A DNA stretch of 64,000 bases from Methylophilus sp. 14 (GTDB lineage: Bacteria > Pseudomonadota > Gammaproteobacteria > Burkholderiales > Methylophilaceae): positions 124,001-188,000 of the forward strand of contig NZ_JADKYS010000004.1 of the NCBI RefSeq assembly GCF_015354345.1, given 5' to 3'. A program made the translations under genes and the position numbers. The first letter of the stretch is position 1. Each line of letters begins with the position of its first letter. The notes below the pieces were generated by a model. That model was not told the origin of the DNA. It saw nothing but the letters and a program-made list of their open reading frames with translations, and ran no database searches. Positions 1 through 64,000 of the stretch are shown in pieces.

Positions 1-524
1 CCTGTTTGTCCGTACTGACCGATGAACAGTATTTCCAAGGCTCTGCCGCGTATTTAAAGAAAGCCCGTGCCGCTTGTAAACTGCCGGTGCTGCGCAAAGA
101 TTTCATGATCGATCCTTATCAGGTCTATGAAGCGCGCGCCATGGGCGCTGACTGCATTTTGCTGATTGTCGCCGCGCTGGAACTGGCGCAAATGCGCGAG
201 TTGGAACTCACTGCCCACAATCTGGGCATGGCGGTGCTGGTAGAAGTGCATGACGCCGACGAACTGGAACTGGCCCTGCAGTTGGAAACACCTTTATTGG
301 GCATTAATAACCGCAACCTTCGTACCTTCGATGTCACTTTGCAAACCACACTCGATCTGCTCGAAAAAACACCTGAAGACCGCTTTGTGGTCACTGAGTC
401 AGGCATTTTCACGCCCGAAGATGTCGCCTTGATGCGCAGCCACAACGTTAACGGCTTTTTGGTCGGTGAAGCTTTTATGCGCCAGGATGATCCAGGCGCT
501 GAACTGGCCAGAGTATTTGGCTAA
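1..524 (+). CDS. trpC: Indole-3-glycerol phosphate synthase, C-terminal part (5' end outside window)
   Basis: Catalyses ring closure of the anthranilate deoxyribulose phosphate intermediate to indole-3-glycerol phosphate in cytosolic tryptophan synthesis. The reading frame is open from base 3 and enters the window with [11 protein letters not shown], a typical internal TrpC segment, so the gene is cut by the window edge; the TTG at 6 is not a real start. About 173 residues are visible of a usual 260 or so. The TIM-barrel landmarks are [15 protein letters not shown] (catalytic Lys region), [12 protein letters not shown] and VVTESGI, followed by the phosphate-binding [10 protein letters not shown]. 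It ends 12 bases before hemB on the same strand, so the two are probably cotranscribed. Confidence 0.95.
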
Positions 525-1532
<1,008 letters not shown>

Positions 1533-1566
1533 TTTTAATTCGACTCTTTCTTGCCAGTTTTTCTGT

Positions 1567-1919
1567 GTCATTCCTGCGTCGGTCGGAATCCAGGCGTGGT
1601 GAGATAGAAATAAAAGGTTATTCTTTAGATTGGTCGTCTTACTCGTAGGGTGGGCATGCATGCCCACACGGTTGTGGTTGTTTGTGCTGTTTCTTTTCGC
1701 TTTTATAGCGAGTTACTTTTCTTTGCTTGCACAAAGAATAAGTAACCAAAAGAAATGCACCCTAGCTTCCGCTTTTATCCTGCGTTGCTCACCAAAACAA
1801 GCGGTCACGAAACTCGACCTGGCAGCTCACAAGATACGTGAGCTGCTGCGGGACTCGAACAGTCGCTCCCTTCATCCTTGTTTTGGCTGCGCTACTCGGC
1901 GCGGCAGATAGGGGCCCAT
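1567..1919 (+). repeat. Composite structured repeat, copy 1L (left arm of locus 1)
   Basis: Shares its order of blocks with 14525-14882. It starts with a short palindromic unit (GTCATTCCTGCG...CGGAATCCAGG, 1567-1593). Next comes an AT-rich block and a GTGGGCA-TGCA-TGCCCAC palindrome (1650-1667). The core follows: a TTCTTTGCTTGCACAAAGAA hairpin, CACCCTAGCTTCCGC, then nested inverted repeats. The outer stem is CCAAAACAAG (1792-1801) with CTTGTTTTGG (1877-1886). The inner stem is GCAGCTCAC (1822-1830) with GTGAGCTGC (1838-1846). The copy ends in GCGCTACTCGGCGCG. An open frame runs through it but follows the repeat and is not taken as a protein. 1920-2087 separates it from the opposite arm; I see nothing further there. 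Confidence 0.8.
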
Positions 1920-2087
1920 AAAACCACACGCTTTTAATGCGGTGAGATTCTTTGCATTGCTTCCCGTGCGATCACCCTGAAAAAAGAAAATGGTTTTTAG
2001 TTACAGCTTTGAAGTGAAAAGCTTTCTAGCGCCCTGAATTTAATATCCCCCAACGAACGTAGCATCGTGGTGGGGGTTAACGGGCCC

Positions 2088-2330
2088 CTATCTGACGCGC
2101 CGAGTAGCGCAATCAGCGTGGGAGTATTCGGCCATTGGCTGTTTGAGTTCCGCAACAAGCCACGAAGTGTGTGGCTTTTCAGGGCGAGTTTCAATGGACG
2201 CCCACGCTGATGAGCAACGCAGGGAACAAGCGGAAGCTAGGGTGTCTTGTTCTTTGCCTTCTTTCTTATGGACAAGCATAAGAAAGAACGGTCGCCCAAA
2301 GACGAAAGAAATACTTTCATTAATCATCCG
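2088..2330 (-). repeat. Composite structured repeat, copy 1R (inverted right arm of locus 1)
   Basis: Read on the minus strand this repeats the core of 1L: an AAGAAAG-type hairpin, ACACCCTAGCTTCCGCTTG, TGCGTTGCTC, nested stems, then GCGCTACTCGGCGCGTCAGA. Its outer stem is CCCACGCTGAT/ATCAGCGTGGG (2201-2211 with 2112-2122), a different sequence from 1L but again fully complementary. A middle stem CCATTG/CAATGG (2132-2137 with 2192-2197) and an inner stem AAGCCAC/GTGGCTT (2157-2163 with 2171-2177) complete it. Together with 1L it forms a converging pair between convergent genes hemB and the reductase at 2407. Confidence 0.8.
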
Positions 2331-2406
2331 CCAAACATTCAAGATTGAAGACAGTCTTCGCAAGCAAAAATTACCTACACAGCCAAGAATGTGCTGAGCT
2401 AATCAT

Positions 2407-3417
2407 TCACTTAGGCGCAAACGTAAACGCATCACTATAAAACTCTTCCTCCGGCAAACCTTGGGCCACAAACGTCTGTTTGGCAACGTCCACCATGCCC
2501 GGAGCGCCGCAGACATACACTTCAAATCCACTCAAGTCGGCATGATCTTCCAGCACGGCCTGATGCACCAGTCCGCGACGTCCATCCCAATCATCGCTAT
2601 CATTGCCATCTGAAATCACCGGGATATATTGAATATTCGGCATAAACTGCGCCCAGCGCTGGCAGAGGTCGTCCATATACAAATCACCTGCCTGGCGCGC
2701 GCCACGGTAGAGGTACACCGGCCGGGTAATTTGATTGAAAATCATGTGTTCTATCATGCCTTTCACCGGGGCAAAACCCGTGCCACCGGCGACCATGATG
2801 ATGGGTTTTTCATTTTGTTCACGTAGGAAAAAACTGCCTAAAGGCGCTTCGATACGCAGAATGGTTTTTACCGGCATTTCGTTAAAGACTTGCTCGGTGA
2901 AGTGACCGCCAGCAATCTTGCGGATGTGCAGTTCAATAAAGCCTTTTTCGTGCGGTGCATTGGCGATGGAGAAGGCGCGGCGGCGACCGTCTTTGAGCAG
3001 AAATTCGATATATTGCCCGGCCATAAAGGTGAGTTGCTCGGTGCCTGGTAATTGCAAATGCAGCACCATCACGTCATCGCCCAGTTGTTCTTTGTTTTGA
3101 ACGCGTACAGGCAAAATGCGCGGCTTGATGCCCTGCACCATGTCGATCTGGCGGCATTCGATCACCAGGTCTTCCAGTGGTCTGGCGCAGCAAAATAGCG
3201 CCATGCCTGCGGCAAGTTCGGCGTCCGTTAAGGCGCTGCCCTGGTAGTCGTCATGCATGACCTTGCCGGTGAGTACTTTGCCCTTGCAGGCACCGCAGGC
3301 GCCGTTGCGGCAGCCATAAGGCAGGTTGATGCCGGCTTCGATGGCGGCTTCCAGCACGGTTTGGCTAGGGCGCACGTCAAAAGTGTGGCCGCTGTTTTCA
3401 ATCAAGACATGGTTCAT
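2407..3417 (-). CDS. 2Fe-2S/FAD NAD(P)H oxidoreductase (CDP-6-deoxy-3,4-glucoseen reductase-like)
   Basis: Soluble electron-transfer flavoprotein. It has an N-terminal plant-type ferredoxin domain (residues 1-90) with cluster cysteines C36, C41, C44 and C76 or C77 (CRNGACGACK...FCC). A ferredoxin-NADP reductase module follows, with the FAD motif RRAFSIAN, the nucleotide motif GGTGFAPVKGM and a C-terminal FYSDAF. This is the architecture annotated as CDP-6-deoxy-delta-3,4-glucoseen reductase (AscD/RfbI). No dideoxysugar genes are nearby, so it more likely serves as a general reductase whose acceptor is unknown. It lies 20 bases downstream of fxsA on the same strand and is probably cotranscribed with it. 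Its downstream side faces repeat locus 1. Confidence 0.85.
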   Translation of the reverse strand: MNHVLIENSGHTFDVRPSQTVLEAAIEAGINLPYGCRNGACGACKGKVLTGKVMHDDYQGSALTDAELAAGMALFCCARPLEDLVIECRQIDMVQGIKPRILPVRVQNKEQLGDDVMVLHLQLPGTEQLTFMAGQYIEFLLKDGRRRAFSIANAPHEKGFIELHIRKIAGGHFTEQVFNEMPVKTILRIEAPLGSFFLREQNEKPIIMVAGGTGFAPVKGMIEHMIFNQITRPVYLYRGARQAGDLYMDDLCQRWAQFMPNIQYIPVISDGNDSDDWDGRRGLVHQAVLEDHADLSGFEVYVCGAPGMVDVAKQTFVAQGLPEEEFYSDAFTFAPK

Positions 3418-3437
3418 GATGTACGGTTTTCTATCGC

Positions 3438-3890
3438 TTAGTCTTTGCGTGGCAAATGCACCACATTGTCTGCTGGCCTGGGGTCTATGACCTCGGTAAA
3501 CTCGCCTTCAATGACCTCATCGTTGGCGCTGGCATGGTAGTGCGCCTGCGTATGGCCAGCTTGACCCCGGCCAGCCTTGCCAGTGGGGATCAGCAGTAAT
3601 AGCACAGCAAGCGCATCGCTGATCACCCCGGGGATAAGTAACAACACCCCGGCAAACATATTTCTGGCAGTTGAAAACATCGCCGAAACGGGATTGCCAC
3701 TCGCGCCCATTTGCTGGAACATGCGCGCAGCAATCAGGTCTTTTTCGCTGCGGATAAGTTTCAGGCCCAGGTAGCCAATCGTGACCAAATAGACCAGCAC
3801 CCACCAGCCATAGCGCTGACTGAGTTCGATCAGGACGGCTATCTCCAGAAACGGAAAAGCCAGTAGAATAGCAAAAATGAGAAAACGCAT
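3438..3890 (-). CDS. fxsA: FxsA family membrane protein
   Basis: Small cytoplasmic-membrane protein. The E. coli namesake, when overproduced, relieves F exclusion of phage T7; its ordinary role is not established. The chosen start (MRFLIFAILLAFPFLEIAV) makes it 150 residues. The longer ATG at 3929 would overlap the divergent cutA start and places the membrane segment atypically. Visible are an N-terminal hydrophobic helix, a second one near WWVLVYLVTIGYLG, the conserved GxxGNPV-like stretch MGASGNPVSAMF, and a hydrophobic hairpin VLLLIPGVISDALAVLLLLIP. The C-terminal tail is polar. Only 29 bases separate its ATG from that of cutA on the other strand. Confidence 0.88.
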   Translation of the reverse strand: MRFLIFAILLAFPFLEIAVLIELSQRYGWWVLVYLVTIGYLGLKLIRSEKDLIAARMFQQMGASGNPVSAMFSTARNMFAGVLLLIPGVISDALAVLLLLIPTGKAGRGQAGHTQAHYHASANDEVIEGEFTEVIDPRPADNVVHLPRKD

Positions 3891-3919
3891 GTCAGAATCC
3901 TGTCTGTGAGTCAGCGCCC

Positions 3920-4255
3920 ATGACGCCAAAAGAGGAAATTATAATCGTGTTTACGCATGTGCCGAACAGGACATGTGCCGAGCATATCGCGCAGACGCTG
4001 GTTACAGAGAAGTTGGCGGCATGTGTCAATATTTCAAGCCCCGTCACGTCTATCTACCACTGGCAGGGGCAAGTTGAGCGCGCTGAAGAGATAGGCCTGA
4101 CCATCAAAACCACTCGTAAGGGATACGCTGCTTGCGAGACTAAGCTACGGATGCTGCATCCTTATGAACTTCCAGAGATTGTTGGCATCCATGTGAACGA
4201 GGGCTTGCCGGAATATCTGGCATGGGTGGCAACAGAAACAATGGGGCGGGAGTAA
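3920..4255 (+). CDS. cutA: Divalent-cation tolerance protein CutA
   Basis: Trimeric PII-like fold protein linked genetically to copper tolerance in E. coli; the molecular activity is still unsettled. At 111 residues it is typical in length. It shows the family pattern: LAACVNISSPVTSIYHWQG near residues 32-50, then EIGLTIKTTR and LHPYELPEIVG, ending in YLAWVATET. It begins an operon-like run, being followed after four bases by dsbD, a neighbour often seen with cutA in proteobacteria. Confidence 0.95.
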   Translation: MTPKEEIIIVFTHVPNRTCAEHIAQTLVTEKLAACVNISSPVTSIYHWQGQVERAEEIGLTIKTTRKGYAACETKLRMLHPYELPEIVGIHVNEGLPEYLAWVATETMGRE

Positions 4256-4259
4256 GTCG

Positions 4260-6086
4260 TTGATCAAGATTTGGTTAAGAAACTGGGCGATGCTGGCGGT
4301 ATTACTGCTTGCGATGTCTCCTGTGCATGCGGCGTCACAGTTCTCAAAACTGTTTACTGAGGATAGTAGCGAGGACTTTTTGCCTGTGGATCAGGCCTTT
4401 AAGGTCGAGGCCGGGATGGTGGACGCCAGCCATGCACAGCTCAAGTTTGTGGTAGCGCCCGGGCATTATTTGTATCGCGAACGCATACAACTGGTATTGC
4501 CCGCTGGCGACACTGCAACCATTGCGCTGCCTGCTGGCGAAACCAAAAATGATCCTAACTTTGGTGAGCAGCAGGTGTTTCACCATGACACCCTGGCTGA
4601 GGTCACGTTTACTGGCACGGCGCCTGCTACCGTGCAGGTGCGCTATCAGGGCTGTAGTGAAAAGGGCTTGTGTTATCCGCCGCAAACCAAATCGTTGCCA
4701 TTGGCCGCCGACTCTCCCATCGCTAATCAGCCGCTAGCAGCGCAGACGACGACTGATACCGGCGATGAGTTCTCAGGCAAGTTATTGTCTTCTGGCCGCT
4801 GGTGGCAGATTGTTGCTGGCTTTTTCGGGGCCGGTTTGTTGCTGGCATTGACCCCTTGTGTGTTCCCCATGATTCCTATTTTGTCAGGCATTATTGTTGG
4901 CAAAAATGCGCATGTGTCGCGTGGCAAGGCCTTTACCTTGTCATTGGCTTACACCTTGGGCATGTGTCTGACCTATACGCTGGCAGGTGTTGCGGCTGGT
5001 TTGTCCGGGCAGTTATTGAGTAGCGCCTTGCAAACCCCAGCCGCCCTGATTGCTGGTGCGCTGATTTTTGTGGTGCTGTCTTTTTCAATGTTTGGTTTTT
5101 ATGAGTTGAAATTGCCTAGCGCGGTTGAGAATTACTTTTTTAACTGGAGCAACCGCTTTAAAGGCGGTCATTTGCTCAGTGACTTTCTCATGGGCGCTAT
5201 TTCCGCGCTGATTATCAGCCCTTGTGTGGCCGCACCGTTAGCGGGTGCGCTGCTGTATATCAGCCAGACCCATGATGTCGCGCTGGGTGCGATGGCGTTG
5301 TTCTCACTGTCCTTGGGGATGGGTGTGCCATTATTATTGATTGGAGCCTCTGCGGGCACATTGCTGCCTAAAGCCGGTGAGTGGATGAATACAGTGCGGC
5401 GTCTGTTTGGTGTGCTGATGCTGGGCGTGGCGATTTGGGTGATCAGCCCGATTCTACCGGTGGCAGTACAATTGGTGCTATGGGCAGCGCTTTGCATTGT
5501 GCCTGCGATTTATTGGCGGGCAATCGATCCGCTACCGGCGATAGCGACCACCGCGCAGCGAGTGGGCAAAGGGTTTGCGGTCATTTTGCTGCTATACGGG
5601 ATTGCTTTGCTCGCAGGTGCCTGGTCAGGGGCGCGCTCGCCGCTGCAGCCATTACAAAACCTGATGGCAAGTTCGTCCGCCAAGGTGCAGCCATTGGCAT
5701 TCGAGCGCGTGCAGAGTGTGCAAGCCCTTGAGCAACGCCTAAAGGCCGCTAATGGCCAGCCAGTGATGCTGGATTTTTATGCCGACTGGTGTGTTTCCTG
5801 CAAGGAATACGAGCAGTTTGTATTTAGTGACCCCGCCGTCCGGGCTGAGTTGCAAGGCGTCTTGCTGTTGCAGGCTGATGTGACTGACAATCGTGCTGAA
5901 GATGCTGCGTTATTAAAACAATTTGCTTTGTTCGGGCCGCCAGGCATGGTCTTTTTCAATGCGCAGGGCAAGGCCATGCAGCCGGTTATCAAGGGTTACC
6001 AGGACGCTGAGCGTTTTGCGCGCACCGTCCGCGCACTTAAATTAAAGCCAGAATTAAAGCCCATGGAGGCATCACCACATGCGTAA
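4260..6086 (+). CDS. dsbD: Thiol:disulfide interchange protein DsbD
   Basis: Carries reducing power from cytoplasmic thioredoxin across the inner membrane to periplasmic thiol proteins, including cytochrome c maturation factors. All three modules are visible in 608 residues. After a signal peptide (MLAVLLLAMSPVHA) comes the periplasmic alpha domain with C132 and C138 (GCSEKGLCYPP). Eight or so membrane spans follow, with the paired cysteine motifs LTPCVFPMIP and ISPCVAAPLAG. The C-terminal thioredoxin domain has the active site DWCVSCKEYE. The start is a TTG at 4260 behind GGGAG; an ATG at 4290 is the alternative. The 3' end overlaps the next gene by eight bases. Confidence 0.97.
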   Translation: MIKIWLRNWAMLAVLLLAMSPVHAASQFSKLFTEDSSEDFLPVDQAFKVEAGMVDASHAQLKFVVAPGHYLYRERIQLVLPAGDTATIALPAGETKNDPNFGEQQVFHHDTLAEVTFTGTAPATVQVRYQGCSEKGLCYPPQTKSLPLAADSPIANQPLAAQTTTDTGDEFSGKLLSSGRWWQIVAGFFGAGLLLALTPCVFPMIPILSGIIVGKNAHVSRGKAFTLSLAYTLGMCLTYTLAGVAAGLSGQLLSSALQTPAALIAGALIFVVLSFSMFGFYELKLPSAVENYFFNWSNRFKGGHLLSDFLMGAISALIISPCVAAPLAGALLYISQTHDVALGAMALFSLSLGMGVPLLLIGASAGTLLPKAGEWMNTVRRLFGVLMLGVAIWVISPILPVAVQLVLWAALCIVPAIYWRAIDPLPAIATTAQRVGKGFAVILLLYGIALLAGAWSGARSPLQPLQNLMASSSAKVQPLAFERVQSVQALEQRLKAANGQPVMLDFYADWCVSCKEYEQFVFSDPAVRAELQGVLLLQADVTDNRAEDAALLKQFALFGPPGMVFFNAQGKAMQPVIKGYQDAERFARTVRALKLKPELKPMEASPHA

Positions 6087-6612
6087 TGTTGCCCGTGTGG
6101 TCATGACGGTTTTATTGATGGTGGTGCTGGGCAGCGGCTTTCGCTGGCTGTATCTCAACCGCGATCAATGGATGGCAAGCGACTCGGCTTTGCCGAGTGC
6201 GGCGCAGATTGCCCCCTTATGGGCCGCCACGCTGTTTGATCACAGCGGCAAAGCCTACCCTTTAGCGCAATATCAGGGCAAGCCAGTGATATTGAACTTT
6301 TGGGCCACCTGGTGTGAGCCTTGCCGCGAAGAAATGCCGGAAATTTCTGCCCTCGCCAAGGCGCACCCTGAGATTGTTGTCCTGGGGTTGGCGATTGATG
6401 AAGCGGCGGCGGTGCACGAGTTTACTGAAAGCTCCCCGGTCAGCTACCCACTACTGATTGCCGAAAATGAAGGCATGCCTTTGGCAGAAACTTTGGGCAA
6501 TCATAAGGGAGTATTACCTTATACGGTGATCATCTCCGCGCAAGGCGAGGTGACGCAGATTTTCTTTGGCCGTGTCAATCGCGAGATGCTGCAAAAAGCC
6601 CTCAATTTGTAG
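6079..6612 (+). CDS. TlpA/ResA-like periplasmic thioredoxin
   Basis: A membrane-anchored thiol-disulfide oxidoreductase expected to face the periplasm. Residues 1-25 form a single hydrophobic anchor. A TlpA-like thioredoxin domain follows with the active site FWATWCEPCREEMP and a cis-proline region around GVLPYTVII. The length of 177 residues is usual for the family. Translation is likely coupled to dsbD because the ATG lies inside the last codons of dsbD. DsbD is the obvious electron donor. The client, for example apocytochrome c or a redox-regulated protein, cannot be told from sequence. No clear terminator is seen; 6613-6806 shows no gene. Confidence 0.9.
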   Translation: MRNVARVVMTVLLMVVLGSGFRWLYLNRDQWMASDSALPSAAQIAPLWAATLFDHSGKAYPLAQYQGKPVILNFWATWCEPCREEMPEISALAKAHPEIVVLGLAIDEAAAVHEFTESSPVSYPLLIAENEGMPLAETLGNHKGVLPYTVIISAQGEVTQIFFGRVNREMLQKALNL

Positions 6613-6806
6613 TGTGTTGGCGGCTTTTTTGGTGCCCGTACAATCTGTCAATCCCCGCTTGTTCGCGACATAACCACTTCAATTGTCTACTCAATTAGCG
6701 ACTTTCAATTTTCTTTAAACTGCGAATTCCGCTGGACAAAATGCAATAACTTCGGCAAACTTCGACGCCATGAAGGTTGTATTTTTCTCCCTGAGAGGCA
6801 TGTGAA

Positions 6807-7244
6807 ATGGGCACCAAATCTATCCTGGTGATTCACGGACCCAATTTAAATATGCTGGGCACCCGTGAGCCGCAGCATTATGGCAGCCAAACGCTTGCAG
6901 ACATTAATCAACGTTTGCAAGACTTGGCGCGCGCCGATCAGGTGCGCCTGGATACTTTTCAAAGTAATTCCGAAGCTGAGATTATCGAGAAAATACACGC
7001 ACTTTCCGTGAACCACGTTGATTATGTCATCATTAATCCAGCCGCGTTCACACATACTTCCGTTGCCATTCGTGATGCTTTATCTGCGGTCAAGGTGCCG
7101 TTTATCGAAGTCCATTTATCGAACGTGCATGCGCGGGAGTCATTCCGGCACCACTCTTATTTCAGTGATATTGCGACCGCCGTCATCTGCGGCTTGGGCG
7201 CAGAGGGCTACTACGCCGCATATCGCTACATCCAACAACTCTAA
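6807..7244 (+). CDS. aroQ: 3-Dehydroquinate dehydratase, type II
   Basis: Dehydrates 3-dehydroquinate to 3-dehydroshikimate in the shikimate pathway, forming a cytosolic dodecamer. At 145 residues it has the standard length. Family motifs are [17 protein letters not shown] (with the catalytic Tyr and Arg), [30 protein letters not shown] and [17 protein letters not shown] with the catalytic His. It heads the aroQ-accB-accC-prmA group common in beta- and gammaproteobacteria; accB starts 31 bases downstream. Confidence 0.97.
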
Positions 7245-7275
7245 TAACATTTAAAACATTTACATCGAGGCTTTT

Positions 7276-7737
7276 ATGGATTTACGTAAACTCAAAAAAT
7301 TGATTGATCTGGTCGAGGAATCGGGGATTTCCGAGCTGGAACTGACCGAAGGCGAAGAAAAAGTACGTATCAGCCGTGCCATGGCACCAGGCGTCGCGCC
7401 TGTCACCCAGTATGTGGCTGCTCCAGCGCCTGTGGCAGCAGCACCGGCGCCTGCTGTAGCAGCGGCCGCAGCACCTGCGGCTGCCCCAGCGGAAGCACTG
7501 GATGGCAAAGTGGTTAAATCACCAATGGTGGGTACCTTCTACCGCGCGTCTTCACCGGATGCCAAAGCCTTTGTCGACGTTGGCAGCAGTGTCAGCACCG
7601 GGGACACCTTGTGCATTATCGAGGCAATGAAACTACTCAATGAAATTGAGAGCGAATTTGCCGGTACGATTAAAAAGATTTTTGTTGAAAACGGTCAGCC
7701 TGTCGAATACGGCGAACCTCTGTTCCTGATTGGTTAA
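7276..7737 (+). CDS. accB: Biotin carboxyl carrier protein of acetyl-CoA carboxylase
   Basis: Carries the biotin that is carboxylated by AccC and handed to the carboxyltransferase, giving malonyl-CoA for fatty acid synthesis. The 153 residues divide into an N-terminal AccC-binding segment, a mobile Ala/Pro-rich linker (about residues 46-73) and the biotinyl domain. The biotinylated lysine is K119 in [11 protein letters not shown]. The protruding thumb motif of AccB-type domains is visible around [10 protein letters not shown]. It is preceded by AAAACATTTACATCGAGG and followed by a short frame that begins like accC. Confidence 0.97.
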
Positions 7738-7742
7738 TCGCT

Positions 7743-7862
7743 ATGTTTGAAAAAATTCTGATTGCCAACCGCGGCGACCAGCTGCCGGTGGGCAGCGCAG
7801 CAACGAAGTTAAATTGCGTCGTGGCTGAAAGCCACGCGGCTATTGAGACGCGGAGTGAATAA
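7743..7862 (+). CDS. 39-codon mini-gene starting as a copy of the accC N-terminus
   Basis: Between accB and accC lies an ATG frame of 39 codons whose first 11 codons encode [11 protein letters not shown], exactly the start of AccC at 7862. The two DNA copies differ only at synonymous third positions within that stretch (GAA AAA ATT versus GAG AAG ATA). The frame then leaves the AccC sequence, contains a perfect CGTGGCT-GAA-AGCCACG hairpin (around 7819-7835), and stops with TAATG, overlapping the accC ATG. It could be a partial duplication left by rearrangement, or a coupled leader peptide. Whether it is translated is unknown; it lacks an obvious strong ribosome site of its own. Confidence 0.45.
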
Positions 7863-9211
7863 TGTTTGAGAAGATACTGATTGCCAACCGCGGCGAGATC
7901 GCTTTGCGTGTGCAACGCGCCTGTCGTGAGTTGGGGATTAAAACGGTGGCGGTGCACTCTGAAGCCGACCGTGATGCCAAATATGTCAAACTGGCTGATG
8001 AGTCTGTGTGTATTGGCCCAGCACCGTCAGCAAAAAGTTATTTGAATATTCCGGCAGTAATCAGTGCCGCAGAAGTGACCGACGCCCAAGCGATACACCC
8101 TGGCTATGGTTTTTTGTCTGAGAACGCTGATTTTGCCGAACGTGTAGAGCAAAGTGGTTTTGTCTTTATCGGCCCGCGCGCCGAAACCATCCGCTTGATG
8201 GGCGACAAGGTTTCAGCCAAAGATGCCATGAAAAAAGCCGGTGTGCCTTGTGTGCCAGGTTCTGATGGCGCCTTGAACGATGACCCGGCCGAAATCATGA
8301 AAACGGCCAAGCGCATTGGTTACCCGGTCATTATTAAAGCCGCAGGTGGCGGCGGTGGCCGTGGTATGCGTGTGGTGCATACTGAAGCCGCGTTGCTCAA
8401 TGCGGTGAATATGACCAAGGCCGAAGCGCAAAGCGCGTTTGGCAACCCCATGGTTTACATGGAAAAGTTCCTGGAAAATCCGCGCCATATCGAGATCCAG
8501 ATTCTGGCTGACCAGCATGGCAATGCGGTTTACCTGGGTGACCGTGACTGCTCCATGCAGCGCCGTCATCAAAAAATCATTGAAGAAGCGCCTTCTCCAT
8601 TGCTGCCTGAGCGCTTGCGCGACAAGATAGGCGAACGTTGTGCCGAGGCTTGCCGCAAGATTAAATACCGTGGTGCAGGCACGTTTGAGTTTTTGTACGA
8701 AAACGGCGAGTTCTATTTTATTGAAATGAACACACGCTTGCAGGTAGAACATACCGTGACCGAGATGATCACCGGTATCGATCTGGTGCAACAGCAAATC
8801 TTTATTGCCGCGGGCGAAAAATTGCCGTTCCGTCAGCGCGATATCGTGTTGAATGGCCACGCCATTGAGTGCCGTATTAACGCCGAAGATCCTTACACTT
8901 TCGTGCCGTCACCTGGTTTTATCAACCGTTTTCATATGCCTGGCGGCCCTGGCGTGCGCATGGATACGCATGTGTATGGCGGCTACACCGTGCCACCGCA
9001 TTATGACTCCATGATTGGTAAATTGATCACACACGGCGCGACGCGCGAACAGGCAATTGCCAGAATGCGTGTGGCGTTGTCCGAGATGTATGTCGAAGGC
9101 ATTAAAACCAATACTGCGCTGCATTCCGACCTGATGGCCGATTTGGCCTTCCAGCAAGGTGGTACCAGCATTCACTACCTGGAGCAGAAGCTGGGCATCA
9201 GCTCGAAATAA
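7862..9211 (+). CDS. accC: Biotin carboxylase subunit of acetyl-CoA carboxylase
   Basis: ATP-dependent carboxylation of AccB-bound biotin, the first half-reaction of acetyl-CoA carboxylase. The 449-residue ATP-grasp protein starts [16 protein letters not shown]. It has the glycine-rich loop [22 protein letters not shown], the metal-binding segment [16 protein letters not shown] and the C-terminal [13 protein letters not shown]. The ATG overlaps the stop of the preceding 39-codon frame (TAATG), so initiation here may depend on ribosomes finishing that frame. Its own stop overlaps the prmA ATG in the same way. Confidence 0.98.
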
Positions 9212-10116
9212 TGTTGCATTGGCTGTTACTTAAAATTCAATCGACCGAACCTCAGGCCGAGGCGCTCAGTGACGTGCTCATGGAGCATGGCGCCTTGTCA
9301 GTGAGCATTGAAGATGCGCACGCTGATACCTTGTCAGAACAAGCGATTTTTGGTGAGCCTGGCGATCCACCACCGGGAATCTGGCAGCAAAATATTGTCA
9401 CTGCCATGCTGGATGCTGAGACGGATGTGCAGGCCTTGCTGGCTAGTGTGCAATCCGAGTTGCAACTGGATGGCTTGAAATACCAGTTGGAGCAGATCGA
9501 GGAGCAGGACTGGGTGCGTGCGACACAAGCCCAGTTTGACCCCATACGGGTTACAGATCAGCTATGGATTGTGCCTTCCTGGCATGAAGCGCCGAACGCT
9601 GACGCGATTAATATTGTGCTGGATCCTGGCCTCGCATTTGGTACCGGCAGTCATCCGACCACTCATTTGTGCCTGAGCTGGTTAGCGCAATTGCCCAAAC
9701 CGTTATTGGCTAAGGCACATGTGCTGGATTATGGCTGTGGCTCAGGGATTTTGGCCATTGCGGCAAAAAAGCTGGGCGCACAAAGTGCCACTGGCGTGGA
9801 TATTGATACCCAGGCCGTGATTGCCAGCCGCGATAATGCGGCTAACAATCAGGTCGATGCCATTTTCTACGATTCTGCAGATTACCTGCACGAGCCGTTT
9901 GATATTGTGGTGGCTAATATTCTTTCCAGCGCGCTCATGGTGCTGGCGCCGGTGATTGCCGCATCTTGCAAAAGTGGCGGCAAAGTTGCATTATCGGGCA
10001 TATTAGATAGCCAGCAGGACATCTTGCTGGCACATTACTCAGAGTGGTTTGAAATGGATGCCCCCATCCAGCAAGATGGATGGGTCTTGCTGACGGGAAC
10101 CAGAAAATGTCCTTGA
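9211..10116 (+). CDS. prmA: Ribosomal protein L11 methyltransferase
   Basis: Trimethylates ribosomal protein L11 using S-adenosylmethionine. The 301 residues include an N-terminal substrate-recognition region and a Rossmann methyltransferase domain with LDPGLAFGTGSHPTT, VLDYGCGSGILAIAAKKLGA and VVANILS. Start and stop overlap both neighbours (TAATG with accC; the next ATG at 10107), indicating one transcript. accC-prmA adjacency is widespread in proteobacteria. Confidence 0.96.
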   Translation: MLHWLLLKIQSTEPQAEALSDVLMEHGALSVSIEDAHADTLSEQAIFGEPGDPPPGIWQQNIVTAMLDAETDVQALLASVQSELQLDGLKYQLEQIEEQDWVRATQAQFDPIRVTDQLWIVPSWHEAPNADAINIVLDPGLAFGTGSHPTTHLCLSWLAQLPKPLLAKAHVLDYGCGSGILAIAAKKLGAQSATGVDIDTQAVIASRDNAANNQVDAIFYDSADYLHEPFDIVVANILSSALMVLAPVIAASCKSGGKVALSGILDSQQDILLAHYSEWFEMDAPIQQDGWVLLTGTRKCP

Positions 10117-10961
10117 TTACGGCCTGCCCGGCCTGCCAAACACAATTCGAAGTCACAGACGAGCAACTGCAGGCCTATGCAGGCAAGGTGCGCTGTGGCG
10201 AATGTGACCATGTGTTTGATGCCCGCTCACATTTGCTGGATGCGCCTGTTTCAGCCTTAACAGAGGCAAATACTACAGAAGCCACCAGCGATGCAGCGGT
10301 TTATTTCAAGGTAAGCGCCGAGGTAGCCAATGCCGACGTGCCCGCGGCGGTGCCTGATTTACTGTTGCCTGATGCGGTTTCCCTAGACTTGAGTGCTGAC
10401 ACGGACAGTGATACTGAGCCGCTTATTCCCGCATTCTTGCGCGACGTTTCTCTGGCCGATGAGCGCCCTGCTGTGATTGAAACGCCAGCCGGCCAGCGCC
10501 TGTTTATTGGGCTGTCAGGCCTGCTGGTGTTATTAGTCGTATGGCAATGGATATACTTCACACGCACCAGCCTGGCGGCCAATTATCCCCCTACCAAGCC
10601 GCTGTTGCAGGCCATGTGCCAGTCATTGCACTGTGAGGTGAGTCTGCCACGCGACCTTGCGCAGTTAACCATAGACGATGCCGATATTCAGGAACATAAA
10701 GAGCGTCAGGGCGTGTTGATTTTCTCCAGCGTGCTGATGAATCATGGTGCTGTGGCACAGGCTTATCCCAAAGTCGAGTTAACCTTGACCAATATGGCAG
10801 ATGAGCCCGTTTTACGTAAAACGCTTAAGCCCGAAGACTATCTGCCCGCCTCGGTCAATCTTGACCAAGGCCTGGCACCGCAGCAAGAGCAGGCGGTTAA
10901 AGCCTTGCTCGGTGTGGATGAAAAACTGGTGACCGGGTTCCGTGTTGCCATTGCTTACTAA
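10107..10961 (+). CDS. MJ0042-type zinc-ribbon and DUF3426 membrane protein
   Basis: Function unknown. The N-terminus (ITACPACQTQFEVTDEQLQ, then VRCGECDHVFDA) is an MJ0042 zinc ribbon of two CxxC pairs. An acidic low-complexity region follows, then one transmembrane helix (FIGLSGLLVLLVVWQWIYF), and a C-terminal DUF3426 domain presumably in the periplasm. The ATG at 10107 is preferred over 10080 because it places the zinc ribbon at the N-terminus as in relatives. The 10-base overlap with prmA ties it to that operon, as in many betaproteobacteria. Confidence 0.88.
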   Translation: MSLITACPACQTQFEVTDEQLQAYAGKVRCGECDHVFDARSHLLDAPVSALTEANTTEATSDAAVYFKVSAEVANADVPAAVPDLLLPDAVSLDLSADTDSDTEPLIPAFLRDVSLADERPAVIETPAGQRLFIGLSGLLVLLVVWQWIYFTRTSLAANYPPTKPLLQAMCQSLHCEVSLPRDLAQLTIDDADIQEHKERQGVLIFSSVLMNHGAVAQAYPKVELTLTNMADEPVLRKTLKPEDYLPASVNLDQGLAPQQEQAVKALLGVDEKLVTGFRVAIAY

Positions 10962-10972
10962 CTAGCCAGGCA

Positions 10973-11878
10973 TCATAGGCGCGCAATTTGCGCCTGCCCT
11001 GCGCCCACCTCTGTCATCACTTTTCCTAGCGTCTCAATCGCAGCCGTACGCACAAAACTTTTACGCCAGGCCAGGGCAATGCGGCGGCTAGGCGCGGGTT
11101 TGCTAAATGGAATCACACGTATCAGCGGATTTTGGTAACGGGCCGCCGTCGCCATGGCCGGCAATACCGTGATGCCCAAGTTGGATGCCACCATGTTGCG
11201 TATGGTTTCCAGCGAGTTACCTTGCAGTACCTCACCTTTGCGGTTTAACTCCGGGCATGCCTGGGTCACCTGATTGCTAAAGCAATGCCCGGTATTCAGC
11301 AGCAACACTTTCTCGCCACCTAATTCATCTGCACCCACTGTTTTGCGCGTTGCCCACGGGTGACTCGCAGGGACCACCACATTAAAGTCTTCGTCGTAAA
11401 GCGGGAGGATTTCTATGCCTGGCACATTGAATGGCAAAGCAATCACGGCCGCATCAATCACACCATTTTTCAACTGCTGTTCCAGGGTCGCCGTAATGTT
11501 TTCTTCGACCTCCAGTGGCATATGCGGGGCTGTCTTGATGAGTGGCGGAATAATTTCTGGCAGCAAATAAGGGCCGACGGAGTGAATCATGCCCAGTTTA
11601 AACAGGCCATTGAGCGGATCATTGCCATGCTTGGCCATGTCTTTAATTTTGGCGGCTTGTTCCAGCACAATATTGGCTTGCGCAATAATCTGCTCGCCAA
11701 TGTCGGTTGGCGTGACCTCGTTGCGGTTGCGCTCAAATAACGAGACGCCTAATTCTTCTTCCAGCTTTTTAATGCCTAAACTCAAGGCTGGCTGCGTCAC
11801 AAAACACTTTTCGGCTGCGCGGCGAAAATTACGTTCTTGTGCCACGGCTAATACAAACTTTAACTCTATCAGGGTCAT
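10973..11878 (-). CDS. oxyR: Hydrogen peroxide-sensing LysR regulator OxyR
   Basis: Redox-switched transcription activator of peroxide defence genes. The LysR winged-helix domain occupies residues 1-60 (FRRAAEKCFVTQPALSLGIK). Both sensing cysteines fall at exactly the E. coli positions, C199 and C208 (TGHCFSNQVTQAC), and form the disulfide on oxidation. The 301-residue length is normal. It is divergent from katG, its classical target, with an OxyR-type binding site in between at 11907-11943. Convergent with the DUF3426 gene; an AGGCGC/GCGCCT inverted repeat spans the stop region. Confidence 0.96.
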   Translation of the reverse strand: MTLIELKFVLAVAQERNFRRAAEKCFVTQPALSLGIKKLEEELGVSLFERNRNEVTPTDIGEQIIAQANIVLEQAAKIKDMAKHGNDPLNGLFKLGMIHSVGPYLLPEIIPPLIKTAPHMPLEVEENITATLEQQLKNGVIDAAVIALPFNVPGIEILPLYDEDFNVVVPASHPWATRKTVGADELGGEKVLLLNTGHCFSNQVTQACPELNRKGEVLQGNSLETIRNMVASNLGITVLPAMATAARYQNPLIRVIPFSKPAPSRRIALAWRKSFVRTAAIETLGKVMTEVGAGQAQIARL

Positions 11879-11906
11879 GACAGTGCTTTCATCGAGAATA
11901 TGTTGA

Positions 11907-11943
11907 ATAGTGTAATTCTATTAATTTTATTAATCAATAATAT
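11907..11943. promoter_or_regulatory. OxyR binding site between oxyR and katG
   Basis: Reads ATAG-N7-CTAT-N7-ATTA-N7-ATAT with exactly the spacing of the OxyR consensus ATAG-N7-CTAT-N7-ATAG-N7-CTAT. The first two quarter-sites are perfect, the third matches two of four bases and the last three of four. It begins 29 bases upstream of the oxyR ATG, so it can serve autoregulation and activation toward katG. Confidence 0.75.
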
Positions 11944-11956
11944 CAAAACATACAAT

Positions 11957-11985
11957 TATGCAAATTAGATTGCACTGCCTAGAAT
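11957..11985 (+). promoter_or_regulatory. Probable activator-dependent promoter for the katG transcript
   Basis: A TAGAAT hexamer at 11980-11985 has a poor -35 (TTATGC, 11957-11962) 17 bases upstream. The OxyR site ends 13 bases before this -35, a position suited to activation by contact with RNA polymerase. A weak -35 with a good -10 is expected for such a promoter. Placement is inferred from sequence only. Confidence 0.4.
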
Positions 11986-12038
11986 GCAAGTCATGTACTC
12001 ACATTTCACAACCCACATTTCATACCTAGGGAGAACGC

Positions 12039-12110
12039 ATGTTGGCATGGCTTTATAGCAAACAGCAGGAATTACAGGAAACATTGGCAGCTTATGCGGC
12101 CAGTTTTTAA
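12039..12110 (+). CDS. Possible 23-residue peptide upstream of katG
   Basis: An ATG behind TAGGGAGAACGC opens a 23-codon frame beginning MLAWLYSKQQELQETL and ending in AASF. It lies in the presumed 5' untranslated region of katG, 99 bases before the katG start. The peptide is amphipathic, with a hydrophobic start and a Gln/Glu-rich helix. A GGCAG/CTGCC inverted repeat lies just beyond the stop. It could be a small stress protein, a leader frame affecting katG translation, or chance. No relative is recognised. Confidence 0.4.
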   Translation: MLAWLYSKQQELQETLAAYAASF

Positions 12111-12206
12111 GCAGGTGAAGGCAGGAGTGACTGCCCTAAACAACCACTATTACCGCAATAATCAAGAAGTAGTATATTGATGAGCACAACCACAAAAAGG
12201 AGCTAA

Positions 12207-14396
<2,190 letters not shown>

Positions 14397-14416
14397 TCGC
14401 TGTTTGTTATAAAGCT

Positions 14417-14450
14417 AAAGCGCCTTGAGTAATCAAGGCGCTTTTTTATT
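14417..14450 (+). terminator. Rho-independent terminator after katG
   Basis: Perfect 12-base inverted repeat AAAGCGCCTTGA / TCAAGGCGCTTT around a GTAA loop (14417-14444), running into a T-rich tract. Confidence 0.92.
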
Positions 14451-14524
14451 GACGAATGTTTTTAGAGTTAGATAGGACAATCATTCCTGTACTTCTCTGC
14501 TTCGATATTTATAACCTATCATGC

Positions 14525-14882
14525 GTCATTCCGGCGTAGGCCGGAATTCAGGCAAGGAGAAATAGCAATAAAAGGTTATTCTTTAGATTCGTAGTCTTAC
14601 TCGTAGGGTGGGCATGGTTGCCCACGCGGGTTTTGTGGTTGTTTGTTGGGTTGCTTTTCGCCTTTTCGGCGAGTTACTTTTCTTTGCTTGCACAAAGAAT
14701 AAGTAACCAAAAGAAAGTGCACCCCAGCTTCCGCTTGTTTCCTGTGCTACTCGGCTTGCCGGGCGGCCATCGAAACTCGCCCTAGCGGCTTGCACACTGC
14801 GCAAGCCACCGCGGAACTCGAACAGCCGATGGCCGAAGGCCCCCGTCAATCCTGCGTTGCTCGGCGCGTCAGATGGGGACCC
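14525..14882 (+). repeat. Composite structured repeat, copy 2L (left arm of locus 2)
   Basis: Same block order as 1567-1919. A palindromic unit (ATTCCGGC-GTA-GGCCGGAAT, within 14525-14552) is followed by an AT-rich block and GTGGGCA...TGCCCAC. The core has TTCTTTGCTTGCACAAAGAA, CACCCCAGCTTCCGCTTG and nested stems. The middle stem here is GGCCATCG (14765-14772) with CGATGGCC (14827-14834). The inner stem is GGCTTGC (14787-14793) with GCAAGCC (14801-14807). An outer stem is weak in this copy. It ends in TGCTCGGCGCGTCAGA like copy 1R. 14883-14984 lies between the arms and shows nothing recognisable. Confidence 0.8.
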
Positions 14883-14984
14883 CGGACACCATGCGACTGC
14901 AACCATTAGTGAACTGAAAAGAAAAGAGTCTGGTTTTTTAACCGTCCAACTTTCACGCTGGTACTTAAATGAGAATAGTCCCAT

Positions 14985-15235
14985 TCATCACGCTGAGTAG
15001 CGGAAACAAAATAAGAGTAGAGGGAGCGACTGTCTGAGCTCCGCAACAAGCCACGAAGTGTGTGGCTTGTCAGGGCGAGTTTCGTGACCGGCTTATTTTG
15101 TTGAGCAACGCAAGGGAGCCGAAGGCCGTGATGGCTGGGTGCCCTCTTCTTTGGTTACTTTCTGAGGGGCAAGCATCAGAAAGTGACTCGCCGAGAGGCG
15201 AAAAAGTACATCACAACAAAGAACAACCTTTATGA
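14985..15235 (-). repeat. Composite structured repeat, copy 2R (inverted right arm of locus 2)
   Basis: On the minus strand it repeats the core: a TTTCGCC...GGCGAG border, an ACTTTCTGATGCTTGCCCCT hairpin, GGGCACCCAGCC, TGCGTTGCTC, nested stems, and CGCTACTCAGCG. Its outer stem AACAAAATAAG / CTTATTTTGTT (15005-15015 with 15092-15102) differs from those of 1L and 1R but is fully complementary. Inner stem CAAGCCAC / GTGGCTTG (15047-15054 with 15062-15069). The arm ends about 80 bases before uppP. Confidence 0.8.
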
Positions 15236-15317
15236 CCAAATATTTCACGGTATGACTAATCCTGCTAATTTCCCCAACATCCCGCAAGTCCTTTGCAGTG
15301 TCTGCTAGAATACAGCC

Positions 15318-16121
15318 ATGGATATTTATTTGATGCTGAAGGCCGTGATCATGGGCCTGGTCGAAGGCGCGACCGAGTTTATTCCTGTCAGTAGTACTGG
15401 ACATCTGATCATCACCGGGGAGTGGCTGGATTTTCTCTCTAAAGATAAACGCGATGTGTTTGAAATCATCATCCAGCTAGGGGCCATTCTGGCCGTGTGT
15501 GTGGAATACCGCCAGCGCCTGTGGAATACCGTTCAGCGCATTCAAACCGACACTAATGCTCAGCATTTTGTGCGTAACCTGATCATCGCTTTTTTGCCTG
15601 CGGCGTTAATCGGGCTGGCATTTCATCATCAAATTAAAGAGCATTTGTTTTCCTCTTTCACCGTTGGCATTGCGCTGGTGGTGGGTGGCGTGCTGATTTT
15701 GCTGATTGAAAAATTTGCACCTGCAGGCCAAACACGTGATGTAGACCAGATTTCTGCCAAACAGGCGTTGCAAATCGGGTTTGCTCAAGCGCTGGCCTTG
15801 GTTCCTGGCATGTCACGTTCAGGGGCCACCATTCTGGGTGGCATGTGTTTTGGCTTGAGCCGTCAAACAGCTACCGAATTTTCATTCTTTTTGGCGCTGC
15901 CGATTATGTTTGCGGCGACCGGGCTGGATTTGTTCCAGGCGCGTGATTTGCTGTCTGCTGATGATGCATTGATCTTTTTGATTGGTTTTGTGGTCTCATT
16001 TTTGTCTGCGCTGGTGGTGATTCGCGCGTTGATCCGCTTTGTGGCCCAGCATTCATTTGCGGTGTTTGCCTGGTACCGAATTGTGTTTGGCATTCTGATA
16101 TTGGCCTTTTTTGCACATTAA
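15318..16121 (+). CDS. uppP: Undecaprenyl-diphosphatase
   Basis: Integral inner-membrane phosphatase (BacA family) that recycles undecaprenyl pyrophosphate, the lipid carrier for peptidoglycan; high dosage gives bacitracin resistance. The 267 residues contain the two catalytic signatures GLVEGATEFIPVSSTGHL (residues 9-26) and PGMSRSGATI, with about eight hydrophobic spans. Followed 19 bases later by the AsmA-family gene on the same strand. Repeat locus 2 lies directly upstream. Confidence 0.97.
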   Translation: MDIYLMLKAVIMGLVEGATEFIPVSSTGHLIITGEWLDFLSKDKRDVFEIIIQLGAILAVCVEYRQRLWNTVQRIQTDTNAQHFVRNLIIAFLPAALIGLAFHHQIKEHLFSSFTVGIALVVGGVLILLIEKFAPAGQTRDVDQISAKQALQIGFAQALALVPGMSRSGATILGGMCFGLSRQTATEFSFFLALPIMFAATGLDLFQARDLLSADDALIFLIGFVVSFLSALVVIRALIRFVAQHSFAVFAWYRIVFGILILAFFAH

Positions 16122-16140
16122 CTTGTTTAGGGTGTGACAC

Positions 16141-18831
16141 ATGAATCGTGCGCTGTTTAAAAAAATCGCGTTGGTGATCGCTGCTATTCTGGCAGTGCTG
16201 GTCTTATTGGTGGTTTACCTGGCGGTGACCTTTAACCCCAACGATTACAAGCCAACGGTGATTCAGTTGGTGAAAGACAAGAAACAGCGCACGCTGGATA
16301 TCAAAGGTGACATCAAGCTCAGTTTCTGGCCCAAAATTGGCGCCGATTTAGGCGAGATTACGTTGTCTGAGCATCAATCTGAAAAGCAGTTTGCTGCCAT
16401 TAAAAGCGCCAAAGTGGCCTTGGCCGTGTTGCCTTTGCTTAAAAAAGAAATTGTCGTGGATACGGTTTACCTGGATGGCGCCCAGGTGAATGTGATTCAG
16501 CACGCCGATGGCAGCTTTAACTTTGACGATTTGCTGAGTAAGGAAGAGGAAGAGTCACAGCAGATTAATTTTGATGTGCAGGGCGTCAAAATCACCAACA
16601 CGCAAGCCAGTTTTAGTAACGAAGGCACGGGTGCCAAATATAGCGTAGACCAGTTTAACCTGACCACCGGCCAGGTGGCGTTGAAAAAGCCGTTTGATGT
16701 GGCGACGGACTTTCACCTGACGGCCAATCAGCCTGTGGTGGATGCCAAAGCCGCCATCAAGGCCAATATCATGGCCGATCCAGAAGGCAAACATTTTGTC
16801 GTCAAGGGCCTGGATGCGCAATTAAAAGGCGTCTTGCTTGACGGTCAGGATGTCACGGTGACTGCACAAGGTTCTGTCGATGTGGATGCAGCAAAAACAG
16901 CGCTGGATGTGTCGGGCTTGAAATTGGCCATGCAAGGTGATTTTAAAGGCGTGCAGCGTGATGTCAGCGTGCAGGCGCCGGCCTTGAAAGTGAATCCGAC
17001 ATTAATCAGCAGCGACAAAGTATTGCTCTCGCTTAAGCAAAAAGATGCCAATGGCGACGTCAATTTGGCCGTGGAATTGGCTGAGTTGAAAGGCAATCAG
17101 CAGGCAGTAGAAAGCAAAGGCATTACGGCTGATGTGAACGTGAATGCTGGTGCGCGCAAGGTGGAAGGTCACTTTGCGTCGCCAGTGAAGGCTAATCTGG
17201 CTGACCTGATTTTTGAAGTCCCTGCGCTGGCTGGCAAGTTTGATATTAAAGACCCTGCCCTACCGAATGGTGCCATGCAGGGCCAGTTCAAACTGGCAGC
17301 TAATGCCAATGTAAAGCAAGAGCAGGTCAAAACCACCTTTGATTTAACGCTGGCAGAAACCAAACTGAATGGCGATGTGAGTGTGGCCGGTTTCAGCACA
17401 CCACGTATCGGTTTTAAAGTGCACGCCGATACCTTGAATTTAAATGCGCTGTTGGGTAATGCGGGTGGTAAAAAAGAAGCTGCGGCTGCCAGCACCAAAG
17501 CCAGTAGCAAGGCCGATAAACCAGCAGACTTGAGCGCGTTAAAAACCTTGTTCCTTGATGGCAGCATCAATATTGGCAAGATTCTCTACAGCCCTTATAC
17601 CTTGAGTGGCCTGAATGTGGGTATTAAAGCTGACGGCCAAAAACTTGCTTTGCAAGGGCTGGATGTCAAACTGGATGACTCTCGTATACAAGGCAATGTC
17701 GGTATTAGCCAGTTTAATAAACCGCTGTACACGTTTGATCTCAATATCGATAAGCTAGACCTTAACCGTTACTTACCTGCCACAGAGGCCAAGGCTGGGG
17801 ACAGCAAACCTGCCGAAAAAGCGGCTGATAAAGGTGAGCAGCCTATCGATTTGTCTGCCCTCAAAGCCTTGAATGCGCAGGGCAATATCCGTATCGGCTG
17901 GTTGAAATATGGCAAAACGGAGGCCAAGAACCTGAACGTTGGCTTGAAAGCACAAGATGGCCTGGCTAGCCTGGATCCGCTTAATGTCGATGTGTATCAA
18001 GGCACAGTGCGTGGCGCAGTCAAAGTGGATGCACGTGCCACACCTGCGGTGACTATTCAGCAGAGCCTGCAAAATATCGCCGTCGGGCCATTACTGGTCG
18101 ACACCATTAATAACGATATGCTGTCCGGCAACGGTAATGTGAACTTGAACGTGACGGCACAAGGCAATACGGTGACCGCGCTAAAAAAGTCACTGGGCGG
18201 CTCGGTTGATTTGCGTATGGCCGATGGCGCTGTGAAAGGCTTTGACCTGGCCGGAATGATACGCGATGCCAAAGGCAAGCTGAACCTGCTTAAAGGGGAG
18301 TCGAATGCCAGTGCCGATAACAGCAAGAAAACAGATTTCAGCGAATTGACGGCGACTTTTAATATTAAAAACGGTGTTGCCCACAATGACGATCTTGCCA
18401 TGAAAGCGCCTGTTTTTCGCCTGACCAAAGGGGAAAGCAAGGGCGATATTGATATTGGTAAAGAGCAGATTAATTACCTGGCCAAGCCCACCCTGGTGAA
18501 TTCACTCAAAGGCCAGGGCGGTAAAGATGCCGAGCAACTGGGTAGTATCGGTATTCCTGTGAAGGTCACCGGTACGTTTGCAGCCCCTAAATTTGGGGTG
18601 GATATGGCAGCCTTGGGGCAAGCCTTGGCTAAATCAGTGGCGCTGGATGCACTCACTGAAAAACTCGGCGGCACGAAAGCGGATGCTTTAAAAGGCTTGC
18701 TCAACGGCAAGTCATCAAGCGATAGTGCTGGCGGAGATGCTGCAAAATCCCAGAGTGGCACGACAACAGAGCCAGCAAAACCTGCCGATCAGCTCAAACA
18801 AAAGGCTTTGAAAAAGCTGTTGAATTTTTAG
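16141..18831 (+). CDS. AsmA family protein
   Basis: Large membrane-anchored periplasmic protein of the AsmA class, bridge-like proteins implicated in phospholipid movement to the outer membrane and envelope assembly. The single N-terminal anchor (residues 9-33, IALVIAAILAVLVLLVVYLAV) precedes FNPNDYKPTVIQLVKDKKQR, the family's N-terminal signature. A long beta-rich repetitive body follows, and the characteristic C-terminal AsmA domain starts around TLNLNALLG with LNLNVTAQGN. Two Lys/Ala/Ser-rich linkers are visible. The 896-residue length is within the AsmA/YicH range. It lies between uppP and mutY with tiny gaps, so probably one transcript. Confidence 0.9.
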   Translation: MNRALFKKIALVIAAILAVLVLLVVYLAVTFNPNDYKPTVIQLVKDKKQRTLDIKGDIKLSFWPKIGADLGEITLSEHQSEKQFAAIKSAKVALAVLPLLKKEIVVDTVYLDGAQVNVIQHADGSFNFDDLLSKEEEESQQINFDVQGVKITNTQASFSNEGTGAKYSVDQFNLTTGQVALKKPFDVATDFHLTANQPVVDAKAAIKANIMADPEGKHFVVKGLDAQLKGVLLDGQDVTVTAQGSVDVDAAKTALDVSGLKLAMQGDFKGVQRDVSVQAPALKVNPTLISSDKVLLSLKQKDANGDVNLAVELAELKGNQQAVESKGITADVNVNAGARKVEGHFASPVKANLADLIFEVPALAGKFDIKDPALPNGAMQGQFKLAANANVKQEQVKTTFDLTLAETKLNGDVSVAGFSTPRIGFKVHADTLNLNALLGNAGGKKEAAAASTKASSKADKPADLSALKTLFLDGSINIGKILYSPYTLSGLNVGIKADGQKLALQGLDVKLDDSRIQGNVGISQFNKPLYTFDLNIDKLDLNRYLPATEAKAGDSKPAEKAADKGEQPIDLSALKALNAQGNIRIGWLKYGKTEAKNLNVGLKAQDGLASLDPLNVDVYQGTVRGAVKVDARATPAVTIQQSLQNIAVGPLLVDTINNDMLSGNGNVNLNVTAQGNTVTALKKSLGGSVDLRMADGAVKGFDLAGMIRDAKGKLNLLKGESNASADNSKKTDFSELTATFNIKNGVAHNDDLAMKAPVFRLTKGESKGDIDIGKEQINYLAKPTLVNSLKGQGGKDAEQLGSIGIPVKVTGTFAAPKFGVDMAALGQALAKSVALDALTEKLGGTKADALKGLLNGKSSSDSAGGDAAKSQSGTTTEPAKPADQLKQKALKKLLNF

Positions 18832-18833
18832 CT

Positions 18834-19871
18834 GTGAGTGTGTTTGCCGAAAAGTTAATCGCCTGGCAACAGGTGCATGGCCGCCATGATTTGCCATGGC
18901 AACAAACGCGTGACCCTTATGCCGTTTGGGTATCTGAAATCATGTTGCAGCAAACGCAGGTCTCGGCTGTGATTGGCTACTATGATCGCTTTATGCAGCG
19001 TTTTCCCACCATCGCTAGCCTGGCCGAAGCCGAGCAAGACGAGGTCATGCGGCATTGGAGTGGTTTGGGTTATTACTCACGCGCCCGCAACCTGCATCAT
19101 GCTGCGCAGACGATTATGCGTGAGCATAGTGGTATTTTTCCAACAGATTTCGATGCTATCCAAACACTCAAGGGCATAGGCCGCTCAACCGCTGCTGCGA
19201 TTAGTGTGTTTGCTTTTAATCAGCGGCAGACCATACTTGATGGTAATGTGAAGCGCGTATTGGCCCGGCTTTATGCGGTTGATGGCTGGCCAGGTTTGCC
19301 CGAGGTTGAAAAAAAACTTTGGCAAATCGCGGAAGATTTGTTGCCTGACACAGGCTTGCCAGCCTATGTGCAGGGGCTGATGGATTTTGGTGCAACCTTG
19401 TGCACGCGCAGCAAGCCAGGCTGCGATAGCTGCCCTATGCAGAGCCAATGTCAGGCCTATCAGCAACAACGCGTGGCGCAATTACCCGCTTCTAAACCTC
19501 GCAAAGCATTGCCAGAAAAACAAGTCACCATGCTCATGATTGTGGATGCGGGCGAGATTTTGCTGGAGCGACGCCCTAATCAGGGTATTTGGGGTGGGTT
19601 ATGGAGTTTGCCTGAACTATCGCCTACGCAAATAGCGGTGCCGCATGTGCAGGATAGGCTGGGCTTGGAAACAGAGTCACTAGAAGTGTTGCCAGTGTTA
19701 TGGCATACCTTTACGCACTTCAAACTTGAAATTACGCCGCAACCATTACAACTGACTGGGCGCCGACCTGCCCTCCCGCCTAATATGCAGTGGCTGACAT
19801 TTTCTGATGCGATTTCAGCCGCGCTGCCAACGCCAGTTCGCACCTTAATTAAAGCGTTCAAACAGACTTAA
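18834..19871 (+). CDS. mutY: A/G-specific adenine glycosylase
   Basis: Removes adenine mispaired with 8-oxoguanine. The GTG at 18834, two bases after the previous stop, gives 345 residues. Motifs: catalytic Glu in VSEIMLQQTQVSAV, helix-hairpin-helix LKGIGRSTAAAI, catalytic Asp in ILDGNVKRVLARL, and the iron-sulfur cysteines CTRSKPGCDSCPMQSQC (C-x6-C-x2-C-x5-C). The C-terminal third is the NUDIX-like 8-oxoG recognition domain. Convergent with the gene at 19882, only ten bases away. Confidence 0.97.
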   Translation: MSVFAEKLIAWQQVHGRHDLPWQQTRDPYAVWVSEIMLQQTQVSAVIGYYDRFMQRFPTIASLAEAEQDEVMRHWSGLGYYSRARNLHHAAQTIMREHSGIFPTDFDAIQTLKGIGRSTAAAISVFAFNQRQTILDGNVKRVLARLYAVDGWPGLPEVEKKLWQIAEDLLPDTGLPAYVQGLMDFGATLCTRSKPGCDSCPMQSQCQAYQQQRVAQLPASKPRKALPEKQVTMLMIVDAGEILLERRPNQGIWGGLWSLPELSPTQIAVPHVQDRLGLETESLEVLPVLWHTFTHFKLEITPQPLQLTGRRPALPPNMQWLTFSDAISAALPTPVRTLIKAFKQT

Positions 19872-19881
19872 GGGGGTAAGT

Positions 19882-20364
19882 TTAGAGATTTGCGAGTCGA
19901 AAAACGTGGCTTGCCAACTCTGCCTGATTGATCTTAAGGTGTTTTAGTAAGGACGTTGCACTGTCAGGCTTAACCAGTGCTTTGGTATAAATCACCGGTA
20001 ATTCAAAAATAGCAATTTCTCGTTCAACAATATTCAGGTTCGTATGCGCAGAGCCTTGAATCACATCCATGAGTTTGTCATACACATTGTCAGTCACGCG
20101 GGTATAAGGGAATAAAATCCAGAAGTCAGTGCCTTCCCTGCCGACCAAGTCTGACCGTCTAAACGAGCGCTGCAAATCATGTGTTAAGGACGATAGTTGG
20201 CGTAAAGCCTCAGGCGCACCGTAAGCCTCGCCCAGACTGTTGTCGTCACCATAAGCAATTCTGACTAACGCGACGTTAAAGTCATCAGAATGTCTGATCA
20301 GCACTTGGCAAATCCAGTCTAATGTATCTATAAATCGACTACACAACTGAATGTCAGAAATCAT
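19882..20364 (-). CDS. Stand-alone degenerate GGDEF-like domain protein
   Basis: The 160-residue protein resembles a diguanylate cyclase domain without any sensory part. The segment RRSDLVGREGTDFWILFPYT (residues 69-88) aligns with the usual R-x-D-LVAR-x-GGDEF-x-VLLP core, but the signature is EGTDF instead of GGDEF. The metal/catalytic Asp and Glu pattern is therefore broken and cyclase activity is unlikely. It might bind c-di-GMP or GTP, or act by protein contact. It has no signal peptide or membrane helix. Family assignment is by motif only. Confidence 0.6.
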   Translation of the reverse strand: MISDIQLCSRFIDTLDWICQVLIRHSDDFNVALVRIAYGDDNSLGEAYGAPEALRQLSSLTHDLQRSFRRSDLVGREGTDFWILFPYTRVTDNVYDKLMDVIQGSAHTNLNIVEREIAIFELPVIYTKALVKPDSATSLLKHLKINQAELASHVFRLANL

Positions 20365-20738
20365 GAGAAGCCCCGGTTAGAATGTGCATATAAAGGAATA
20401 CAGTCCAAAGAAAGACACTGTTAAACATTGCTATGCTAGCAGAAACTTTTAGATAAATTCAGTTTGAACAGCTTGATAAAACTACTCCTTTTCATAACCT
20501 TGCAATTGATCGAACTAGTCAGACTGTTGCAATTCTGCAACAAATTAAACTTGCGCTAAGCAATTTGACGTATTCACTTGCGCCGCAACCCCTGCATTTG
20601 CAAGAATTGCTCTGACCTTGTTGGAAATGCTTTCAGTGATTCCGCAGGAGTTATCGAGGTTGAGCGTTTTAAGCGCTCGATCCTTCAAAAGGCAATATCC
20701 TTACACAAGTTGTGAAAACAACATTTTTGGAGATTCGT
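20365..20738. other. 374-base upstream region of the major porin
   Basis: No gene seen. It must hold the porin promoter and leader. A GAGCG-TTTTAAG-CGCTC inverted repeat lies about 70 bases before the porin ATG, and the ribosome site is TTTTTGGAGATTCGT. No sigma-70 hexamer pair stands out clearly enough to place. Confidence 0.5.
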
Positions 20739-21971
20739 ATGAATACTAAATTGAACGTTGCAGTTGCAGCAGCTCTGTTCGCTGCCGCTACTGGCGCACA
20801 AGCTGGCATCACTATCCCAGCTGGTGACTGGACTCTGGACATCGGTGGCGTTGTTAACGCTTACTACACACACACTACTTACAGTGGTGACAATACTGGT
20901 AACACAGCTCCATTGGGCTTGGGTACTGGTAACCAAAACAGCAGCGCAAACATCACAACTGGTTTGCTGCCAAACTACCTGAGCGTTTCTGGTAAAACAC
21001 GTCAGAACGATCTGGACGTTGGTTTCACAATAAGCATCAACCCAGGTGCTTCAACGACTAGTTCAGGCATTCAGAACCAAAACGGCAACAACCAAGAAAA
21101 CCGTCAAGCATTCCTGACATTTGGTGATGCTTCTTGGGGTTCTGTCAAGCTGGGTAAAGATCTGGGCATTTACGCTTCAGATGCTATCTTGAACGACATG
21201 ACATTGTTGGGTGTTGGTGGTGGTGCTGGTAACTTGGCTGGCAACACAACAACTTTGGGCCGTATCGGTACAGGTTTCATGTACGCTGACTGGAAGTCCC
21301 AGATTGCATACACTTCACCAAACTGGAATGGCTTCCAATTTACAGCTGGTTTGACACAAGCTTGGAATGCAACACAATCTACAGCTGGTGTTCTTGCTAC
21401 TAGCGCAACTAGCACCGCACGTGGCGAAGGCCAAACTGCGTACGAAGGTAAAGCTTCTTACGAGTGGACTGGCGATGTAGCAGGTAAAGTTTGGGCATCT
21501 GCTATCTCACAAAAAGTTGAGTTCGCTGGTGCATTGGGTAGCGAGCGCGCCTATGGCTGGGACTTGGGTACAACAGTTAAGGTTGCTGATTTTGCTTTGA
21601 CAGGTTACTACGGTCAAGGTAAAGGTATTGGTCAAACATTCCAATTGCGTGATGGCTTTGATGCAACTGGTAAACGTCGCGATTCTGACCAATGGTACGT
21701 GCAAGGTACATACGCTATTCCTGGCGTAGGTACTAAATTGGGCGTTTCTTACGGTGAGTCAACATTGGATGCAAACTCAGTTGACAAAGCAGTTTGGAAA
21801 GAAGTTCAAGATTCTATGTGGACTGTAGGTGCATACCACCCACTGACCAAGCACCTGAACTTGGTTGCTGAATACTCACAAACTCAGCGTGACGTAGATT
21901 CAAGCGTTGCTGCTAACGATTTAAAAGCAAAAGCAAAAACCATCTCTCTGGGTGCGATCCTGTTCTTCTAA
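20739..21971 (+). CDS. Major outer-membrane porin
   Basis: A beta-barrel general porin of the outer membrane. The ATG at 20739, behind TTGGAG, gives a clean signal peptide MNTKLNVAVAAALFAAATGAQA with cleavage after A22; the ATG at 20712 would add nine non-signal residues. The mature 388 residues are rich in Gly, Thr, Asn and aromatic residues, have the alternating beta pattern, and end in LGAILFF with the C-terminal Phe needed for barrel assembly. Codon choice is strongly biased (GGT, GCT, AAC, CTG), different from neighbours and typical of very high expression. A strong terminator follows. Confidence 0.9.
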   Translation: MNTKLNVAVAAALFAAATGAQAGITIPAGDWTLDIGGVVNAYYTHTTYSGDNTGNTAPLGLGTGNQNSSANITTGLLPNYLSVSGKTRQNDLDVGFTISINPGASTTSSGIQNQNGNNQENRQAFLTFGDASWGSVKLGKDLGIYASDAILNDMTLLGVGGGAGNLAGNTTTLGRIGTGFMYADWKSQIAYTSPNWNGFQFTAGLTQAWNATQSTAGVLATSATSTARGEGQTAYEGKASYEWTGDVAGKVWASAISQKVEFAGALGSERAYGWDLGTTVKVADFALTGYYGQGKGIGQTFQLRDGFDATGKRRDSDQWYVQGTYAIPGVGTKLGVSYGESTLDANSVDKAVWKEVQDSMWTVGAYHPLTKHLNLVAEYSQTQRDVDSSVAANDLKAKAKTISLGAILFF

Positions 21972-22011
21972 TTTAACTGCAGTTTAACTGCTTAAATTAA
22001 AAGTCGGGAAA

Positions 22012-22040
22012 AACGGCAACTTCGGTTGCCGTTTTTTTAT
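22012..22040 (+). terminator. Rho-independent terminator after the porin
   Basis: AACGGCAAC-TTCG-GTTGCCGTT (22012-22033), a nine-base stem with a stable TTCG loop, followed by seven T. Confidence 0.95.
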
Positions 22041-22079
22041 CTATAAAAGCGCTTAGCTATTGATTGCGATTAATTAATT

Positions 22080-22754
22080 ATGAATTTATATCCAATAACG
22101 GTTGTTGATAATTTTTATAACGATCCAGATGAGATTAGAAAATTTGCACTGAGCCAAAAATATCAATTTAGACATGAACTAAAAGATGAATTGCCGTTCG
22201 TTTTTCCAGGTAGTCGAACTAAAGACTTATCTGTAATCAATAAGCCGTTATTTGAAAAGGTTGCCCGAAAAATATCGACACTCTTTCATAATCTTGAAAA
22301 TGATCATTTCCGTTGGAGTATTACCACAAACTTCCAGAGCGTGGGTGAAGACTATGGTCAGGGGATTATTCATTATGACAATGCTATTTTTGCAGCAGTT
22401 TTGTTTCTCACACCAGACGCGCCACTTGAGTCAGGAACATCTCTTTTTAAGCCGAATAAGTCATTCGATCAAGAAAAATACGACGCAGCACATCTGGAAA
22501 ACCACAAAAATTTTCTTCGTGGGGTCGTAAAAATGAATACGTCATATCATGCCATGTTTGATGAGATCGTTAGGGTGAATAATGTTTACAATACTTTGAT
22601 ACTTTATGAGGGGCACCATTTTCATGCCGCAAATGCTTTCTTTGGTCAGGGCTTAAAAGATGCTCGGCTAACGCAGGTATTTTTTGTGAATAAAATTGAT
22701 GCACAAAAGCACAGTTCTTTCCCTGTTTGGCGTAGTCAACAGATCAAAGCTTAA
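22080..22754 (+). CDS. DUF6445-like putative Fe(II)/2-oxoglutarate oxygenase-fold protein
   Basis: Resembles the DUF6445 proteins often found with tryptophan halogenase-like and TonB-receptor genes. In 225 residues it has the arrangement of a non-haem iron centre: H98-x-D100 (IIHYDN), a His cluster at 179-182 (EGHHFHAA) and R196 (ARLTQVFFV), where an Arg normally binds 2-oxoglutarate. The substrate is unknown. Base composition is clearly more AT-rich than the adjoining genes and codon use differs sharply from the porin, which suggests separate acquisition. It stands alone, convergent with ntrC. The ATG lacks an obvious Shine-Dalgarno sequence. Confidence 0.6.
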   Translation: MNLYPITVVDNFYNDPDEIRKFALSQKYQFRHELKDELPFVFPGSRTKDLSVINKPLFEKVARKISTLFHNLENDHFRWSITTNFQSVGEDYGQGIIHYDNAIFAAVLFLTPDAPLESGTSLFKPNKSFDQEKYDAAHLENHKNFLRGVVKMNTSYHAMFDEIVRVNNVYNTLILYEGHHFHAANAFFGQGLKDARLTQVFFVNKIDAQKHSSFPVWRSQQIKA

Positions 22755-22789
22755 TAGCTAAGCGCACTTCTGTTATTTAATAAAACCAG

Positions 22790-24181
22790 TTAATCATCAA
22801 TCCCCAATTCCTGTATTTTGCGGGTGAGTGTGTTCCTCCCCATGCCCAACTGATTCGCCGCTTCAATACGGCGGCCATCAGTATGCGCCAAAGCACGCGT
22901 GATAAGAATCCGCTCAAACTCTTTGGTTTTGACATCGAGGATATTGGTTTCACCGCGATTAAGCGCGTCGGTGACTTCTTGGGCTAATGCCTCTTGCCAT
23001 GAGCCGCCGGTGCTGTGTTTGCCAGTATCTTCTTTCAGTTCTGGTGGCAGGTCATTCACATCGACGTTCTGTCCGGGCGCCATCACTGTCAGCCAGTGAC
23101 AGACGTTTTCCAGTTGGCGCACGTTGCCGCTCCAATTCACCGACATCAGGTATTTGATAGCCGCTTGGGATAACTGTTTAGGCTCTACACCCAGCTGCTG
23201 AGCGCTGTGGGCTAGAAAATGCTTGGTCAGCAAGGGGATATCCTCCCTGCGCTCGCGCAGGGGCGGCAGGCGCAGGCGGATGACGTTTAAACGGTGGAAT
23301 AAGTCTTCACGGAACAGGCCTTGTTTGACGCGTTCTTCCAGGTCCTGGTGGGTGGCTGCAATGACGCGCACATTGACTTTGATGGGCTGGTGACCGCCGA
23401 CCCGGTAAAACTGGCCATCCGATAGTACGCGCAATAAGCGTGTTTGCAAGTCCGCTGGCATATCGCCGATCTCGTCTAAAAATAAGGTGCCATTGTCTGC
23501 CTGCTCAAAGCGCCCTCTTCTGGCCGCAGCCGCGCCAGTAAATGCGCCGCGTTCGTGACCAAACAATTCGGATTCAAGCAAATCCTTGGGAATCGCTGCG
23601 GTGTTAATGGCGATAAATGGTTTATCTGCGCGAGGGCTATGTCTATGCAGTGCGCTCGCTACCAGCTCTTTACCACTGCCAGATTCACCATTGATGAGTA
23701 CCGTGGAATGCGAACGGCTCAAGCGGCCAATGGCGCGGAAAACCTCTTGCATGGCTGGTGCCTGGCCGATAATTTCAGGGGACGGCCCGGTATCTTCAAC
23801 CGCTTCAACCGATTGGCGCATGCTCTCTTCAACGGCGCGCTTGATAATTTCAATCGCTTGGTCAACATCAAAAGGTTTGGCTAAATATTCAAAAGCGCCA
23901 CCCTGAAACGCTGCCACGGCACTTTCCAGATCGGAGTACGCTGTCATGATAATGACGGGGATATCTGGGAATCGCTGTTTGACCTCTGAAAGAAAGTCGA
24001 GCCCAGAACCGTTAGGCATGCGAATGTCACTGACAATCACTTGTGGTTGCTCACGGTTCAAAGCATTGAGTGCTTCGGCTGGCGACGAGAAGGTTTTAAA
24101 TTCAAAGTCAGTGCGTGCCAGTGCTTTTTCAAACACCCAGCGGATGGATTTGTCGTCGTCTAGGATCCAGATTGGCTTCAT
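22790..24181 (-). CDS. ntrC: Nitrogen regulation response regulator NtrC
   Basis: Sigma-54 activator of nitrogen-limitation genes, phosphorylated by NtrB. The 463 residues comprise a receiver domain with phospho-acceptor D52 ([13 protein letters not shown]), a central AAA+ domain with Walker A GESGSGKE and the sigma-54 contact loop GAFTGA, and a C-terminal Fis-type helix-turn-helix ([19 protein letters not shown]). It lies 19 bases downstream of ntrB on the same strand. Predicted target sites are visible upstream of glnA at 27669-27715. Confidence 0.97.
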
Positions 24182-24200
24182 AGCTATTTCTCGTCAATTA

Positions 24201-25301
24201 TTATGCTGATGATTTTAATTGCGTACTCTCAATGGGTAGCAATATATGGAAAATGGTTTTACCCGGCTGCGAATCGCAATCTATCATGCCATGGTGTTGT
24301 GTAATAAAGGTCTGTGCCAGCGCCAGCCCCAAGCCAGTGCCACCTTCGCGGCCAGAGACCAGCGGGTAGAAAATACGCTCTTTAATGCCAGCCGGGATGC
24401 CAGGGCCATTATCAATAATCTCCAGATGGATGCCGACACGGTAGCGTTTTCTAGCCAGTGTAATCTGGCGCTCGGCGCGCGTGCGAAAGGTAATGCTGGC
24501 ATTTTCAGTCTGGCTTTGTTGCATGGCTTGTGCCGCGTTGCGGGCGATGTTTAACACGGCCTGAATCAGTTTTTCGCGGTCACCGATCAGCTCCGGCAGG
24601 CTGGTGTCGTAGTCGCGGATCACGCGGATGTGGTTGGGCGACTCTGCCAGCAGCAGGCTGCGCACACGTTCCAGCACCTCATGAATGTTGGTTGGTTCGT
24701 ATTTAGGCACGCGGTGCGGGGCTAGCAACCTGTCCATCAGGCTGTGCAGTCGGTCGGCCTCTTTAATGATGACTTGTGTGTATTCCTTGAGGCTGGGCTG
24801 CGGCAGCTCAAACTCCAGCAATTGCGCTGCACCACGCAAGCCACCTAAAGGGTTGCGAATTTCGTGTGCCAGGTTGCGCAATAACTCTGAGTTTGCTTGT
24901 TGTTGAATCAGCATGCGTTCTTCACGCGCAATGCGCAATTGCTGGTCCATCTGCACAAATTCCAGGATCAGCATGTCTTCTGGCGTTTGGTTAAACGTGG
25001 TTGAAATAGGCGTGACGGTGCAAGTCACAGCTGTGGTATGCCCGCGTTGCGTGGTCAGTGTGAACTCGTGCTCGCGGAACGGCCCTTGTGTCTGGATGGC
25101 ATTGGTCACGGCCATTTGCAGGATCTCGCAATTCACGAATACATCGTGAATGTGCAGGCCGTGAATTTGGTTGGCGCTAAACGCGAACAGTATCTCTGCA
25201 CTCGAGTTTGCATAGGTGACTTCCAACTGGTTATTGAGCAGAATCACTGCCGTAGCAATGTGCTCTAAACCGCTAAACCCGTGGGGAGATTTTTGAACCA
25301 T
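24201..25301 (-). CDS. ntrB: Nitrogen regulation histidine kinase/phosphatase NtrB
   Basis: Cytosolic PII-controlled kinase for NtrC. An N-terminal PAS domain (EVTYANSSAEILFAFSA) precedes the dimerisation and phosphotransfer helix with the modified His in NLAHEIRNPLGGLRGAAQLL. The ATP-binding boxes are NIARNAAQAM, DNGPGIP and GREGGTGLGLALA. No membrane segment is present, as usual for NtrB. At 366 residues the length is normal. Gene order glnA - DUF4124 - ntrB - ntrC, all on the minus strand, is a standard nitrogen locus with one small insertion. Confidence 0.96.
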   Translation of the reverse strand: MVQKSPHGFSGLEHIATAVILLNNQLEVTYANSSAEILFAFSANQIHGLHIHDVFVNCEILQMAVTNAIQTQGPFREHEFTLTTQRGHTTAVTCTVTPISTTFNQTPEDMLILEFVQMDQQLRIAREERMLIQQQANSELLRNLAHEIRNPLGGLRGAAQLLEFELPQPSLKEYTQVIIKEADRLHSLMDRLLAPHRVPKYEPTNIHEVLERVRSLLLAESPNHIRVIRDYDTSLPELIGDREKLIQAVLNIARNAAQAMQQSQTENASITFRTRAERQITLARKRYRVGIHLEIIDNGPGIPAGIKERIFYPLVSGREGGTGLGLALAQTFITQHHGMIDCDSQPGKTIFHILLPIESTQLKSSA

Positions 25302-25410
25302 ATCCTAAGCTTGTTAAAAAGAGTGAATCACGCCCTGTTTTAAAGCAAAAGCCAAGCCAATTCTAACCCACTGGTTAAAAATGGCTTAAAGAGTTGCCAA
25401 AATGGTGCGC

Positions 25411-25902
25411 TTAAAGATTGAGTTCTTTGTTTAGCAGTTCAATATTGCGCTCATGTGCCTGCATTTCGGCTTCGATGATACGCAGTTTTTCATCATATTT
25501 GGCGACGTTCCTAAAGGTTTTTCCATTCGCGCCTCTATAGACTTCTGGCGTATTCTGCGCTTCTTCGTAGAGCTGTTTAGCATGCTCAAGTGCTTGTTTT
25601 TCTTGCTCTAATTCATTCATGAGCACTTCGCGGCGTTTTTGATCGCGCTGATTTTGTGTCTGGTTATCTACCTTGGGGAAGTTGGCTGGCGTAGGTGTTT
25701 TTGCCGTCGGTTTTTTTTCGCGGACGGCAGGTGGTGGTTCTGCGGTTTTCGGCCCGCTGATGACCAATTCAGCTTTGCTATGACCTTCTGGCTTGATGTT
25801 GGTGTAGGTTGTTACGCCATTACTGTCGGTATATTTATAAATATCCGCGGTAGCATGATTGCATATCAGCGCAAAAGCAAAAATGTAAAAAAACCTTTTC
25901 AT
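25411..25902 (-). CDS. DUF4124 domain exported protein
   Basis: Function unknown. A signal peptide (MKRFFYIFAFALICNHATA) is followed by the DUF4124 motif DIYKYTDSNGVTTYTNIKPEG, a small beta-rich module common in betaproteobacterial periplasmic proteins. A Pro/Lys-rich linker and a long charged, probably coiled-coil C-terminal region (about residues 78-160) complete it. At 163 residues it is a usual size. It sits between glnA and ntrB, behind the glnA terminator, a placement found in related genomes; a link with nitrogen metabolism is not shown. Confidence 0.85.
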   Translation of the reverse strand: MKRFFYIFAFALICNHATADIYKYTDSNGVTTYTNIKPEGHSKAELVISGPKTAEPPPAVREKKPTAKTPTPANFPKVDNQTQNQRDQKRREVLMNELEQEKQALEHAKQLYEEAQNTPEVYRGANGKTFRNVAKYDEKLRIIEAEMQAHERNIELLNKELNL

Positions 25903-25974
25903 GGCAATAGTTTAGAGTAGATTGTTGAGGTTATCAACGGCTCTGCGACCGAAAAAGTTGACGATGAGGCGTGC

Positions 25975-26010
25975 ACATAAAAAACAGGGCAGCCTGAGCT
26001 GCCCTGTTTT
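25975..26010 (-). terminator. Rho-independent terminator after glnA
   Basis: On the minus strand AAAACAGGGCAGC-TCAG-GCTGCCCTGTTTT, a 13-base perfect stem, followed by further T residues, 17 bases after the glnA stop. Confidence 0.95.
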
Positions 26011-26026
26011 GGTGCGTCTCTTGCGA

Positions 26027-27436
26027 TTAGCAGGAGTAGTACAAGCCAAACTCAACTGGGTGTGGTGTTTGACGCAATTTAGTGACTTCTTCCATTTTCA
26101 ATGCAATGTAAGAGTCAATCCAGTCGTCAGTGAATACACCGCCGCGTGTCAAGAATTCGCGGTCTTTGTCCAGATACTCAAGCGCTTGCTCGAGTGAAGA
26201 GCACACGGTTGGGATCAATGCATCTTCTTCTGGTGGCAGATGGTACAAGTCTTTAGTTGCTGGTTCACCTGGGTGAATCTTGTTCTGAACGCCGTCCAGG
26301 CCAGCCATCAGCAAAGCTGAGAAAGCCAGGTAAGGGTTGGCAATCGGGTCTGGGAAACGCGCTTCAACACGGCGTGCTTTGTCTGAATGCACGAATGGAA
26401 TACGGATCGCTGCAGAACGGTTTTTAGCAGAGTAAGCCAGTTTTACTGGTGCTTCGTAATGTGGAACCAAACGCTTGTAAGAGTTGGTGCCTGGGTTGGT
26501 GATCGCGTTCAATGCGCGAGCGTGTTTGATGATGCCGCCGATGTAGTACAGGGCGAAATCGCTCAAACCAGCGTAGCCGTTACCTGCAAACAAGTTTTTG
26601 CCATCTTTCCATACGGATTGGTGTACGTGCATACCAGAACCGTTATCGCCAAACATTGGTTTAGGCATAAAAGTCGCAGTTTTGCCGTAAGCGTGAGCAG
26701 TGTTTGTCACTACGTATTTCAGGATTTGTGTCCAGTCAGCGCGTTGTACCAAGGTGGCAAATTTAGTACCGATTTCACATTGGCCAGCAGTCGCCACTTC
26801 GTGGTGATGCACTTCAACAGGCACGCCCAACTCTTCCAGTGTCATCACCATAGCAGAACGGATGTCGTGCAATGAGTCGACTGGTGGTACTGGGAAGTAA
26901 CCGCCTTTCACGCCTGGACGGTGGCCTGTGTTGCCGCCTTCGAATTTTTCACCTGATGACCAAGCTGCTTCTTCGGAGTTGATCTTAACGAAGCTACCAC
27001 CCATGGTGGCATCCCATTGTACGCTGTCAAAAATGAAGAACTCTGGCTCAGGACCGAAGTAGGCTGTGTCGCCCAGGCCGCTGGATTTCAGGTAGGCTTC
27101 TGCGCGTTTTGCCAGGCTACGTGGGTCACGGTCATAACCTTTACCATCTGTAGGGTCAACAACGTCACAGGTCAAAACCAATGTTGGCTCGTCAAAAAAC
27201 GGGTCAATGTATGCAGTGCTTGCATCAGGCATCAGTTGCATGTCAGAGGCTTGAATGCCTTTCCATCCAGCGATGGAAGAGCCGTCAAATGCATGGCCTT
27301 CAGTAAATTTATCTTCGTCGAAGTGAGAAACTGGCACAGTCACGTGCTGCTCTTTACCTCTGGTATCGGTAAAACGGAAATCAACAAATTTGATGTCGTT
27401 TTCTGCAACCAATTTCATTACGTTTGCAACGGACAT
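26027..27436 (-). CDS. glnA: Glutamine synthetase type I
   Basis: ATP-dependent amidation of glutamate, the main ammonia assimilation enzyme, a cytosolic dodecamer. The start [10 protein letters not shown] at 27436, behind GGAGAATG, gives 469 residues; the upstream ATG at 27457 adds an unusual MIIEENV. Motifs: FAFDGSS-like [39 protein letters not shown] and NRSAAIRIP. The adenylylation Tyr is Y398 in [11 protein letters not shown], so activity is expected to be controlled by GlnE. Transcription is probably NtrC/sigma-54 driven. Confidence 0.98.
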
Positions 27437-27592
27437 TACATTCTCCTCAATGATCAAGGTCTAAATTTTAAGTTGCACACGCAAAAAGCGGGGCATGTTG
27501 CGGATGTCCCGTAACGTGAGCAAGTGTCAAACAATGGATAGTTGGAATTCAGTCGGATGACAGAATCCCAGGAAATCTCAATGTGTAATATT

Positions 27593-27609
27593 AGCAGGAA
27601 GCATGCCAC
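27593..27609 (-). promoter_or_regulatory. Sigma-54 promoter of glnA
   Basis: Minus strand GTGGCATGCTTCCTGCT matches the -24/-12 consensus YTGGCACGrNNNTTGCW: TGGC element at 27605-27608 and TGCT element at 27593-27596 with correct spacing. It lies about 160 bases upstream of the glnA ATG. Confidence 0.7.
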
Positions 27610-27668
27610 GCCAAAATAACCATTTTGCATGGTTAAGGGGTATCTTACATAAAATTATAAAAACACTA

Positions 27669-27685
27669 TGCACCATTGATGTGCA
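27669..27685. promoter_or_regulatory. NtrC binding site 1 upstream of glnA
   Basis: TGCACCATTGATGTGCA fits the NtrC dyad TGCAC-N7-GTGCA exactly. It is about 65 bases upstream of the sigma-54 promoter, a standard enhancer distance. Confidence 0.75.
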
Positions 27686-27698
27686 ATGCAACAAATTG

Positions 27699-27715
27699 AG
27701 CACCAAAATTGTGCA
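27699..27715. promoter_or_regulatory. NtrC binding site 2 upstream of glnA
   Basis: AGCACCAAAATTGTGCA, one mismatch from the dyad. Its centre is 30 bases from that of site 1, about three helical turns, so two NtrC dimers would bind the same DNA face. Confidence 0.7.
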
Positions 27716-27786
27716 TGGTGATTTTGCCTGGCTTTCGCAGGTATACTCGCCGTTTTGGTATATGTGTTTAAGAATGAAGGTGTGAT

Positions 27787-28236
27787 TTGGACAGCGTAGA
27801 AAATATCTTAACCCAGGCTCAGGCCCGCGCCTCACAAACCGGTTTGTCATATGCAGGTGCAGTGACGCCACAAGAGGCTTATGCGCTGATTAGCCAGGAT
27901 AGCAATGCGGTATTGGTCGATGTGCGCTCACGCGCCGAGCTGGAGCTGGTAGGCCGCGTGCCGGTTGCGACACATGTCGAGTGGGCGTTTTACCCGGGCA
28001 TGGTGGCAAACGCTGATTTTGCTGCACAATTGCAAGCGCAAGTGGATAAATCGCGCACAGTGATTTTTATGTGCCGTACCGGCGGACGTAGCCATAATGC
28101 TGCGTTGCTGGCGCAGCAATTGGGCTATGGCAACGCTTACAATATGATTGAAGGCTTTGAAGGCCAGGCCAATGCGCTAAAGCAAAGAACCTTAATTGAC
28201 GGCTGGAAGCATGCTGGCCTGCCGTGGACCAATTAA
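27787..28236 (+). CDS. Rhodanese-like sulfurtransferase domain protein
   Basis: Single-domain rhodanese, 149 residues, beginning at a TTG. Motifs: VLVDVRSRAELELVGRVP and the active-site loop MCRTGGRS with the catalytic cysteine, followed by NMIEGFEG. The loop is of the thiosulfate:sulfurtransferase-like size. The substrate is unknown; persulfide delivery or cyanide detoxification are family roles. It is divergent from glnA and followed by aroE on the same strand, 42 bases away. Confidence 0.88.
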   Translation: MDSVENILTQAQARASQTGLSYAGAVTPQEAYALISQDSNAVLVDVRSRAELELVGRVPVATHVEWAFYPGMVANADFAAQLQAQVDKSRTVIFMCRTGGRSHNAALLAQQLGYGNAYNMIEGFEGQANALKQRTLIDGWKHAGLPWTN

Positions 28237-28278
28237 TCGGCGCCTCGCATTTCATTACAAATCACATCAGACCCGCGT

Positions 28279-29103
28279 ATGACCGTTGAAAAGTATGCAG
28301 TGATTGGTCATCCAATCGAACATAGCAAATCCCCCCTCATTCACCAGGCATTTGCGCGGCAATGTAATAAATCCATTGTTTACGAGAAAGTGCTGGCGCC
28401 TTTGGATGGGTTTGCTGCAACGGTGGCACGCTTGCAAGCCGATGGCTACCTGGGTGCCAATGTGACGGTACCATTCAAGTTTGAGGCATTTGATGCTTGC
28501 CAGGATTTATCTGCACGCGCGCAAGCTGCTGGTGCGGTAAATACGCTGAGTTTTAAAGCAGCGCAGTTGCTTGGTGACAATACGGACGGTTGCGGCCTGG
28601 TCAACGACATCCTCAAGCATCAGCAAACATCATTGGCAGGTAAAACCATCTTATTGCTCGGTGCGGGTGGTGCGGCGCAAGGCGTGGTGTTGCCTTTGCT
28701 TGAGCAGCAGCCATCGCAATTGACCATTGCCAATCGCAGCCTGGATAAAGCGCAGCTGATGGCAGCAAGATTTGCTGCAGATGCCGCCCGTACGCAAACC
28801 GCATTGCAGGTGCAAACGTTTGCAGATTTATCGCAAGGCTATGACGTGGTGATTAATGCCACTTCGGCCGGATTGACTGATAGTGCCTTGCAAATGCCAG
28901 CGCTGGTGTTCCAGCAAAACACGCTGGCCTACGACATGATGTATGGCCGCGACACGCCATTTATGCAGCAGGCACGTGCAGCCGGTGCGCGGGTGGCAGA
29001 TGGTTTGGGTATGCTGGTTGAGCAAGCGGCTGAAGCATTTTATCTCTGGCACGGCGTGCGCCCAGAGACCGCACCCGTTATCCAGTCTTTCCGTCAAATC
29101 TAG
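28279..29103 (+). CDS. aroE: Shikimate dehydrogenase
   Basis: NADPH-dependent reduction of 3-dehydroshikimate. The 274 residues include the shikimate-binding AVIGHPIEHSKSPLIH, NVTVPFK, the nucleotide loop LLGAGGAAQGVVLP, NRSLDKAQ, NATSAGL, and the C-terminal DGLGMLVEQAAEAF. The length and all signature residues are standard. It is followed nine bases later by mtgA, an arrangement repeated in many betaproteobacteria. Confidence 0.97.
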   Translation: MTVEKYAVIGHPIEHSKSPLIHQAFARQCNKSIVYEKVLAPLDGFAATVARLQADGYLGANVTVPFKFEAFDACQDLSARAQAAGAVNTLSFKAAQLLGDNTDGCGLVNDILKHQQTSLAGKTILLLGAGGAAQGVVLPLLEQQPSQLTIANRSLDKAQLMAARFAADAARTQTALQVQTFADLSQGYDVVINATSAGLTDSALQMPALVFQQNTLAYDMMYGRDTPFMQQARAAGARVADGLGMLVEQAAEAFYLWHGVRPETAPVIQSFRQI

Positions 29104-29112
29104 ACTTTCCCG

Positions 29113-29799
29113 ATGAAGCAAGCCATCAAACTGTTTTTTGGCATCCTGTTGCTGTGGGTGTTGTTGTACCAGGTATGGGTGCTATTACATATTTTGTGGT
29201 GGGTTGAGCATAACCCAACCTCAACCGCTTTTATGGAGGCGCGGCTTGATGTCATTCAAGAGAGCCATCCGGATGCAAAGTTGCAGCAGCAATGGGTGCC
29301 TTATGCCAAAATTAGCACCCATTTAAAACGGGCGGTCATTGCGGCCGAGGACAGTAAATTTGTCGATCATCAGGGGTTTGACTGGGTCGGTATAGAAACT
29401 GCCTTCGAGAAAAACCTTAAAAAAGGCAAGATTGTTGCGGGTGGCTCGACGATTAGCCAGCAACTGGCCAAAAACTTGTTTTTATCCGGACACCGTACGC
29501 CCTGGCGCAAAGCACAAGAAGCCGTGATTACCTTTATGCTGGAAAAAATACTCAGCAAGCGCCGTATTCTGGAGATTTACCTGAATGTCATCGAATGGGG
29601 CGACGGCGTATTTGGCGCCGAGGCTGCCTCACGCCATTATTTTCATGGTAGCGCCAAGTCACTAGGCCCTGCGCAGGCTGCCAGGCTGGCCGCCATGATC
29701 CCTAATCCACGTTTTTATGATGTGCATCGCAGTACGCGTTATTTAAGCCGTCATGCGGGCACCATACAGGCGCGTATGCGATTAGTGAAAATACCCTGA
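29113..29799 (+). CDS. mtgA: Monofunctional peptidoglycan glycosyltransferase
   Basis: Polymerises lipid II glycan strands at the outer face of the inner membrane. An N-terminal membrane helix (residues 7-27) precedes the GT51 domain with AAEDSKFVDHQGFDW (catalytic Glu), GGSTISQQLAKNLFLS, KAQEAVITFMLEKILSKRRI and ILEIYLNVIEWGDGVFG. No transpeptidase domain, 228 residues, as expected of MtgA. 29800-29939 up to the convergent uvrA contains no gene. Confidence 0.96.
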   Translation: MKQAIKLFFGILLLWVLLYQVWVLLHILWWVEHNPTSTAFMEARLDVIQESHPDAKLQQQWVPYAKISTHLKRAVIAAEDSKFVDHQGFDWVGIETAFEKNLKKGKIVAGGSTISQQLAKNLFLSGHRTPWRKAQEAVITFMLEKILSKRRILEIYLNVIEWGDGVFGAEAASRHYFHGSAKSLGPAQAARLAAMIPNPRFYDVHRSTRYLSRHAGTIQARMRLVKIP

Positions 29800-29939
29800 T
29801 TTTAAGGGCTTGTTTCAGCTATTAAGCCATCACACCGCCACATACAATGTTTGACATAAATATATGTATGTGGCTAAACCACATCCGTATTGGATGCACC
29901 ATCGATTCGGTGCATCAGGGGACAGGTTGCATGTTGACC

Positions 29940-32774
29940 TTAGCCCTTAACAGCGAGATGTTTCAACAAGGGTGTGAGGTAACGGCCAGTATAACTGGCC
30001 GTATTTTTTGCCAGTTCCTCAGGCGCACCCACGCCAACCACCACGCCACCACCATCACCGCCTTCAGGTCCCATATCAATCAGCCAGTCCGCGGTTTTAA
30101 TCACGTCCAGGTTGTGTTCGATAATCACCACAGTGTTGCCAGAGTCGCGCAGTCTGTGAATCACATCCAGCAATAATTGAATATCGGCAAAGTGCAAGCC
30201 GGTGGTCGGTTCGTCCAGAATATACAGTGTGCGGCCGGTATCACGCTTACTCAGTTCCAGTGACAGTTTGACGCGTTGCGCCTCGCCACCAGACAGTGTC
30301 GTTGCCGATTGCCCCAGGGTAATATAGCCCAGGCCCACGTCGAGCAAGGTTTTCAGTTTGCGCTCAATGACAGGTTGCGCGTTAAAGAACTGATGTGCTT
30401 GTTCCACCGTCATTTCCAGCACCTGATGGATGTTTTTGCCCTTAAACTGAATTTCCAGCGTTTCACGGTTGTAGCGTTGACCTTTGCACACATCACATGG
30501 CACATACACGTCGGGCAAAAAGTGCATTTCTACACGCAGCACGCCGTCGCCCTGGCAGGCCTCGCAGCGGCCTCCTTTGACGTTAAATGAATAACGGCCA
30601 GGGCCGTAACCACGGGCGCGGCTTTCGGGCACGCTGGCGAATAAATCGCGAATAGGCGTGAACAAGCCGGTATAGGTCGCCGGGTTAGAGCGCGGGGTGC
30701 GGCCAATCGGGCTCTGGTCTACATCGACCACTTTATCAAAAAACTCCAAGCCGTCGATGCTGTCATGCGGCGCCGCTTCGGTTGTGCTGCCATATAGGTG
30801 CGTGGCAACCACGCGATAAAGCGTATCGTTAATCAGCGTGGATTTACCGCTGCCAGACACGCCAGTGACGCAAGTAAGCAGGCCAACCGGGATCTCGATG
30901 CTGACGTTTTTCAGGTTGTTGCCAGTGGCGTTATGGAGTTTGAGCCAACGTGCCGGGTCAGGGCGCGTGCGCGGCAGCTTGAAGGTAATCTGTTTTTTGC
31001 CGCTGATATATTGCCCGGTCAGTGAGTTAGGGTCGGCCTCAATGTGTGCGGGCGTGCCAAAGGAGACAATATTGCCGCCATGTTCGCCAGCCCCTGGGCC
31101 GATGTCGACAATAAAGTCGGCCAATTGAATCGCATCCTGGTCATGTTCGACCACAATCACGCTATTGCCGATATCGCGCAGACGCTTCAGCGTTTCCAGT
31201 AAGCGATCATTGTCGCGCTGGTGCAAGCCAATCGAAGGCTCGTCCAATACATACATGACGCCAGTCAGGCCGCTGCCGATTTGTGACGCCAGGCGGATAC
31301 GCTGCGCTTCGCCGCCAGACAAGGTCTCAGCTGAGCGCGACAGTGACAAATAATCCAGGCCTACATTGGTCAAGAATTTAAGGCGGTTTTCAATCTCTTT
31401 GACGATTTTGTCAGCAATTGCCAGCTTTTGGCCGCTGAGTTGCAGCGTTTCAAAGAAATGCAGCGCCTGTTTCAGTGGCACTTCACAAATCTGGTGGATA
31501 TTGCGGTCGCCGACTTTGACGTGGCGCGCTTCTCTGCGCAAACGTGTGCCTGCGCAATCGGGGCAACTGGTCGCGTTGATATATTTGGCCAGTTCGTCGC
31601 GTACGGCTGTCGAGTCGCTCTCGCGGTAACGGCGCTGCAGGTTGTTGATAATGCCTTCAAAGGTGTGCGATTTGCTGAAAAACGTACCGCGCTCATTGAG
31701 GTATTTAAACGTAATTTGTTCGCGACCGGAGCCAAACAGCAAAATTTGCTGGGTTTCTTCTGGCAGGTTTTCAAAGGGCGCTTCGAGGTCAAACGCGTAA
31801 TGCTGGCTCAGGCTGGCCAACATCTGGAAGTAAAACTGGTTGCGTTTGTCCCAACCTTTAATCGCGCCGCTGGCAAGCGACAAATGTGGAAAAGCCACTA
31901 CGCGTTTCGGGTCAAAAAACGTGACCTGGCCCAGGCCGTCACATTTGGGGCAAGCGCCCATCGGGTTGTTAAAGCTGAATAAACGCGGCTCCAGTTCCAC
32001 CAATGAGTAGTCACACACCGGGCAGGAGAACTTGGCTGAGAACAAGTGTTCTTTTTCGGTGTCCATTTCCAGGGCAATGGCTTTGCCGTCGGCCAGACGC
32101 AGTGCCGTTTCAAATGACTCAGCAATACGCTGCTTCATGTCTTCGCGCACTTTGAGGCGGTCTACCACTACATCCACGCTGTGTTTAGTGGTTTTGGCCA
32201 GTTGCGGTAGCTCGTCCATTTCATAGACTTTGCCATCAATACGCAAACGCACAAAGCCTTGTGCTTTCAGGGTGTCGAATAAGTCTAGCTGCTCGCCTTT
32301 GCGGTTAGAGACCACAGGCGCCAGAATCATCAGCTTGGTGTCTTCTGGCAGCTTGAGGATGCTGTCTACCATCTGGCTGACGGTTTGCGCTTCGAGCTTG
32401 ATGCCATGGTCCGGACATTCCGGGTCTCCGGCACGCGCATACAGCAAACGCAAGTAGTCGTGAATTTCAGTCACGGTGCCGACGGTTGAGCGTGGGTTGT
32501 GTGAGGTGGATTTTTGTTCGATGGAAATCGCGGGTGATAAACCTTCAATCAGATCGACGTCAGGTTTGTCCATGCGGGCCAAAAACTGGCGGGCATAGGC
32601 CGATAAACTTTCGACGTAGCGGCGCTGTCCTTCTGCATACAGAGTATCAAAGGCCAGTGAAGATTTTCCCGAGCCGGAGAGACCTGTGATCACCACCAAC
32701 TGGTTGCGCGGAATATCGAGATTGATGTTCTTCAGGTTATGGGTGCGCGCCCCGCGAATTTTGATAAATTCCAT
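29940..32774 (-). CDS. uvrA: Excinuclease ABC subunit A
   Basis: DNA damage-recognition ATPase of nucleotide excision repair. The start [19 protein letters not shown] at 32774 gives 944 residues; the ATG at 32816 adds 14 residues not found in the family. Two ABC modules are visible: Walker [14 protein letters not shown] and [12 protein letters not shown], signatures [15 protein letters not shown] and [16 protein letters not shown], and zinc modules including [19 protein letters not shown] and CEACQGDGV...[10 protein letters not shown]. Divergent from the YajR-like gene and ssb, a common betaproteobacterial arrangement. Confidence 0.98.
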
Positions 32775-32851
32775 GATACTTTCACGAACAGACAGCCAAC
32801 CTGATAATATACGCAATTATTCAAAATTAAGCCAAGTTTTCTTACAGATTC

Positions 32852-34243
32852 ATGCAGTTCTCCGAAAAAATGACCCAAATAGAAACACGCGCCACCGCGG
32901 CCTTGGCTTCTATTTATGGGCTGCGTATGCTGGGCATGTTTTTGATCCTGCCCATTTTTGCAATTTATGCCGAAAAGCTGCAGGGCGGTGATAACCATGC
33001 ACTGATCGGCCTGGCGCTGGGTGCCTACGGCTTTATGCAGGTGATTTTCCAGTTGCCGTTTGGCATGGCGTCTGACCGTTTTGGCCGCAAAAAATTGATT
33101 TACCTGGGCTTGATCATGTTTGCGGTGGGCAGTGTGTTTGCCGCCACCGCGCAAGATATTTACATGGTCATCGTGGGTCGTGCCATTCAGGGCGCAGGCG
33201 CAATTTCTGCGGTGGTCACCGCGCTGGTGGCAGACTCCACACGTGAAGAGCACCGCACGCAGGCCATGGCCATGATAGGCGCCACCATAGGCGTCACGTT
33301 CGCCGTGTCATTAGTGGCGGGGCCAATTTTAAACCAATGGATAGGCGTGTCAGGCATTTTCTGGCTGACGGCCGTGTTGTCGATATTGGCGATTGCGGTG
33401 GTGAAATTTGCCGTGCCCGAGCCGTTGCATGCGCATTTTCACTCCGATGCACAGGCGGCCCCTGCCAAAATACGTGAAGTGTTGCGTGACACTCAATTAT
33501 TACGCCTGAATTTTGGCACCTTTTGCCTGCATGGGGCGCAAATGGCCATGTTTATGGTGGTGCCGTTTGCCATCAAAAATAGCACCGGTATGAACGAAAA
33601 CACGCATTGGCAAATCTACCTGCCGGTGTTGGTGCTGTCGTTTATCCTCATGGTGCCAGCGATTATTTATGCCGAGAAAAAGGCTAAATTAAAACCCGTC
33701 TTCATCAGTGCCGTGGGGTTGATGCTGCTGACGCAAATTGCTTTTATGTACAGCCTGAATAGCTTGTGGGGCATTGTCGCAACCTTGTTCTCTTACTTTG
33801 TCGCATTTAATGTGCTCGAAGCCTCGTTGCCATCACTGATCTCCAAAATGGCCCCGGCAGCGGCCAAAGGCACGGCGATGGGTATCCACAATACCGCGCA
33901 ATCATTTGGCATGTTTTTAGGTGCTGCGCTGGGTGGCTGGTTATCACATAGTTATGGCAGCTCTACTGTATTTGTGTTCTGTGCGGCCCTGATGGTGATC
34001 TGGTTTGGCATGGCATTAGGTATGCAAGCGCCGCCCAGTGTCAAAACCAAAATGTTCCATATACAAGGGTATAATGACGAGCAAGCCGCCAAACTGGTGC
34101 AAGATGTACGCGCCATGGAAGGCGTGTACGAAGTCGTCGCCATTCCTTCTGAAACCATGCTCATGGTAAAGTTGGAAAATCAGCGCAGCAAAGCATTTCA
34201 GGCGGCATTGTCGCAAGCAATCATGAATCGAATAGGGGAGTAG
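32852..34243 (+). CDS. Major facilitator transporter, YajR-like
   Basis: Inner-membrane proton-coupled transporter with about 12 spans. The MFS motif A between helices 2 and 3 is [12 protein letters not shown]. After the last span a soluble tail of some 70 residues (from [19 protein letters not shown] to the end) has the ferredoxin-like pattern of the YAM domain that defines E. coli YajR. At 463 residues the size fits. The substrate of YajR itself is not established. It is followed after seven bases by ssb. Confidence 0.87.
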
Positions 34244-34250
34244 TGACACC

Positions 34251-34781
34251 ATGGCATCAGTCAACAAAGTGATTTTGATGGGTAATCTGGGGCGTGACCC
34301 AGAAGTGCGCTATATGCCAAACGGTGAGGCCGTGGCTAACTTCAGCATCGCCACCACCGAAAACTGGAAAGACAAATCCGGCGTGCGCCAGGAAAAAACC
34401 GAATGGCACAATATTGTCATGTATCGCCGCTTGGCTGAAATCGCCGGTGAATACCTGAAAAAAGGCCGCCCGGTGTATGTTGAAGGCCGTTTGCAAACCC
34501 GCAAATGGGAAAAAGACGGCGTGACGCGCTACAGCACAGAGATAGTGGCCGACCAGATGCAAATGCTGGGCACCGGCCGCGAAGGTGGCAGTGCGCCTTA
34601 TGAAGGCGGCGATATGGACCAAGGTGGTGGTATGGACGATTACAACCAGGCACCGGCCCGCCAGCAGCCAGCCATGGGTAGCGGTAATGCAGGTGGTGGC
34701 AACCGTAATGCCTTCCAACCAGCACCAGCGAGCAAGCCAGCAGGCAATTTTGACGATTTTGATGACGATATCCCGTTTTAG
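34251..34781 (+). CDS. ssb: Single-stranded DNA-binding protein
   Basis: Homotetrameric ssDNA-binding protein of replication and repair. Residues 1-110 form the OB fold ([41 protein letters not shown]). A Gly/Gln/Pro-rich disordered linker leads to the conserved acidic partner-binding tip DFDDDIPF. At 176 residues it is typical. It is the last core gene before the island, and a strong terminator follows. Confidence 0.98.
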
Positions 34782-34814
34782 AGTCGACTAAAACCTATAA
34801 TGTAAATAACTTCC

Positions 34815-34844
34815 TGGAGCCAATTGATTTGGCTCCATTTTTTT
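34815..34844 (+). terminator. Rho-independent terminator after ssb
   Basis: TGGAGCCAA-TTGAT-TTGGCTCCA (34815-34837) followed by seven or more T. Confidence 0.95.
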
Positions 34845-34849
34845 GTTTA

Positions 34850-35188
34850 CATGATCTTCATGTTAGGCATACTATTTTAATAGATAGCTCACTTGGAGGC
34901 TTGAAAATATCTAGGCTAGCCGGGGCGATTCATACAATGAGTTTATCTACAGAGCTTGTAGTAAGATCCATCGCTCAATTCTCCTTATTCTTCTTCAGCA
35001 TTATTAACGATTTCTGTGGTTTAGCGTAAATTTTCCAACACCATTCTTGGCATGCAGACTGCATCGATTGGTATTAACATAAACATAGCCTAAAACTTCT
35101 ATTTCGCAACTTGCACAATTGCGCTAACCGATGGATTTGAAAGATAACAGCATGCATGGCATCAAATGGTGGGAAAAGACGGTCGAGT
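34850..35188. other. Non-coding left edge of the island
   Basis: Low-complexity AT-rich sequence with short broken frames only. A plus-strand frame around 35130-35210 reads MDLKDNSMHGIKWWEKTVEY before stopping, which looks like a protein fragment but could not be assigned. Confidence 0.4.
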
Positions 35189-35191
35189 ATC

Positions 35192-35323
35192 GGTGTGGCG
35201 ATCGTACCTAAATCAACGGGAAGATTAACAGTGAGTAATATCCAGTTCTGTGAACTAGAGGAAGCACCGATCATTGAGCATATGAATCCTGCTTTGCGTC
35301 ATTTAGTGGATATACCATTCTGA
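35192..35323 (+). pseudogene. Remnant of a LysR-type regulator C-terminus
   Basis: The frame from 35192 reads GVAIVPKSTGRLTVSNIQF and continues to HMNPALRHLVDI before a TGA. This matches the end of LysR effector domains, where G-VA-VP is followed by a conserved L-E and by NPALR-F near the terminus. No N-terminal helix-turn-helix is found upstream in any frame, so only the last 43 or so codons survive. Assignment is by motif and moderate. Confidence 0.45.
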
Positions 35324-35469
35324 TTGGATTCGTTGGATTATTGGCTAAGATCAAGTAAGCACGCGGGTCTATGAGAATTTTACTGACATAACTTCGGGAA
35401 GTTCTCTGATGTTGCGAGTGCAATTAGGCCTATAAAATCGTTACATGTAATGCTGATGGAGAGTCAGGC

Positions 35470-35789
35470 ATGAAGCGTAATGATTATATGAAGGCTTATA
35501 ACCTAAGGCTTTAGGGGCATACATACAGAGAAATCGCTAAAGCACTTAAATCAGCCCAAGTGCCGCACACGTCTATGTGCGAATGAAGGATGCGATGGAG
35601 ACATCCAACATGAAATGGTCGATCGATATTCCTGGGCGAATCGCTATATCTCTGCATAGGGCTGGATTTAGCAGTAGAGCAGAGTTACTGCATGCCTTGA
35701 AGCACGACCAGCGTCGTCTTCTCCGATGTAGAGGGATAAGTCACGTTAGTTTGGAGATACTTAAGAAATTGTGTCTGTCTGGTAAGTGA
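35470..35789 (+). pseudogene. Broken helix-turn-helix gene with RNA polymerase alpha-CTD-like C-terminus
   Basis: The ATG at 35470 begins MKRNDYMKAYNLRL, then meets an in-frame TAG (a C-to-T change from CAG would restore Gln) and continues GHTYREIAKALK, a helix-turn-helix. One base is then missing (AAATC where AAAATC restores the frame). In the frame from 35550 the protein goes on ISPSAAHVYVRMKDAMET and ends with a helix-hairpin-helix like the alpha-subunit C-terminal domain (LLRCRGISHVSLEILKKL). One nonsense and one frameshift mark it as dead. The repaired protein would have about 106 residues and resemble small regulators carried by mobile elements. Confidence 0.6.
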
Positions 35790-35836
35790 CGGCACGACTC
35801 AATGCGACATCGGTGACAATCGCTACCCAAATTTAG

Positions 35837-35855
35837 TAAAAGCCTCTCAGGGCTT
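35837..35855 (-). terminator. Possible terminator of the left operon
   Basis: Minus strand AAGCC-CTGAGA-GGCTTTT overlaps the stop of the phosphorylase gene. The stem is only five bases, so this is tentative. Confidence 0.35.
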
Positions 35856-37374
35856 AAGGCTCTAACTTAACTATGTCACCTGCATCACGAATGTATGCCA
35901 ATGCATAATCCATTTCTGCACGTGTCTGTGCATGAATATGCAGCAATACTTGTCCCTTGAGAACCTCATCTCCCAATCTAATATTCAGATGTGCACCAGC
36001 TAATGATCGTTCCGGCGCTCCAGCAAGCTTGGCAGCCCTAGATAGTTTACGATTATCTATATGGACAACTCTTCCTGAGCTTGATGCTATTAACGGTTCA
36101 ATATACTCAGCTTGACCTGGCTCCCGTATACCTCCTTGAGCTAGACAAATACTCTTAAACTTTTCCCATGCTCGCCCGCTATCTATTGTTTTCAATGCCA
36201 ATTGCTGGCCTGTTCCTTCTGGAGTAACGCCTCCAATCTCAAGTACGGCTCCAGCGACTAACGCTGCTCGCTCTCGTAAATCAAGCGGGGCATGTGACTC
36301 TCGCCTTAATACTGCGAGAACATCACGCGCTTCTAGCGTAGGTCCGATTCCTCGGCCGATCGGCTGACTACCATCGGTGAACAAGCACCTTACAAACAAC
36401 CCAAATGCTGAAGCAGTCTCTGTAAGTCGTGAAGCTAGATGTTGGGCGGCCTCTTGAGTACGAATCTTAGCTGTAGATCCTATAGGGATATCAATAATGA
36501 CATGTGTGGAGCCCGCGGCAATCTTTTTGGATAGAATTGATGCAATCAATTGACCTTCAGTATCGATATCTAACTCATGTTCTATACGGATAAAGATATC
36601 GTCAGCCGGACTAAGATGCATCGCGCCTCCCCATGCCAGACAGCCTCCTTCTTTTTCTATTACGTCTTGCAATTTGGCGATATCCAGATCAACTGGCGTC
36701 AGTACCTCCATCGTATCAGCTGTACCAGCAGGGGACGTAATCGCCCTAGATGAGGTTTTCGGCATTGTCAGTCCATGAGCGGCAGCGATAGCTACCACAA
36801 TAGGTGTTGTACGATTCCCGGGTAACCCACCGATGCAATGCTTATCAACTACAATAGATTGATTCCACTTCAGGCGTTTGCCAACATCAACCATAGCGCG
36901 CGTGAGATGAATGGTTTCCTGACTATCCATGGGTAGAACTGCTGTAGCTGTCAGGAATGCCGAAAGGACTACATCGGTATATCTACCATCTACTACATCC
37001 TTTACGATATCCTGCAGCTCAGAATAATCTAGCCTATGTCCATGGATCCGACGGCGGATACTTGTCAATGAATTCAGTACAGGCGGATGCCGGACTTGCA
37101 CATGAGATCCTTCATCGATTTCAAGTGCTATCCAAGCCGCCTCTGAAAGAGCAACTTGGCCAACCTGCAAAAGATCACTGTCTATCTGATAAAGCAAAGC
37201 TTGAATCTCTCGGGAGCCTGCTGTAATCAAAACCTGAGATCTTGGTGCTAATCCTTCTGAGTGACAGACATGGCAATCTGTACGCATAATGGCGATTGGT
37301 TGATGCTGCGCGTGCAAGTGCATGCGAACCGCTTCTAATGTAGTTGAAGTTTGTGCTTTGACTTGAACGGTCAT
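35854..37374 (-). CDS. AMP phosphorylase / thymidine phosphorylase-like enzyme
   Basis: Pyrimidine-phosphorylase superfamily enzyme of the long class that includes archaeal AMP phosphorylase and bacterial putative thymidine phosphorylases. The start at 37374 (MTVQVKAQTS), overlapping the nuclease stop as ATGA, gives 506 residues. An N-terminal barrel domain of about 80-90 residues is present, which short bacterial DeoA lacks. Core motifs: VDKHCIGGLPGNRTTPIVV, KTSSRAITSPAGTADTMEVL and GGVTPEGTGQQLA. The substrate is either a nucleoside or a nucleoside 5'-monophosphate, giving ribose 1-phosphate or ribose 1,5-bisphosphate plus base. Sequence alone does not decide. It is the last gene of an eight-gene operon. 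Confidence 0.82.
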   Translation of the reverse strand: MTVQVKAQTSTTLEAVRMHLHAQHQPIAIMRTDCHVCHSEGLAPRSQVLITAGSREIQALLYQIDSDLLQVGQVALSEAAWIALEIDEGSHVQVRHPPVLNSLTSIRRRIHGHRLDYSELQDIVKDVVDGRYTDVVLSAFLTATAVLPMDSQETIHLTRAMVDVGKRLKWNQSIVVDKHCIGGLPGNRTTPIVVAIAAAHGLTMPKTSSRAITSPAGTADTMEVLTPVDLDIAKLQDVIEKEGGCLAWGGAMHLSPADDIFIRIEHELDIDTEGQLIASILSKKIAAGSTHVIIDIPIGSTAKIRTQEAAQHLASRLTETASAFGLFVRCLFTDGSQPIGRGIGPTLEARDVLAVLRRESHAPLDLRERAALVAGAVLEIGGVTPEGTGQQLALKTIDSGRAWEKFKSICLAQGGIREPGQAEYIEPLIASSSGRVVHIDNRKLSRAAKLAGAPERSLAGAHLNIRLGDEVLKGQVLLHIHAQTRAEMDYALAYIRDAGDIVKLEP

Positions 37375-38738
37375 AGAACATACTCCTGACCTGACAATGG
37401 CACACAAGCATTCCATCCGAGATCACGTTTTATACGCTCCCTCAGCGCTTCAGATGCATCAGGCTCTCCATGGACGATGAATACCTTCGTTGGAGGTCGG
37501 TAGAACCCTGATAACCATCGCAATAATTCATCGCTATCTGCATGGGCTGATAGCATTGGCAGATCGGCAACCTCTGCGTTCACAGGAATCCATTCACCGA
37601 ATATCTTCACTTCCTTTGCACCTTCAATGAGTTTACGGCCTCGTGTACCCGCTGCCTGAAAACCAGAGAACAACAAAGTATTCCGATGGTCAGGTCCAAA
37701 TGCAGCGATGTGATGCAGCACTCGACCTCCTGTCGCCATCCCGCTAGCAGAAAGTATGACTTTAGGATAATGATTAGCGGTAAGTGCTTTTGACTCCTCG
37801 ACATCCTGAACGTAAGTAACTTCGGACAAAGCCGCATGATATTCATCGAATGAGAGTCGATGATCGTTAGGGTATCTTTGCAAGAGTTCAGTTGCACTGG
37901 TTGCCATCGGACTATCTAAAAAAACCGGCACATTCTGCAATCGTCCGCTCTTCCGCAACAGCCACAAGTCGTATATCAGCGACTGAGCCCGTCCTACCGC
38001 AAAAGCAGGTATAACAACGGTTCCACCTCGTCGTACGGTACGCTCAATAGTTTTTCCTAATGCGTCGATCGCATCGGATCGATCATGATGTCGGTTGCCA
38101 TAAGTCGACTCTATGACAATATAATCGGCTTTTTCTACTGACTCCGGGTCTGGCATGATTCGATCATCATAACGTCCGAGGTCTCCGGAGAAGATTATGC
38201 GCTTACCTCCAATATCTATTTGGACAGTGGAAGCACCCAGGATATGACCTGCTCGCCTTAATAAGAATCGCCCATCTCCAGGCAATTCATTCGACTGATG
38301 CAAAGGAACCGTTTTAAAAAACTCAAGCGTACGTTCAGCATCCCGCACCCCATATAAAGGAAGTGCAGGCTTATGCTTTGATGAACCTTTCCGGTTGGCA
38401 AATTCAGCATCTTTTTCTTGTAGCCATGCACTATCTAACAAGATGAGTTCGGCTAGATCTCGGGTAGCCGCAGTAGAGAATATTTTTCCTCGAAATCCAT
38501 CTTTGACGAGCTTCGGAAGGTATCCACAATGATCAAGATGCGCGTGCGTCAGAATGACTGCGTCAATATCTTCAGCATTTATAGCTAACGGCTGCCAATT
38601 AAGTTCTCTGAGATTCTTTAAACCTTGAAATAAACCACAATCGATCAAGATACGGGTATTTCCATAGGTTAAAAGATGTTTAGAACCGGTTACAGTTCCT
38701 GCTCCGCCAAGGCTAGTTAATGAAAGCATATTGTGCAT
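37371..38738 (-). CDS. Metallo-beta-lactamase/beta-CASP RNA nuclease-like protein
   Basis: Zinc-dependent nuclease of the CPSF73/YSH1-like group. The 455 residues show the metallo-beta-lactamase motif LTHAHLDHCGYLPKL, further metal ligands in RAGHILGAS and IFSGDLGRYD, and the beta-CASP motifs PAFAVGRAQ, LSASGMATGGRV (with following HH), SAHADSDEL and VHGEP. Related bacterial enzymes cut single-stranded RNA. ATG at 38738, or 38729 if MLSL is used. The stop overlaps the phosphorylase start, so the two are translationally coupled. It is 20 bases downstream of the PRPP synthetase gene. The cellular RNA target is unknown. Confidence 0.85.
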   Translation of the reverse strand: MHNMLSLTSLGGAGTVTGSKHLLTYGNTRILIDCGLFQGLKNLRELNWQPLAINAEDIDAVILTHAHLDHCGYLPKLVKDGFRGKIFSTAATRDLAELILLDSAWLQEKDAEFANRKGSSKHKPALPLYGVRDAERTLEFFKTVPLHQSNELPGDGRFLLRRAGHILGASTVQIDIGGKRIIFSGDLGRYDDRIMPDPESVEKADYIVIESTYGNRHHDRSDAIDALGKTIERTVRRGGTVVIPAFAVGRAQSLIYDLWLLRKSGRLQNVPVFLDSPMATSATELLQRYPNDHRLSFDEYHAALSEVTYVQDVEESKALTANHYPKVILSASGMATGGRVLHHIAAFGPDHRNTLLFSGFQAAGTRGRKLIEGAKEVKIFGEWIPVNAEVADLPMLSAHADSDELLRWLSGFYRPPTKVFIVHGEPDASEALRERIKRDLGWNACVPLSGQEYVL

Positions 38739-38758
38739 AATCCTTTTAGTGTTCTTAA

Positions 38759-39646
38759 TCAGTCTTTCAAACCTTTAACAATCGCTTCCGCGAACAACGG
38801 GGTAAGCTTGATCCCGTTACTCAAATGTGGGACTGCTTCCGTGGAGGTAATCCTTGAAAATAAAGGGACCAACTCGTTCCATGCGTCATCTGCAAAAAGT
38901 GCATGTACTACTACACACTCTGGTTTCCGTAAACCTTGAGCAACAAGTTTCCGAGCCGCCACAGCAAGGGTCTTGCCGGAAGATGCGATGTCATCAACCA
39001 ATACTGGCGTACGATCCATAAATTCTGATAGATCAGGTACTTCGATATCGACACTCCGATCACCAAACCGCGTCTTATGTAACACTTTATGGGGAGCACC
39101 GATTCTCTTTGCTATCGCGCCAGCCCATTGCTCACTCTCTTCATCCGGTCCAATGATCAGAGGATCCTTGATATTCTGTGCGATCCAATCTGCTAACAAA
39201 GGAGCGGCATGCAGAGTCGCTGTGGGAATCGTATATAAACCAGAAAGCTGAGGATGACGATGGAGATGGGGGTCGATAGTGACCATGCTATCAAACACCC
39301 CTGAGATCAACTTCGCAAATGATAATGAAGTGACACACTCGCCTTCATGGAAGCGTTTATCCTGTCGCATATAAGCTAGATAGGGAGCGATCAGATTCAC
39401 CTCGCTGGCACCAAGATCACGAGCCGTCTCTGCAGCAAATATCAAGGATAGGAATTGAGGGTCGGGTTGAGACAATGTACATACCAGATCGACAGGTCTT
39501 CCGCTGGGGTTTCCATGCAGACGTACATAACTTTCACCATCAGGGAATCGACGTGCCTCGACCCGTCCCAATTCGCTATCGCATTGAGAGGCAAGTCTGG
39601 TCGCGAATATCTCATTCCCAGGAAGTGGTAAGACTAATCTTTGCAT
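38759..39646 (-). CDS. Ribose-phosphate pyrophosphokinase, archaeal-like short type
   Basis: Interconverts ribose 5-phosphate + ATP and PRPP + AMP. The 295 residues have the family segments ARRFPDGESYVRL, PYLAYMRQDKRFHEGE, TIDPHLHRH, LIIGPDEESEQWA and the PRPP-binding loop PVLVDDIASSGKTL. The wording of PYLAYMRQDKRF and the short length resemble class III enzymes of archaea more than the 310-320-residue housekeeping Prs. The housekeeping gene must be elsewhere, so this is a second, specialised copy. Operon position beside a nuclease and a phosphorylase suggests nucleotide salvage; direction of the reaction in the cell is unknown. Confidence 0.85.
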   Translation of the reverse strand: MQRLVLPLPGNEIFATRLASQCDSELGRVEARRFPDGESYVRLHGNPSGRPVDLVCTLSQPDPQFLSLIFAAETARDLGASEVNLIAPYLAYMRQDKRFHEGECVTSLSFAKLISGVFDSMVTIDPHLHRHPQLSGLYTIPTATLHAAPLLADWIAQNIKDPLIIGPDEESEQWAGAIAKRIGAPHKVLHKTRFGDRSVDIEVPDLSEFMDRTPVLVDDIASSGKTLAVAARKLVAQGLRKPECVVVHALFADDAWNELVPLFSRITSTEAVPHLSNGIKLTPLFAEAIVKGLKD

Positions 39647-39669
39647 GCTCTATCTTTCTCCTTTTATCA

Positions 39670-40734
39670 TCAGAAACTCCTGCCGATCGTGATCGAGCCG
39701 TACACGGGCGCATCATCTTGGCCGGAGAATTCGCGGGTACGATAATATTTCGCTACTGCCAAACGCCATTGATCTTTATAGAATGCGAAGCCATAACCCA
39801 GATCAGCCACGACTGCTTTCTTATCGACACTATGGCTTGAACTAAAGGTATTTCCATCCAGAGTAATATCGTGCAATACCCACCTTGCATCGAAAGCGGC
39901 AAAAAAGTGACCGTTCCATTGACCGTCACCTGCAGCATGCACTGGTGCGGTATTCTCTCCTGCTGGTCGTAGTGGTGCGGTCCCAAAATCATCAGGTAGG
40001 TGCCAACCGAAGCGCCACTCACCCCCAAAGTTCGCATAGGTAGCAAAATTGCCCAGACTACCGCCCCAATGCCTTATGTAATCCCAACTCCAACCGGAAT
40101 AGAGAGGAGAACTCACCACACGTTTACGACGTTCATGCAAAAGCTGTACAACGGGTTCATTGCGTAGTTGATGATCCCATCCATAGAATTTGTCTACTCC
40201 GATGAGGTCATGCCACCAGTTTTGGGTATGCTCTGCACCAGATGCCGGACCTACCACACCGAAACGTATCTGCGAGGTCCGAAGGTGATCTTCGCTACGG
40301 GCGTTGTAACCTATGCTAAAAAGTAGAGCGCCTGCATAAGGACGATCATTCCGGATGAGATCTCTCCGCTCATTGTCTGTCGGTGTGTACATTACCTGAC
40401 CAATACCCAAGGTCATGTTTTGCTCGTCGAAGCCGTCAGGCTGTAATCTAGCCAAAAACTGATTCAGCCTCTGAACCAGAGTGGGAAGGCATGGATCGTT
40501 AATATAATCGGTCAGGTTGGGAGAGACCCAGCTGACTAGGAATCCATTGGTATAACCTTGATCCTGACCTTTACCGCCGAACATGTCGTTGTCTACACGC
40601 AGATTCACAGTGCCAGACGAATTGATTGGAGATTCACCAGAGCATGTGACACCTGCTGCTAGCGAGACAGACTGGTAGCTCATAAGACATATCCAGCAAG
40701 AGAGGATACGAAAGATTGAAAATGCTCTGATCAT
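39670..40734 (-). CDS. LpxR-like lipid A 3'-O-deacylase (DUF2219)
   Basis: Outer-membrane beta-barrel hydrolase family that removes the 3' acyloxyacyl chain of lipid A. After a signal peptide (to about residue 27, SVSLAAG) the first strand carries RVDNDMFGGKGQDQGYTNG, with the Asn/Asp residues of the LpxR calcium and active site. DRPYAGALL and a final SITIGRSF with C-terminal Phe follow. At 354 residues it is slightly longer than Salmonella LpxR (about 320). It lies between the ABC permease and the PRPP synthetase, so it appears to belong to the same regulon and may remodel the outer membrane when the efflux system is induced. Confidence 0.8.
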   Translation of the reverse strand: MIRAFSIFRILSCWICLMSYQSVSLAAGVTCSGESPINSSGTVNLRVDNDMFGGKGQDQGYTNGFLVSWVSPNLTDYINDPCLPTLVQRLNQFLARLQPDGFDEQNMTLGIGQVMYTPTDNERRDLIRNDRPYAGALLFSIGYNARSEDHLRTSQIRFGVVGPASGAEHTQNWWHDLIGVDKFYGWDHQLRNEPVVQLLHERRKRVVSSPLYSGWSWDYIRHWGGSLGNFATYANFGGEWRFGWHLPDDFGTAPLRPAGENTAPVHAAGDGQWNGHFFAAFDARWVLHDITLDGNTFSSSHSVDKKAVVADLGYGFAFYKDQWRLAVAKYYRTREFSGQDDAPVYGSITIGRSF

Positions 40735-40746
40735 AGGCAGTCTCTA

Positions 40747-41877
40747 CTAAGCCATTTGTGCAATGGTTTTGCGGAACCTTGCTAGAGATAGTGAGAACAG
40801 GACTCCGCCTATCAAGGCTAGACAAAGAAATGGTTTCCACACGACTTCTATGCCGGCACCACGATATAGAATGGCCTGACCAAGCTCAACGAAATGTGTG
40901 GTCGGGGCGGCCAGCATGAGTGTCTGAACCAGCTCAGGCATACTCTCTCGTGGGGTGTTGCCACCAGAAAGCATATCTAGTGGCATGAGCGTCAACATGA
41001 GCAGCATGCCGAATTGAGGCATGTTTCGGGCGAGTGTCGCAAGGAATATTCCCATCGACGTTGTTGCGAAAAGGTGCAGCGTAGTACCTACGAAGAATAA
41101 AGGTAGCGACCCCTCAATTGGGATACCTAAAAATCCCCGGATCATAAAATTCATAGACAGGATGGATGCGATTAAGACTACAAGTCCCATCGACCATATT
41201 TTGGATAACATGATCTCCGTCGGTGTGACGGGCATGACTAGCAGATGTTCGACAGTGCCATGTTCACGTTCACGGATGAGCGCTGCTCCAGTCAACACGA
41301 TAGATAACATCGTGATGTGATTGACGATCTGCATGAGTGCTGCAAACCATGACTTATTCAAAGAAGGATTGAAGCGCATGCGGACTACGGTATCTATGGG
41401 TAATGCAGTAGCGCCGCGATAACGTTGTACAAACTCACTGATCTCACCCATGACGATCTGTTGTATGGAGCCATTACCGGTGAATGCCTGACTCATGCGC
41501 GTTGCATCGATATTGAGTTGGAGTTCCGGCGATCTTCCTGCCAATACGTTTTGCTGGAACTTGGGTGGAATCACCAATACGAATGTATATTTACCCTCAT
41601 CCATTACTTTATCCACTTCAGGCAGTTGGATCAGTTGGGGTGGATTGAAATAGGGGGGATAAAAAGCTGAGACGATACGTTGGGATAGAGCCGAAACGTC
41701 TTCATCCACGATCGCTATCGGCGCATTCTGAAGGGTCTCCGGCTGAGATGTGGATGATAGGTACAGTGAGTAGGTGAACACGTACACTATCAATACGAGC
41801 ATCATTGGATCGCGCCAAAGACTCCAGATCTCCTTCACGCCCAAACGATAGATATTATCTAAATGTTTGCTCTTCAT
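40747..41877 (-). CDS. ABC-2 type permease (YhhJ-like)
   Basis: Inner-membrane half of an ABC exporter. One N-terminal helix is followed by a large extracytoplasmic loop and a C-terminal block of about five helices, the ABC-2 layout. Family motifs include IREREHGTVEHLLVMPVTP and SGGNTPRESMPELVQ. At 376 residues it matches YhhJ-type partners of RbbA-like ATPases. It starts one base after the ATPase/permease gene's stop, so they are coupled. Substrate unknown. Confidence 0.9.
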   Translation of the reverse strand: MKSKHLDNIYRLGVKEIWSLWRDPMMLVLIVYVFTYSLYLSSTSQPETLQNAPIAIVDEDVSALSQRIVSAFYPPYFNPPQLIQLPEVDKVMDEGKYTFVLVIPPKFQQNVLAGRSPELQLNIDATRMSQAFTGNGSIQQIVMGEISEFVQRYRGATALPIDTVVRMRFNPSLNKSWFAALMQIVNHITMLSIVLTGAALIREREHGTVEHLLVMPVTPTEIMLSKIWSMGLVVLIASILSMNFMIRGFLGIPIEGSLPLFFVGTTLHLFATTSMGIFLATLARNMPQFGMLLMLTLMPLDMLSGGNTPRESMPELVQTLMLAAPTTHFVELGQAILYRGAGIEVVWKPFLCLALIGGVLFSLSLARFRKTIAQMA

Positions 41878-41878
41878 C

Positions 41879-44629
41879 TCAATGCTCCTGCTTTCTTACA
41901 AGAAGGATAGAGACAGAGATGATGACAAGGGAAGATATCGCAATCGGTAGGATCGAAGCTGCAATATCATTGAAATGAAGTGCTTTGCTGAATATACCTC
42001 GACTGATTAAAACCATGTGACTTACCGGGTAGACCTCTCCTATGATTCTTGAGAAGCCTTGCATCGATGAGACAGGATTGATGATGCCGGAATACTGAAT
42101 CGCAGGGATCATTGTGCCGATCATGGTAAAGAACATCGCTGCGATCTGGCTTTTAGTCACAGAAGAAGCGAGCAGTCCCATACCTGTAGCAGAGAAGCTG
42201 AAAACGAGTGCTGCCAGACTCAACGTGATAAAACTGCCTGTGATCGGTACTCCAAATATCGTGATCGCAAGCAATACCATTAAAAGGAAATTGACCATGG
42301 CCAATGCCACGTATGGCAATTGCTTGCCAAGAATGAATTCCATCCGAGTCACGGGAGTCACGTAAAGATTGATGATTGACCCGGTCTCCTTCTCACGGAC
42401 GACAGCAAGTGCAGTCAACATAGCGGGTAACATCAAGAGCAACATAGGAATGACTGCAGGGACGATTGCAGGCAGACTGCGCACATCAGGATTGTATCGG
42501 TAGCGGGTCTCGAAGCTTGCTGTTAATGGCGGTGTCCCTCCATTACGCTCGACTTGTTGAGTGCTCAACCAGTGTTGATGCATTCCTTGCACATAGCCAT
42601 TGATGGTTTCGGCACGCTGAGGCATAGCCCCATCAATCCATATCCCGATCTGGACCTCATTACCCTTGAGAGCTTTCTGAGCAAATCCTGTGGGAATCTC
42701 TATCGCGAGTGATAGCTCTCCACTTCGCATGCGTTTATCAAGTTCGTCGTAATCACTGATAGCAGGTTGCTCGACAAAATATCGTGATCCTGAAAGTTGT
42801 AGAGCGTAATCCCGACTCAAGGAGGTCTGATCCCGATCAAGGATCGCATAGCGCAAATCCTCAACGTCCATGCTGATGCCAAAACCGATGGCGAACATCA
42901 GAATGATTGACCCACCAAGGGCAAGAGCAGCTCTGATTGGATCGCGTTGTAGCTCAAGCGTCTCACGCCACAGATAACTAATCATCCGCCGAAGACTGAA
43001 GATCGAATGCCGGGTGGGATTTGTTTGGTTCATGGAAGGTGACGGGGCAGGCTTCTCCTCTGCCTCAGGTGAGGATGGGACTGCATTGCCGCCGCCGGCA
43101 TCGATCAGGTATCCGATGAAAGCCTCTTCAAGCGTGCTGGCATGACGCTTTTTTACTAGTGATGCAGGTGTATCGCTATCTAGTACTTTCCCCGCATGCA
43201 TCATCGACATGCGATCACATCTCTCAGCCTCATTCATGAAGTGAGTCGAAATGAATATGGTGACTTTATCTCGTCTGGATAACTCGATCAAAAGTTGCCA
43301 GAAGGCATCGCGTGCGACCGGATCCACTCCAGAGGTCGGCTCATCAAGAATGAGTAACTCTGGCTTGTGGACCATTGCTACAGCCAAAGAAAGGCGTTGT
43401 CGTATGCCTAATGGAAGACTATCCGGTATCTGACTCATGCAATCACCAAGACCGAAGCGTTCTGCCATTTCGCGAATACGATAAGGGATCACGTTCTCAG
43501 GGACATGGAATAATCTGGCATGCAAGACTAAGTTCTGCTCTACGGTCAGCTCCCCATACAGGGAGAAAGCCTGAGACATGTAACCTACACGACGACGCGT
43601 ATCGATATCATTTGGATCGACTTCATGACCGAATAGCCAAGCTTTGCCATCACTGGCTGGTAGTAATCCGGTAAGCATCTTCATGGTGGTCGTCTTGCCA
43701 CAGCCGTTGGAACCCAAGAAACCGAATATCTCACCGCGGCGAATGCGGAATGAGACTTTGTCGACAGCCACAAAATCGCCAAATCGCATCGTGAGGTCTT
43801 TTGCCTCGATCGCAATATCATCTGCGTCCACATTTAGAGGAGGAATCTCCACCGATCTGTAGTCGCGTTTTTTGTCGATCGGGAGTAAGGCGATGAATGC
43901 AGACTCCAGTGAGTTTGTCGAAGTCTGGGCTAATAATTCGGCAGGTGTACCAGTAGCCAGGATCTTGCCTTCATCCATGGCAATCAGCCAATCAAAGTCT
44001 TGAGCCTCATCCATATAGGCGGTGGCTACAATGACGCTCATACTTGGACGTTGGCGTCTCATCCGTGTGATCAGATCCCAGAACTGTGCCCGCGCCAATG
44101 GATCCACACCGGTCGTAGGTTCATCAAGGATCAATAGGTCAGGGTCATGTATCAAGGCGCAGCAAAGCCCGAGTTTTTGCTTCATGCCTCCGGACAATTT
44201 TCCAGCGGGACGGGATAGAAATTTCTGTAGTCCAGTCGCATGTGTCAGATCATCGATACGACGACGACGCTCTCTAGCGTCATGTCCGAATAGTCGTGCG
44301 AAGAACTGGAGATTCTCCTCGACCGAAAGTGTCGGATAAAGATTACGGCCTAGACCTTGTGGCATGTAAGCGATGCGTGGGCAAACGATGTCCCGATGTT
44401 TAGGATCCCGTATATCTCCACCCAGAACTTCTACAGTACCCTCCTGGACTTTACGGGCTCCAGCGATCAGAGATAGCAAGCTGGATTTACCCACGCCATC
44501 AGGACCAATCAAACCAACCACACATCCTGAGGGGATATCCTGATCCAGTCCATCGATCGCGATCACCTCTTTATAGTTGAGGCGCACCCCCTGAAGTCGG
44601 ATAACCGGTTGTGATGTTCCGGGCACCAT
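41879..44629 (-). CDS. Fused double ABC ATPase and ABC-2 permease (RbbA/YhiH-like)
   Basis: The 916 residues contain two nucleotide-binding domains and a C-terminal ABC-2 membrane domain. The first domain has Walker [10 protein letters not shown] and signature [11 protein letters not shown] with [12 protein letters not shown]. The second has [11 protein letters not shown] and the deviating signature [11 protein letters not shown] with [12 protein letters not shown]. The E. coli namesake was described as a ribosome-bound ATPase, but the yhiI-rbbA-yhhJ gene order and the membrane domain point to an exporter with adaptor and outer-membrane channel. That order is reproduced here with an added NodT-type channel. 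Confidence 0.92.
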
Positions 44630-44632
44630 AGG

Positions 44633-45727
44633 TTATTCAGGCTTTGTTTGCAGGGAAGGATTGATCTTCAGGGATTCTGGCCATTCAGCCTTGTGATCTA
44701 CTCTCAACCACGCGACCCCTGGGACACCGGTTTTTACTTGTTCCAGATGTTGGCGAAGAAGATCAGGAGATATCTGGGCACGTACGCGAAACATCAGTTT
44801 TTGACGTTCACTCGCTGTTTCCACGGTCTTCGGCGTGAATTGAGCCTGACTAGCCACAAAAGAGACTTTTGCTGGGATGATGACGCCTGGTATCGCATCC
44901 AGTACAAGACGGACTTCGCTGCCTAGTGCGATCCTGCCAGCCACTGTTTCAGGTACGAAGAAGGTCATAGATACATCAGATAGATCTAACATATTGATGA
45001 CACGGCCACCTGCACCAAGGACCTCCCCAGGTTGAGCTACTCTGATCTGCACACGTCCATCACGTGGAGCTTTCAATTCGCTATCGGATATCTCGGCAGC
45101 TATCCGGCTGATCGTTGCCTTGGCCGCATTAGCGCGCGCCTCTGAACCAGTCCATTGCGCCTTTGCAGCCACTACAGCAGATTCAGCGGCAATGGTCTGA
45201 GCTTTTGCTGCGGTTACTGCTGCTTCAGCGCTGCGTGTACGCGCTTTGTCATCGTCCAATTCTTGCAATGATGCTGCACCCTCATGACTCAAGGTCTCTG
45301 AGCGAGTCAGACGTCTATGAGCCGCATCGAGCTCAGCTTCGCGTTGGGCTACCTGTGCTTTGACTGCCGCCACATCACTCTCGCGTAGACTGATTTGGGC
45401 CTTAGCTGCTGCAATCGCATGCAATGCCTCCTGATGCCCTGCTACTGCCTCTTCATATTGAGCTTGCAAGGTGGTGATCTGCATATTCGCCAATGTTTGG
45501 CCAGCCTGAACGAAATCACCCTCTCTTACCATAACCGACTCGACTCGTCCTGGCAGCTTTGTTGAGACATCCACTTCTGTTGCCTCAATACGACCATTCC
45601 CGCTAACAAAGCCCTCCATCGATTCACTGGCTTTATACAATGACCAGCCATACCAACCGCCGATGATGGCTAGAACAATGATTGCCAGAATGGTGAGTTG
45701 TTTATTTGATGGTGTTGGAAATGCCAT
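44633..45727 (-). CDS. HlyD-family periplasmic adaptor (YhiI-like)
   Basis: Periplasmic adaptor linking the ABC exporter to the outer-membrane channel. The start MAFPTPSNKQLTIL at 45727 gives 364 residues and puts the single membrane anchor (ILAIIVLAIIGGWYGWSL) at the N-terminus. The ATG at 45775 would overlap the preceding gene. Lipoyl halves are around GRVESVMVREGDFVQAGQTLA and LKAPRDGRVQIRVAQPGEVL, separated by an Ala/Glu-rich coiled coil of about 110 residues. Three bases separate it from the ATPase gene. Confidence 0.92.
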   Translation of the reverse strand: MAFPTPSNKQLTILAIIVLAIIGGWYGWSLYKASESMEGFVSGNGRIEATEVDVSTKLPGRVESVMVREGDFVQAGQTLANMQITTLQAQYEEAVAGHQEALHAIAAAKAQISLRESDVAAVKAQVAQREAELDAAHRRLTRSETLSHEGAASLQELDDDKARTRSAEAAVTAAKAQTIAAESAVVAAKAQWTGSEARANAAKATISRIAAEISDSELKAPRDGRVQIRVAQPGEVLGAGGRVINMLDLSDVSMTFFVPETVAGRIALGSEVRLVLDAIPGVIIPAKVSFVASQAQFTPKTVETASERQKLMFRVRAQISPDLLRQHLEQVKTGVPGVAWLRVDHKAEWPESLKINPSLQTKPE

Positions 45728-45737
45728 AGATTTGACC

Positions 45738-47189
45738 TTAAGGTGTAGAGGTGGTGATAGGGTCATTTTGACCATTGATTGGGAGGTCTATCGCGCCTCC
45801 ACCAAGTGCGGTGTATAGCGCGATGTGACTCGACAATAGATTGCGTCGCATCTGAACCAATTGTTGCTGGACCTCCAGCAATTCACGCTGGGCATCTAGA
45901 ACTTCAAGATAAGTCGCGGCACCGTTGTCATATCTAAGTTGTGCTAATCTGGCTCTAACGGATTGCGCCTCTAGGGATTGGCGTTGAATGGCGATTTGTT
46001 CGGTTAGCCATTTTTTTGAAGCCAATGCATCAGATACTTCACGGAATGCAACCTGAATCGTCCGTTCGTATTCAGCTATGGCCATATTGCTACGAACTTG
46101 AGCAAGATCAAGGCTAGCCTGCCTGCGCCCCGCATCAAAGATAGGCAGGGATATCGTTGGTACAAAGGACCATGCCCGACTGCCATGGTCGAACAAACCG
46201 TCTAGCTCAGAACTAGCGGTACCAAAGCTTCCTACCAATGTGATTCGCGGGAAGAAAGCAGCTCGGGCTGCCCGAATGTTCGCTTGCCTGCTTTTAAGGC
46301 GATATTCTGCAGCAACGATGTCTGGACGGACGGCCAGCAGATCAGATGGCAGTCCCACACGTAATGGTGCAAAGACTGCATCATCACGTAATCGGGTGTT
46401 GGACATCGGAGATAACTCAATAGGGACACCTATGAGTTGAGATATGGCGTGAGCCTGTATGGCACGAGCCTGTTGCAATTGCGCTCCCAGACTCCGCGCC
46501 TGTAACAGAAGCGTTTCGACCTGACTCAATTCCAGTTTGGAAACGGAGCCCACTTCGTTACGGCGCCGAAAGATCCTTGCCGACTCTTCACGGGTAGCGA
46601 TCGTTTCGCTTGCCAACGCTATCCTCTCGTCGAGTTCGCGGAGTCTTAGATAAGCGTTCGCAACTTCTGAGATAAGGGAGATGCGAGTAGCACGCTGTGC
46701 TGCTTCTGTCGCAAGGTACTCCTGAAGGGCTGCATCCTTGAGATTTCGTACTCTTCCCCAAAGATCCAACTCCCATGTATTCAGGCCTACATAAGCCTCA
46801 TAATCCCCCGTGACCAATGAGCGACCGGTCGGGTTAAGATCACCTGGCAATCGGCTTCGTGCCGCTTGTGCACCTAAGCCGATCGATGGGAATAGTTCCG
46901 CACGCTGTATCCCATAAGAAGCTCTTGACTCTTGAACACGTAAGAGTGCTAGACGGAGATCCTTATTGTTGGTGAGCGCTGAATCGATGAGTGAGGTAAG
47001 TTGGGAGTCTACAAAATAGTCTCGCCACTGCAAGTCCTTTGCCGAGACGCCATCAGCGTCGTTGAAGGAAACATCCGCAGGCCATGATCTGGTGACCGAT
47101 AGATCAGGAACTGATGGTTTCTCATGCAACGTGGAGCAGCCTGTAAGAACAGCAGCTAGTGCAACGTAATTAAGAAACCTGCTCATCAT
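45738..47189 (-). CDS. NodT-family outer-membrane efflux lipoprotein
   Basis: TolC-like channel of the RND/ABC outer-membrane factor class. Start at MMSRFLNYVALAAVLTGC (47189 or 47186) gives a lipoprotein signal with lipobox LTGC; the longer frame from 47279 adds 30 hydrophilic residues that would spoil it. Two repeated OEP domains are visible, with the family motifs RAELFPSIGLGAQ, GTASSELDGLFDHG and LDAQRELLEVQQQLV. It is the first gene of the minus-strand operon, beside the operator region. Confidence 0.92.
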   Translation of the reverse strand: MMSRFLNYVALAAVLTGCSTLHEKPSVPDLSVTRSWPADVSFNDADGVSAKDLQWRDYFVDSQLTSLIDSALTNNKDLRLALLRVQESRASYGIQRAELFPSIGLGAQAARSRLPGDLNPTGRSLVTGDYEAYVGLNTWELDLWGRVRNLKDAALQEYLATEAAQRATRISLISEVANAYLRLRELDERIALASETIATREESARIFRRRNEVGSVSKLELSQVETLLLQARSLGAQLQQARAIQAHAISQLIGVPIELSPMSNTRLRDDAVFAPLRVGLPSDLLAVRPDIVAAEYRLKSRQANIRAARAAFFPRITLVGSFGTASSELDGLFDHGSRAWSFVPTISLPIFDAGRRQASLDLAQVRSNMAIAEYERTIQVAFREVSDALASKKWLTEQIAIQRQSLEAQSVRARLAQLRYDNGAATYLEVLDAQRELLEVQQQLVQMRRNLLSSHIALYTALGGGAIDLPINGQNDPITTSTP

Positions 47190-47311
47190 AGGCTTATGTA
47201 CACCATCCATTAATGGATGTGGTTTGCCATTAAGTGACTGTTTCTCCACATCCTGAGTTCGAGATCCATAAAGCTGCATTTGATTCCCAACAGTAAAACT
47301 GACGCAATTTA

Positions 47312-47329
47312 AACGATTAATCTATCGTT
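47312..47329. promoter_or_regulatory. TetR-type operator 1 (left operon side)
   Basis: AACGATTAATCTATCGTT, a dyad of AACGAT/ATCGTT half-sites. It is the exact reverse complement of operator 2. Read toward the left operon it is immediately followed by TTAAAT, a possible -10 hexamer. Confidence 0.75.
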
Positions 47330-47342
47330 AGTGAGTTTCAGT

Positions 47343-47373
47343 TTATCACAAACGATAGATTAATCGTTATAAT
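47343..47373 (+). promoter_or_regulatory. Promoter of the right (tetR-gltS-xfp-ackA) operon
   Basis: A perfect TATAAT (47368-47373) with candidate -35 TTATCA (47343-47348) or ATCACA (47345-47350). Operator 2 fills the spacer, so repressor binding would block polymerase. Confidence 0.55.
47351..47368. promoter_or_regulatory. TetR-type operator 2 (right operon side)
   Basis: AACGATAGATTAATCGTT, identical to operator 1 on the other strand; centres are 39 bases apart. It lies between the -35 and -10 regions of the right promoter. Confidence 0.78.
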
Positions 47374-47454
47374 CAAAACAAGTATCGCCTAAGAGTCATG
47401 TGCGCAAACTTTCCGTGTTAACGTGTACTCCCCATTAGATTTGGAATCCATTGA

Positions 47455-48138
47455 ATGCCTCAGGTTTTAGAGAAATCACATCTTAAAAAGCGTACACGTC
47501 TTGCGCCGGAAGTACGTAAGCAGCTGATCCTTGATGCGGCACTGACTGAGTTCAGTGAGCGTGGATATGACGGTGCCAGTACGACATTGATCGCCAAAAG
47601 GGCTGGCTTGGCACAGGCGGGTATATATGCGCACTTCAAAAGCAAGGAAGACATATTAGGCGCATTACTTTTTGAGGTACTCATGCCTCGTTGGGCTCCG
47701 TGGCTCGATCCAGAGCGACCTTTGGATGAGAAGGCTTTAGACCAATGGATCGATAATACCCATGATTCGATAGCTGATCCCAAATTTCAGGCTGTGATTC
47801 GAATCTTGATCTCAGATGGGTTCTGATTCCCGAAAATGATCAAAGAGTGGCACAAAAATGTCATAAGGCCTTATTTCGCGGCACAGCAACAAGCCGCAGA
47901 CAAGCTAGTCAGTGAAGAGAAGATGCAGTCGAATGTGCTGACAGACGTTTTCCTGATGGCAATATCACCAGTGGTTCATGTCCTCATGATGCATCTGGTT
48001 CTTGGCACTGAAGAGGATGGAGCGAAAGAAGAGATTCAGACTTTACGAGAGGCGCATAGAAGGATGTTCAAAGAGTTGATCGGAAGCAGGCTGGCAAATA
48101 ATGGTTCTGCAAATGACTCCAATGGCGGTAACACCTAG
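47455..48138 (+). pseudogene. TetR-family regulator interrupted by an in-frame TGA
   Basis: The N-terminal DNA-binding domain is intact (ILDAALTEFSERGYDGASTT, IAKRAGLAQAGIYAHFKSK). After 123 codons the frame stops at TGA (47824-47826). Translation continues in the same frame FPKMIKEWHKNVIRPYF through a normal TetR C-terminal domain to 48138. Relatives usually have Arg before FPEL/FPKM, so a CGA-to-TGA change is the simple explanation. The truncated protein would bind DNA poorly because it lacks most of the dimer interface. Divergent from the efflux operon, with two operators between. Sequencing error or readthrough cannot be excluded. Confidence 0.75.
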
Positions 48139-48169
48139 AGCTCGATATGGGTCACTCCGGTAAAGACTG

Positions 48170-49414
48170 ATGTCTATGAGTTCAGTGATCAACAATATCT
48201 ATGGACACTCTTTGGCATTGAGTGGATTTGTTAGTTTAACCATCGCCATTCTGTTGTTGTTTATTGGTAAAGGTGTCGTCGCCAGAACCGCTTTGATGAG
48301 GGAATACGGTATACCAGAGTCTATGGTTGGCGGATTACTTTGTGCGATCCTAGTATGTGTATTGCATTACACGATCAGTTTAGATACCTCTTTTGAACTG
48401 GATGCCCGGGATGATCTTCTACTTTATTTCTTTGCGGCACTTGGATTAAGTTCGAATATCCGGCAGCTACCTAGCGGTGGTAAGTATCTTGTGCTGCTGC
48501 TTTTTCTATCAACGATCTTCATTATTTTGCAGAATTCCTTGGGAATGATGATGGCATCTTTATTTGGTATGGATCCACATGCCGGATTATTGGTGGGTTC
48601 CATCTCTCTTACTGGTGGAGTGGGTACTACGCTTGCATGGGCCCCGCATTTCGAGGGACAACTTGGTATCGATTCTGCAAGTGAGTTAGGAATCGCAGCT
48701 AACATGGTCGGTATGGTTTCTGCCTGCTTCATCGGTGGACCGATTGCCAGTTGGTTGATGCGGCGTCATTCGGTCAAACCATCAGCAGATTCAGAACTGG
48801 AAGTGGGGAAGCTTTTCAAAAAAGAACTGACTAGCCAGCTCGATTATTACGGAGTGCTGTTAGCTATTTTCTGGCTGAATATCGCTCTTATCTTGGGATC
48901 TAGCATCAGTGAATTGATCAAATTGACTGACCTGAATCTTCCAGGATTCGTTGGCTGCTTGATAGCCGGGACATTACTTCGATCTATCGGTGACTTATTG
49001 CTTCCTAATGGAGGACGGCTCTGGCGATTCAATGAGATGAAATCTGGAATAGCTTTGATTTCAGACATTAGTCTCGGGTTATTTATCACGATGGCGATCA
49101 TGGGTCTCCAACTGTGGGAGATTCAGCCTATTCTCGGATTCATAACAGTCACGATGTCATTGCAGATAATACTGACCATACTTTTTACGGTTTTTCTCGT
49201 ATTCCGGTTAATGGGGCGCGATTATGAAGCAACGGTCGTTTGTTCTGGTTTTGGCGGGATCGCCTTGGGATCCACAGCAACGGCTGTCGCTAACATGACC
49301 GCTGTATCTCGCCAATATGGCGCAGCACCTCGCGCCTTCCTGATAGTGCCGTTGGTATGCGGATTCTTTATCGACCTTATCAATGCCCTGATTATTGGTC
49401 TTATGTCTGATTGA
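48170..49414 (+). CDS. GltS-type sodium/glutamate symporter family protein
   Basis: Inner-membrane transporter, 414 residues, about ten to twelve spans in two inverted halves. Family signatures are YGIPESMVGGLLCAI near residue 45, SISLTGGVGTTLAWAP in the first re-entrant loop and GFGGIALGSTATAVANM in the second. E. coli GltS takes up glutamate with sodium; distant members may carry other carboxylates. The start is MSMSSVINN at 48170 (or the second Met). It lies 31 bases after tetR and 12 before xfp, so it is part of the right operon; glutamate uptake has no obvious link to phosphoketolase. Confidence 0.8.
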   Translation: MSMSSVINNIYGHSLALSGFVSLTIAILLLFIGKGVVARTALMREYGIPESMVGGLLCAILVCVLHYTISLDTSFELDARDDLLLYFFAALGLSSNIRQLPSGGKYLVLLLFLSTIFIILQNSLGMMMASLFGMDPHAGLLVGSISLTGGVGTTLAWAPHFEGQLGIDSASELGIAANMVGMVSACFIGGPIASWLMRRHSVKPSADSELEVGKLFKKELTSQLDYYGVLLAIFWLNIALILGSSISELIKLTDLNLPGFVGCLIAGTLLRSIGDLLLPNGGRLWRFNEMKSGIALISDISLGLFITMAIMGLQLWEIQPILGFITVTMSLQIILTILFTVFLVFRLMGRDYEATVVCSGFGGIALGSTATAVANMTAVSRQYGAAPRAFLIVPLVCGFFIDLINALIIGLMSD

Positions 49415-49426
49415 GTTGGAGGATTT

Positions 49427-51799
49427 ATGAGCAAGACCCTGTCACCTGAACTGTTAGAATCAATGCACGCATACTGGCGTGCTGCAAACTACCTTTCAGT
49501 CGGGCAGATATACCTTCAGCGTAACCCGCTACTAAGATCACCGCTCGCATTAGAGCACATAAAACCCCGATTACTGGGGCATTGGGGCACGACACCGGGC
49601 CTCAATATGCTGTACGTCCATTTGAATCGCCTGATCAAAAATAATGATCTCAACATGATCTACATCATCGGTCCAGGGCATGGCGGTCCTGGTATCGTCG
49701 CTAATACTTATCTCGAAGGCTCCTATACTGAACACTTCCCCGCGATAGAACGTAATACGAATGGGATGGAGCGTCTGTTTAGACAGTTTTCATGGCCATC
49801 CGGTATTCCAAGCCATGTTGCACCAGAAACGCCCGGTTCGATACATGAAGGTGGCGAACTGGGCTATTCACTAGCTCATGCATATGGTGCTGCCTTTGAT
49901 AACCCGGATCTAATCGTGAGTTGTGTGATTGGTGATGGGGAGGCCGAAACAGGTGCATTAGCTACTAGCTGGCACTCCAACAAATTCCTCAATCCTGCCA
50001 CGGATGGTGCGGTTCTGCCGATATTACATTTGAACGGGTTCAAGATCGCCAACCCCACGATACTCTCGCGTATCAGTCATGATGAACTACGTGATCTCAT
50101 GCGCGGATATGGTTATGAACCATATTTTGTTGAGGGGGATGAACCGATGTTCGTTCATCAAAAACTCGCAACCACCTTAGATCAGGTACTTATTGAGATT
50201 AAAAATATCCAAACCCAAGCGAGAACAAAACCCAAAGGCGCCCCACTGGAAAGGCCGCGTTGGCCGATGATCGTATTCCGTACTCCCAAAGGGTGGACAG
50301 GGCCTAAGTTCGTCGATCACAAGCCTTCAGAGGGTACATGGAGATCTCATCAGGTACCGATCTCGGACTTCAAGAATCCTGAACATATTGTGTTGCTGGA
50401 GGAGTGGCTTAAAAGCTATAAAGCCGAAGAACTGTTCGATGAGAACGGAAAGTTTCGGGAGGATCTGGCAGCATTAGCTCCTACAGGTCGGCGACGCATG
50501 GGTTCAAATCCTCATGCGAATGGTGGCATTTTGACACAGCCACTTTCCTTGCCATCCTTTGCAGATTATGCGCTCGATATCGGCAAACCAGGTAGTTCAA
50601 AAGGCGAGGCCACAAGGAATCTGGGTAAATACCTTTCTGCAGTACTCAGTCTTAATCAGCTGAAGCAGAACTTTCGTATTTTTGGCCCCGACGAGACAGC
50701 TTCAAATCGATTGGATGGGGTGTTTGAAGTCACAAATAAAAGATGGATGGCTGATACTCAGGAGCAGGACACGAATCTTGATACTGATGGTCGTGTCATG
50801 GAAGTGCTCAGTGAGCATCTATGTCAAGGTTGGCTAGAAGGTTATCTGCTTACAGGTAGACATGGTTTCTTTTCCTGTTATGAAGCCTTTATCCATATCA
50901 TCGACTCCATGTTCAACCAACATGCGAAATGGTTAAAGATCACAAGATCGATTCCATGGCGTAAGCCGATACCTTCTCTGAACTATCTTTTAACCTCACA
51001 TGTATGGCGTCAGGATCACAATGGTTTTTCACATCAGGACCCCGGTTTTATCGATCACGTTGCGAATAAAAGATCAGAAGTAGTCAGGATATATCTTCCG
51101 CCAGATGCGAATACTCTTCTCTCTGTCACCGACCACTGTCTGCGAAGTCAAAATTACATCAATGTCATCGTGGCCGGCAAACAGCCGGAGTGGCAGTGGC
51201 TTAGTATCGACGAGGCCGTGAAGCATTGCACAGCTGGTGCCGGTATCTGGCAATGGGCAAGTAATGATGAAGGCGATCCGGATGTAGTGATGGCATGTGC
51301 TGGCGATGTTCCTACCGTCGAGGCGCTGGCGGCTGTTACCTTGTTGCGCAGTTATGTACCGGACATCCGTATCAGAGTAGTCAATGTCGTAGACCTCATG
51401 GTTCTGCAACCGCGATCTCAACACCCGCATGGTATGGAAGACCATGAGTTCGATGCGATGTTTACTAAGGACAGACCCGTAATCTTTGCCTTTCATGGGT
51501 ACCCCGCATTGATCCACAAACTCACTTACAAGCGCCATAACCACGAGAATATTCATGTGCGTGGTTATATGGAGGAAGGCACGACAACGACACCATTCGA
51601 CATGGTCGTCATCAATAATCTGGATAGATATCAACTAGCATTGGATGCTATCAAACGTATTCCTAGATTCAGTTCTCTGGTCGGAGCAGAGACAGCACGT
51701 TACTGGACTAAGATGGAGCGACATAAACTGTATGTCAGTGAGCATGGTGAAGATATGCCGGAGGTACAAGAGTGGAAATGGGATCCCAAGATGAATTGA
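49427..51799 (+). CDS. xfp: Xylulose-5-phosphate/fructose-6-phosphate phosphoketolase
   Basis: Thiamine diphosphate enzyme splitting xylulose 5-phosphate (or fructose 6-phosphate) with phosphate to acetyl phosphate and glyceraldehyde 3-phosphate (or erythrose 4-phosphate). The 790-residue length is standard. Motifs: [51 protein letters not shown] and the cofactor-binding [20 protein letters not shown]. Further on are [19 protein letters not shown] and [10 protein letters not shown]. The ATG follows GGAGGATTT, a very strong ribosome site. Its last codons overlap the acetate kinase start. Confidence 0.97.
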
Positions 51800-52875
51800 T
51801 CGTCCTCGCACTGAATGTCGGATCCTCCTCACTGAAGTTTGGCGTCTATAAACTTGTTGGATTCCAACTGGAAAAGCTTCATGGGGAAAGCATCCAAGGT
51901 ACGGATACTCAGAGTGCGATCGATCATATATTCAAATCGCTTACAGATAAGGATCTACCAAGCCCCGATGTCATTGGTCACCGGATCGTGCACGGAGGCT
52001 TGCTTATCCGACGGCACTGTCTGATCGACAGTAATATCATCCGACAATTACAGAAGGCCGCAGACTTTGCGCCTTTGCATAATGAGAAGGCGCTGGCGCT
52101 GATACAGGCTGTCATTGATAGATTGCCGACCATTCCTCAGATGGCCTGTCTGGATACGGTGTTTCATGCTGATCTCCCTGATATCAGCCGTAGTCTCCCG
52201 ATTCCCAGTTCATTGCGCAGTGAAGGTATCAAACGATATGGATTCCATGGTTTGTCGTGTGAATCCATTGTTCAGCAATTGGGCAAGGATCTACCACCCA
52301 GAGTGATCGTAGCTCATTTAGGAAATGGCGTCAGTGTGACTGCCATCAAGGATGGTATATCGATTGATACGAGCATGAGTCTTACTCCTAGCGGAGGGGC
52401 CATCATGGGCAGTCGTTCAGGAGATATCGACCCAGGAGTATTACTCTACCTTCTACGAAAGAAGGATCTGAGTACGATCGAGTTGGAATATCTGATAGAC
52501 AAGAGAGCTGGACTACTGGGTATCTCTGGTGTCAGTAGTGACATGCGTGAGTTACATGCTTCTGCGGAGAACAATGAAGATGTATTACTTGCCATACGGA
52601 TGTTTTGTTATTCGGTCGGCAAGCTTATCGCCAGCATGGCCGTTGCTTTGAAGGGTGCGGATCTGCTCGTGTTTACAGGGGGTATCGGAGAGCATGACCC
52701 TGAGGTACGGGAGCGGATCTGTCAGCATCTGGAATGGATGGACATCAGACTGAACCACCGCTTGAATCAGGAAAACAACAGGACGATCAGTGACGATACA
52801 TCATTGATCGCTATTGAGGTCCTGCCCTCAAAAGAAGAAGATCAGATCGCTCGTCATGCTGCAAGGTTATGTTAA
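51778..52875 (+). CDS. ackA: Acetate kinase
   Basis: Converts acetyl phosphate + ADP to acetate + ATP. The ATG at 51778 gives 365 residues, somewhat short of the usual 395-400; a GTG at 51772 is also possible. Motifs: [70 protein letters not shown] and [13 protein letters not shown]. It starts inside the end of xfp, so product is matched to phosphoketolase output and together they make one ATP per acetyl phosphate. Confidence 0.96.
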
Positions 52876-52939
52876 GAATTTAACATTCAGTGAAAGTCCG
52901 CCATCGTAACGAAATAGCTTGATTGAAGAGGAAATCTAC

Positions 52940-55126
52940 ATGAACCATTCTGAACATAGTCAGCACTCCCATCAGATGTCTCATATTGATTCTAAGAGAG
53001 ATGGTGTTCGCGATTCACAACACAAGGAGTCGGGCACCATATATACATGCCCTATGCACTCTGAGGTACGTCAGGATTTTCCTGGGGTTTGCCCAAAATG
53101 CGGCATGACGCTGGAACCTGTGATCCCAGAATTGGAGCAGGAGGACAATACGGAGTTAGTCACATTTTCTCAGCGGTTTTGGTGGACACTGCCGTTGACA
53201 ATGATTGTGACAACGTTAGCTATGTTCGGTCATCAACTTAATTTAATGGATGCTATCACTCAAACATGGATAGAGTTCATTCTTAGCCTGCCCATCGTAT
53301 TGTGGGCTGGTTGGCCATTTTTATATCGTGGTGCCCTATCTATCATTAATCGTAGTCCCAACATGTGGACATTAATCGGATTAGGCACCGCTGCTGCTTT
53401 TATCTACAGTACGATTGCAACGATTATTCCAGAAGTATTCCCTAGCTCCTTCTATTCGATGGGGCGTGTATCGGTTTATTTTGAAGCCGCGTCGGTAATT
53501 ATCTCACTTACGTTATTGGGCCAAATGTTGGAACTTAAGGCGCGCTCTCAAACTTCCGCAGCCATTAAATCATTATTGGGGCTTTCCCCTAAAACCGCGA
53601 AAAAGATAAATGCTGATGGGACAGAACATGAGGTAGATTTGTCTCATGTCCATGTTGGAGATATGTTACGCGTAAGACCCGGTGAGAAAGTGCCTGTAGA
53701 TGGTATGGTACTTTCAGGCAGTAGCTCGATTGACGAATCCATGCTGACTGGTGAGCCTATGCCAATATCCAAGCATGTAGGCGATAAGGTGATTGGCGCC
53801 ACACTGAATACTAGCGGGACTTTGGTTATCCGCTCGGAAAGAGTGGGGGCAGAAACCATGCTCTCGCAGATCGTACAGATGGTTGCACAAGCACAGCGCT
53901 CCAAAGCACCAATGCAGAGGTTAGCTGACATAGTTGCCGGATATTTCGTTGCCATGGTTGTGTGCATCTCGCTAGCGACTTTGCTTGTTTGGGGGCTCTT
54001 AGGGCCCGAGCCAAGCTGGGTTTATGGTCTGATCAATGCTGTTGCAGTTCTGATTATTGCTTGTCCATGTGCGCTCGGTCTTGCTACACCTATGTCTATC
54101 ATGGTGGCTACTGGTCGTGGTGCGACAAGTGGTGTGCTATTCCGAGATGCTGCTGCTATAGAGAATATGCGCAAAGTCACAACTCTAATAGTAGATAAGA
54201 CTGGCACCCTGACTGAAGGGAAACCTCGCTTTAACTTAGCACTACCCATAGATGGCTACAGTGCAGAGAAGGTTCTGCTCTATGCGGCAAGTTTGGATCA
54301 AGGTAGTGAGCATCCATTGGCAGATGCTATCGTTGCTGAGGCTAGACGACAGTCACTTACCTTACTAACTCTAGAAGATTTTGAGTCAGGCTCAGGCATT
54401 GGTGTGAAGGGAAAGATTAATGGCCAATCCGTCGCATTAGGTAATACTGCATTAATGCAAATGCTTGGCGTAGAAACATCTGCCCTAACAAGTAATTCAG
54501 AAGCATTGAGACTAGAGGGTGCAAGTGTGATGTATCTCGCTATTGATCTACAACTTGCAGGACTCATTGCCGTTTCTGATCCTATTAAACCCAGCACAGT
54601 CGAGGCTCTTACTGCGCTTAAGAAATCTGGTATTCGTGTCGTGATGGCTACTGGTGATGGAATCACTACAGCCAAATCAGTTGCGAATAAACTGGGCATT
54701 AAGGAGTTTTATGGTGAAGTGAGACCTGAAGACAAATTGAAACTTGTCACTAGTCTTCAGCTAGAGGGGCAGGTGGTTGCGATGGCAGGAGATGGTATCA
54801 ATGATGCTCCGGCACTTGCCAAAGCAGATGTAGGCATTGCCATGGGTACTGGAACGGATGTCGCCATGAATAGCGCCCAGATCACTTTGGTAAAAGGTGA
54901 TTTGAGAGGCATTAATGAGGCCAGATCTTTATCCGAAAGCACAATCAATAATATGAAACAAAATCTTCTTTTTGCTTTTCTCTATAATGCACTTGGAGTT
55001 CCTCTTGCAGCAGGGTTGCTCTACCCATTTACGGGTTGGTTGCTTTCGCCAATGATAGCTGCATTGGCAATGAGCCTTAGCTCTGCTTCCGTGATTGCCA
55101 ATGCATTGAGGTTAAAACAATTTTGA
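52940..55126 (+). CDS. Heavy-metal (copper-type) P1B ATPase
   Basis: Metal-exporting inner-membrane ATPase, 728 residues from the ATG at 52940 behind AAGAGGAAATC. The N-terminus is His-rich ([15 protein letters not shown]), then has a heavy-metal-binding YHS-like module [21 protein letters not shown] in place of the usual ferredoxin-like CxxC domain. Core motifs are TGEPMP, the membrane metal site [10 protein letters not shown] (copper/silver class), the phosphorylated [17 protein letters not shown] and [17 protein letters not shown]. About eight membrane spans. It lies 64 bases after ackA and may be transcribed with it. This group is often annotated CopA or SilP; the metal is inferred. Confidence 0.92.
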
Positions 55127-55429
55127 TCTTTTCATACAAGGTTAAAAGTAATATCGAAGGATCTCATCAGGACTTATAGTGTCCTTCACTTTATGAAAAA
55201 TCTCCGTCAAATTTGATGGTTTTAACATGCAAAGTGGTATCGAGGTCGGCAATTATTTAAACTTCTCTGAATAGAATTGTTTAAGAGATAGCTATATAAT
55301 AAATCAAGGTCACAATCTTTTCGTCCCGCACCCGGTCAGCAGAGTCGGTAAATGCCGTGTAAAGTTGTGGCCTTTATTACGTCTTGAGTTTATTAGCGGG
55401 ATTTCCTGAATCAAATTAAGCACTATTAG
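55127..55429. other. Intergenic stretch after the metal ATPase
   Basis: No gene or RNA recognised. A short AGGAC/GTCCT inverted repeat lies at about 55168-55185 without a T-tract. A GC-richer patch at 55323-55375 was checked for a tRNA and does not fold as one. Confidence 0.4.
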
Positions 55430-55846
55430 TTACAGAAAATAGTGCTCACATACACCTGTGTACAAAGCATCTACATTGATAAAGATGAAATCTTTAGTAG
55501 GTGTTTTCTCATACTCTTTGATTACTAATACGAAGATATTTACCCCACCAGTTGCCATCGGCTCGGTTGTGATGACTTTGAATGCATCATCTCGACTGCC
55601 TGGGTCTACAACGTTGGGTTGATTAGTGAAAGCATTCTTAAGGGCGCCGTCCATGATGCCCGTTGTGCGCTGCACGGTAAATTTCTGACCCACATGCAGA
55701 TCGCCAGCAAACTCTTGATCAGACCGTTTTAACTGAAAGGCAGATGGTTCTTTCTCTATCGTGCAGACATAATCTGCAGATCGACCATATGCCACAGAAG
55801 AAACTAAAAATATTACAAACCCAACACCTGCCCAGACATTTTTCAT
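55430..55846 (-). CDS. Hypothetical exported protein
   Basis: Not recognised. The start MKNVWAGVGFVIFLVSSVAYG at 55846 gives a signal peptide with likely cleavage near AYGRS; the ATG at 55873 adds nine residues. The mature part, about 115 residues, has a single Cys pair (YVCTIEKE near the start, GVCEHYFL at the end) that could form a disulfide. It also has a beta-rich pattern including VGQKFTVQRTTGIMDGAL and VNIFVLVIKEYEK. It stands alone at the right end of the island, with AT-rich flanks. Confidence 0.6.
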   Translation of the reverse strand: MKNVWAGVGFVIFLVSSVAYGRSADYVCTIEKEPSAFQLKRSDQEFAGDLHVGQKFTVQRTTGIMDGALKNAFTNQPNVVDPGSRDDAFKVITTEPMATGGVNIFVLVIKEYEKTPTKDFIFINVDALYTGVCEHYFL

Positions 55847-55920
55847 AATGGCCTCCATCTCAGGTTGAAGCATGTAGATATTAAATTTAGGTTAACACTC
55901 CAATTGATAAGGCTTAAGTA

Positions 55921-56061
55921 CCACGATCCAACTATATTACCTTTTGAGTAATTTGATTTAAGCCAGTTATTGCTATCTACGATCTAACTTTATTTTTTAC
56001 TAGTAAATTTCGAGCACGAAGAATCAAAGACTTACGGAAGTTTCACGATTCAACTTTATTA
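55921..56061 (+). repeat. Three imperfect direct repeats at the right island edge
   Basis: CACGATCCAACTATATTA (55922), TACGATCTAACTTTATTT (55978) and CACGATTCAACTTTATTA (56044) share ACGAT-YY-AACT-W-TATT with starts 56 and 66 bases apart. They are in AT-rich DNA just before host-like sequence resumes. Role unknown. Confidence 0.5.
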
Positions 56062-56072
56062 CCATTACACAA

Positions 56073-56161
56073 GAGGCACACCGCGTCGCGGTGTGCCTCC
56101 TATGTAGTTTGATGTCGTGGGCAGTGCCAGCATATGCCCACAACATCAAATTGAGGAGGCA
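56073..56161 (+). promoter_or_regulatory. Structured leader able to mask the ribosome site of the livF-like gene
   Basis: Hairpin A is a perfect 13-base stem GAGGCACACCGCG (56073-56085) with CGCGGTGTGCCTC (56087-56099). Hairpin B is TTTGATGTCGTGGGCA (56108-56123) with TGCCCACAACATCAAA (56135-56150), one mismatch. The end of hairpin A plus two bases, TGCCTCCT (56094-56101), is exactly complementary to AGGAGGCA (56154-56161), the Shine-Dalgarno of the next gene. Pairing there would enclose hairpin B. Folding A frees the ribosome site; the alternative hides it. No known riboswitch class was recognised, and hairpin A lacks a T-tract. Confidence 0.5.
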
Positions 56162-56164
56162 GCG

Positions 56165-56950
56165 ATGTCGCAAGCACAACAACGAGATTCGATACAGGCC
56201 GCGCAGGCGAGCGAGCCGCTATTGCAATTAGACGATATTGAAGTGATCTATGAAAAGGTCATTTTTGCTATCAAGCATATATCACTGCAAGTCGGGCCGC
56301 AGTCTATCGTGGCGTTACTCGGCGCCAATGGGGCGGGCAAAAGCACCATTTTAAAAGCAATTTCTGGCCTGGCACCGGCGCAACGCGGTGAAGTCGTACA
56401 AGGGCGGATTACATATGCCGGGCAGGATATTACGCGGGCCACGCCTGGCCAGTTGGTCGCACAAGGCCTGGTGCAGGTGCTGGAGGGCCGGCATTGTTTC
56501 GGCCATTTAACTGTAGAAGAAAACCTGCTCACCGGCGCGTTTATCCGCCGCCCGTCCAGCAAGGCCCTGGCCCACAGTCTGGAGAAGGTGTATGTCTTTT
56601 TTCCACGGCTTAAATTGCTACGCAAAAACTTTGCAGGCTACACCTCAGGCGGTGAGCAGCAAATGGTCGCCATCGGCCGCGCCTTAATGGCTGATCCTCA
56701 ACTGATTTTGCTCGATGAGCCTTCCATGGGCCTGGCGCCGCAGATTGTGGAAGAAATTTTTGAAATTGTGCATCAGCTACAACAAACACAGGGCCTGAGT
56801 TTTTTGCTGGCTGAACAGAATGCCACTGTCGCTTTGCGCTACGCCAACTTCGCCTATGTGCTCGAAAGCGGGCATATCACCCACCACGGCGACGCTCGCA
56901 CCATTGCCAGCAGCCACGCCTTGAGCGATGCTTATTTGGGTGGCCGTTAA
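56165..56950 (+). CDS. LivF-family ABC transporter ATP-binding protein
   Basis: ATPase of the branched-chain amino acid/amide/urea uptake class. The ATG at 56165 follows GAGGAGGCAGCG; the frame from 56117 runs through the leader hairpins and is rejected. In 261 residues: Walker A LLGANGAGKSTILKAIS, Q-loop, LivF-type LVQVLEGRHCFGHLTVEENL, signature TSGGEQQMVAIGRALMADP and Walker B LILLDEPSMGLAPQIVEEIF. The partner ATPase, permeases and binding protein usual in such operons are absent on either side. It is therefore an orphan here and may serve a transporter encoded elsewhere, or be the stub of a disrupted operon. Confidence 0.88.
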   Translation: MSQAQQRDSIQAAQASEPLLQLDDIEVIYEKVIFAIKHISLQVGPQSIVALLGANGAGKSTILKAISGLAPAQRGEVVQGRITYAGQDITRATPGQLVAQGLVQVLEGRHCFGHLTVEENLLTGAFIRRPSSKALAHSLEKVYVFFPRLKLLRKNFAGYTSGGEQQMVAIGRALMADPQLILLDEPSMGLAPQIVEEIFEIVHQLQQTQGLSFLLAEQNATVALRYANFAYVLESGHITHHGDARTIASSHALSDAYLGGR

Positions 56951-57048
56951 TGCATGACCCATTCAGGTAGTTACAATTTAGCAATAAATTCTGTAACATA
57001 TTTGTTGCAATTATATAAAACTAACTGTAAACACTTTGGGAGCTTGCG

Positions 57049-57615
57049 ATGCTAAAACAACTTGCTGGTGCTTTTTCATTTATTGCAATCACGTCCTTCA
57101 TGACGCCGGTGGCCATGGCTTATGACTTTGATGGTAGCGCATTGAGTAGTCCGGACTCTGTGGACTATTCATTTAATGCTGCTGCGACGGCTGCAACCGT
57201 TTCATTTGACCTGTTTGGCTACAACACGCTGGATGGGTTTCCAGATAATAATTATGAAGATTACTTCACCCTGTCAGTGAATGGCAGCGCCGTGTTTTCT
57301 GCCAGCTTTAATTTGGGAGGTGATGGTGGCGCGATTACCGTGACACAAGGTGATTCGAGTTACGTTTCGAATTATGTGTATAACGGTTTTAATAATGGTG
57401 GCTCGCTGACTATTACCTTGCCTGTGACATTGGTATTAGGTAGCAACAACCTGACTTTCAGCTACGCCAGTGCCATTCCGCAAGGCTTGGGCGATGAGGG
57501 TTGGGGTGTTAAAAACCTGTCCGTGACCACTGTACCTGAGCCGGAGTCGTATGGCTTGTTGATGGCTGGTTTAGGCCTGGTTGGATTTGCCGCCAGAAGA
57601 AAAACCAGCAAATAA
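57049..57615 (+). CDS. PEP-CTERM sorting-domain protein
   Basis: Secreted or surface protein of unknown role, 188 residues. A signal peptide ends near VAMAYDFDG. The middle is Ser/Asn/Gly-rich and beta-type, with no Cys. The C-terminus VPEPESYGLLMAGLGLVGFAARRK is a textbook PEP-CTERM tail: Pro-Glu-Pro, one hydrophobic helix, then a basic cluster. It is recognised by an exosortase (EpsH/XrtA type), usually together with exopolysaccharide genes; neither is in the window. A bidirectional terminator follows. Confidence 0.88.
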   Translation: MLKQLAGAFSFIAITSFMTPVAMAYDFDGSALSSPDSVDYSFNAAATAATVSFDLFGYNTLDGFPDNNYEDYFTLSVNGSAVFSASFNLGGDGGAITVTQGDSSYVSNYVYNGFNNGGSLTITLPVTLVLGSNNLTFSYASAIPQGLGDEGWGVKNLSVTTVPEPESYGLLMAGLGLVGFAARRKTSK

Positions 57616-57627
57616 GCTAGATTTATC

Positions 57628-57668
57628 AGCAATAAAAAAACGGCCTGTATGGCCGTTTTTTTATTGCT
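57628..57668. terminator. Bidirectional terminator between the PEP-CTERM gene and the porin
   Basis: Perfect 18-base inverted repeat around TGTAT: AGCAATAAAAAAACGGCC and GGCCGTTTTTTTATTGCT. It supplies a GC stem and T-tract for both converging genes. Confidence 0.95.
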
Positions 57669-57676
57669 ATATTCCC

Positions 57677-58780
57677 TTAGAAAAAGTGCGCCACATGGAA
57701 AATCGCTTTAATGCCGTCAATATCAGGCAAATTGTTGCGATTTTCTCTAAAGTAGAACACATCAATACGTTTGTTGCTGTCGCCGTCAATTAAATAGCCT
57801 ACGCCGACATCAATGCGTTTGCGGTCTAAGCCGGTAGTGTCATTGTTAAATTCCTGGTAAATCACTTTAGGCTGGAATTTGCCGATGCCTACTTTGTCGG
57901 CAAAGGTGTAACTGCCGTTGACGAAAAAGCCTTTGGCTTCCGGCAACACGGTGTCGCCGGTGTTGTCATTGTCGTAGTTGTAATAAGATGCTTCAGCCCC
58001 CAGCACCGCGCCGTTGCTCAGTGGTTTTTCCAGACGTGCATCCAGGTTCCAGTATTTGGAATCGCCTTTATTCAAAATAGTACCGGTGCCATCTTTCTGG
58101 TAGCGATAAGAGCCGCCGACCGACAAAATAGATTTTTTGCCATCGTAGCTGGATAAGTTGTAAAAGCCTGGCTCGGTATCCCAAAAGTTGTATTGCAAGC
58201 GGGTGGCGTAAGACAGATTATCGGCCTGGTTGGAGCCGCCCTGGCGACCATTGGTGGCTGATAAGTAGTATTTAAACGCACTGCTGCTATCGGCCCCAAA
58301 AAAGACGGCGCCGTTGTCACGGCCAGCAAACTGGTAAGAGCCTTGCTCGGCAATCGGGAAGTCAAAGGTGGTTGAATACAGCGGCGCGGCAGCAGAGGCG
58401 CGGCTGGCGGCGGGCAAGAAGCGGCCTATCCAAACGTTGGCGTAGTTGTTGAGTTCAAGCCCTAAGTGACCATCTAGCAACTCTACTTTGTCGTCTGCGG
58501 TATTACGCGCAAAGTTAAATTCAAATGAGACGTTTTCGTGCAGTTTACCGTTGGTATACAAACGCGCTTCTTCAACTTCAAAATCATTCGAGCGGTCTTT
58601 GCCATTGGGCGCGGCGTCTTTGATTGAGCTGAAACTAATGCGGGAAGCAATGCCAATGTTAATAAACTGGTTATCGTTGCGCTGTATGGTGGCTTCGGCA
58701 AAGGCCTGGCTGCTGAGCAGCGCCAGGCTGGTTAATAAAGAAATACGATGCAGGCTGTGCGGGGTAGATTTGTTTTTCAT
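57677..58780 (-). CDS. Phosphate-selective porin O/P-type outer-membrane porin
   Basis: Beta-barrel porin, 367 residues. A signal peptide runs to about residue 28 (LLTSLALLSSQAFAEA). The mature protein has the OprO/OprP-like pattern EVEEARLYTNGKLHENVSFEFNF, then DGHLGLELNNYANVWIGRFLPAAS, and ends IFHVAHFF with a terminal Phe. Substrate class (phosphate, pyrophosphate or general anions) is by family resemblance only. Downstream of it is the shared bidirectional terminator; upstream lies the divergent secretion operon. Confidence 0.85.
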   Translation of the reverse strand: MKNKSTPHSLHRISLLTSLALLSSQAFAEATIQRNDNQFINIGIASRISFSSIKDAAPNGKDRSNDFEVEEARLYTNGKLHENVSFEFNFARNTADDKVELLDGHLGLELNNYANVWIGRFLPAASRASAAAPLYSTTFDFPIAEQGSYQFAGRDNGAVFFGADSSSAFKYYLSATNGRQGGSNQADNLSYATRLQYNFWDTEPGFYNLSSYDGKKSILSVGGSYRYQKDGTGTILNKGDSKYWNLDARLEKPLSNGAVLGAEASYYNYDNDNTGDTVLPEAKGFFVNGSYTFADKVGIGKFQPKVIYQEFNNDTTGLDRKRIDVGVGYLIDGDSNKRIDVFYFRENRNNLPDIDGIKAIFHVAHFF

Positions 58781-59021
58781 GTATTCACTCTGTAATTAGT
58801 AATGGATATCAGTCGTCCTCATCGCGCGCAGGCGTGATGAGGTCACGTTCCAAGCTGTCTTATTGCAGAATGTGTGCCACAAAAATAAGTGATATAAATC
58901 AATGTGTTGGATAAATTTTCACATAGGTCCCATGCTGGCTTATCCGCAGGGTGCTGGTCGCCTGCCTTGCAATCAGCATGTGCGCTGTCAGGCGTTTGAT
59001 AGTTATATTTATTAACATAAA
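58781..59021. other. Divergent intergenic region upstream of porin and secretion operon
   Basis: No gene found; frames here are short and lack ribosome sites. In particular I found no double-glycine leader peptide frame that could be the substrate of the secretion system. The right end contains the promoter listed at 59022. Confidence 0.5.
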
Positions 59022-59051
59022 TTGACATTTAATTTGCCGGCCCTCTATAAT
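59022..59051 (+). promoter_or_regulatory. Near-consensus sigma-70 promoter of the type I secretion operon
   Basis: TTGACA (59022-59027) and TATAAT (59046-59051), both perfect hexamers, with an 18-base spacer. A GCCGG/CCGGC inverted repeat overlaps the spacer and start region and might hold a regulator. Confidence 0.8.
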
Positions 59052-59119
59052 CTGCCGGTTTGTTAATAAAAATTATCTAAAATTACCGGGTGTAATCGCC
59101 GTCACTGGTGTCTATTGTC

Positions 59120-60388
59120 ATGGCCAATCAGCCTTTATTCCGTCACGCTGCGCTCAATGCACAAAAAAACCATTGGCTGGGCACTATCCTACTGGTGCGT
59201 CCAGTCAGTTACCTGTTCCTCACGGCCCTGGCCGTCGTCTTTGCGTTAATCGTCGGGCTGTTTATGGCCTGTGCCACCTATACCAAGCGTAGTACGGTCA
59301 TGGGGCAACTGGTGCCGGAAACCGGCTTGCTGAAAGTGTATGCGCCGCAATTGGGTCTGGTGGTTGAAAAAAAGGTGCAGGAGGGGCAGCAGGTCAAACA
59401 AGGTGATGTGCTGTTTGTACTGTCCAGTGAGCGCTATTCCGATGGGCAGGGCTCGGTACAGGCCTCTATCAGTGCGCAGCACGCCCAGCAACGACAATCG
59501 CTGCGTGATGAAATCGTCAAGACCAGGGCGCAGCAGCATGATGAGCAACAAGCCTTGCAGTCACGTTTGTTGGGGATTCAGGAGGAGTTGACCCGGCTGC
59601 AGGCGCAATACAGCGCGCAGCAAACCCGCGTCAAGCTCAGCGAAGAGGCCTATCAACGCTATCAGGGCCTGCTAGAAAAAAACTATATTTCGCGCGAGCA
59701 AACCCAGCAAAAACAAGAGGACTGGATAGAGCAGTCTTCGCGTCTCGAAGCGATTTCGCGTGAGCAGGTACGCATGCAGCGTGATCTAGTGGCCAGGCAG
59801 GACGAGTTGTCCAGCGTGCGCGCTAAACATCAAAACCAGATTGCGCAGCTGGAGCGCAGTGTGTCCAGCGTCAATCAACAACTGACCGAAAGCGAAGCCA
59901 AACGGCGCCTGGTGGTGCGTGCGCCTGCCTCCGGCACGGCCACCGCCGTCGTGGCCAATGTCGGTACGGCGGTGGAAGGCAGTCGGCCGCTGGTGAGTAT
60001 TGTGCCGCGTGGGGCCAGGCTGGAGGCCCATTTGTTCGCGCCCAGCCGTGCTGTTGGCTTTGTGCGCCCTGGCGTACCGGTGCGGTTACGTTACCAGGCC
60101 TATCCCTACCAGAAGTTTGGCCAGGCCACGGGGCGAGTGGTGTCGGTGTCGAGAACCGCGTTGCCCGCCAGCGAAATTTTTACCATGGGCAATCTCTCCG
60201 GCAATAATCAAAGCGGCGAGCCTTATTACCGGATTTCAGTCGTGTTAGATCAGCAAACCATCCTGGCGTATGGCGTCAAGCAGCCATTGCAGACCGGCAT
60301 GTTGCTCGATGCCGACATCATGCTTGAGCGCAGGCGGCTGTATGAGTGGGTGCTGGAGCCGTTGATTAGTTTGACCGGCAAGCTGTAG
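59120..60388 (+). CDS. HlyD-family type I secretion adaptor
   Basis: Periplasmic membrane-fusion component of the secretion system. ATG 59120 gives 422 residues; a GTG at 59108 is possible. One membrane helix (YLFLTALAVVFALIVGLFMACA) is followed by a lipoyl half (LLKVYAPQLGLVVEKKVQEG), then a long Gln/Glu-rich coiled coil of about 130 residues. The second lipoyl half is VVRAPASGTATAVVANVGTAV, and a beta-barrel region completes the protein. It resembles adaptors of bacteriocin exporters (CvaA/RaxA type). It is followed 21 bases later by the C39 ABC transporter. Confidence 0.92.
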   Translation: MANQPLFRHAALNAQKNHWLGTILLVRPVSYLFLTALAVVFALIVGLFMACATYTKRSTVMGQLVPETGLLKVYAPQLGLVVEKKVQEGQQVKQGDVLFVLSSERYSDGQGSVQASISAQHAQQRQSLRDEIVKTRAQQHDEQQALQSRLLGIQEELTRLQAQYSAQQTRVKLSEEAYQRYQGLLEKNYISREQTQQKQEDWIEQSSRLEAISREQVRMQRDLVARQDELSSVRAKHQNQIAQLERSVSSVNQQLTESEAKRRLVVRAPASGTATAVVANVGTAVEGSRPLVSIVPRGARLEAHLFAPSRAVGFVRPGVPVRLRYQAYPYQKFGQATGRVVSVSRTALPASEIFTMGNLSGNNQSGEPYYRISVVLDQQTILAYGVKQPLQTGMLLDADIMLERRRLYEWVLEPLISLTGKL

Positions 60389-60409
60389 TCATGCAAATGA
60401 AAGTGAGTC

Positions 60410-62533
60410 ATGTCTTTTCTTAATCAATTGTCTTTCGGCCTGGGGCGCACGCTGCCCATTGCGCTGCAAACCGAGGCCAGCGAGTGCGGGCTGGCTTGTT
60501 TGGTCATGGTGTCCAATTACCATGGCTTTCGCACCGATCTGGCGACCATGCGTCGCTTGTTTCTGATTTCAATCAAGGGCACCACGCTCAGTCATTTGAT
60601 GGGTATGGCGCAGGCGGTGGGTTTTACCACGCGCCCGGTGAAGCTGGAGCTTGAAGACCTCAAGGACTTACGCCGCCCGTGCATTCTGCACTGGAATTTC
60701 AACCATTTTGTGGTGTTGAAAGAGGTGGGCGCGCGCCATGCCGTGATTCATGACCCGGCCATGGGCATCCGTAAACTGAGTTTTGAAGAAGTGTCGGCCG
60801 CCTTTACCGGCGTGGCGTTGGAGTTGTGGCCTAACCCTGGCTTTAAGCAGGTGACCTTTAAGCAAAGCGTGAAATTACGCGACATGATGGGGCATGTCAC
60901 CGGCCTCTATCGCTCCATGGGCCAGGTGTTGCTGTTAGCACTGGCGCTGGAGGTGTTTGCGCTGGTGTCGCCGTTTTATATGCAATGGGTGGTCGACCAT
61001 GTGCTGGTGTCGGCAGACCGGGATTTACTAACGACGCTGGCGCTTGGCTTTGGCTTGCTGGTGTTCATGCAGCAAGCCATTAGTACCGTACGCGCCTGGG
61101 TCATCATGCATATGTCGACCACGCTCAATGTGCAGTGGCGTGCCAATTTATTTGCCCATTTGATCCGCTTGCCAGTCGATTTTTTTGAAAAGCGGCATCT
61201 GGGCGATGTGGTGTCCCGGTTTGGTGCCATCGACCAGATTCAACATACGCTGACCAGCACCTTTGTCGAAGCCATCTTGGATGGTGTGCTGACGGTGGCG
61301 ACCTTGGCCATGATGTTTTTATATAGCCCGACCATGGCCTGGATTGCGATTGGTGCCATGCTGTTATATGGATTGGGCCGCTGGGCCTGGTTTAGGCCTT
61401 TGCGCAATGCCACCGAAGAGCAAATCGTGCATGCCGCCAAACAGCAAACCCACTTTATTGAAACCGTACGCGGTGTGCGTGCACTTAAATTATTTCAACG
61501 CTTAGATGAACGCCGGAATAGCTGGCTAGGCTTGTTTGTCGAGCAAGTGAATGCTGACTTACGCACGCAAAAATTGCAGGTGATGTATCGCCTGCTGAAT
61601 GGCCTGTTATTTGGTGTAGAGCGCATCCTTATCGTCTGGCTAGGTGCCAAACTGGTGATGGATGGTGCATTCACCATCGGCGTATTGCTGGCTTTTATCG
61701 CCTATAAAGACCAGTTTGTGTCGCGCGTCAGTGGCTTGATTGATCGGCTGGTGGAGATGCGCATGCTGCATTTGCAAGGCGAGCGCCTGGCCGATATTGC
61801 GCTGGCCGAGCAAGAGCCTGAAGTCGTGGATACCATGAGCAAGCAGGAGCTTGAAAAGCTGCCAGCCAATATTGTGATTCAAGGCCTGCGATACCGCTAT
61901 GCCGATGGCGAGCCCTGGGTGCTGGATGGTATTGACCTGGAGATTGCCGCTGGCGAGTCGGTGGCCATTGTCGGCCCTTCTGGTTGTGGTAAATCGACCC
62001 TGATGAATGTCATGCTTGGCCTGCGGCCTTTTAAAGAGGGGCAAGTGTTGGTAGGCGGGCAGCCGTTATCCAAGCTGGGTTTGTCGCATTTGCGCAATAT
62101 GGTCGGCACGGTGATGCAGGACGACGCGTTATTTGCTGGCTCGATTGCCGACAATATTGCGTTTTTTGACCAGCAGGTTGAGATGGCGTGGGTGGAAGAG
62201 TGCGCGCGCAAAGCCGCGGTATACGACGACATTGCAGCCATGCCGATGGGCTTTAATACGCTGATTGGCGATATGGGCGCGGCGCTGTCTGGCGGCCAAA
62301 AGCAACGTATTCTGCTGGCGCGCGCTTTGTATAAAAAGCCAAAAATCCTCTTCCTCGACGAAGCCACCAGTCACCTTGATGTGGCTCGCGAAGCCATAGT
62401 GAACGAGGCGATACAGGCGCTGGATATGACGCGGGTGATTATCGCGCATCGGCCTGAGACTATTGCCTCGGCCAAGCGCGTCATCGTGATGGCGGCGGGC
62501 AAAGTGCATATGACGGCGGTGGCAGGCGCATGA
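60410..62533 (+). CDS. C39-peptidase ABC transporter (CvaB/RaxB-like)
   Basis: Exporter that cuts a double-glycine leader from a peptide and transports it. The 707 residues have an N-terminal C39 peptidase with Q20, catalytic C26 (TEASECGLACLVM), H98 (NFNHFVVL) and D114 (HDPAMG), so it looks active. Five to six membrane spans follow (about 160-430). The ATPase has Walker A VGPSGCGKSTLMN, signature LSGGQKQRILLARALY and Walker B ILFLDEATSHLD. Start and stop are coupled to neighbours (overlap ATGA with the TolC gene). The cargo is not visible in the window. Confidence 0.95.
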   Translation: MSFLNQLSFGLGRTLPIALQTEASECGLACLVMVSNYHGFRTDLATMRRLFLISIKGTTLSHLMGMAQAVGFTTRPVKLELEDLKDLRRPCILHWNFNHFVVLKEVGARHAVIHDPAMGIRKLSFEEVSAAFTGVALELWPNPGFKQVTFKQSVKLRDMMGHVTGLYRSMGQVLLLALALEVFALVSPFYMQWVVDHVLVSADRDLLTTLALGFGLLVFMQQAISTVRAWVIMHMSTTLNVQWRANLFAHLIRLPVDFFEKRHLGDVVSRFGAIDQIQHTLTSTFVEAILDGVLTVATLAMMFLYSPTMAWIAIGAMLLYGLGRWAWFRPLRNATEEQIVHAAKQQTHFIETVRGVRALKLFQRLDERRNSWLGLFVEQVNADLRTQKLQVMYRLLNGLLFGVERILIVWLGAKLVMDGAFTIGVLLAFIAYKDQFVSRVSGLIDRLVEMRMLHLQGERLADIALAEQEPEVVDTMSKQELEKLPANIVIQGLRYRYADGEPWVLDGIDLEIAAGESVAIVGPSGCGKSTLMNVMLGLRPFKEGQVLVGGQPLSKLGLSHLRNMVGTVMQDDALFAGSIADNIAFFDQQVEMAWVEECARKAAVYDDIAAMPMGFNTLIGDMGAALSGGQKQRILLARALYKKPKILFLDEATSHLDVAREAIVNEAIQALDMTRVIIAHRPETIASAKRVIVMAAGKVHMTAVAGA

Positions 62534-63996
62534 GCGTATCCTGGCGCCAAATTGTGCCCCTATGCTGTGCCTTGAGTGGCGCGTTGCCAATCAACACCCT
62601 CGCGTTGCAATTGACGGACTTTACCGAGTTTCAGGGCCGCGTCGCTGGTAGCCCGGCTAAAGAAATGCTAACGCCAGCGGCTGACTCTGAATTGGCCCCC
62701 TGCGCTGCAGGTTTGCCGCAGCGGCCGCTGACGCTGCTTGATGTGGTGGAGCAGGCCTTATGTAACAGCCCGCGCAGCACGGAGGCCTGGTCTGTTGCCA
62801 AAGCGCAGGCAGCACAAGTGGCCGTGCAAAAATCCAATTATTTACCGCGGGTCAACGTCACGGCAGGGGCAGCCAAAGTCAGAAACCATGTCGAAAATTC
62901 CTTGTTTTCTTCGCTGGACCAGGACAATAACATTACCAACCGCACCGCCAATCTGCGTCTGAGCTGGTTGCTGGCTGACTTGGGGCAGCGCTCTGCCAAG
63001 TTGGGGCAAGCGCAGGCTTTATTAAGTGCCGCCAATGCGGCACACGATGCGACCTTGCAAGAGGTGTTTATCAACGCTGCCCAGGCGTATTTTGACAACC
63101 TGACCACGCAGGCCACCTTGACCGCTTTTGAAGATGCCGAGTCGTTGGCCAAGGAGAGCCTGGCGGCAGCGACCGCCAAGTTTCAGGCCGGTGTCGGTTT
63201 ACTCACCGACCAGTTGCAGGCGCAAACCGCTTATGCACAAGCGCGGTTGGACAGAATCAAAGCCGAAGGTGAGCTAAAGAATGCACATGGGACATTGTCG
63301 GCGGCCATGGGGTTGATGGCCAACACGCCGTTTCAATTGTTAAAACGCAGCCAGTCGCTCGATCAGGGCGATTTTGTTCATCGGGTGGATGTGCTGATTC
63401 AGCAGGCCATGGAGTCGCATCCGGTGATTGTTGCTGCCAAAGCCAAAGTGCTTGCTGCCGAAGAAAACATCAAGGCCGTGCGCGCAGAAGGGTTGCCTAC
63501 CTTAAATCTCAACACTGAGCTGAGTCGCTCAGACCAGATGGGTTATCAGCAACTGGCCAATTTTCCGGCCAGTAACGTCTACTCGACCTCGGTCAACATA
63601 GGCTTGCAACTGAATCTGCCCTTGTTTGAAGGGTTCTCGCGCAGCTATCAGGTGCAGTCCGCCGAAGCCGAGCGTCAAACGCGTGTGGCTGAACTCAATC
63701 GCGCCTTGCAGCAAGTGTCGCTAGAGGTCTGGAAAAGCTATCACGCGTTGATGTCTGAGCGCGAGAATCTGCGTGCAACCGATGAGCTGACGCGGCATGC
63801 GCAAGAGGCATTTAATGTGGCGCAGGGCCGCTATCAGGCAGGGGTTGGCAATATGATTGAGTTGCTGGGCGCGCAGAATGCTCTATCCGGCGCCAGGCAG
63901 CAGCATATCAAGTCGCTGGCAGCGTTGCGTGCGGCCCGATTGAAGCTATCCGCCAATATGGGCAATGTGGGGTTGTGGGCGATTGTCGAGCCCTGA
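62530..63996 (+). CDS. TolC-family outer-membrane channel
   Basis: Outer-membrane exit duct of the type I system, 488 residues. A signal peptide ends around INTLALQ. The family repeats are seen as PLTLLDVVEQALCNSPRSTE, YLPRVNVTAGA, RLSWLLADLGQRSAKLGQAQ and, in the second half, AEGLPTLNLNTELSRS with AGVGNMIELLGAQNAL. It overlaps the transporter stop by four bases (ATGA) and closes the three-gene operon shortly before the window ends. Confidence 0.93.
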   Translation: MSVSWRQIVPLCCALSGALPINTLALQLTDFTEFQGRVAGSPAKEMLTPAADSELAPCAAGLPQRPLTLLDVVEQALCNSPRSTEAWSVAKAQAAQVAVQKSNYLPRVNVTAGAAKVRNHVENSLFSSLDQDNNITNRTANLRLSWLLADLGQRSAKLGQAQALLSAANAAHDATLQEVFINAAQAYFDNLTTQATLTAFEDAESLAKESLAAATAKFQAGVGLLTDQLQAQTAYAQARLDRIKAEGELKNAHGTLSAAMGLMANTPFQLLKRSQSLDQGDFVHRVDVLIQQAMESHPVIVAAKAKVLAAEENIKAVRAEGLPTLNLNTELSRSDQMGYQQLANFPASNVYSTSVNIGLQLNLPLFEGFSRSYQVQSAEAERQTRVAELNRALQQVSLEVWKSYHALMSERENLRATDELTRHAQEAFNVAQGRYQAGVGNMIELLGAQNALSGARQQHIKSLAALRAARLKLSANMGNVGLWAIVEP

Positions 63997-64000
63997 AAAA

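Follow-up and report, generated by a model that had tools for sequence, protein, structure and literature searches.

Could a bacterium ferment the sugar of its own nucleotides? The question is raised by two groups of genes lying back to back in the window, by which we mean the whole 64,000-nucleotide stretch that was analysed. A sequence-only reading had proposed that one control region here drives a beta-CASP nuclease, a phosphorylase and a PRPP synthetase on one side and a phosphoketolase and an acetate kinase on the other, together salvaging energy from RNA. Profile matches find all five families where they were said to lie, and the gene spacing suggests two divergent transcription units. 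Our preferred reading, to which we give roughly even weight, is that a low-oxygen cassette for drawing energy from nucleotides is widespread in bacteria and that the window holds a copy of it, rearranged and acquired laterally. The case for the cassette is built on which genes are present, on their recurrence and family placement, and on their co-regulation in one other organism. Judged by its sequence, the gene set appears mobile and looks built for turning nucleotide sugar into acetyl phosphate and ATP.

The phosphorylase and its partner enzymes

The phosphorylase (35854-37416, minus strand), the last gene of the left operon, was assigned to the archaeal, NMP/AMP-like type by NCBIfam models and a tree. 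It scores 654.6 bits with NF003338 (cut-off 434) and 567.7 bits with TIGR02645 (434.6), and misses the AMP equivalog TIGR03327 (AMP_phos; 486.2 against 535). In the tree the archaeal AMP phosphorylase 4ga5 and 41 bacterial archaeal-type sequences stand apart from nine thymidine-type sequences (100/100), and the motifs GxPGN(K/R)T and KTSSRAITSxAGTAD are shared, pointing to NMP specificity. The enzyme thus appears to belong with the AMP/NMP phosphorylases, and its grouping with the archaeal AMP phosphorylase is new here. NF003338 is named for thymidine phosphorylase, which would suit an ordinary thymidine/pyrimidine nucleoside phosphorylase releasing ribose or deoxyribose 1-phosphate; we hold this to be very improbable, since the thymidine/pyrimidine models give 142-196 bits and the archaeal-type ones 486-655, the tree separates the two groups, and the genome has no DeoB match with which to use ribose 1-phosphate. 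PhnN-phosphorylase fusions in the same family also speak for NMP specificity. Long open frames at the phosphorylases of G268, G416, G485 and G495, compared with the cassette genes, GAPDH and PhaC only, showed no fusion to these queries.

Judged by its family, the phosphorylase would convert NMP and Pi to free base and ribose 1,5-bisphosphate. No PhnN was found in the genome (the best match is guanylate kinase), nor any ribose-1,5-bisphosphate isomerase by an IF-2B search, the one IF-2B protein being MtnA (TIGR00512 410.6, cut-off 279; TIGR00511 166.7, cut-off 314.1); PF00016 finds no RuBisCO large subunit in genome G000. As a hypothesis, the prime suspect for the ribose-1,5-bisphosphate step is the altered PRPP-synthetase homologue (38759-39646, minus strand; NF005537 408.5 bits, cut-off 322). 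Its phosphate loop, whose role we presume from the PRPP synthetases, reads GPDEESEQW. The glycine of the PDxG loop is present in the five solved enzymes compared and in the housekeeping Prs encoded elsewhere in this genome, whereas the cassette copies carry glutamate, in 78 of 78 alignable homologues. By sequence, this invariant change is also new here. The motifs that we take to be catalytic (FPDxE, RQD, a histidine, the K..R flexible loop and DDxxSxGxT) are all present in the window's protein. Across the 78 copies, FPDxE, RQD, the histidine and the loop lysine are complete and the loop arginine is found in 77 (one gapped); in DDxxSxGxT the first aspartate is missing once and alanine replaces glycine in 22. 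Because of the altered phosphate loop, the original proposal's ordinary PRPP synthetase run backwards is left unsupported.

The beta-CASP metallo-beta-lactamase protein with an RMMBL domain (37371-38738, minus strand; Pfam Beta-Casp 118 bits, RMMBL 68 bits) is a putative RNase, whose gene overlaps the phosphorylase start. It falls below the cut-off of all 16 NCBIfam models among the matches listed. Such proteins are common in the order (66/120 at E ≤ 1e-60), so that presence alone says little.

On the right, the phosphoketolase (49427-51799, plus strand) is of the classical family (NF003619 1441.7 bits, cut-off 962), with the catalytic His/Glu set in place, the residues and numbering being those we take to be catalytic. 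Its identity to the phosphoketolase of locus L146 is 74%, and to the enzymes of two genomes from the same family 64-65%. The acetate kinase (51772-52875, plus strand, GTG start) overlaps its end; it passes TIGR00016 (313.2 bits, cut-off 293.4) and does not reach the equivalog NF005462 (316.9 against 486).

The cassette route would run from NMP through ribose 1,5-bisphosphate and pentose phosphate to acetyl phosphate and ATP. The beta-CASP protein would aid RNA breakdown and the phosphorylase would act on the NMPs. The PRPP-synthetase homologue might then use AMP as acceptor, either for the C1 phosphate of ribose 1,5-bisphosphate or for the pyrophosphate of PRPP, leaving ribose 5-phosphate, from which the host RpiA (encoded twice) and Rpe could make xylulose 5-phosphate. 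Phosphoketolases yield acetyl phosphate and glyceraldehyde 3-phosphate, and acetate kinases ATP and acetate; these would be the last steps. A bolder and rather unlikely version makes the homologue a new enzyme (ribose 1,5-bisphosphate + AMP to ribose 5-phosphate + ADP). One phosphate, not pyrophosphate, would be moved, the terminal-phosphate loop being closed by the invariant glutamate. The glycosidic-bond energy of RNA nucleotides would be saved as ADP and then, through adenylate kinase, as ATP. With ribose 5-phosphate passing to phosphoketolase, this would amount to a complete bacterial RNA-to-acetate fermentation, carried partly on conjugative plasmids.

Lactic acid bacteria ferment nucleosides, sending nucleic-acid pentose through phosphoketolase and acetate kinase; they do so with nucleoside phosphorylases and ribose 1-phosphate, not with an NMP phosphorylase cassette. 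Another related system, alike in its first step, is the archaeal NMP shunt of the pentose bisphosphate pathway, which the available part of PMC9700705 describes (Thermococcus) as NMP phosphorylase, ribose-1,5-bisphosphate isomerase and RuBisCO. A homologous NMP phosphorylase acts first there and forms ribose 1,5-bisphosphate, as proposed here; the window's genome, by contrast, is without the isomerase (IF-2B search) and the RuBisCO large subunit, and the partners in the window are the PRPP-synthetase homologue and phosphoketolase. No description of the present pathway was found in the literature searched, which largely excluded subscription journals.

Recurrence of the neighbourhood

Is the grouping peculiar to this genome? 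We compared 80 named loci, the best of at least 572 matches to the window's phosphorylase subtype and hence not a random sample; 21 have less than 4 kb of DNA on one side. The PRPP-synthetase homologue is present in 67, the beta-CASP protein in 59, phosphoketolase in 29 (in 28 on the same strand and within 5 kb of the phosphorylase) and acetate kinase in 13, all with phosphoketolase. All five families stand together in 9/80, so the recurrent neighbourhood on which the sequence-only reading depended does exist, and such recurrence argues that the association is more than chance. Gene orders vary: PHOS-PRPP-XFP in L143, PHOS-PRPP with AckA-XFP opposite in L147, and CASP-PHOS-AckA-XDIV-PRPP in L089 and L100. 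On the phosphorylase tree, phosphoketolase linkage changes 12 times, at least ten of them forced by starred branches, and involves two phosphoketolase families; the total may be one lower without L039, counted as linked by a partial match and absent in a PF03894 search. A paired tree test of acetate kinase against phosphoketolase linkage gave a median p of 0.06, above 0.05.

The second family is a divergent phosphoketolase, which lies within the operon of the window's seven nearest relatives on the phosphorylase tree, a placement that from sequence is new here. It is missing from the window, which has the classical phosphoketolase-acetate kinase pair in the divergent unit instead. The reverse test started from 15 plasmid records with a divergent phosphoketolase of at least 49% identity, among the best 40 of 201: in 12 the phosphorylase lies within 1.6 kb, and in two of the remaining three an acetate kinase gene is no more than 3 kb away. 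This subfamily is listed as "xylulose 5-phosphate 3-epimerase".

Co-occurrence across whole genomes, which had been suggested as a check, holds at one level and fails at another. In a phylum sample, phosphoketolase occurs in 15/45 genomes with the phosphorylase against 48/353 without (Fisher p 0.0018, a test that ignores relatedness). Coordinates put the two within about 21 kb in 7 of the 15, at least two of these linked genomes (G268, G402) appearing identical to named loci L060 and L061. Within the order there is no excess (phosphoketolase in 5/13 genomes with the phosphorylase against 48/107 others). The phosphorylase-PRPP-beta-CASP trio extends to Bacteroidota, where no phosphoketolase lies near it in the loci fetched.

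Oxygen response and competing explanations

In Bradyrhizobium diazoefficiens the phosphorylase-PRPP-MBL genes and the phosphoketolase-acetate kinase genes form separate operons, both FixK2-dependent at 0.5% O2 according to the available part of PMC9104804. A FixK2 box is predicted there at each of bll2518-bll2517 and bll3117-bll3116-bll3115. At 0.5% O2 without fixK2, expression of the phosphoketolase, acetate kinase, phosphorylase and MBL genes drops (PMC9104804, Table 2). The fold changes are -10.0 and -10.2 for bll2518 and bll2517, the phosphoketolase and acetate kinase, and -6.6 and -30.6 for bll3117 and bll3115, with bll3116 named in the operon (PMC9104804). These are the window's five families, a likeness by product name: acetate kinase is FixK2-activated (PMC9104804), and the phosphoketolase, MBL, PRPP-homologue and phosphorylase proteins are up at 0.5% O2 in Table 2 of PMC6515984, the available part of which gives the genes no FixK2-target mark. 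A joint response of the two operons, as once surmised, thus has a counterpart in this organism. Unlike those of the window, whose control looks TetR-like, the Bradyrhizobium operons lie apart. In 93 sequences, FNR boxes matching at least 9/10 number 114 against 51.6 by a first-order Markov model, a weak hint, since they were counted irrespective of position relative to promoters.

The families might share only a low-oxygen stress island and its regulator, with general pentose or hexose fermentation by phosphoketolase-acetate kinase and RNA/nucleotide turnover by the trio as separate pathways. We rate this explanation as somewhat unlikely, and it is the strongest of the rivals. In its favour, genes for universal stress proteins, PhaC, P-type ATPases, alcohol dehydrogenase, arginine deiminase and cytochrome bd also occur in the neighbourhoods; the DNA fetched for 51 of the 80 loci showed no phosphoketolase; and in P. 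zucineum the divergent phosphoketolase adjoins 6-phosphogluconate dehydrogenase, 58 kb from the phosphorylase. An island of unrelated pathways fits poorly, however, with the tight same-strand spacing of phosphoketolase and phosphorylase in 28 loci, with a linkage gained or lost at least ten times and with two phosphoketolase families in the same role.

It is less probable still that the phosphorylase and PRPP-synthetase homologue run in the salvage direction, or balance AMP and PRPP, with no energy drawn. No other pair is linked as tightly: the two share a strand and lie at most 5 kb apart in 66/80 loci, and of the 60 plasmid records listed, out of 98, at least 49 have them within about 4 kb. 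Their reactions are also reversible in principle. Against this stand the housekeeping Prs already in the genome and the low-oxygen co-regulation with phosphoketolase and acetate kinase in Bradyrhizobium (available part of PMC9104804). If the energy-drawing cassette is real, many Pseudomonadota would possess a dedicated low-oxygen route from their own RNA to ATP. It would parallel the archaeal NMP shunt, with acetate rather than RuBisCO as its endpoint, and would be relevant to the survival of aerobes when oxygen suddenly runs out. Testable functions would follow for "thymidine phosphorylase family protein", "ribose-phosphate pyrophosphokinase" and the divergent phosphoketolase, names now generic or doubtful.

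Surroundings of the nucleotide genes

Both units hold more than was first described. The left one does contain the three nucleotide genes, but begins with an efflux system (40747..47279, minus strand, NCBIfam matches) that had been omitted: an outer-membrane factor (45738-47279), an HlyD-type adaptor (44633-45775), an RbbA-like fused ABC protein (41879-44629) and an ABC permease (40747-41877). An LpxR-type outer-membrane protein follows (39670-40734, minus strand; Pfam LpxR 355.6 bits), still ahead of the three nucleotide genes and separated from the PRPP-synthetase homologue by 23 nt. LpxR is likewise upstream of the homologue in L038, L044 and L046; related pump genes take that place in L060 (= L148) and, less alike, in L144. 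In the right unit, phosphoketolase and acetate kinase are preceded by two plus-strand genes. A TetR-type regulator gene (47455-48138) is split by a TGA in frame (47824-47826); its pieces, 47455-47826 (Pfam TetR_N) and 47836-48138 (no Pfam family match), share one frame. The sodium/glutamate symporter GltS comes next (48170-49414; TIGR00210 366.8 bits, cut-off 310.75), a gene that lies close to the cassette in L038, L044 and L046 as well.

Between the units lies a predicted divergent promoter/operator region (47280-47454) with a 28-nt inverted repeat (arms 47307-47334 and 47346-47373, 89% complementary). TetR regulators and divergent pumps usually have their operator between them. Since the layout is typical of such a pair, the region looks more like an operator serving a TetR-type efflux-pump operon, and the idea of one control region driving the pathway finds no support. 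No FNR-type box (TTGATNNNNATCAA, at most one mismatch) lies in 47280-47454. The whole window has 10 matches against 3.4 expected, the nearest to this region, at 46098 and 51621, both inside genes. GC3 is 35-53% in the 12 island genes examined against 55-66% in seven flanking genes examined; this lower value is consistent with acquisition of the island from elsewhere. The next gene on the plus strand after acetate kinase encodes a heavy-metal P-type ATPase (52919-55126; TIGR01511 573.8 bits, cut-off 397), and P-type ATPases occur in 33 of the 93 clustered stretches (92 loci and the window).

Gene order, control region and origin of the island

Window gene and profile searches placed all five families where the sequence-only reading had them. 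The left unit runs from 47279 down to 35854, its genes overlapping or spaced by at most 23 nt. Genes for an outer-membrane factor, an HlyD-type adaptor, an RbbA-like fused ABC protein of the pump operon (41879–44629; NF033858, 1550 bits against a cut-off of 1050), an ABC permease and LpxR come first; those for the PRPP-synthetase homologue, the beta-CASP protein and the phosphorylase form its 3′ part. The right unit encodes, in order, TetR, GltS, phosphoketolase, acetate kinase and a heavy-metal P-type ATPase. The 175 nt between the divergent units contain a 28-nt inverted repeat and no FNR-type box; on the simplest reading, we infer that this region is a putative TetR operator for the pump. 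The single control region proposed for a salvage pathway is thus not borne out. The TetR-type regulator gene is interrupted by an in-frame TGA (47824–47826) that reflects either mutation or an error in sequencing; a genuine stop could leave the pump operon derepressed. We note that a 70% identical relative of the RbbA-like gene precedes the cassette in another locus, L060 (= L148).

Among the genes examined, GC3 is 35–53% in 12 island genes versus 55–66% in seven flanking genes. The stretch of about 1 kb (34782–35853; 41.9% GC) separating ssb from the phosphorylase contains no gene reaching 90 aa in the window gene listing and is a possible island edge. None of the three other genomes of the family has a phosphorylase above the NF003338 cut-off; of 120 genomes of the order, 13 do, counting the window genome. 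On the tree, the sequences closest to the window phosphorylase come from Pseudomonas putida 31753, Tolumonas osonensis, a genome of the same order (G064) and MAG KLAP190, followed by Achromobacter, Luteimonas and a Lysobacteraceae MAG. A divergent phosphoketolase subfamily, XDIV, directly precedes beta-CASP in all seven and sits between it and the PRPP homologue in six; in the seventh (L045) the contig starts inside XDIV. In the window 20 nt separate the PRPP homologue from beta-CASP, and the phosphoketolase is classical, closest among those compared (74% identity) to the copy in locus L146, which acetate kinase adjoins. Phosphoketolases of two same-family genomes are 64–65% identical to it, and neither acetate kinase nor phosphorylase was seen around them in the 19.5 kb fetched. 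We infer that XDIV was lost from the window and the classical pair substituted.

Recurrence of the cassette

The 80 named loci are the best of at least 572 matches, so the sample favours the window's subtype; 59 have at least 4 kb on each side. The PRPP homologue occurs in 67, beta-CASP in 59, phosphoketolase in 29 (25 XDIV, four classical) and acetate kinase in 13, never without phosphoketolase. On a quick, simple-model tree of 93 phosphorylases, with the window scored as linked and locus L039 so scored via a partial match, accounting for phosphoketolase linkage takes 12 changes, and starred branches force at least 10 of these. When acetate kinase was tested against phosphoketolase by independent pairs, about five of 11 pairs went in the same direction and none in the opposite one; with a median p of 0.06, this test alone falls short of 0.05.

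The co-occurrence that the sequence-only reading proposed as a check is partly supported, by these recurrent loci and across 398 genomes of the phylum, where phosphoketolase is present in 15/45 genomes with the phosphorylase versus 48/353 without, but not within the order (5/13 versus 48/107, no enrichment). The two genes lie within about 21 kb in seven of the 15 genomes (the window genome G000, G122, G194, G238, G268, G325 and G402), and on the same strand within 3 kb in four (G122, G194, G268, G402); G268 and G402 are probably named loci L060 and L061, so the two samples overlap.

Plasmid records provided the reverse test. Among the matches listed (40 of 201 records), 15 carry XDIV at 49% identity or more, the remainder matching at no more than 27%, and the phosphorylase lies within 1.6 kb of XDIV in 12 of the 15. 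Acetate kinase adjoins XDIV on the Alteromonas RKMC-009 plasmid and lies about 3 kb away on that of Acidovorax T1, with a type II GAPDH gene nearby; no phosphorylase is annotated in the 8-kb flanks of either XDIV. In P. zucineum 6-phosphogluconate dehydrogenase adjoins XDIV, and the phosphorylase is 58 kb distant. For the PRPP homologue (60 of 98 records listed), the phosphorylase is within about 4 kb in at least 49, farther in two (Cupriavidus) and undecided from the listings in nine.

Type II (archaeal-type) GAPDH is found near cassettes in a cluster of 10 loci, of which the member at L118:4114-5148 was confirmed by NCBIfam, as was the Acidovorax plasmid gene at L136:11783-12826; the enzyme could take the glyceraldehyde 3-phosphate made by phosphoketolase. 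Upstream of the cassette on Rhizobium rosettiformans p2, a plasmid typed conjugative, lie arcA, argF, arcC and adenylate kinase genes (L131:590-4386), which groups several anaerobic routes to ATP; the arginine deiminase genes and the gene annotated as adenylate kinase are near the PRPP-homologue operon.

Candidate enzyme activities

We take the phosphoketolase catalytic positions to be H64, H97, H142, H320, Q321, R442, E479, Y501, Q546, H548, N549, H553 and K605. All five classical enzymes retain every one. XDIV keeps H64, H97, H142, H320, E479, Y501, N549, H553 and K605 in 18/18 complete copies; in the same 18, Q321 and Q546 are replaced by Asn and H548 by Lys, and R442 varies. XDIV is probably an active phosphoketolase with a different substrate preference. 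Its label in six of the seven plasmid records examined for annotation, xylulose 5-phosphate 3-epimerase (L131:8311-10680, L134:5284-7653, L135:5180-7567, L136:7929-10349, L137:7977-10304, L138:7899-10379), looks like a misannotation; the seventh says phosphoketolase. A third phosphoketolase-like family, matching weakly (about 45–56 bits, open frames of about 740–990 aa), occurs in genomes G043, G028, G045, G047, G050, G079, G082, G088, G091 and G095; in G050 and G095 its gene and the classical one are 7–8 kb apart.

Alignment of the PRPP homologue covered 79 sequences, from the window and from 78 of 92 loci; one was gapped, leaving 78 alignable. In all 78 the loop matches GPDxESxQW exactly or closely (Glu 78, Ser 77, Gln 78, Trp 78). 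The corresponding stretch of the solved PRPP synthetase 1u9y is APDKGALEF, and glycine occupies the loop position in five solved enzymes and in the window genome's housekeeping Prs (SPDVGG). The remaining catalytic motifs are largely retained. The altered loop is presumably the site holding the terminal phosphate. With Glu there in every alignable copy, ordinary pyrophosphate transfer appears doubtful, and with it the reverse PRPP-synthetase step of the proposed pathway. The homologue might instead move a phosphate from ribose 1,5-bisphosphate onto AMP.

The window phosphorylase scores above archaeal-type models and below the AMP_phos equivalog cut-off. It shares signature motifs with the archaeal AMP phosphorylase 4ga5 and groups with it on the tree, apart from thymidine phosphorylases (100/100). 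The window genome encodes RpiA and Rpe; genome searches identified no enzyme acting on ribose 1,5-bisphosphate. No NCBIfam model listed for the beta-CASP protein reaches its cut-off, and for this reason RNA cutting is treated here as a putative activity.

Low-oxygen regulation and PhnN fusions

Gene families in Bradyrhizobium were identified by product names alone. In the B. diazoefficiens table of PMC6515984, proteins at 0.5% O2 rise by log2 2.9 (MBL), 4.4 (PRPP homologue), 2.1 (phosphorylase) and 4.3 (phosphoketolase); the next column, read as transcripts, gives 15.4-, 7.7-, 5.1- and 8.2-fold. As tabulated there, the four genes carry neither a FixK2-target mark nor a bacteroid value. In PMC9104804, bll2518-bll2517 and bll3117-bll3116-bll3115 are tabulated as units with a FixK2 box whose expression falls when fixK2 is missing. 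Joint regulation is favoured by PMC9104804, in which both units are FixK2-dependent; the tables of the two papers disagree on FixK2 control.

PhnN is a kinase of ribose 1,5-bisphosphate. It is fused to an archaeal-type phosphorylase at L043:8749-10680, L128:7001-9154, L129:7001-8818 and L130:7037-9163. L043 and two plasmid proteins exceed both the TIGR02322 (PhnN) and NF003338 cut-offs; in the fourth, from Paraburkholderia 22B1P, 93% of the fusion query is covered in one piece. The four form one clade beside the cassette-enzyme clades on the phosphorylase tree, which supports, short of proof, ribose 1,5-bisphosphate as the family-wide product.

In L128 and L130 nadC lies directly upstream of the fusion, an arrangement that suggests a route from quinolinate to nicotinate in which PRPP is recycled: NadC would form NaMN, the phosphorylase would release nicotinate and ribose 1,5-bisphosphate, and PhnN would restore PRPP. 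In Variovorax, nadC, phnN and the quinolinate-binding Bug27 are reported to be neighbours, with no mention of a fusion in the relevant excerpt (PMC11452294). Beside the fusion and nadC we also observe genes for a TTT substrate-binding protein (L128) and a TRAP transporter (L130).
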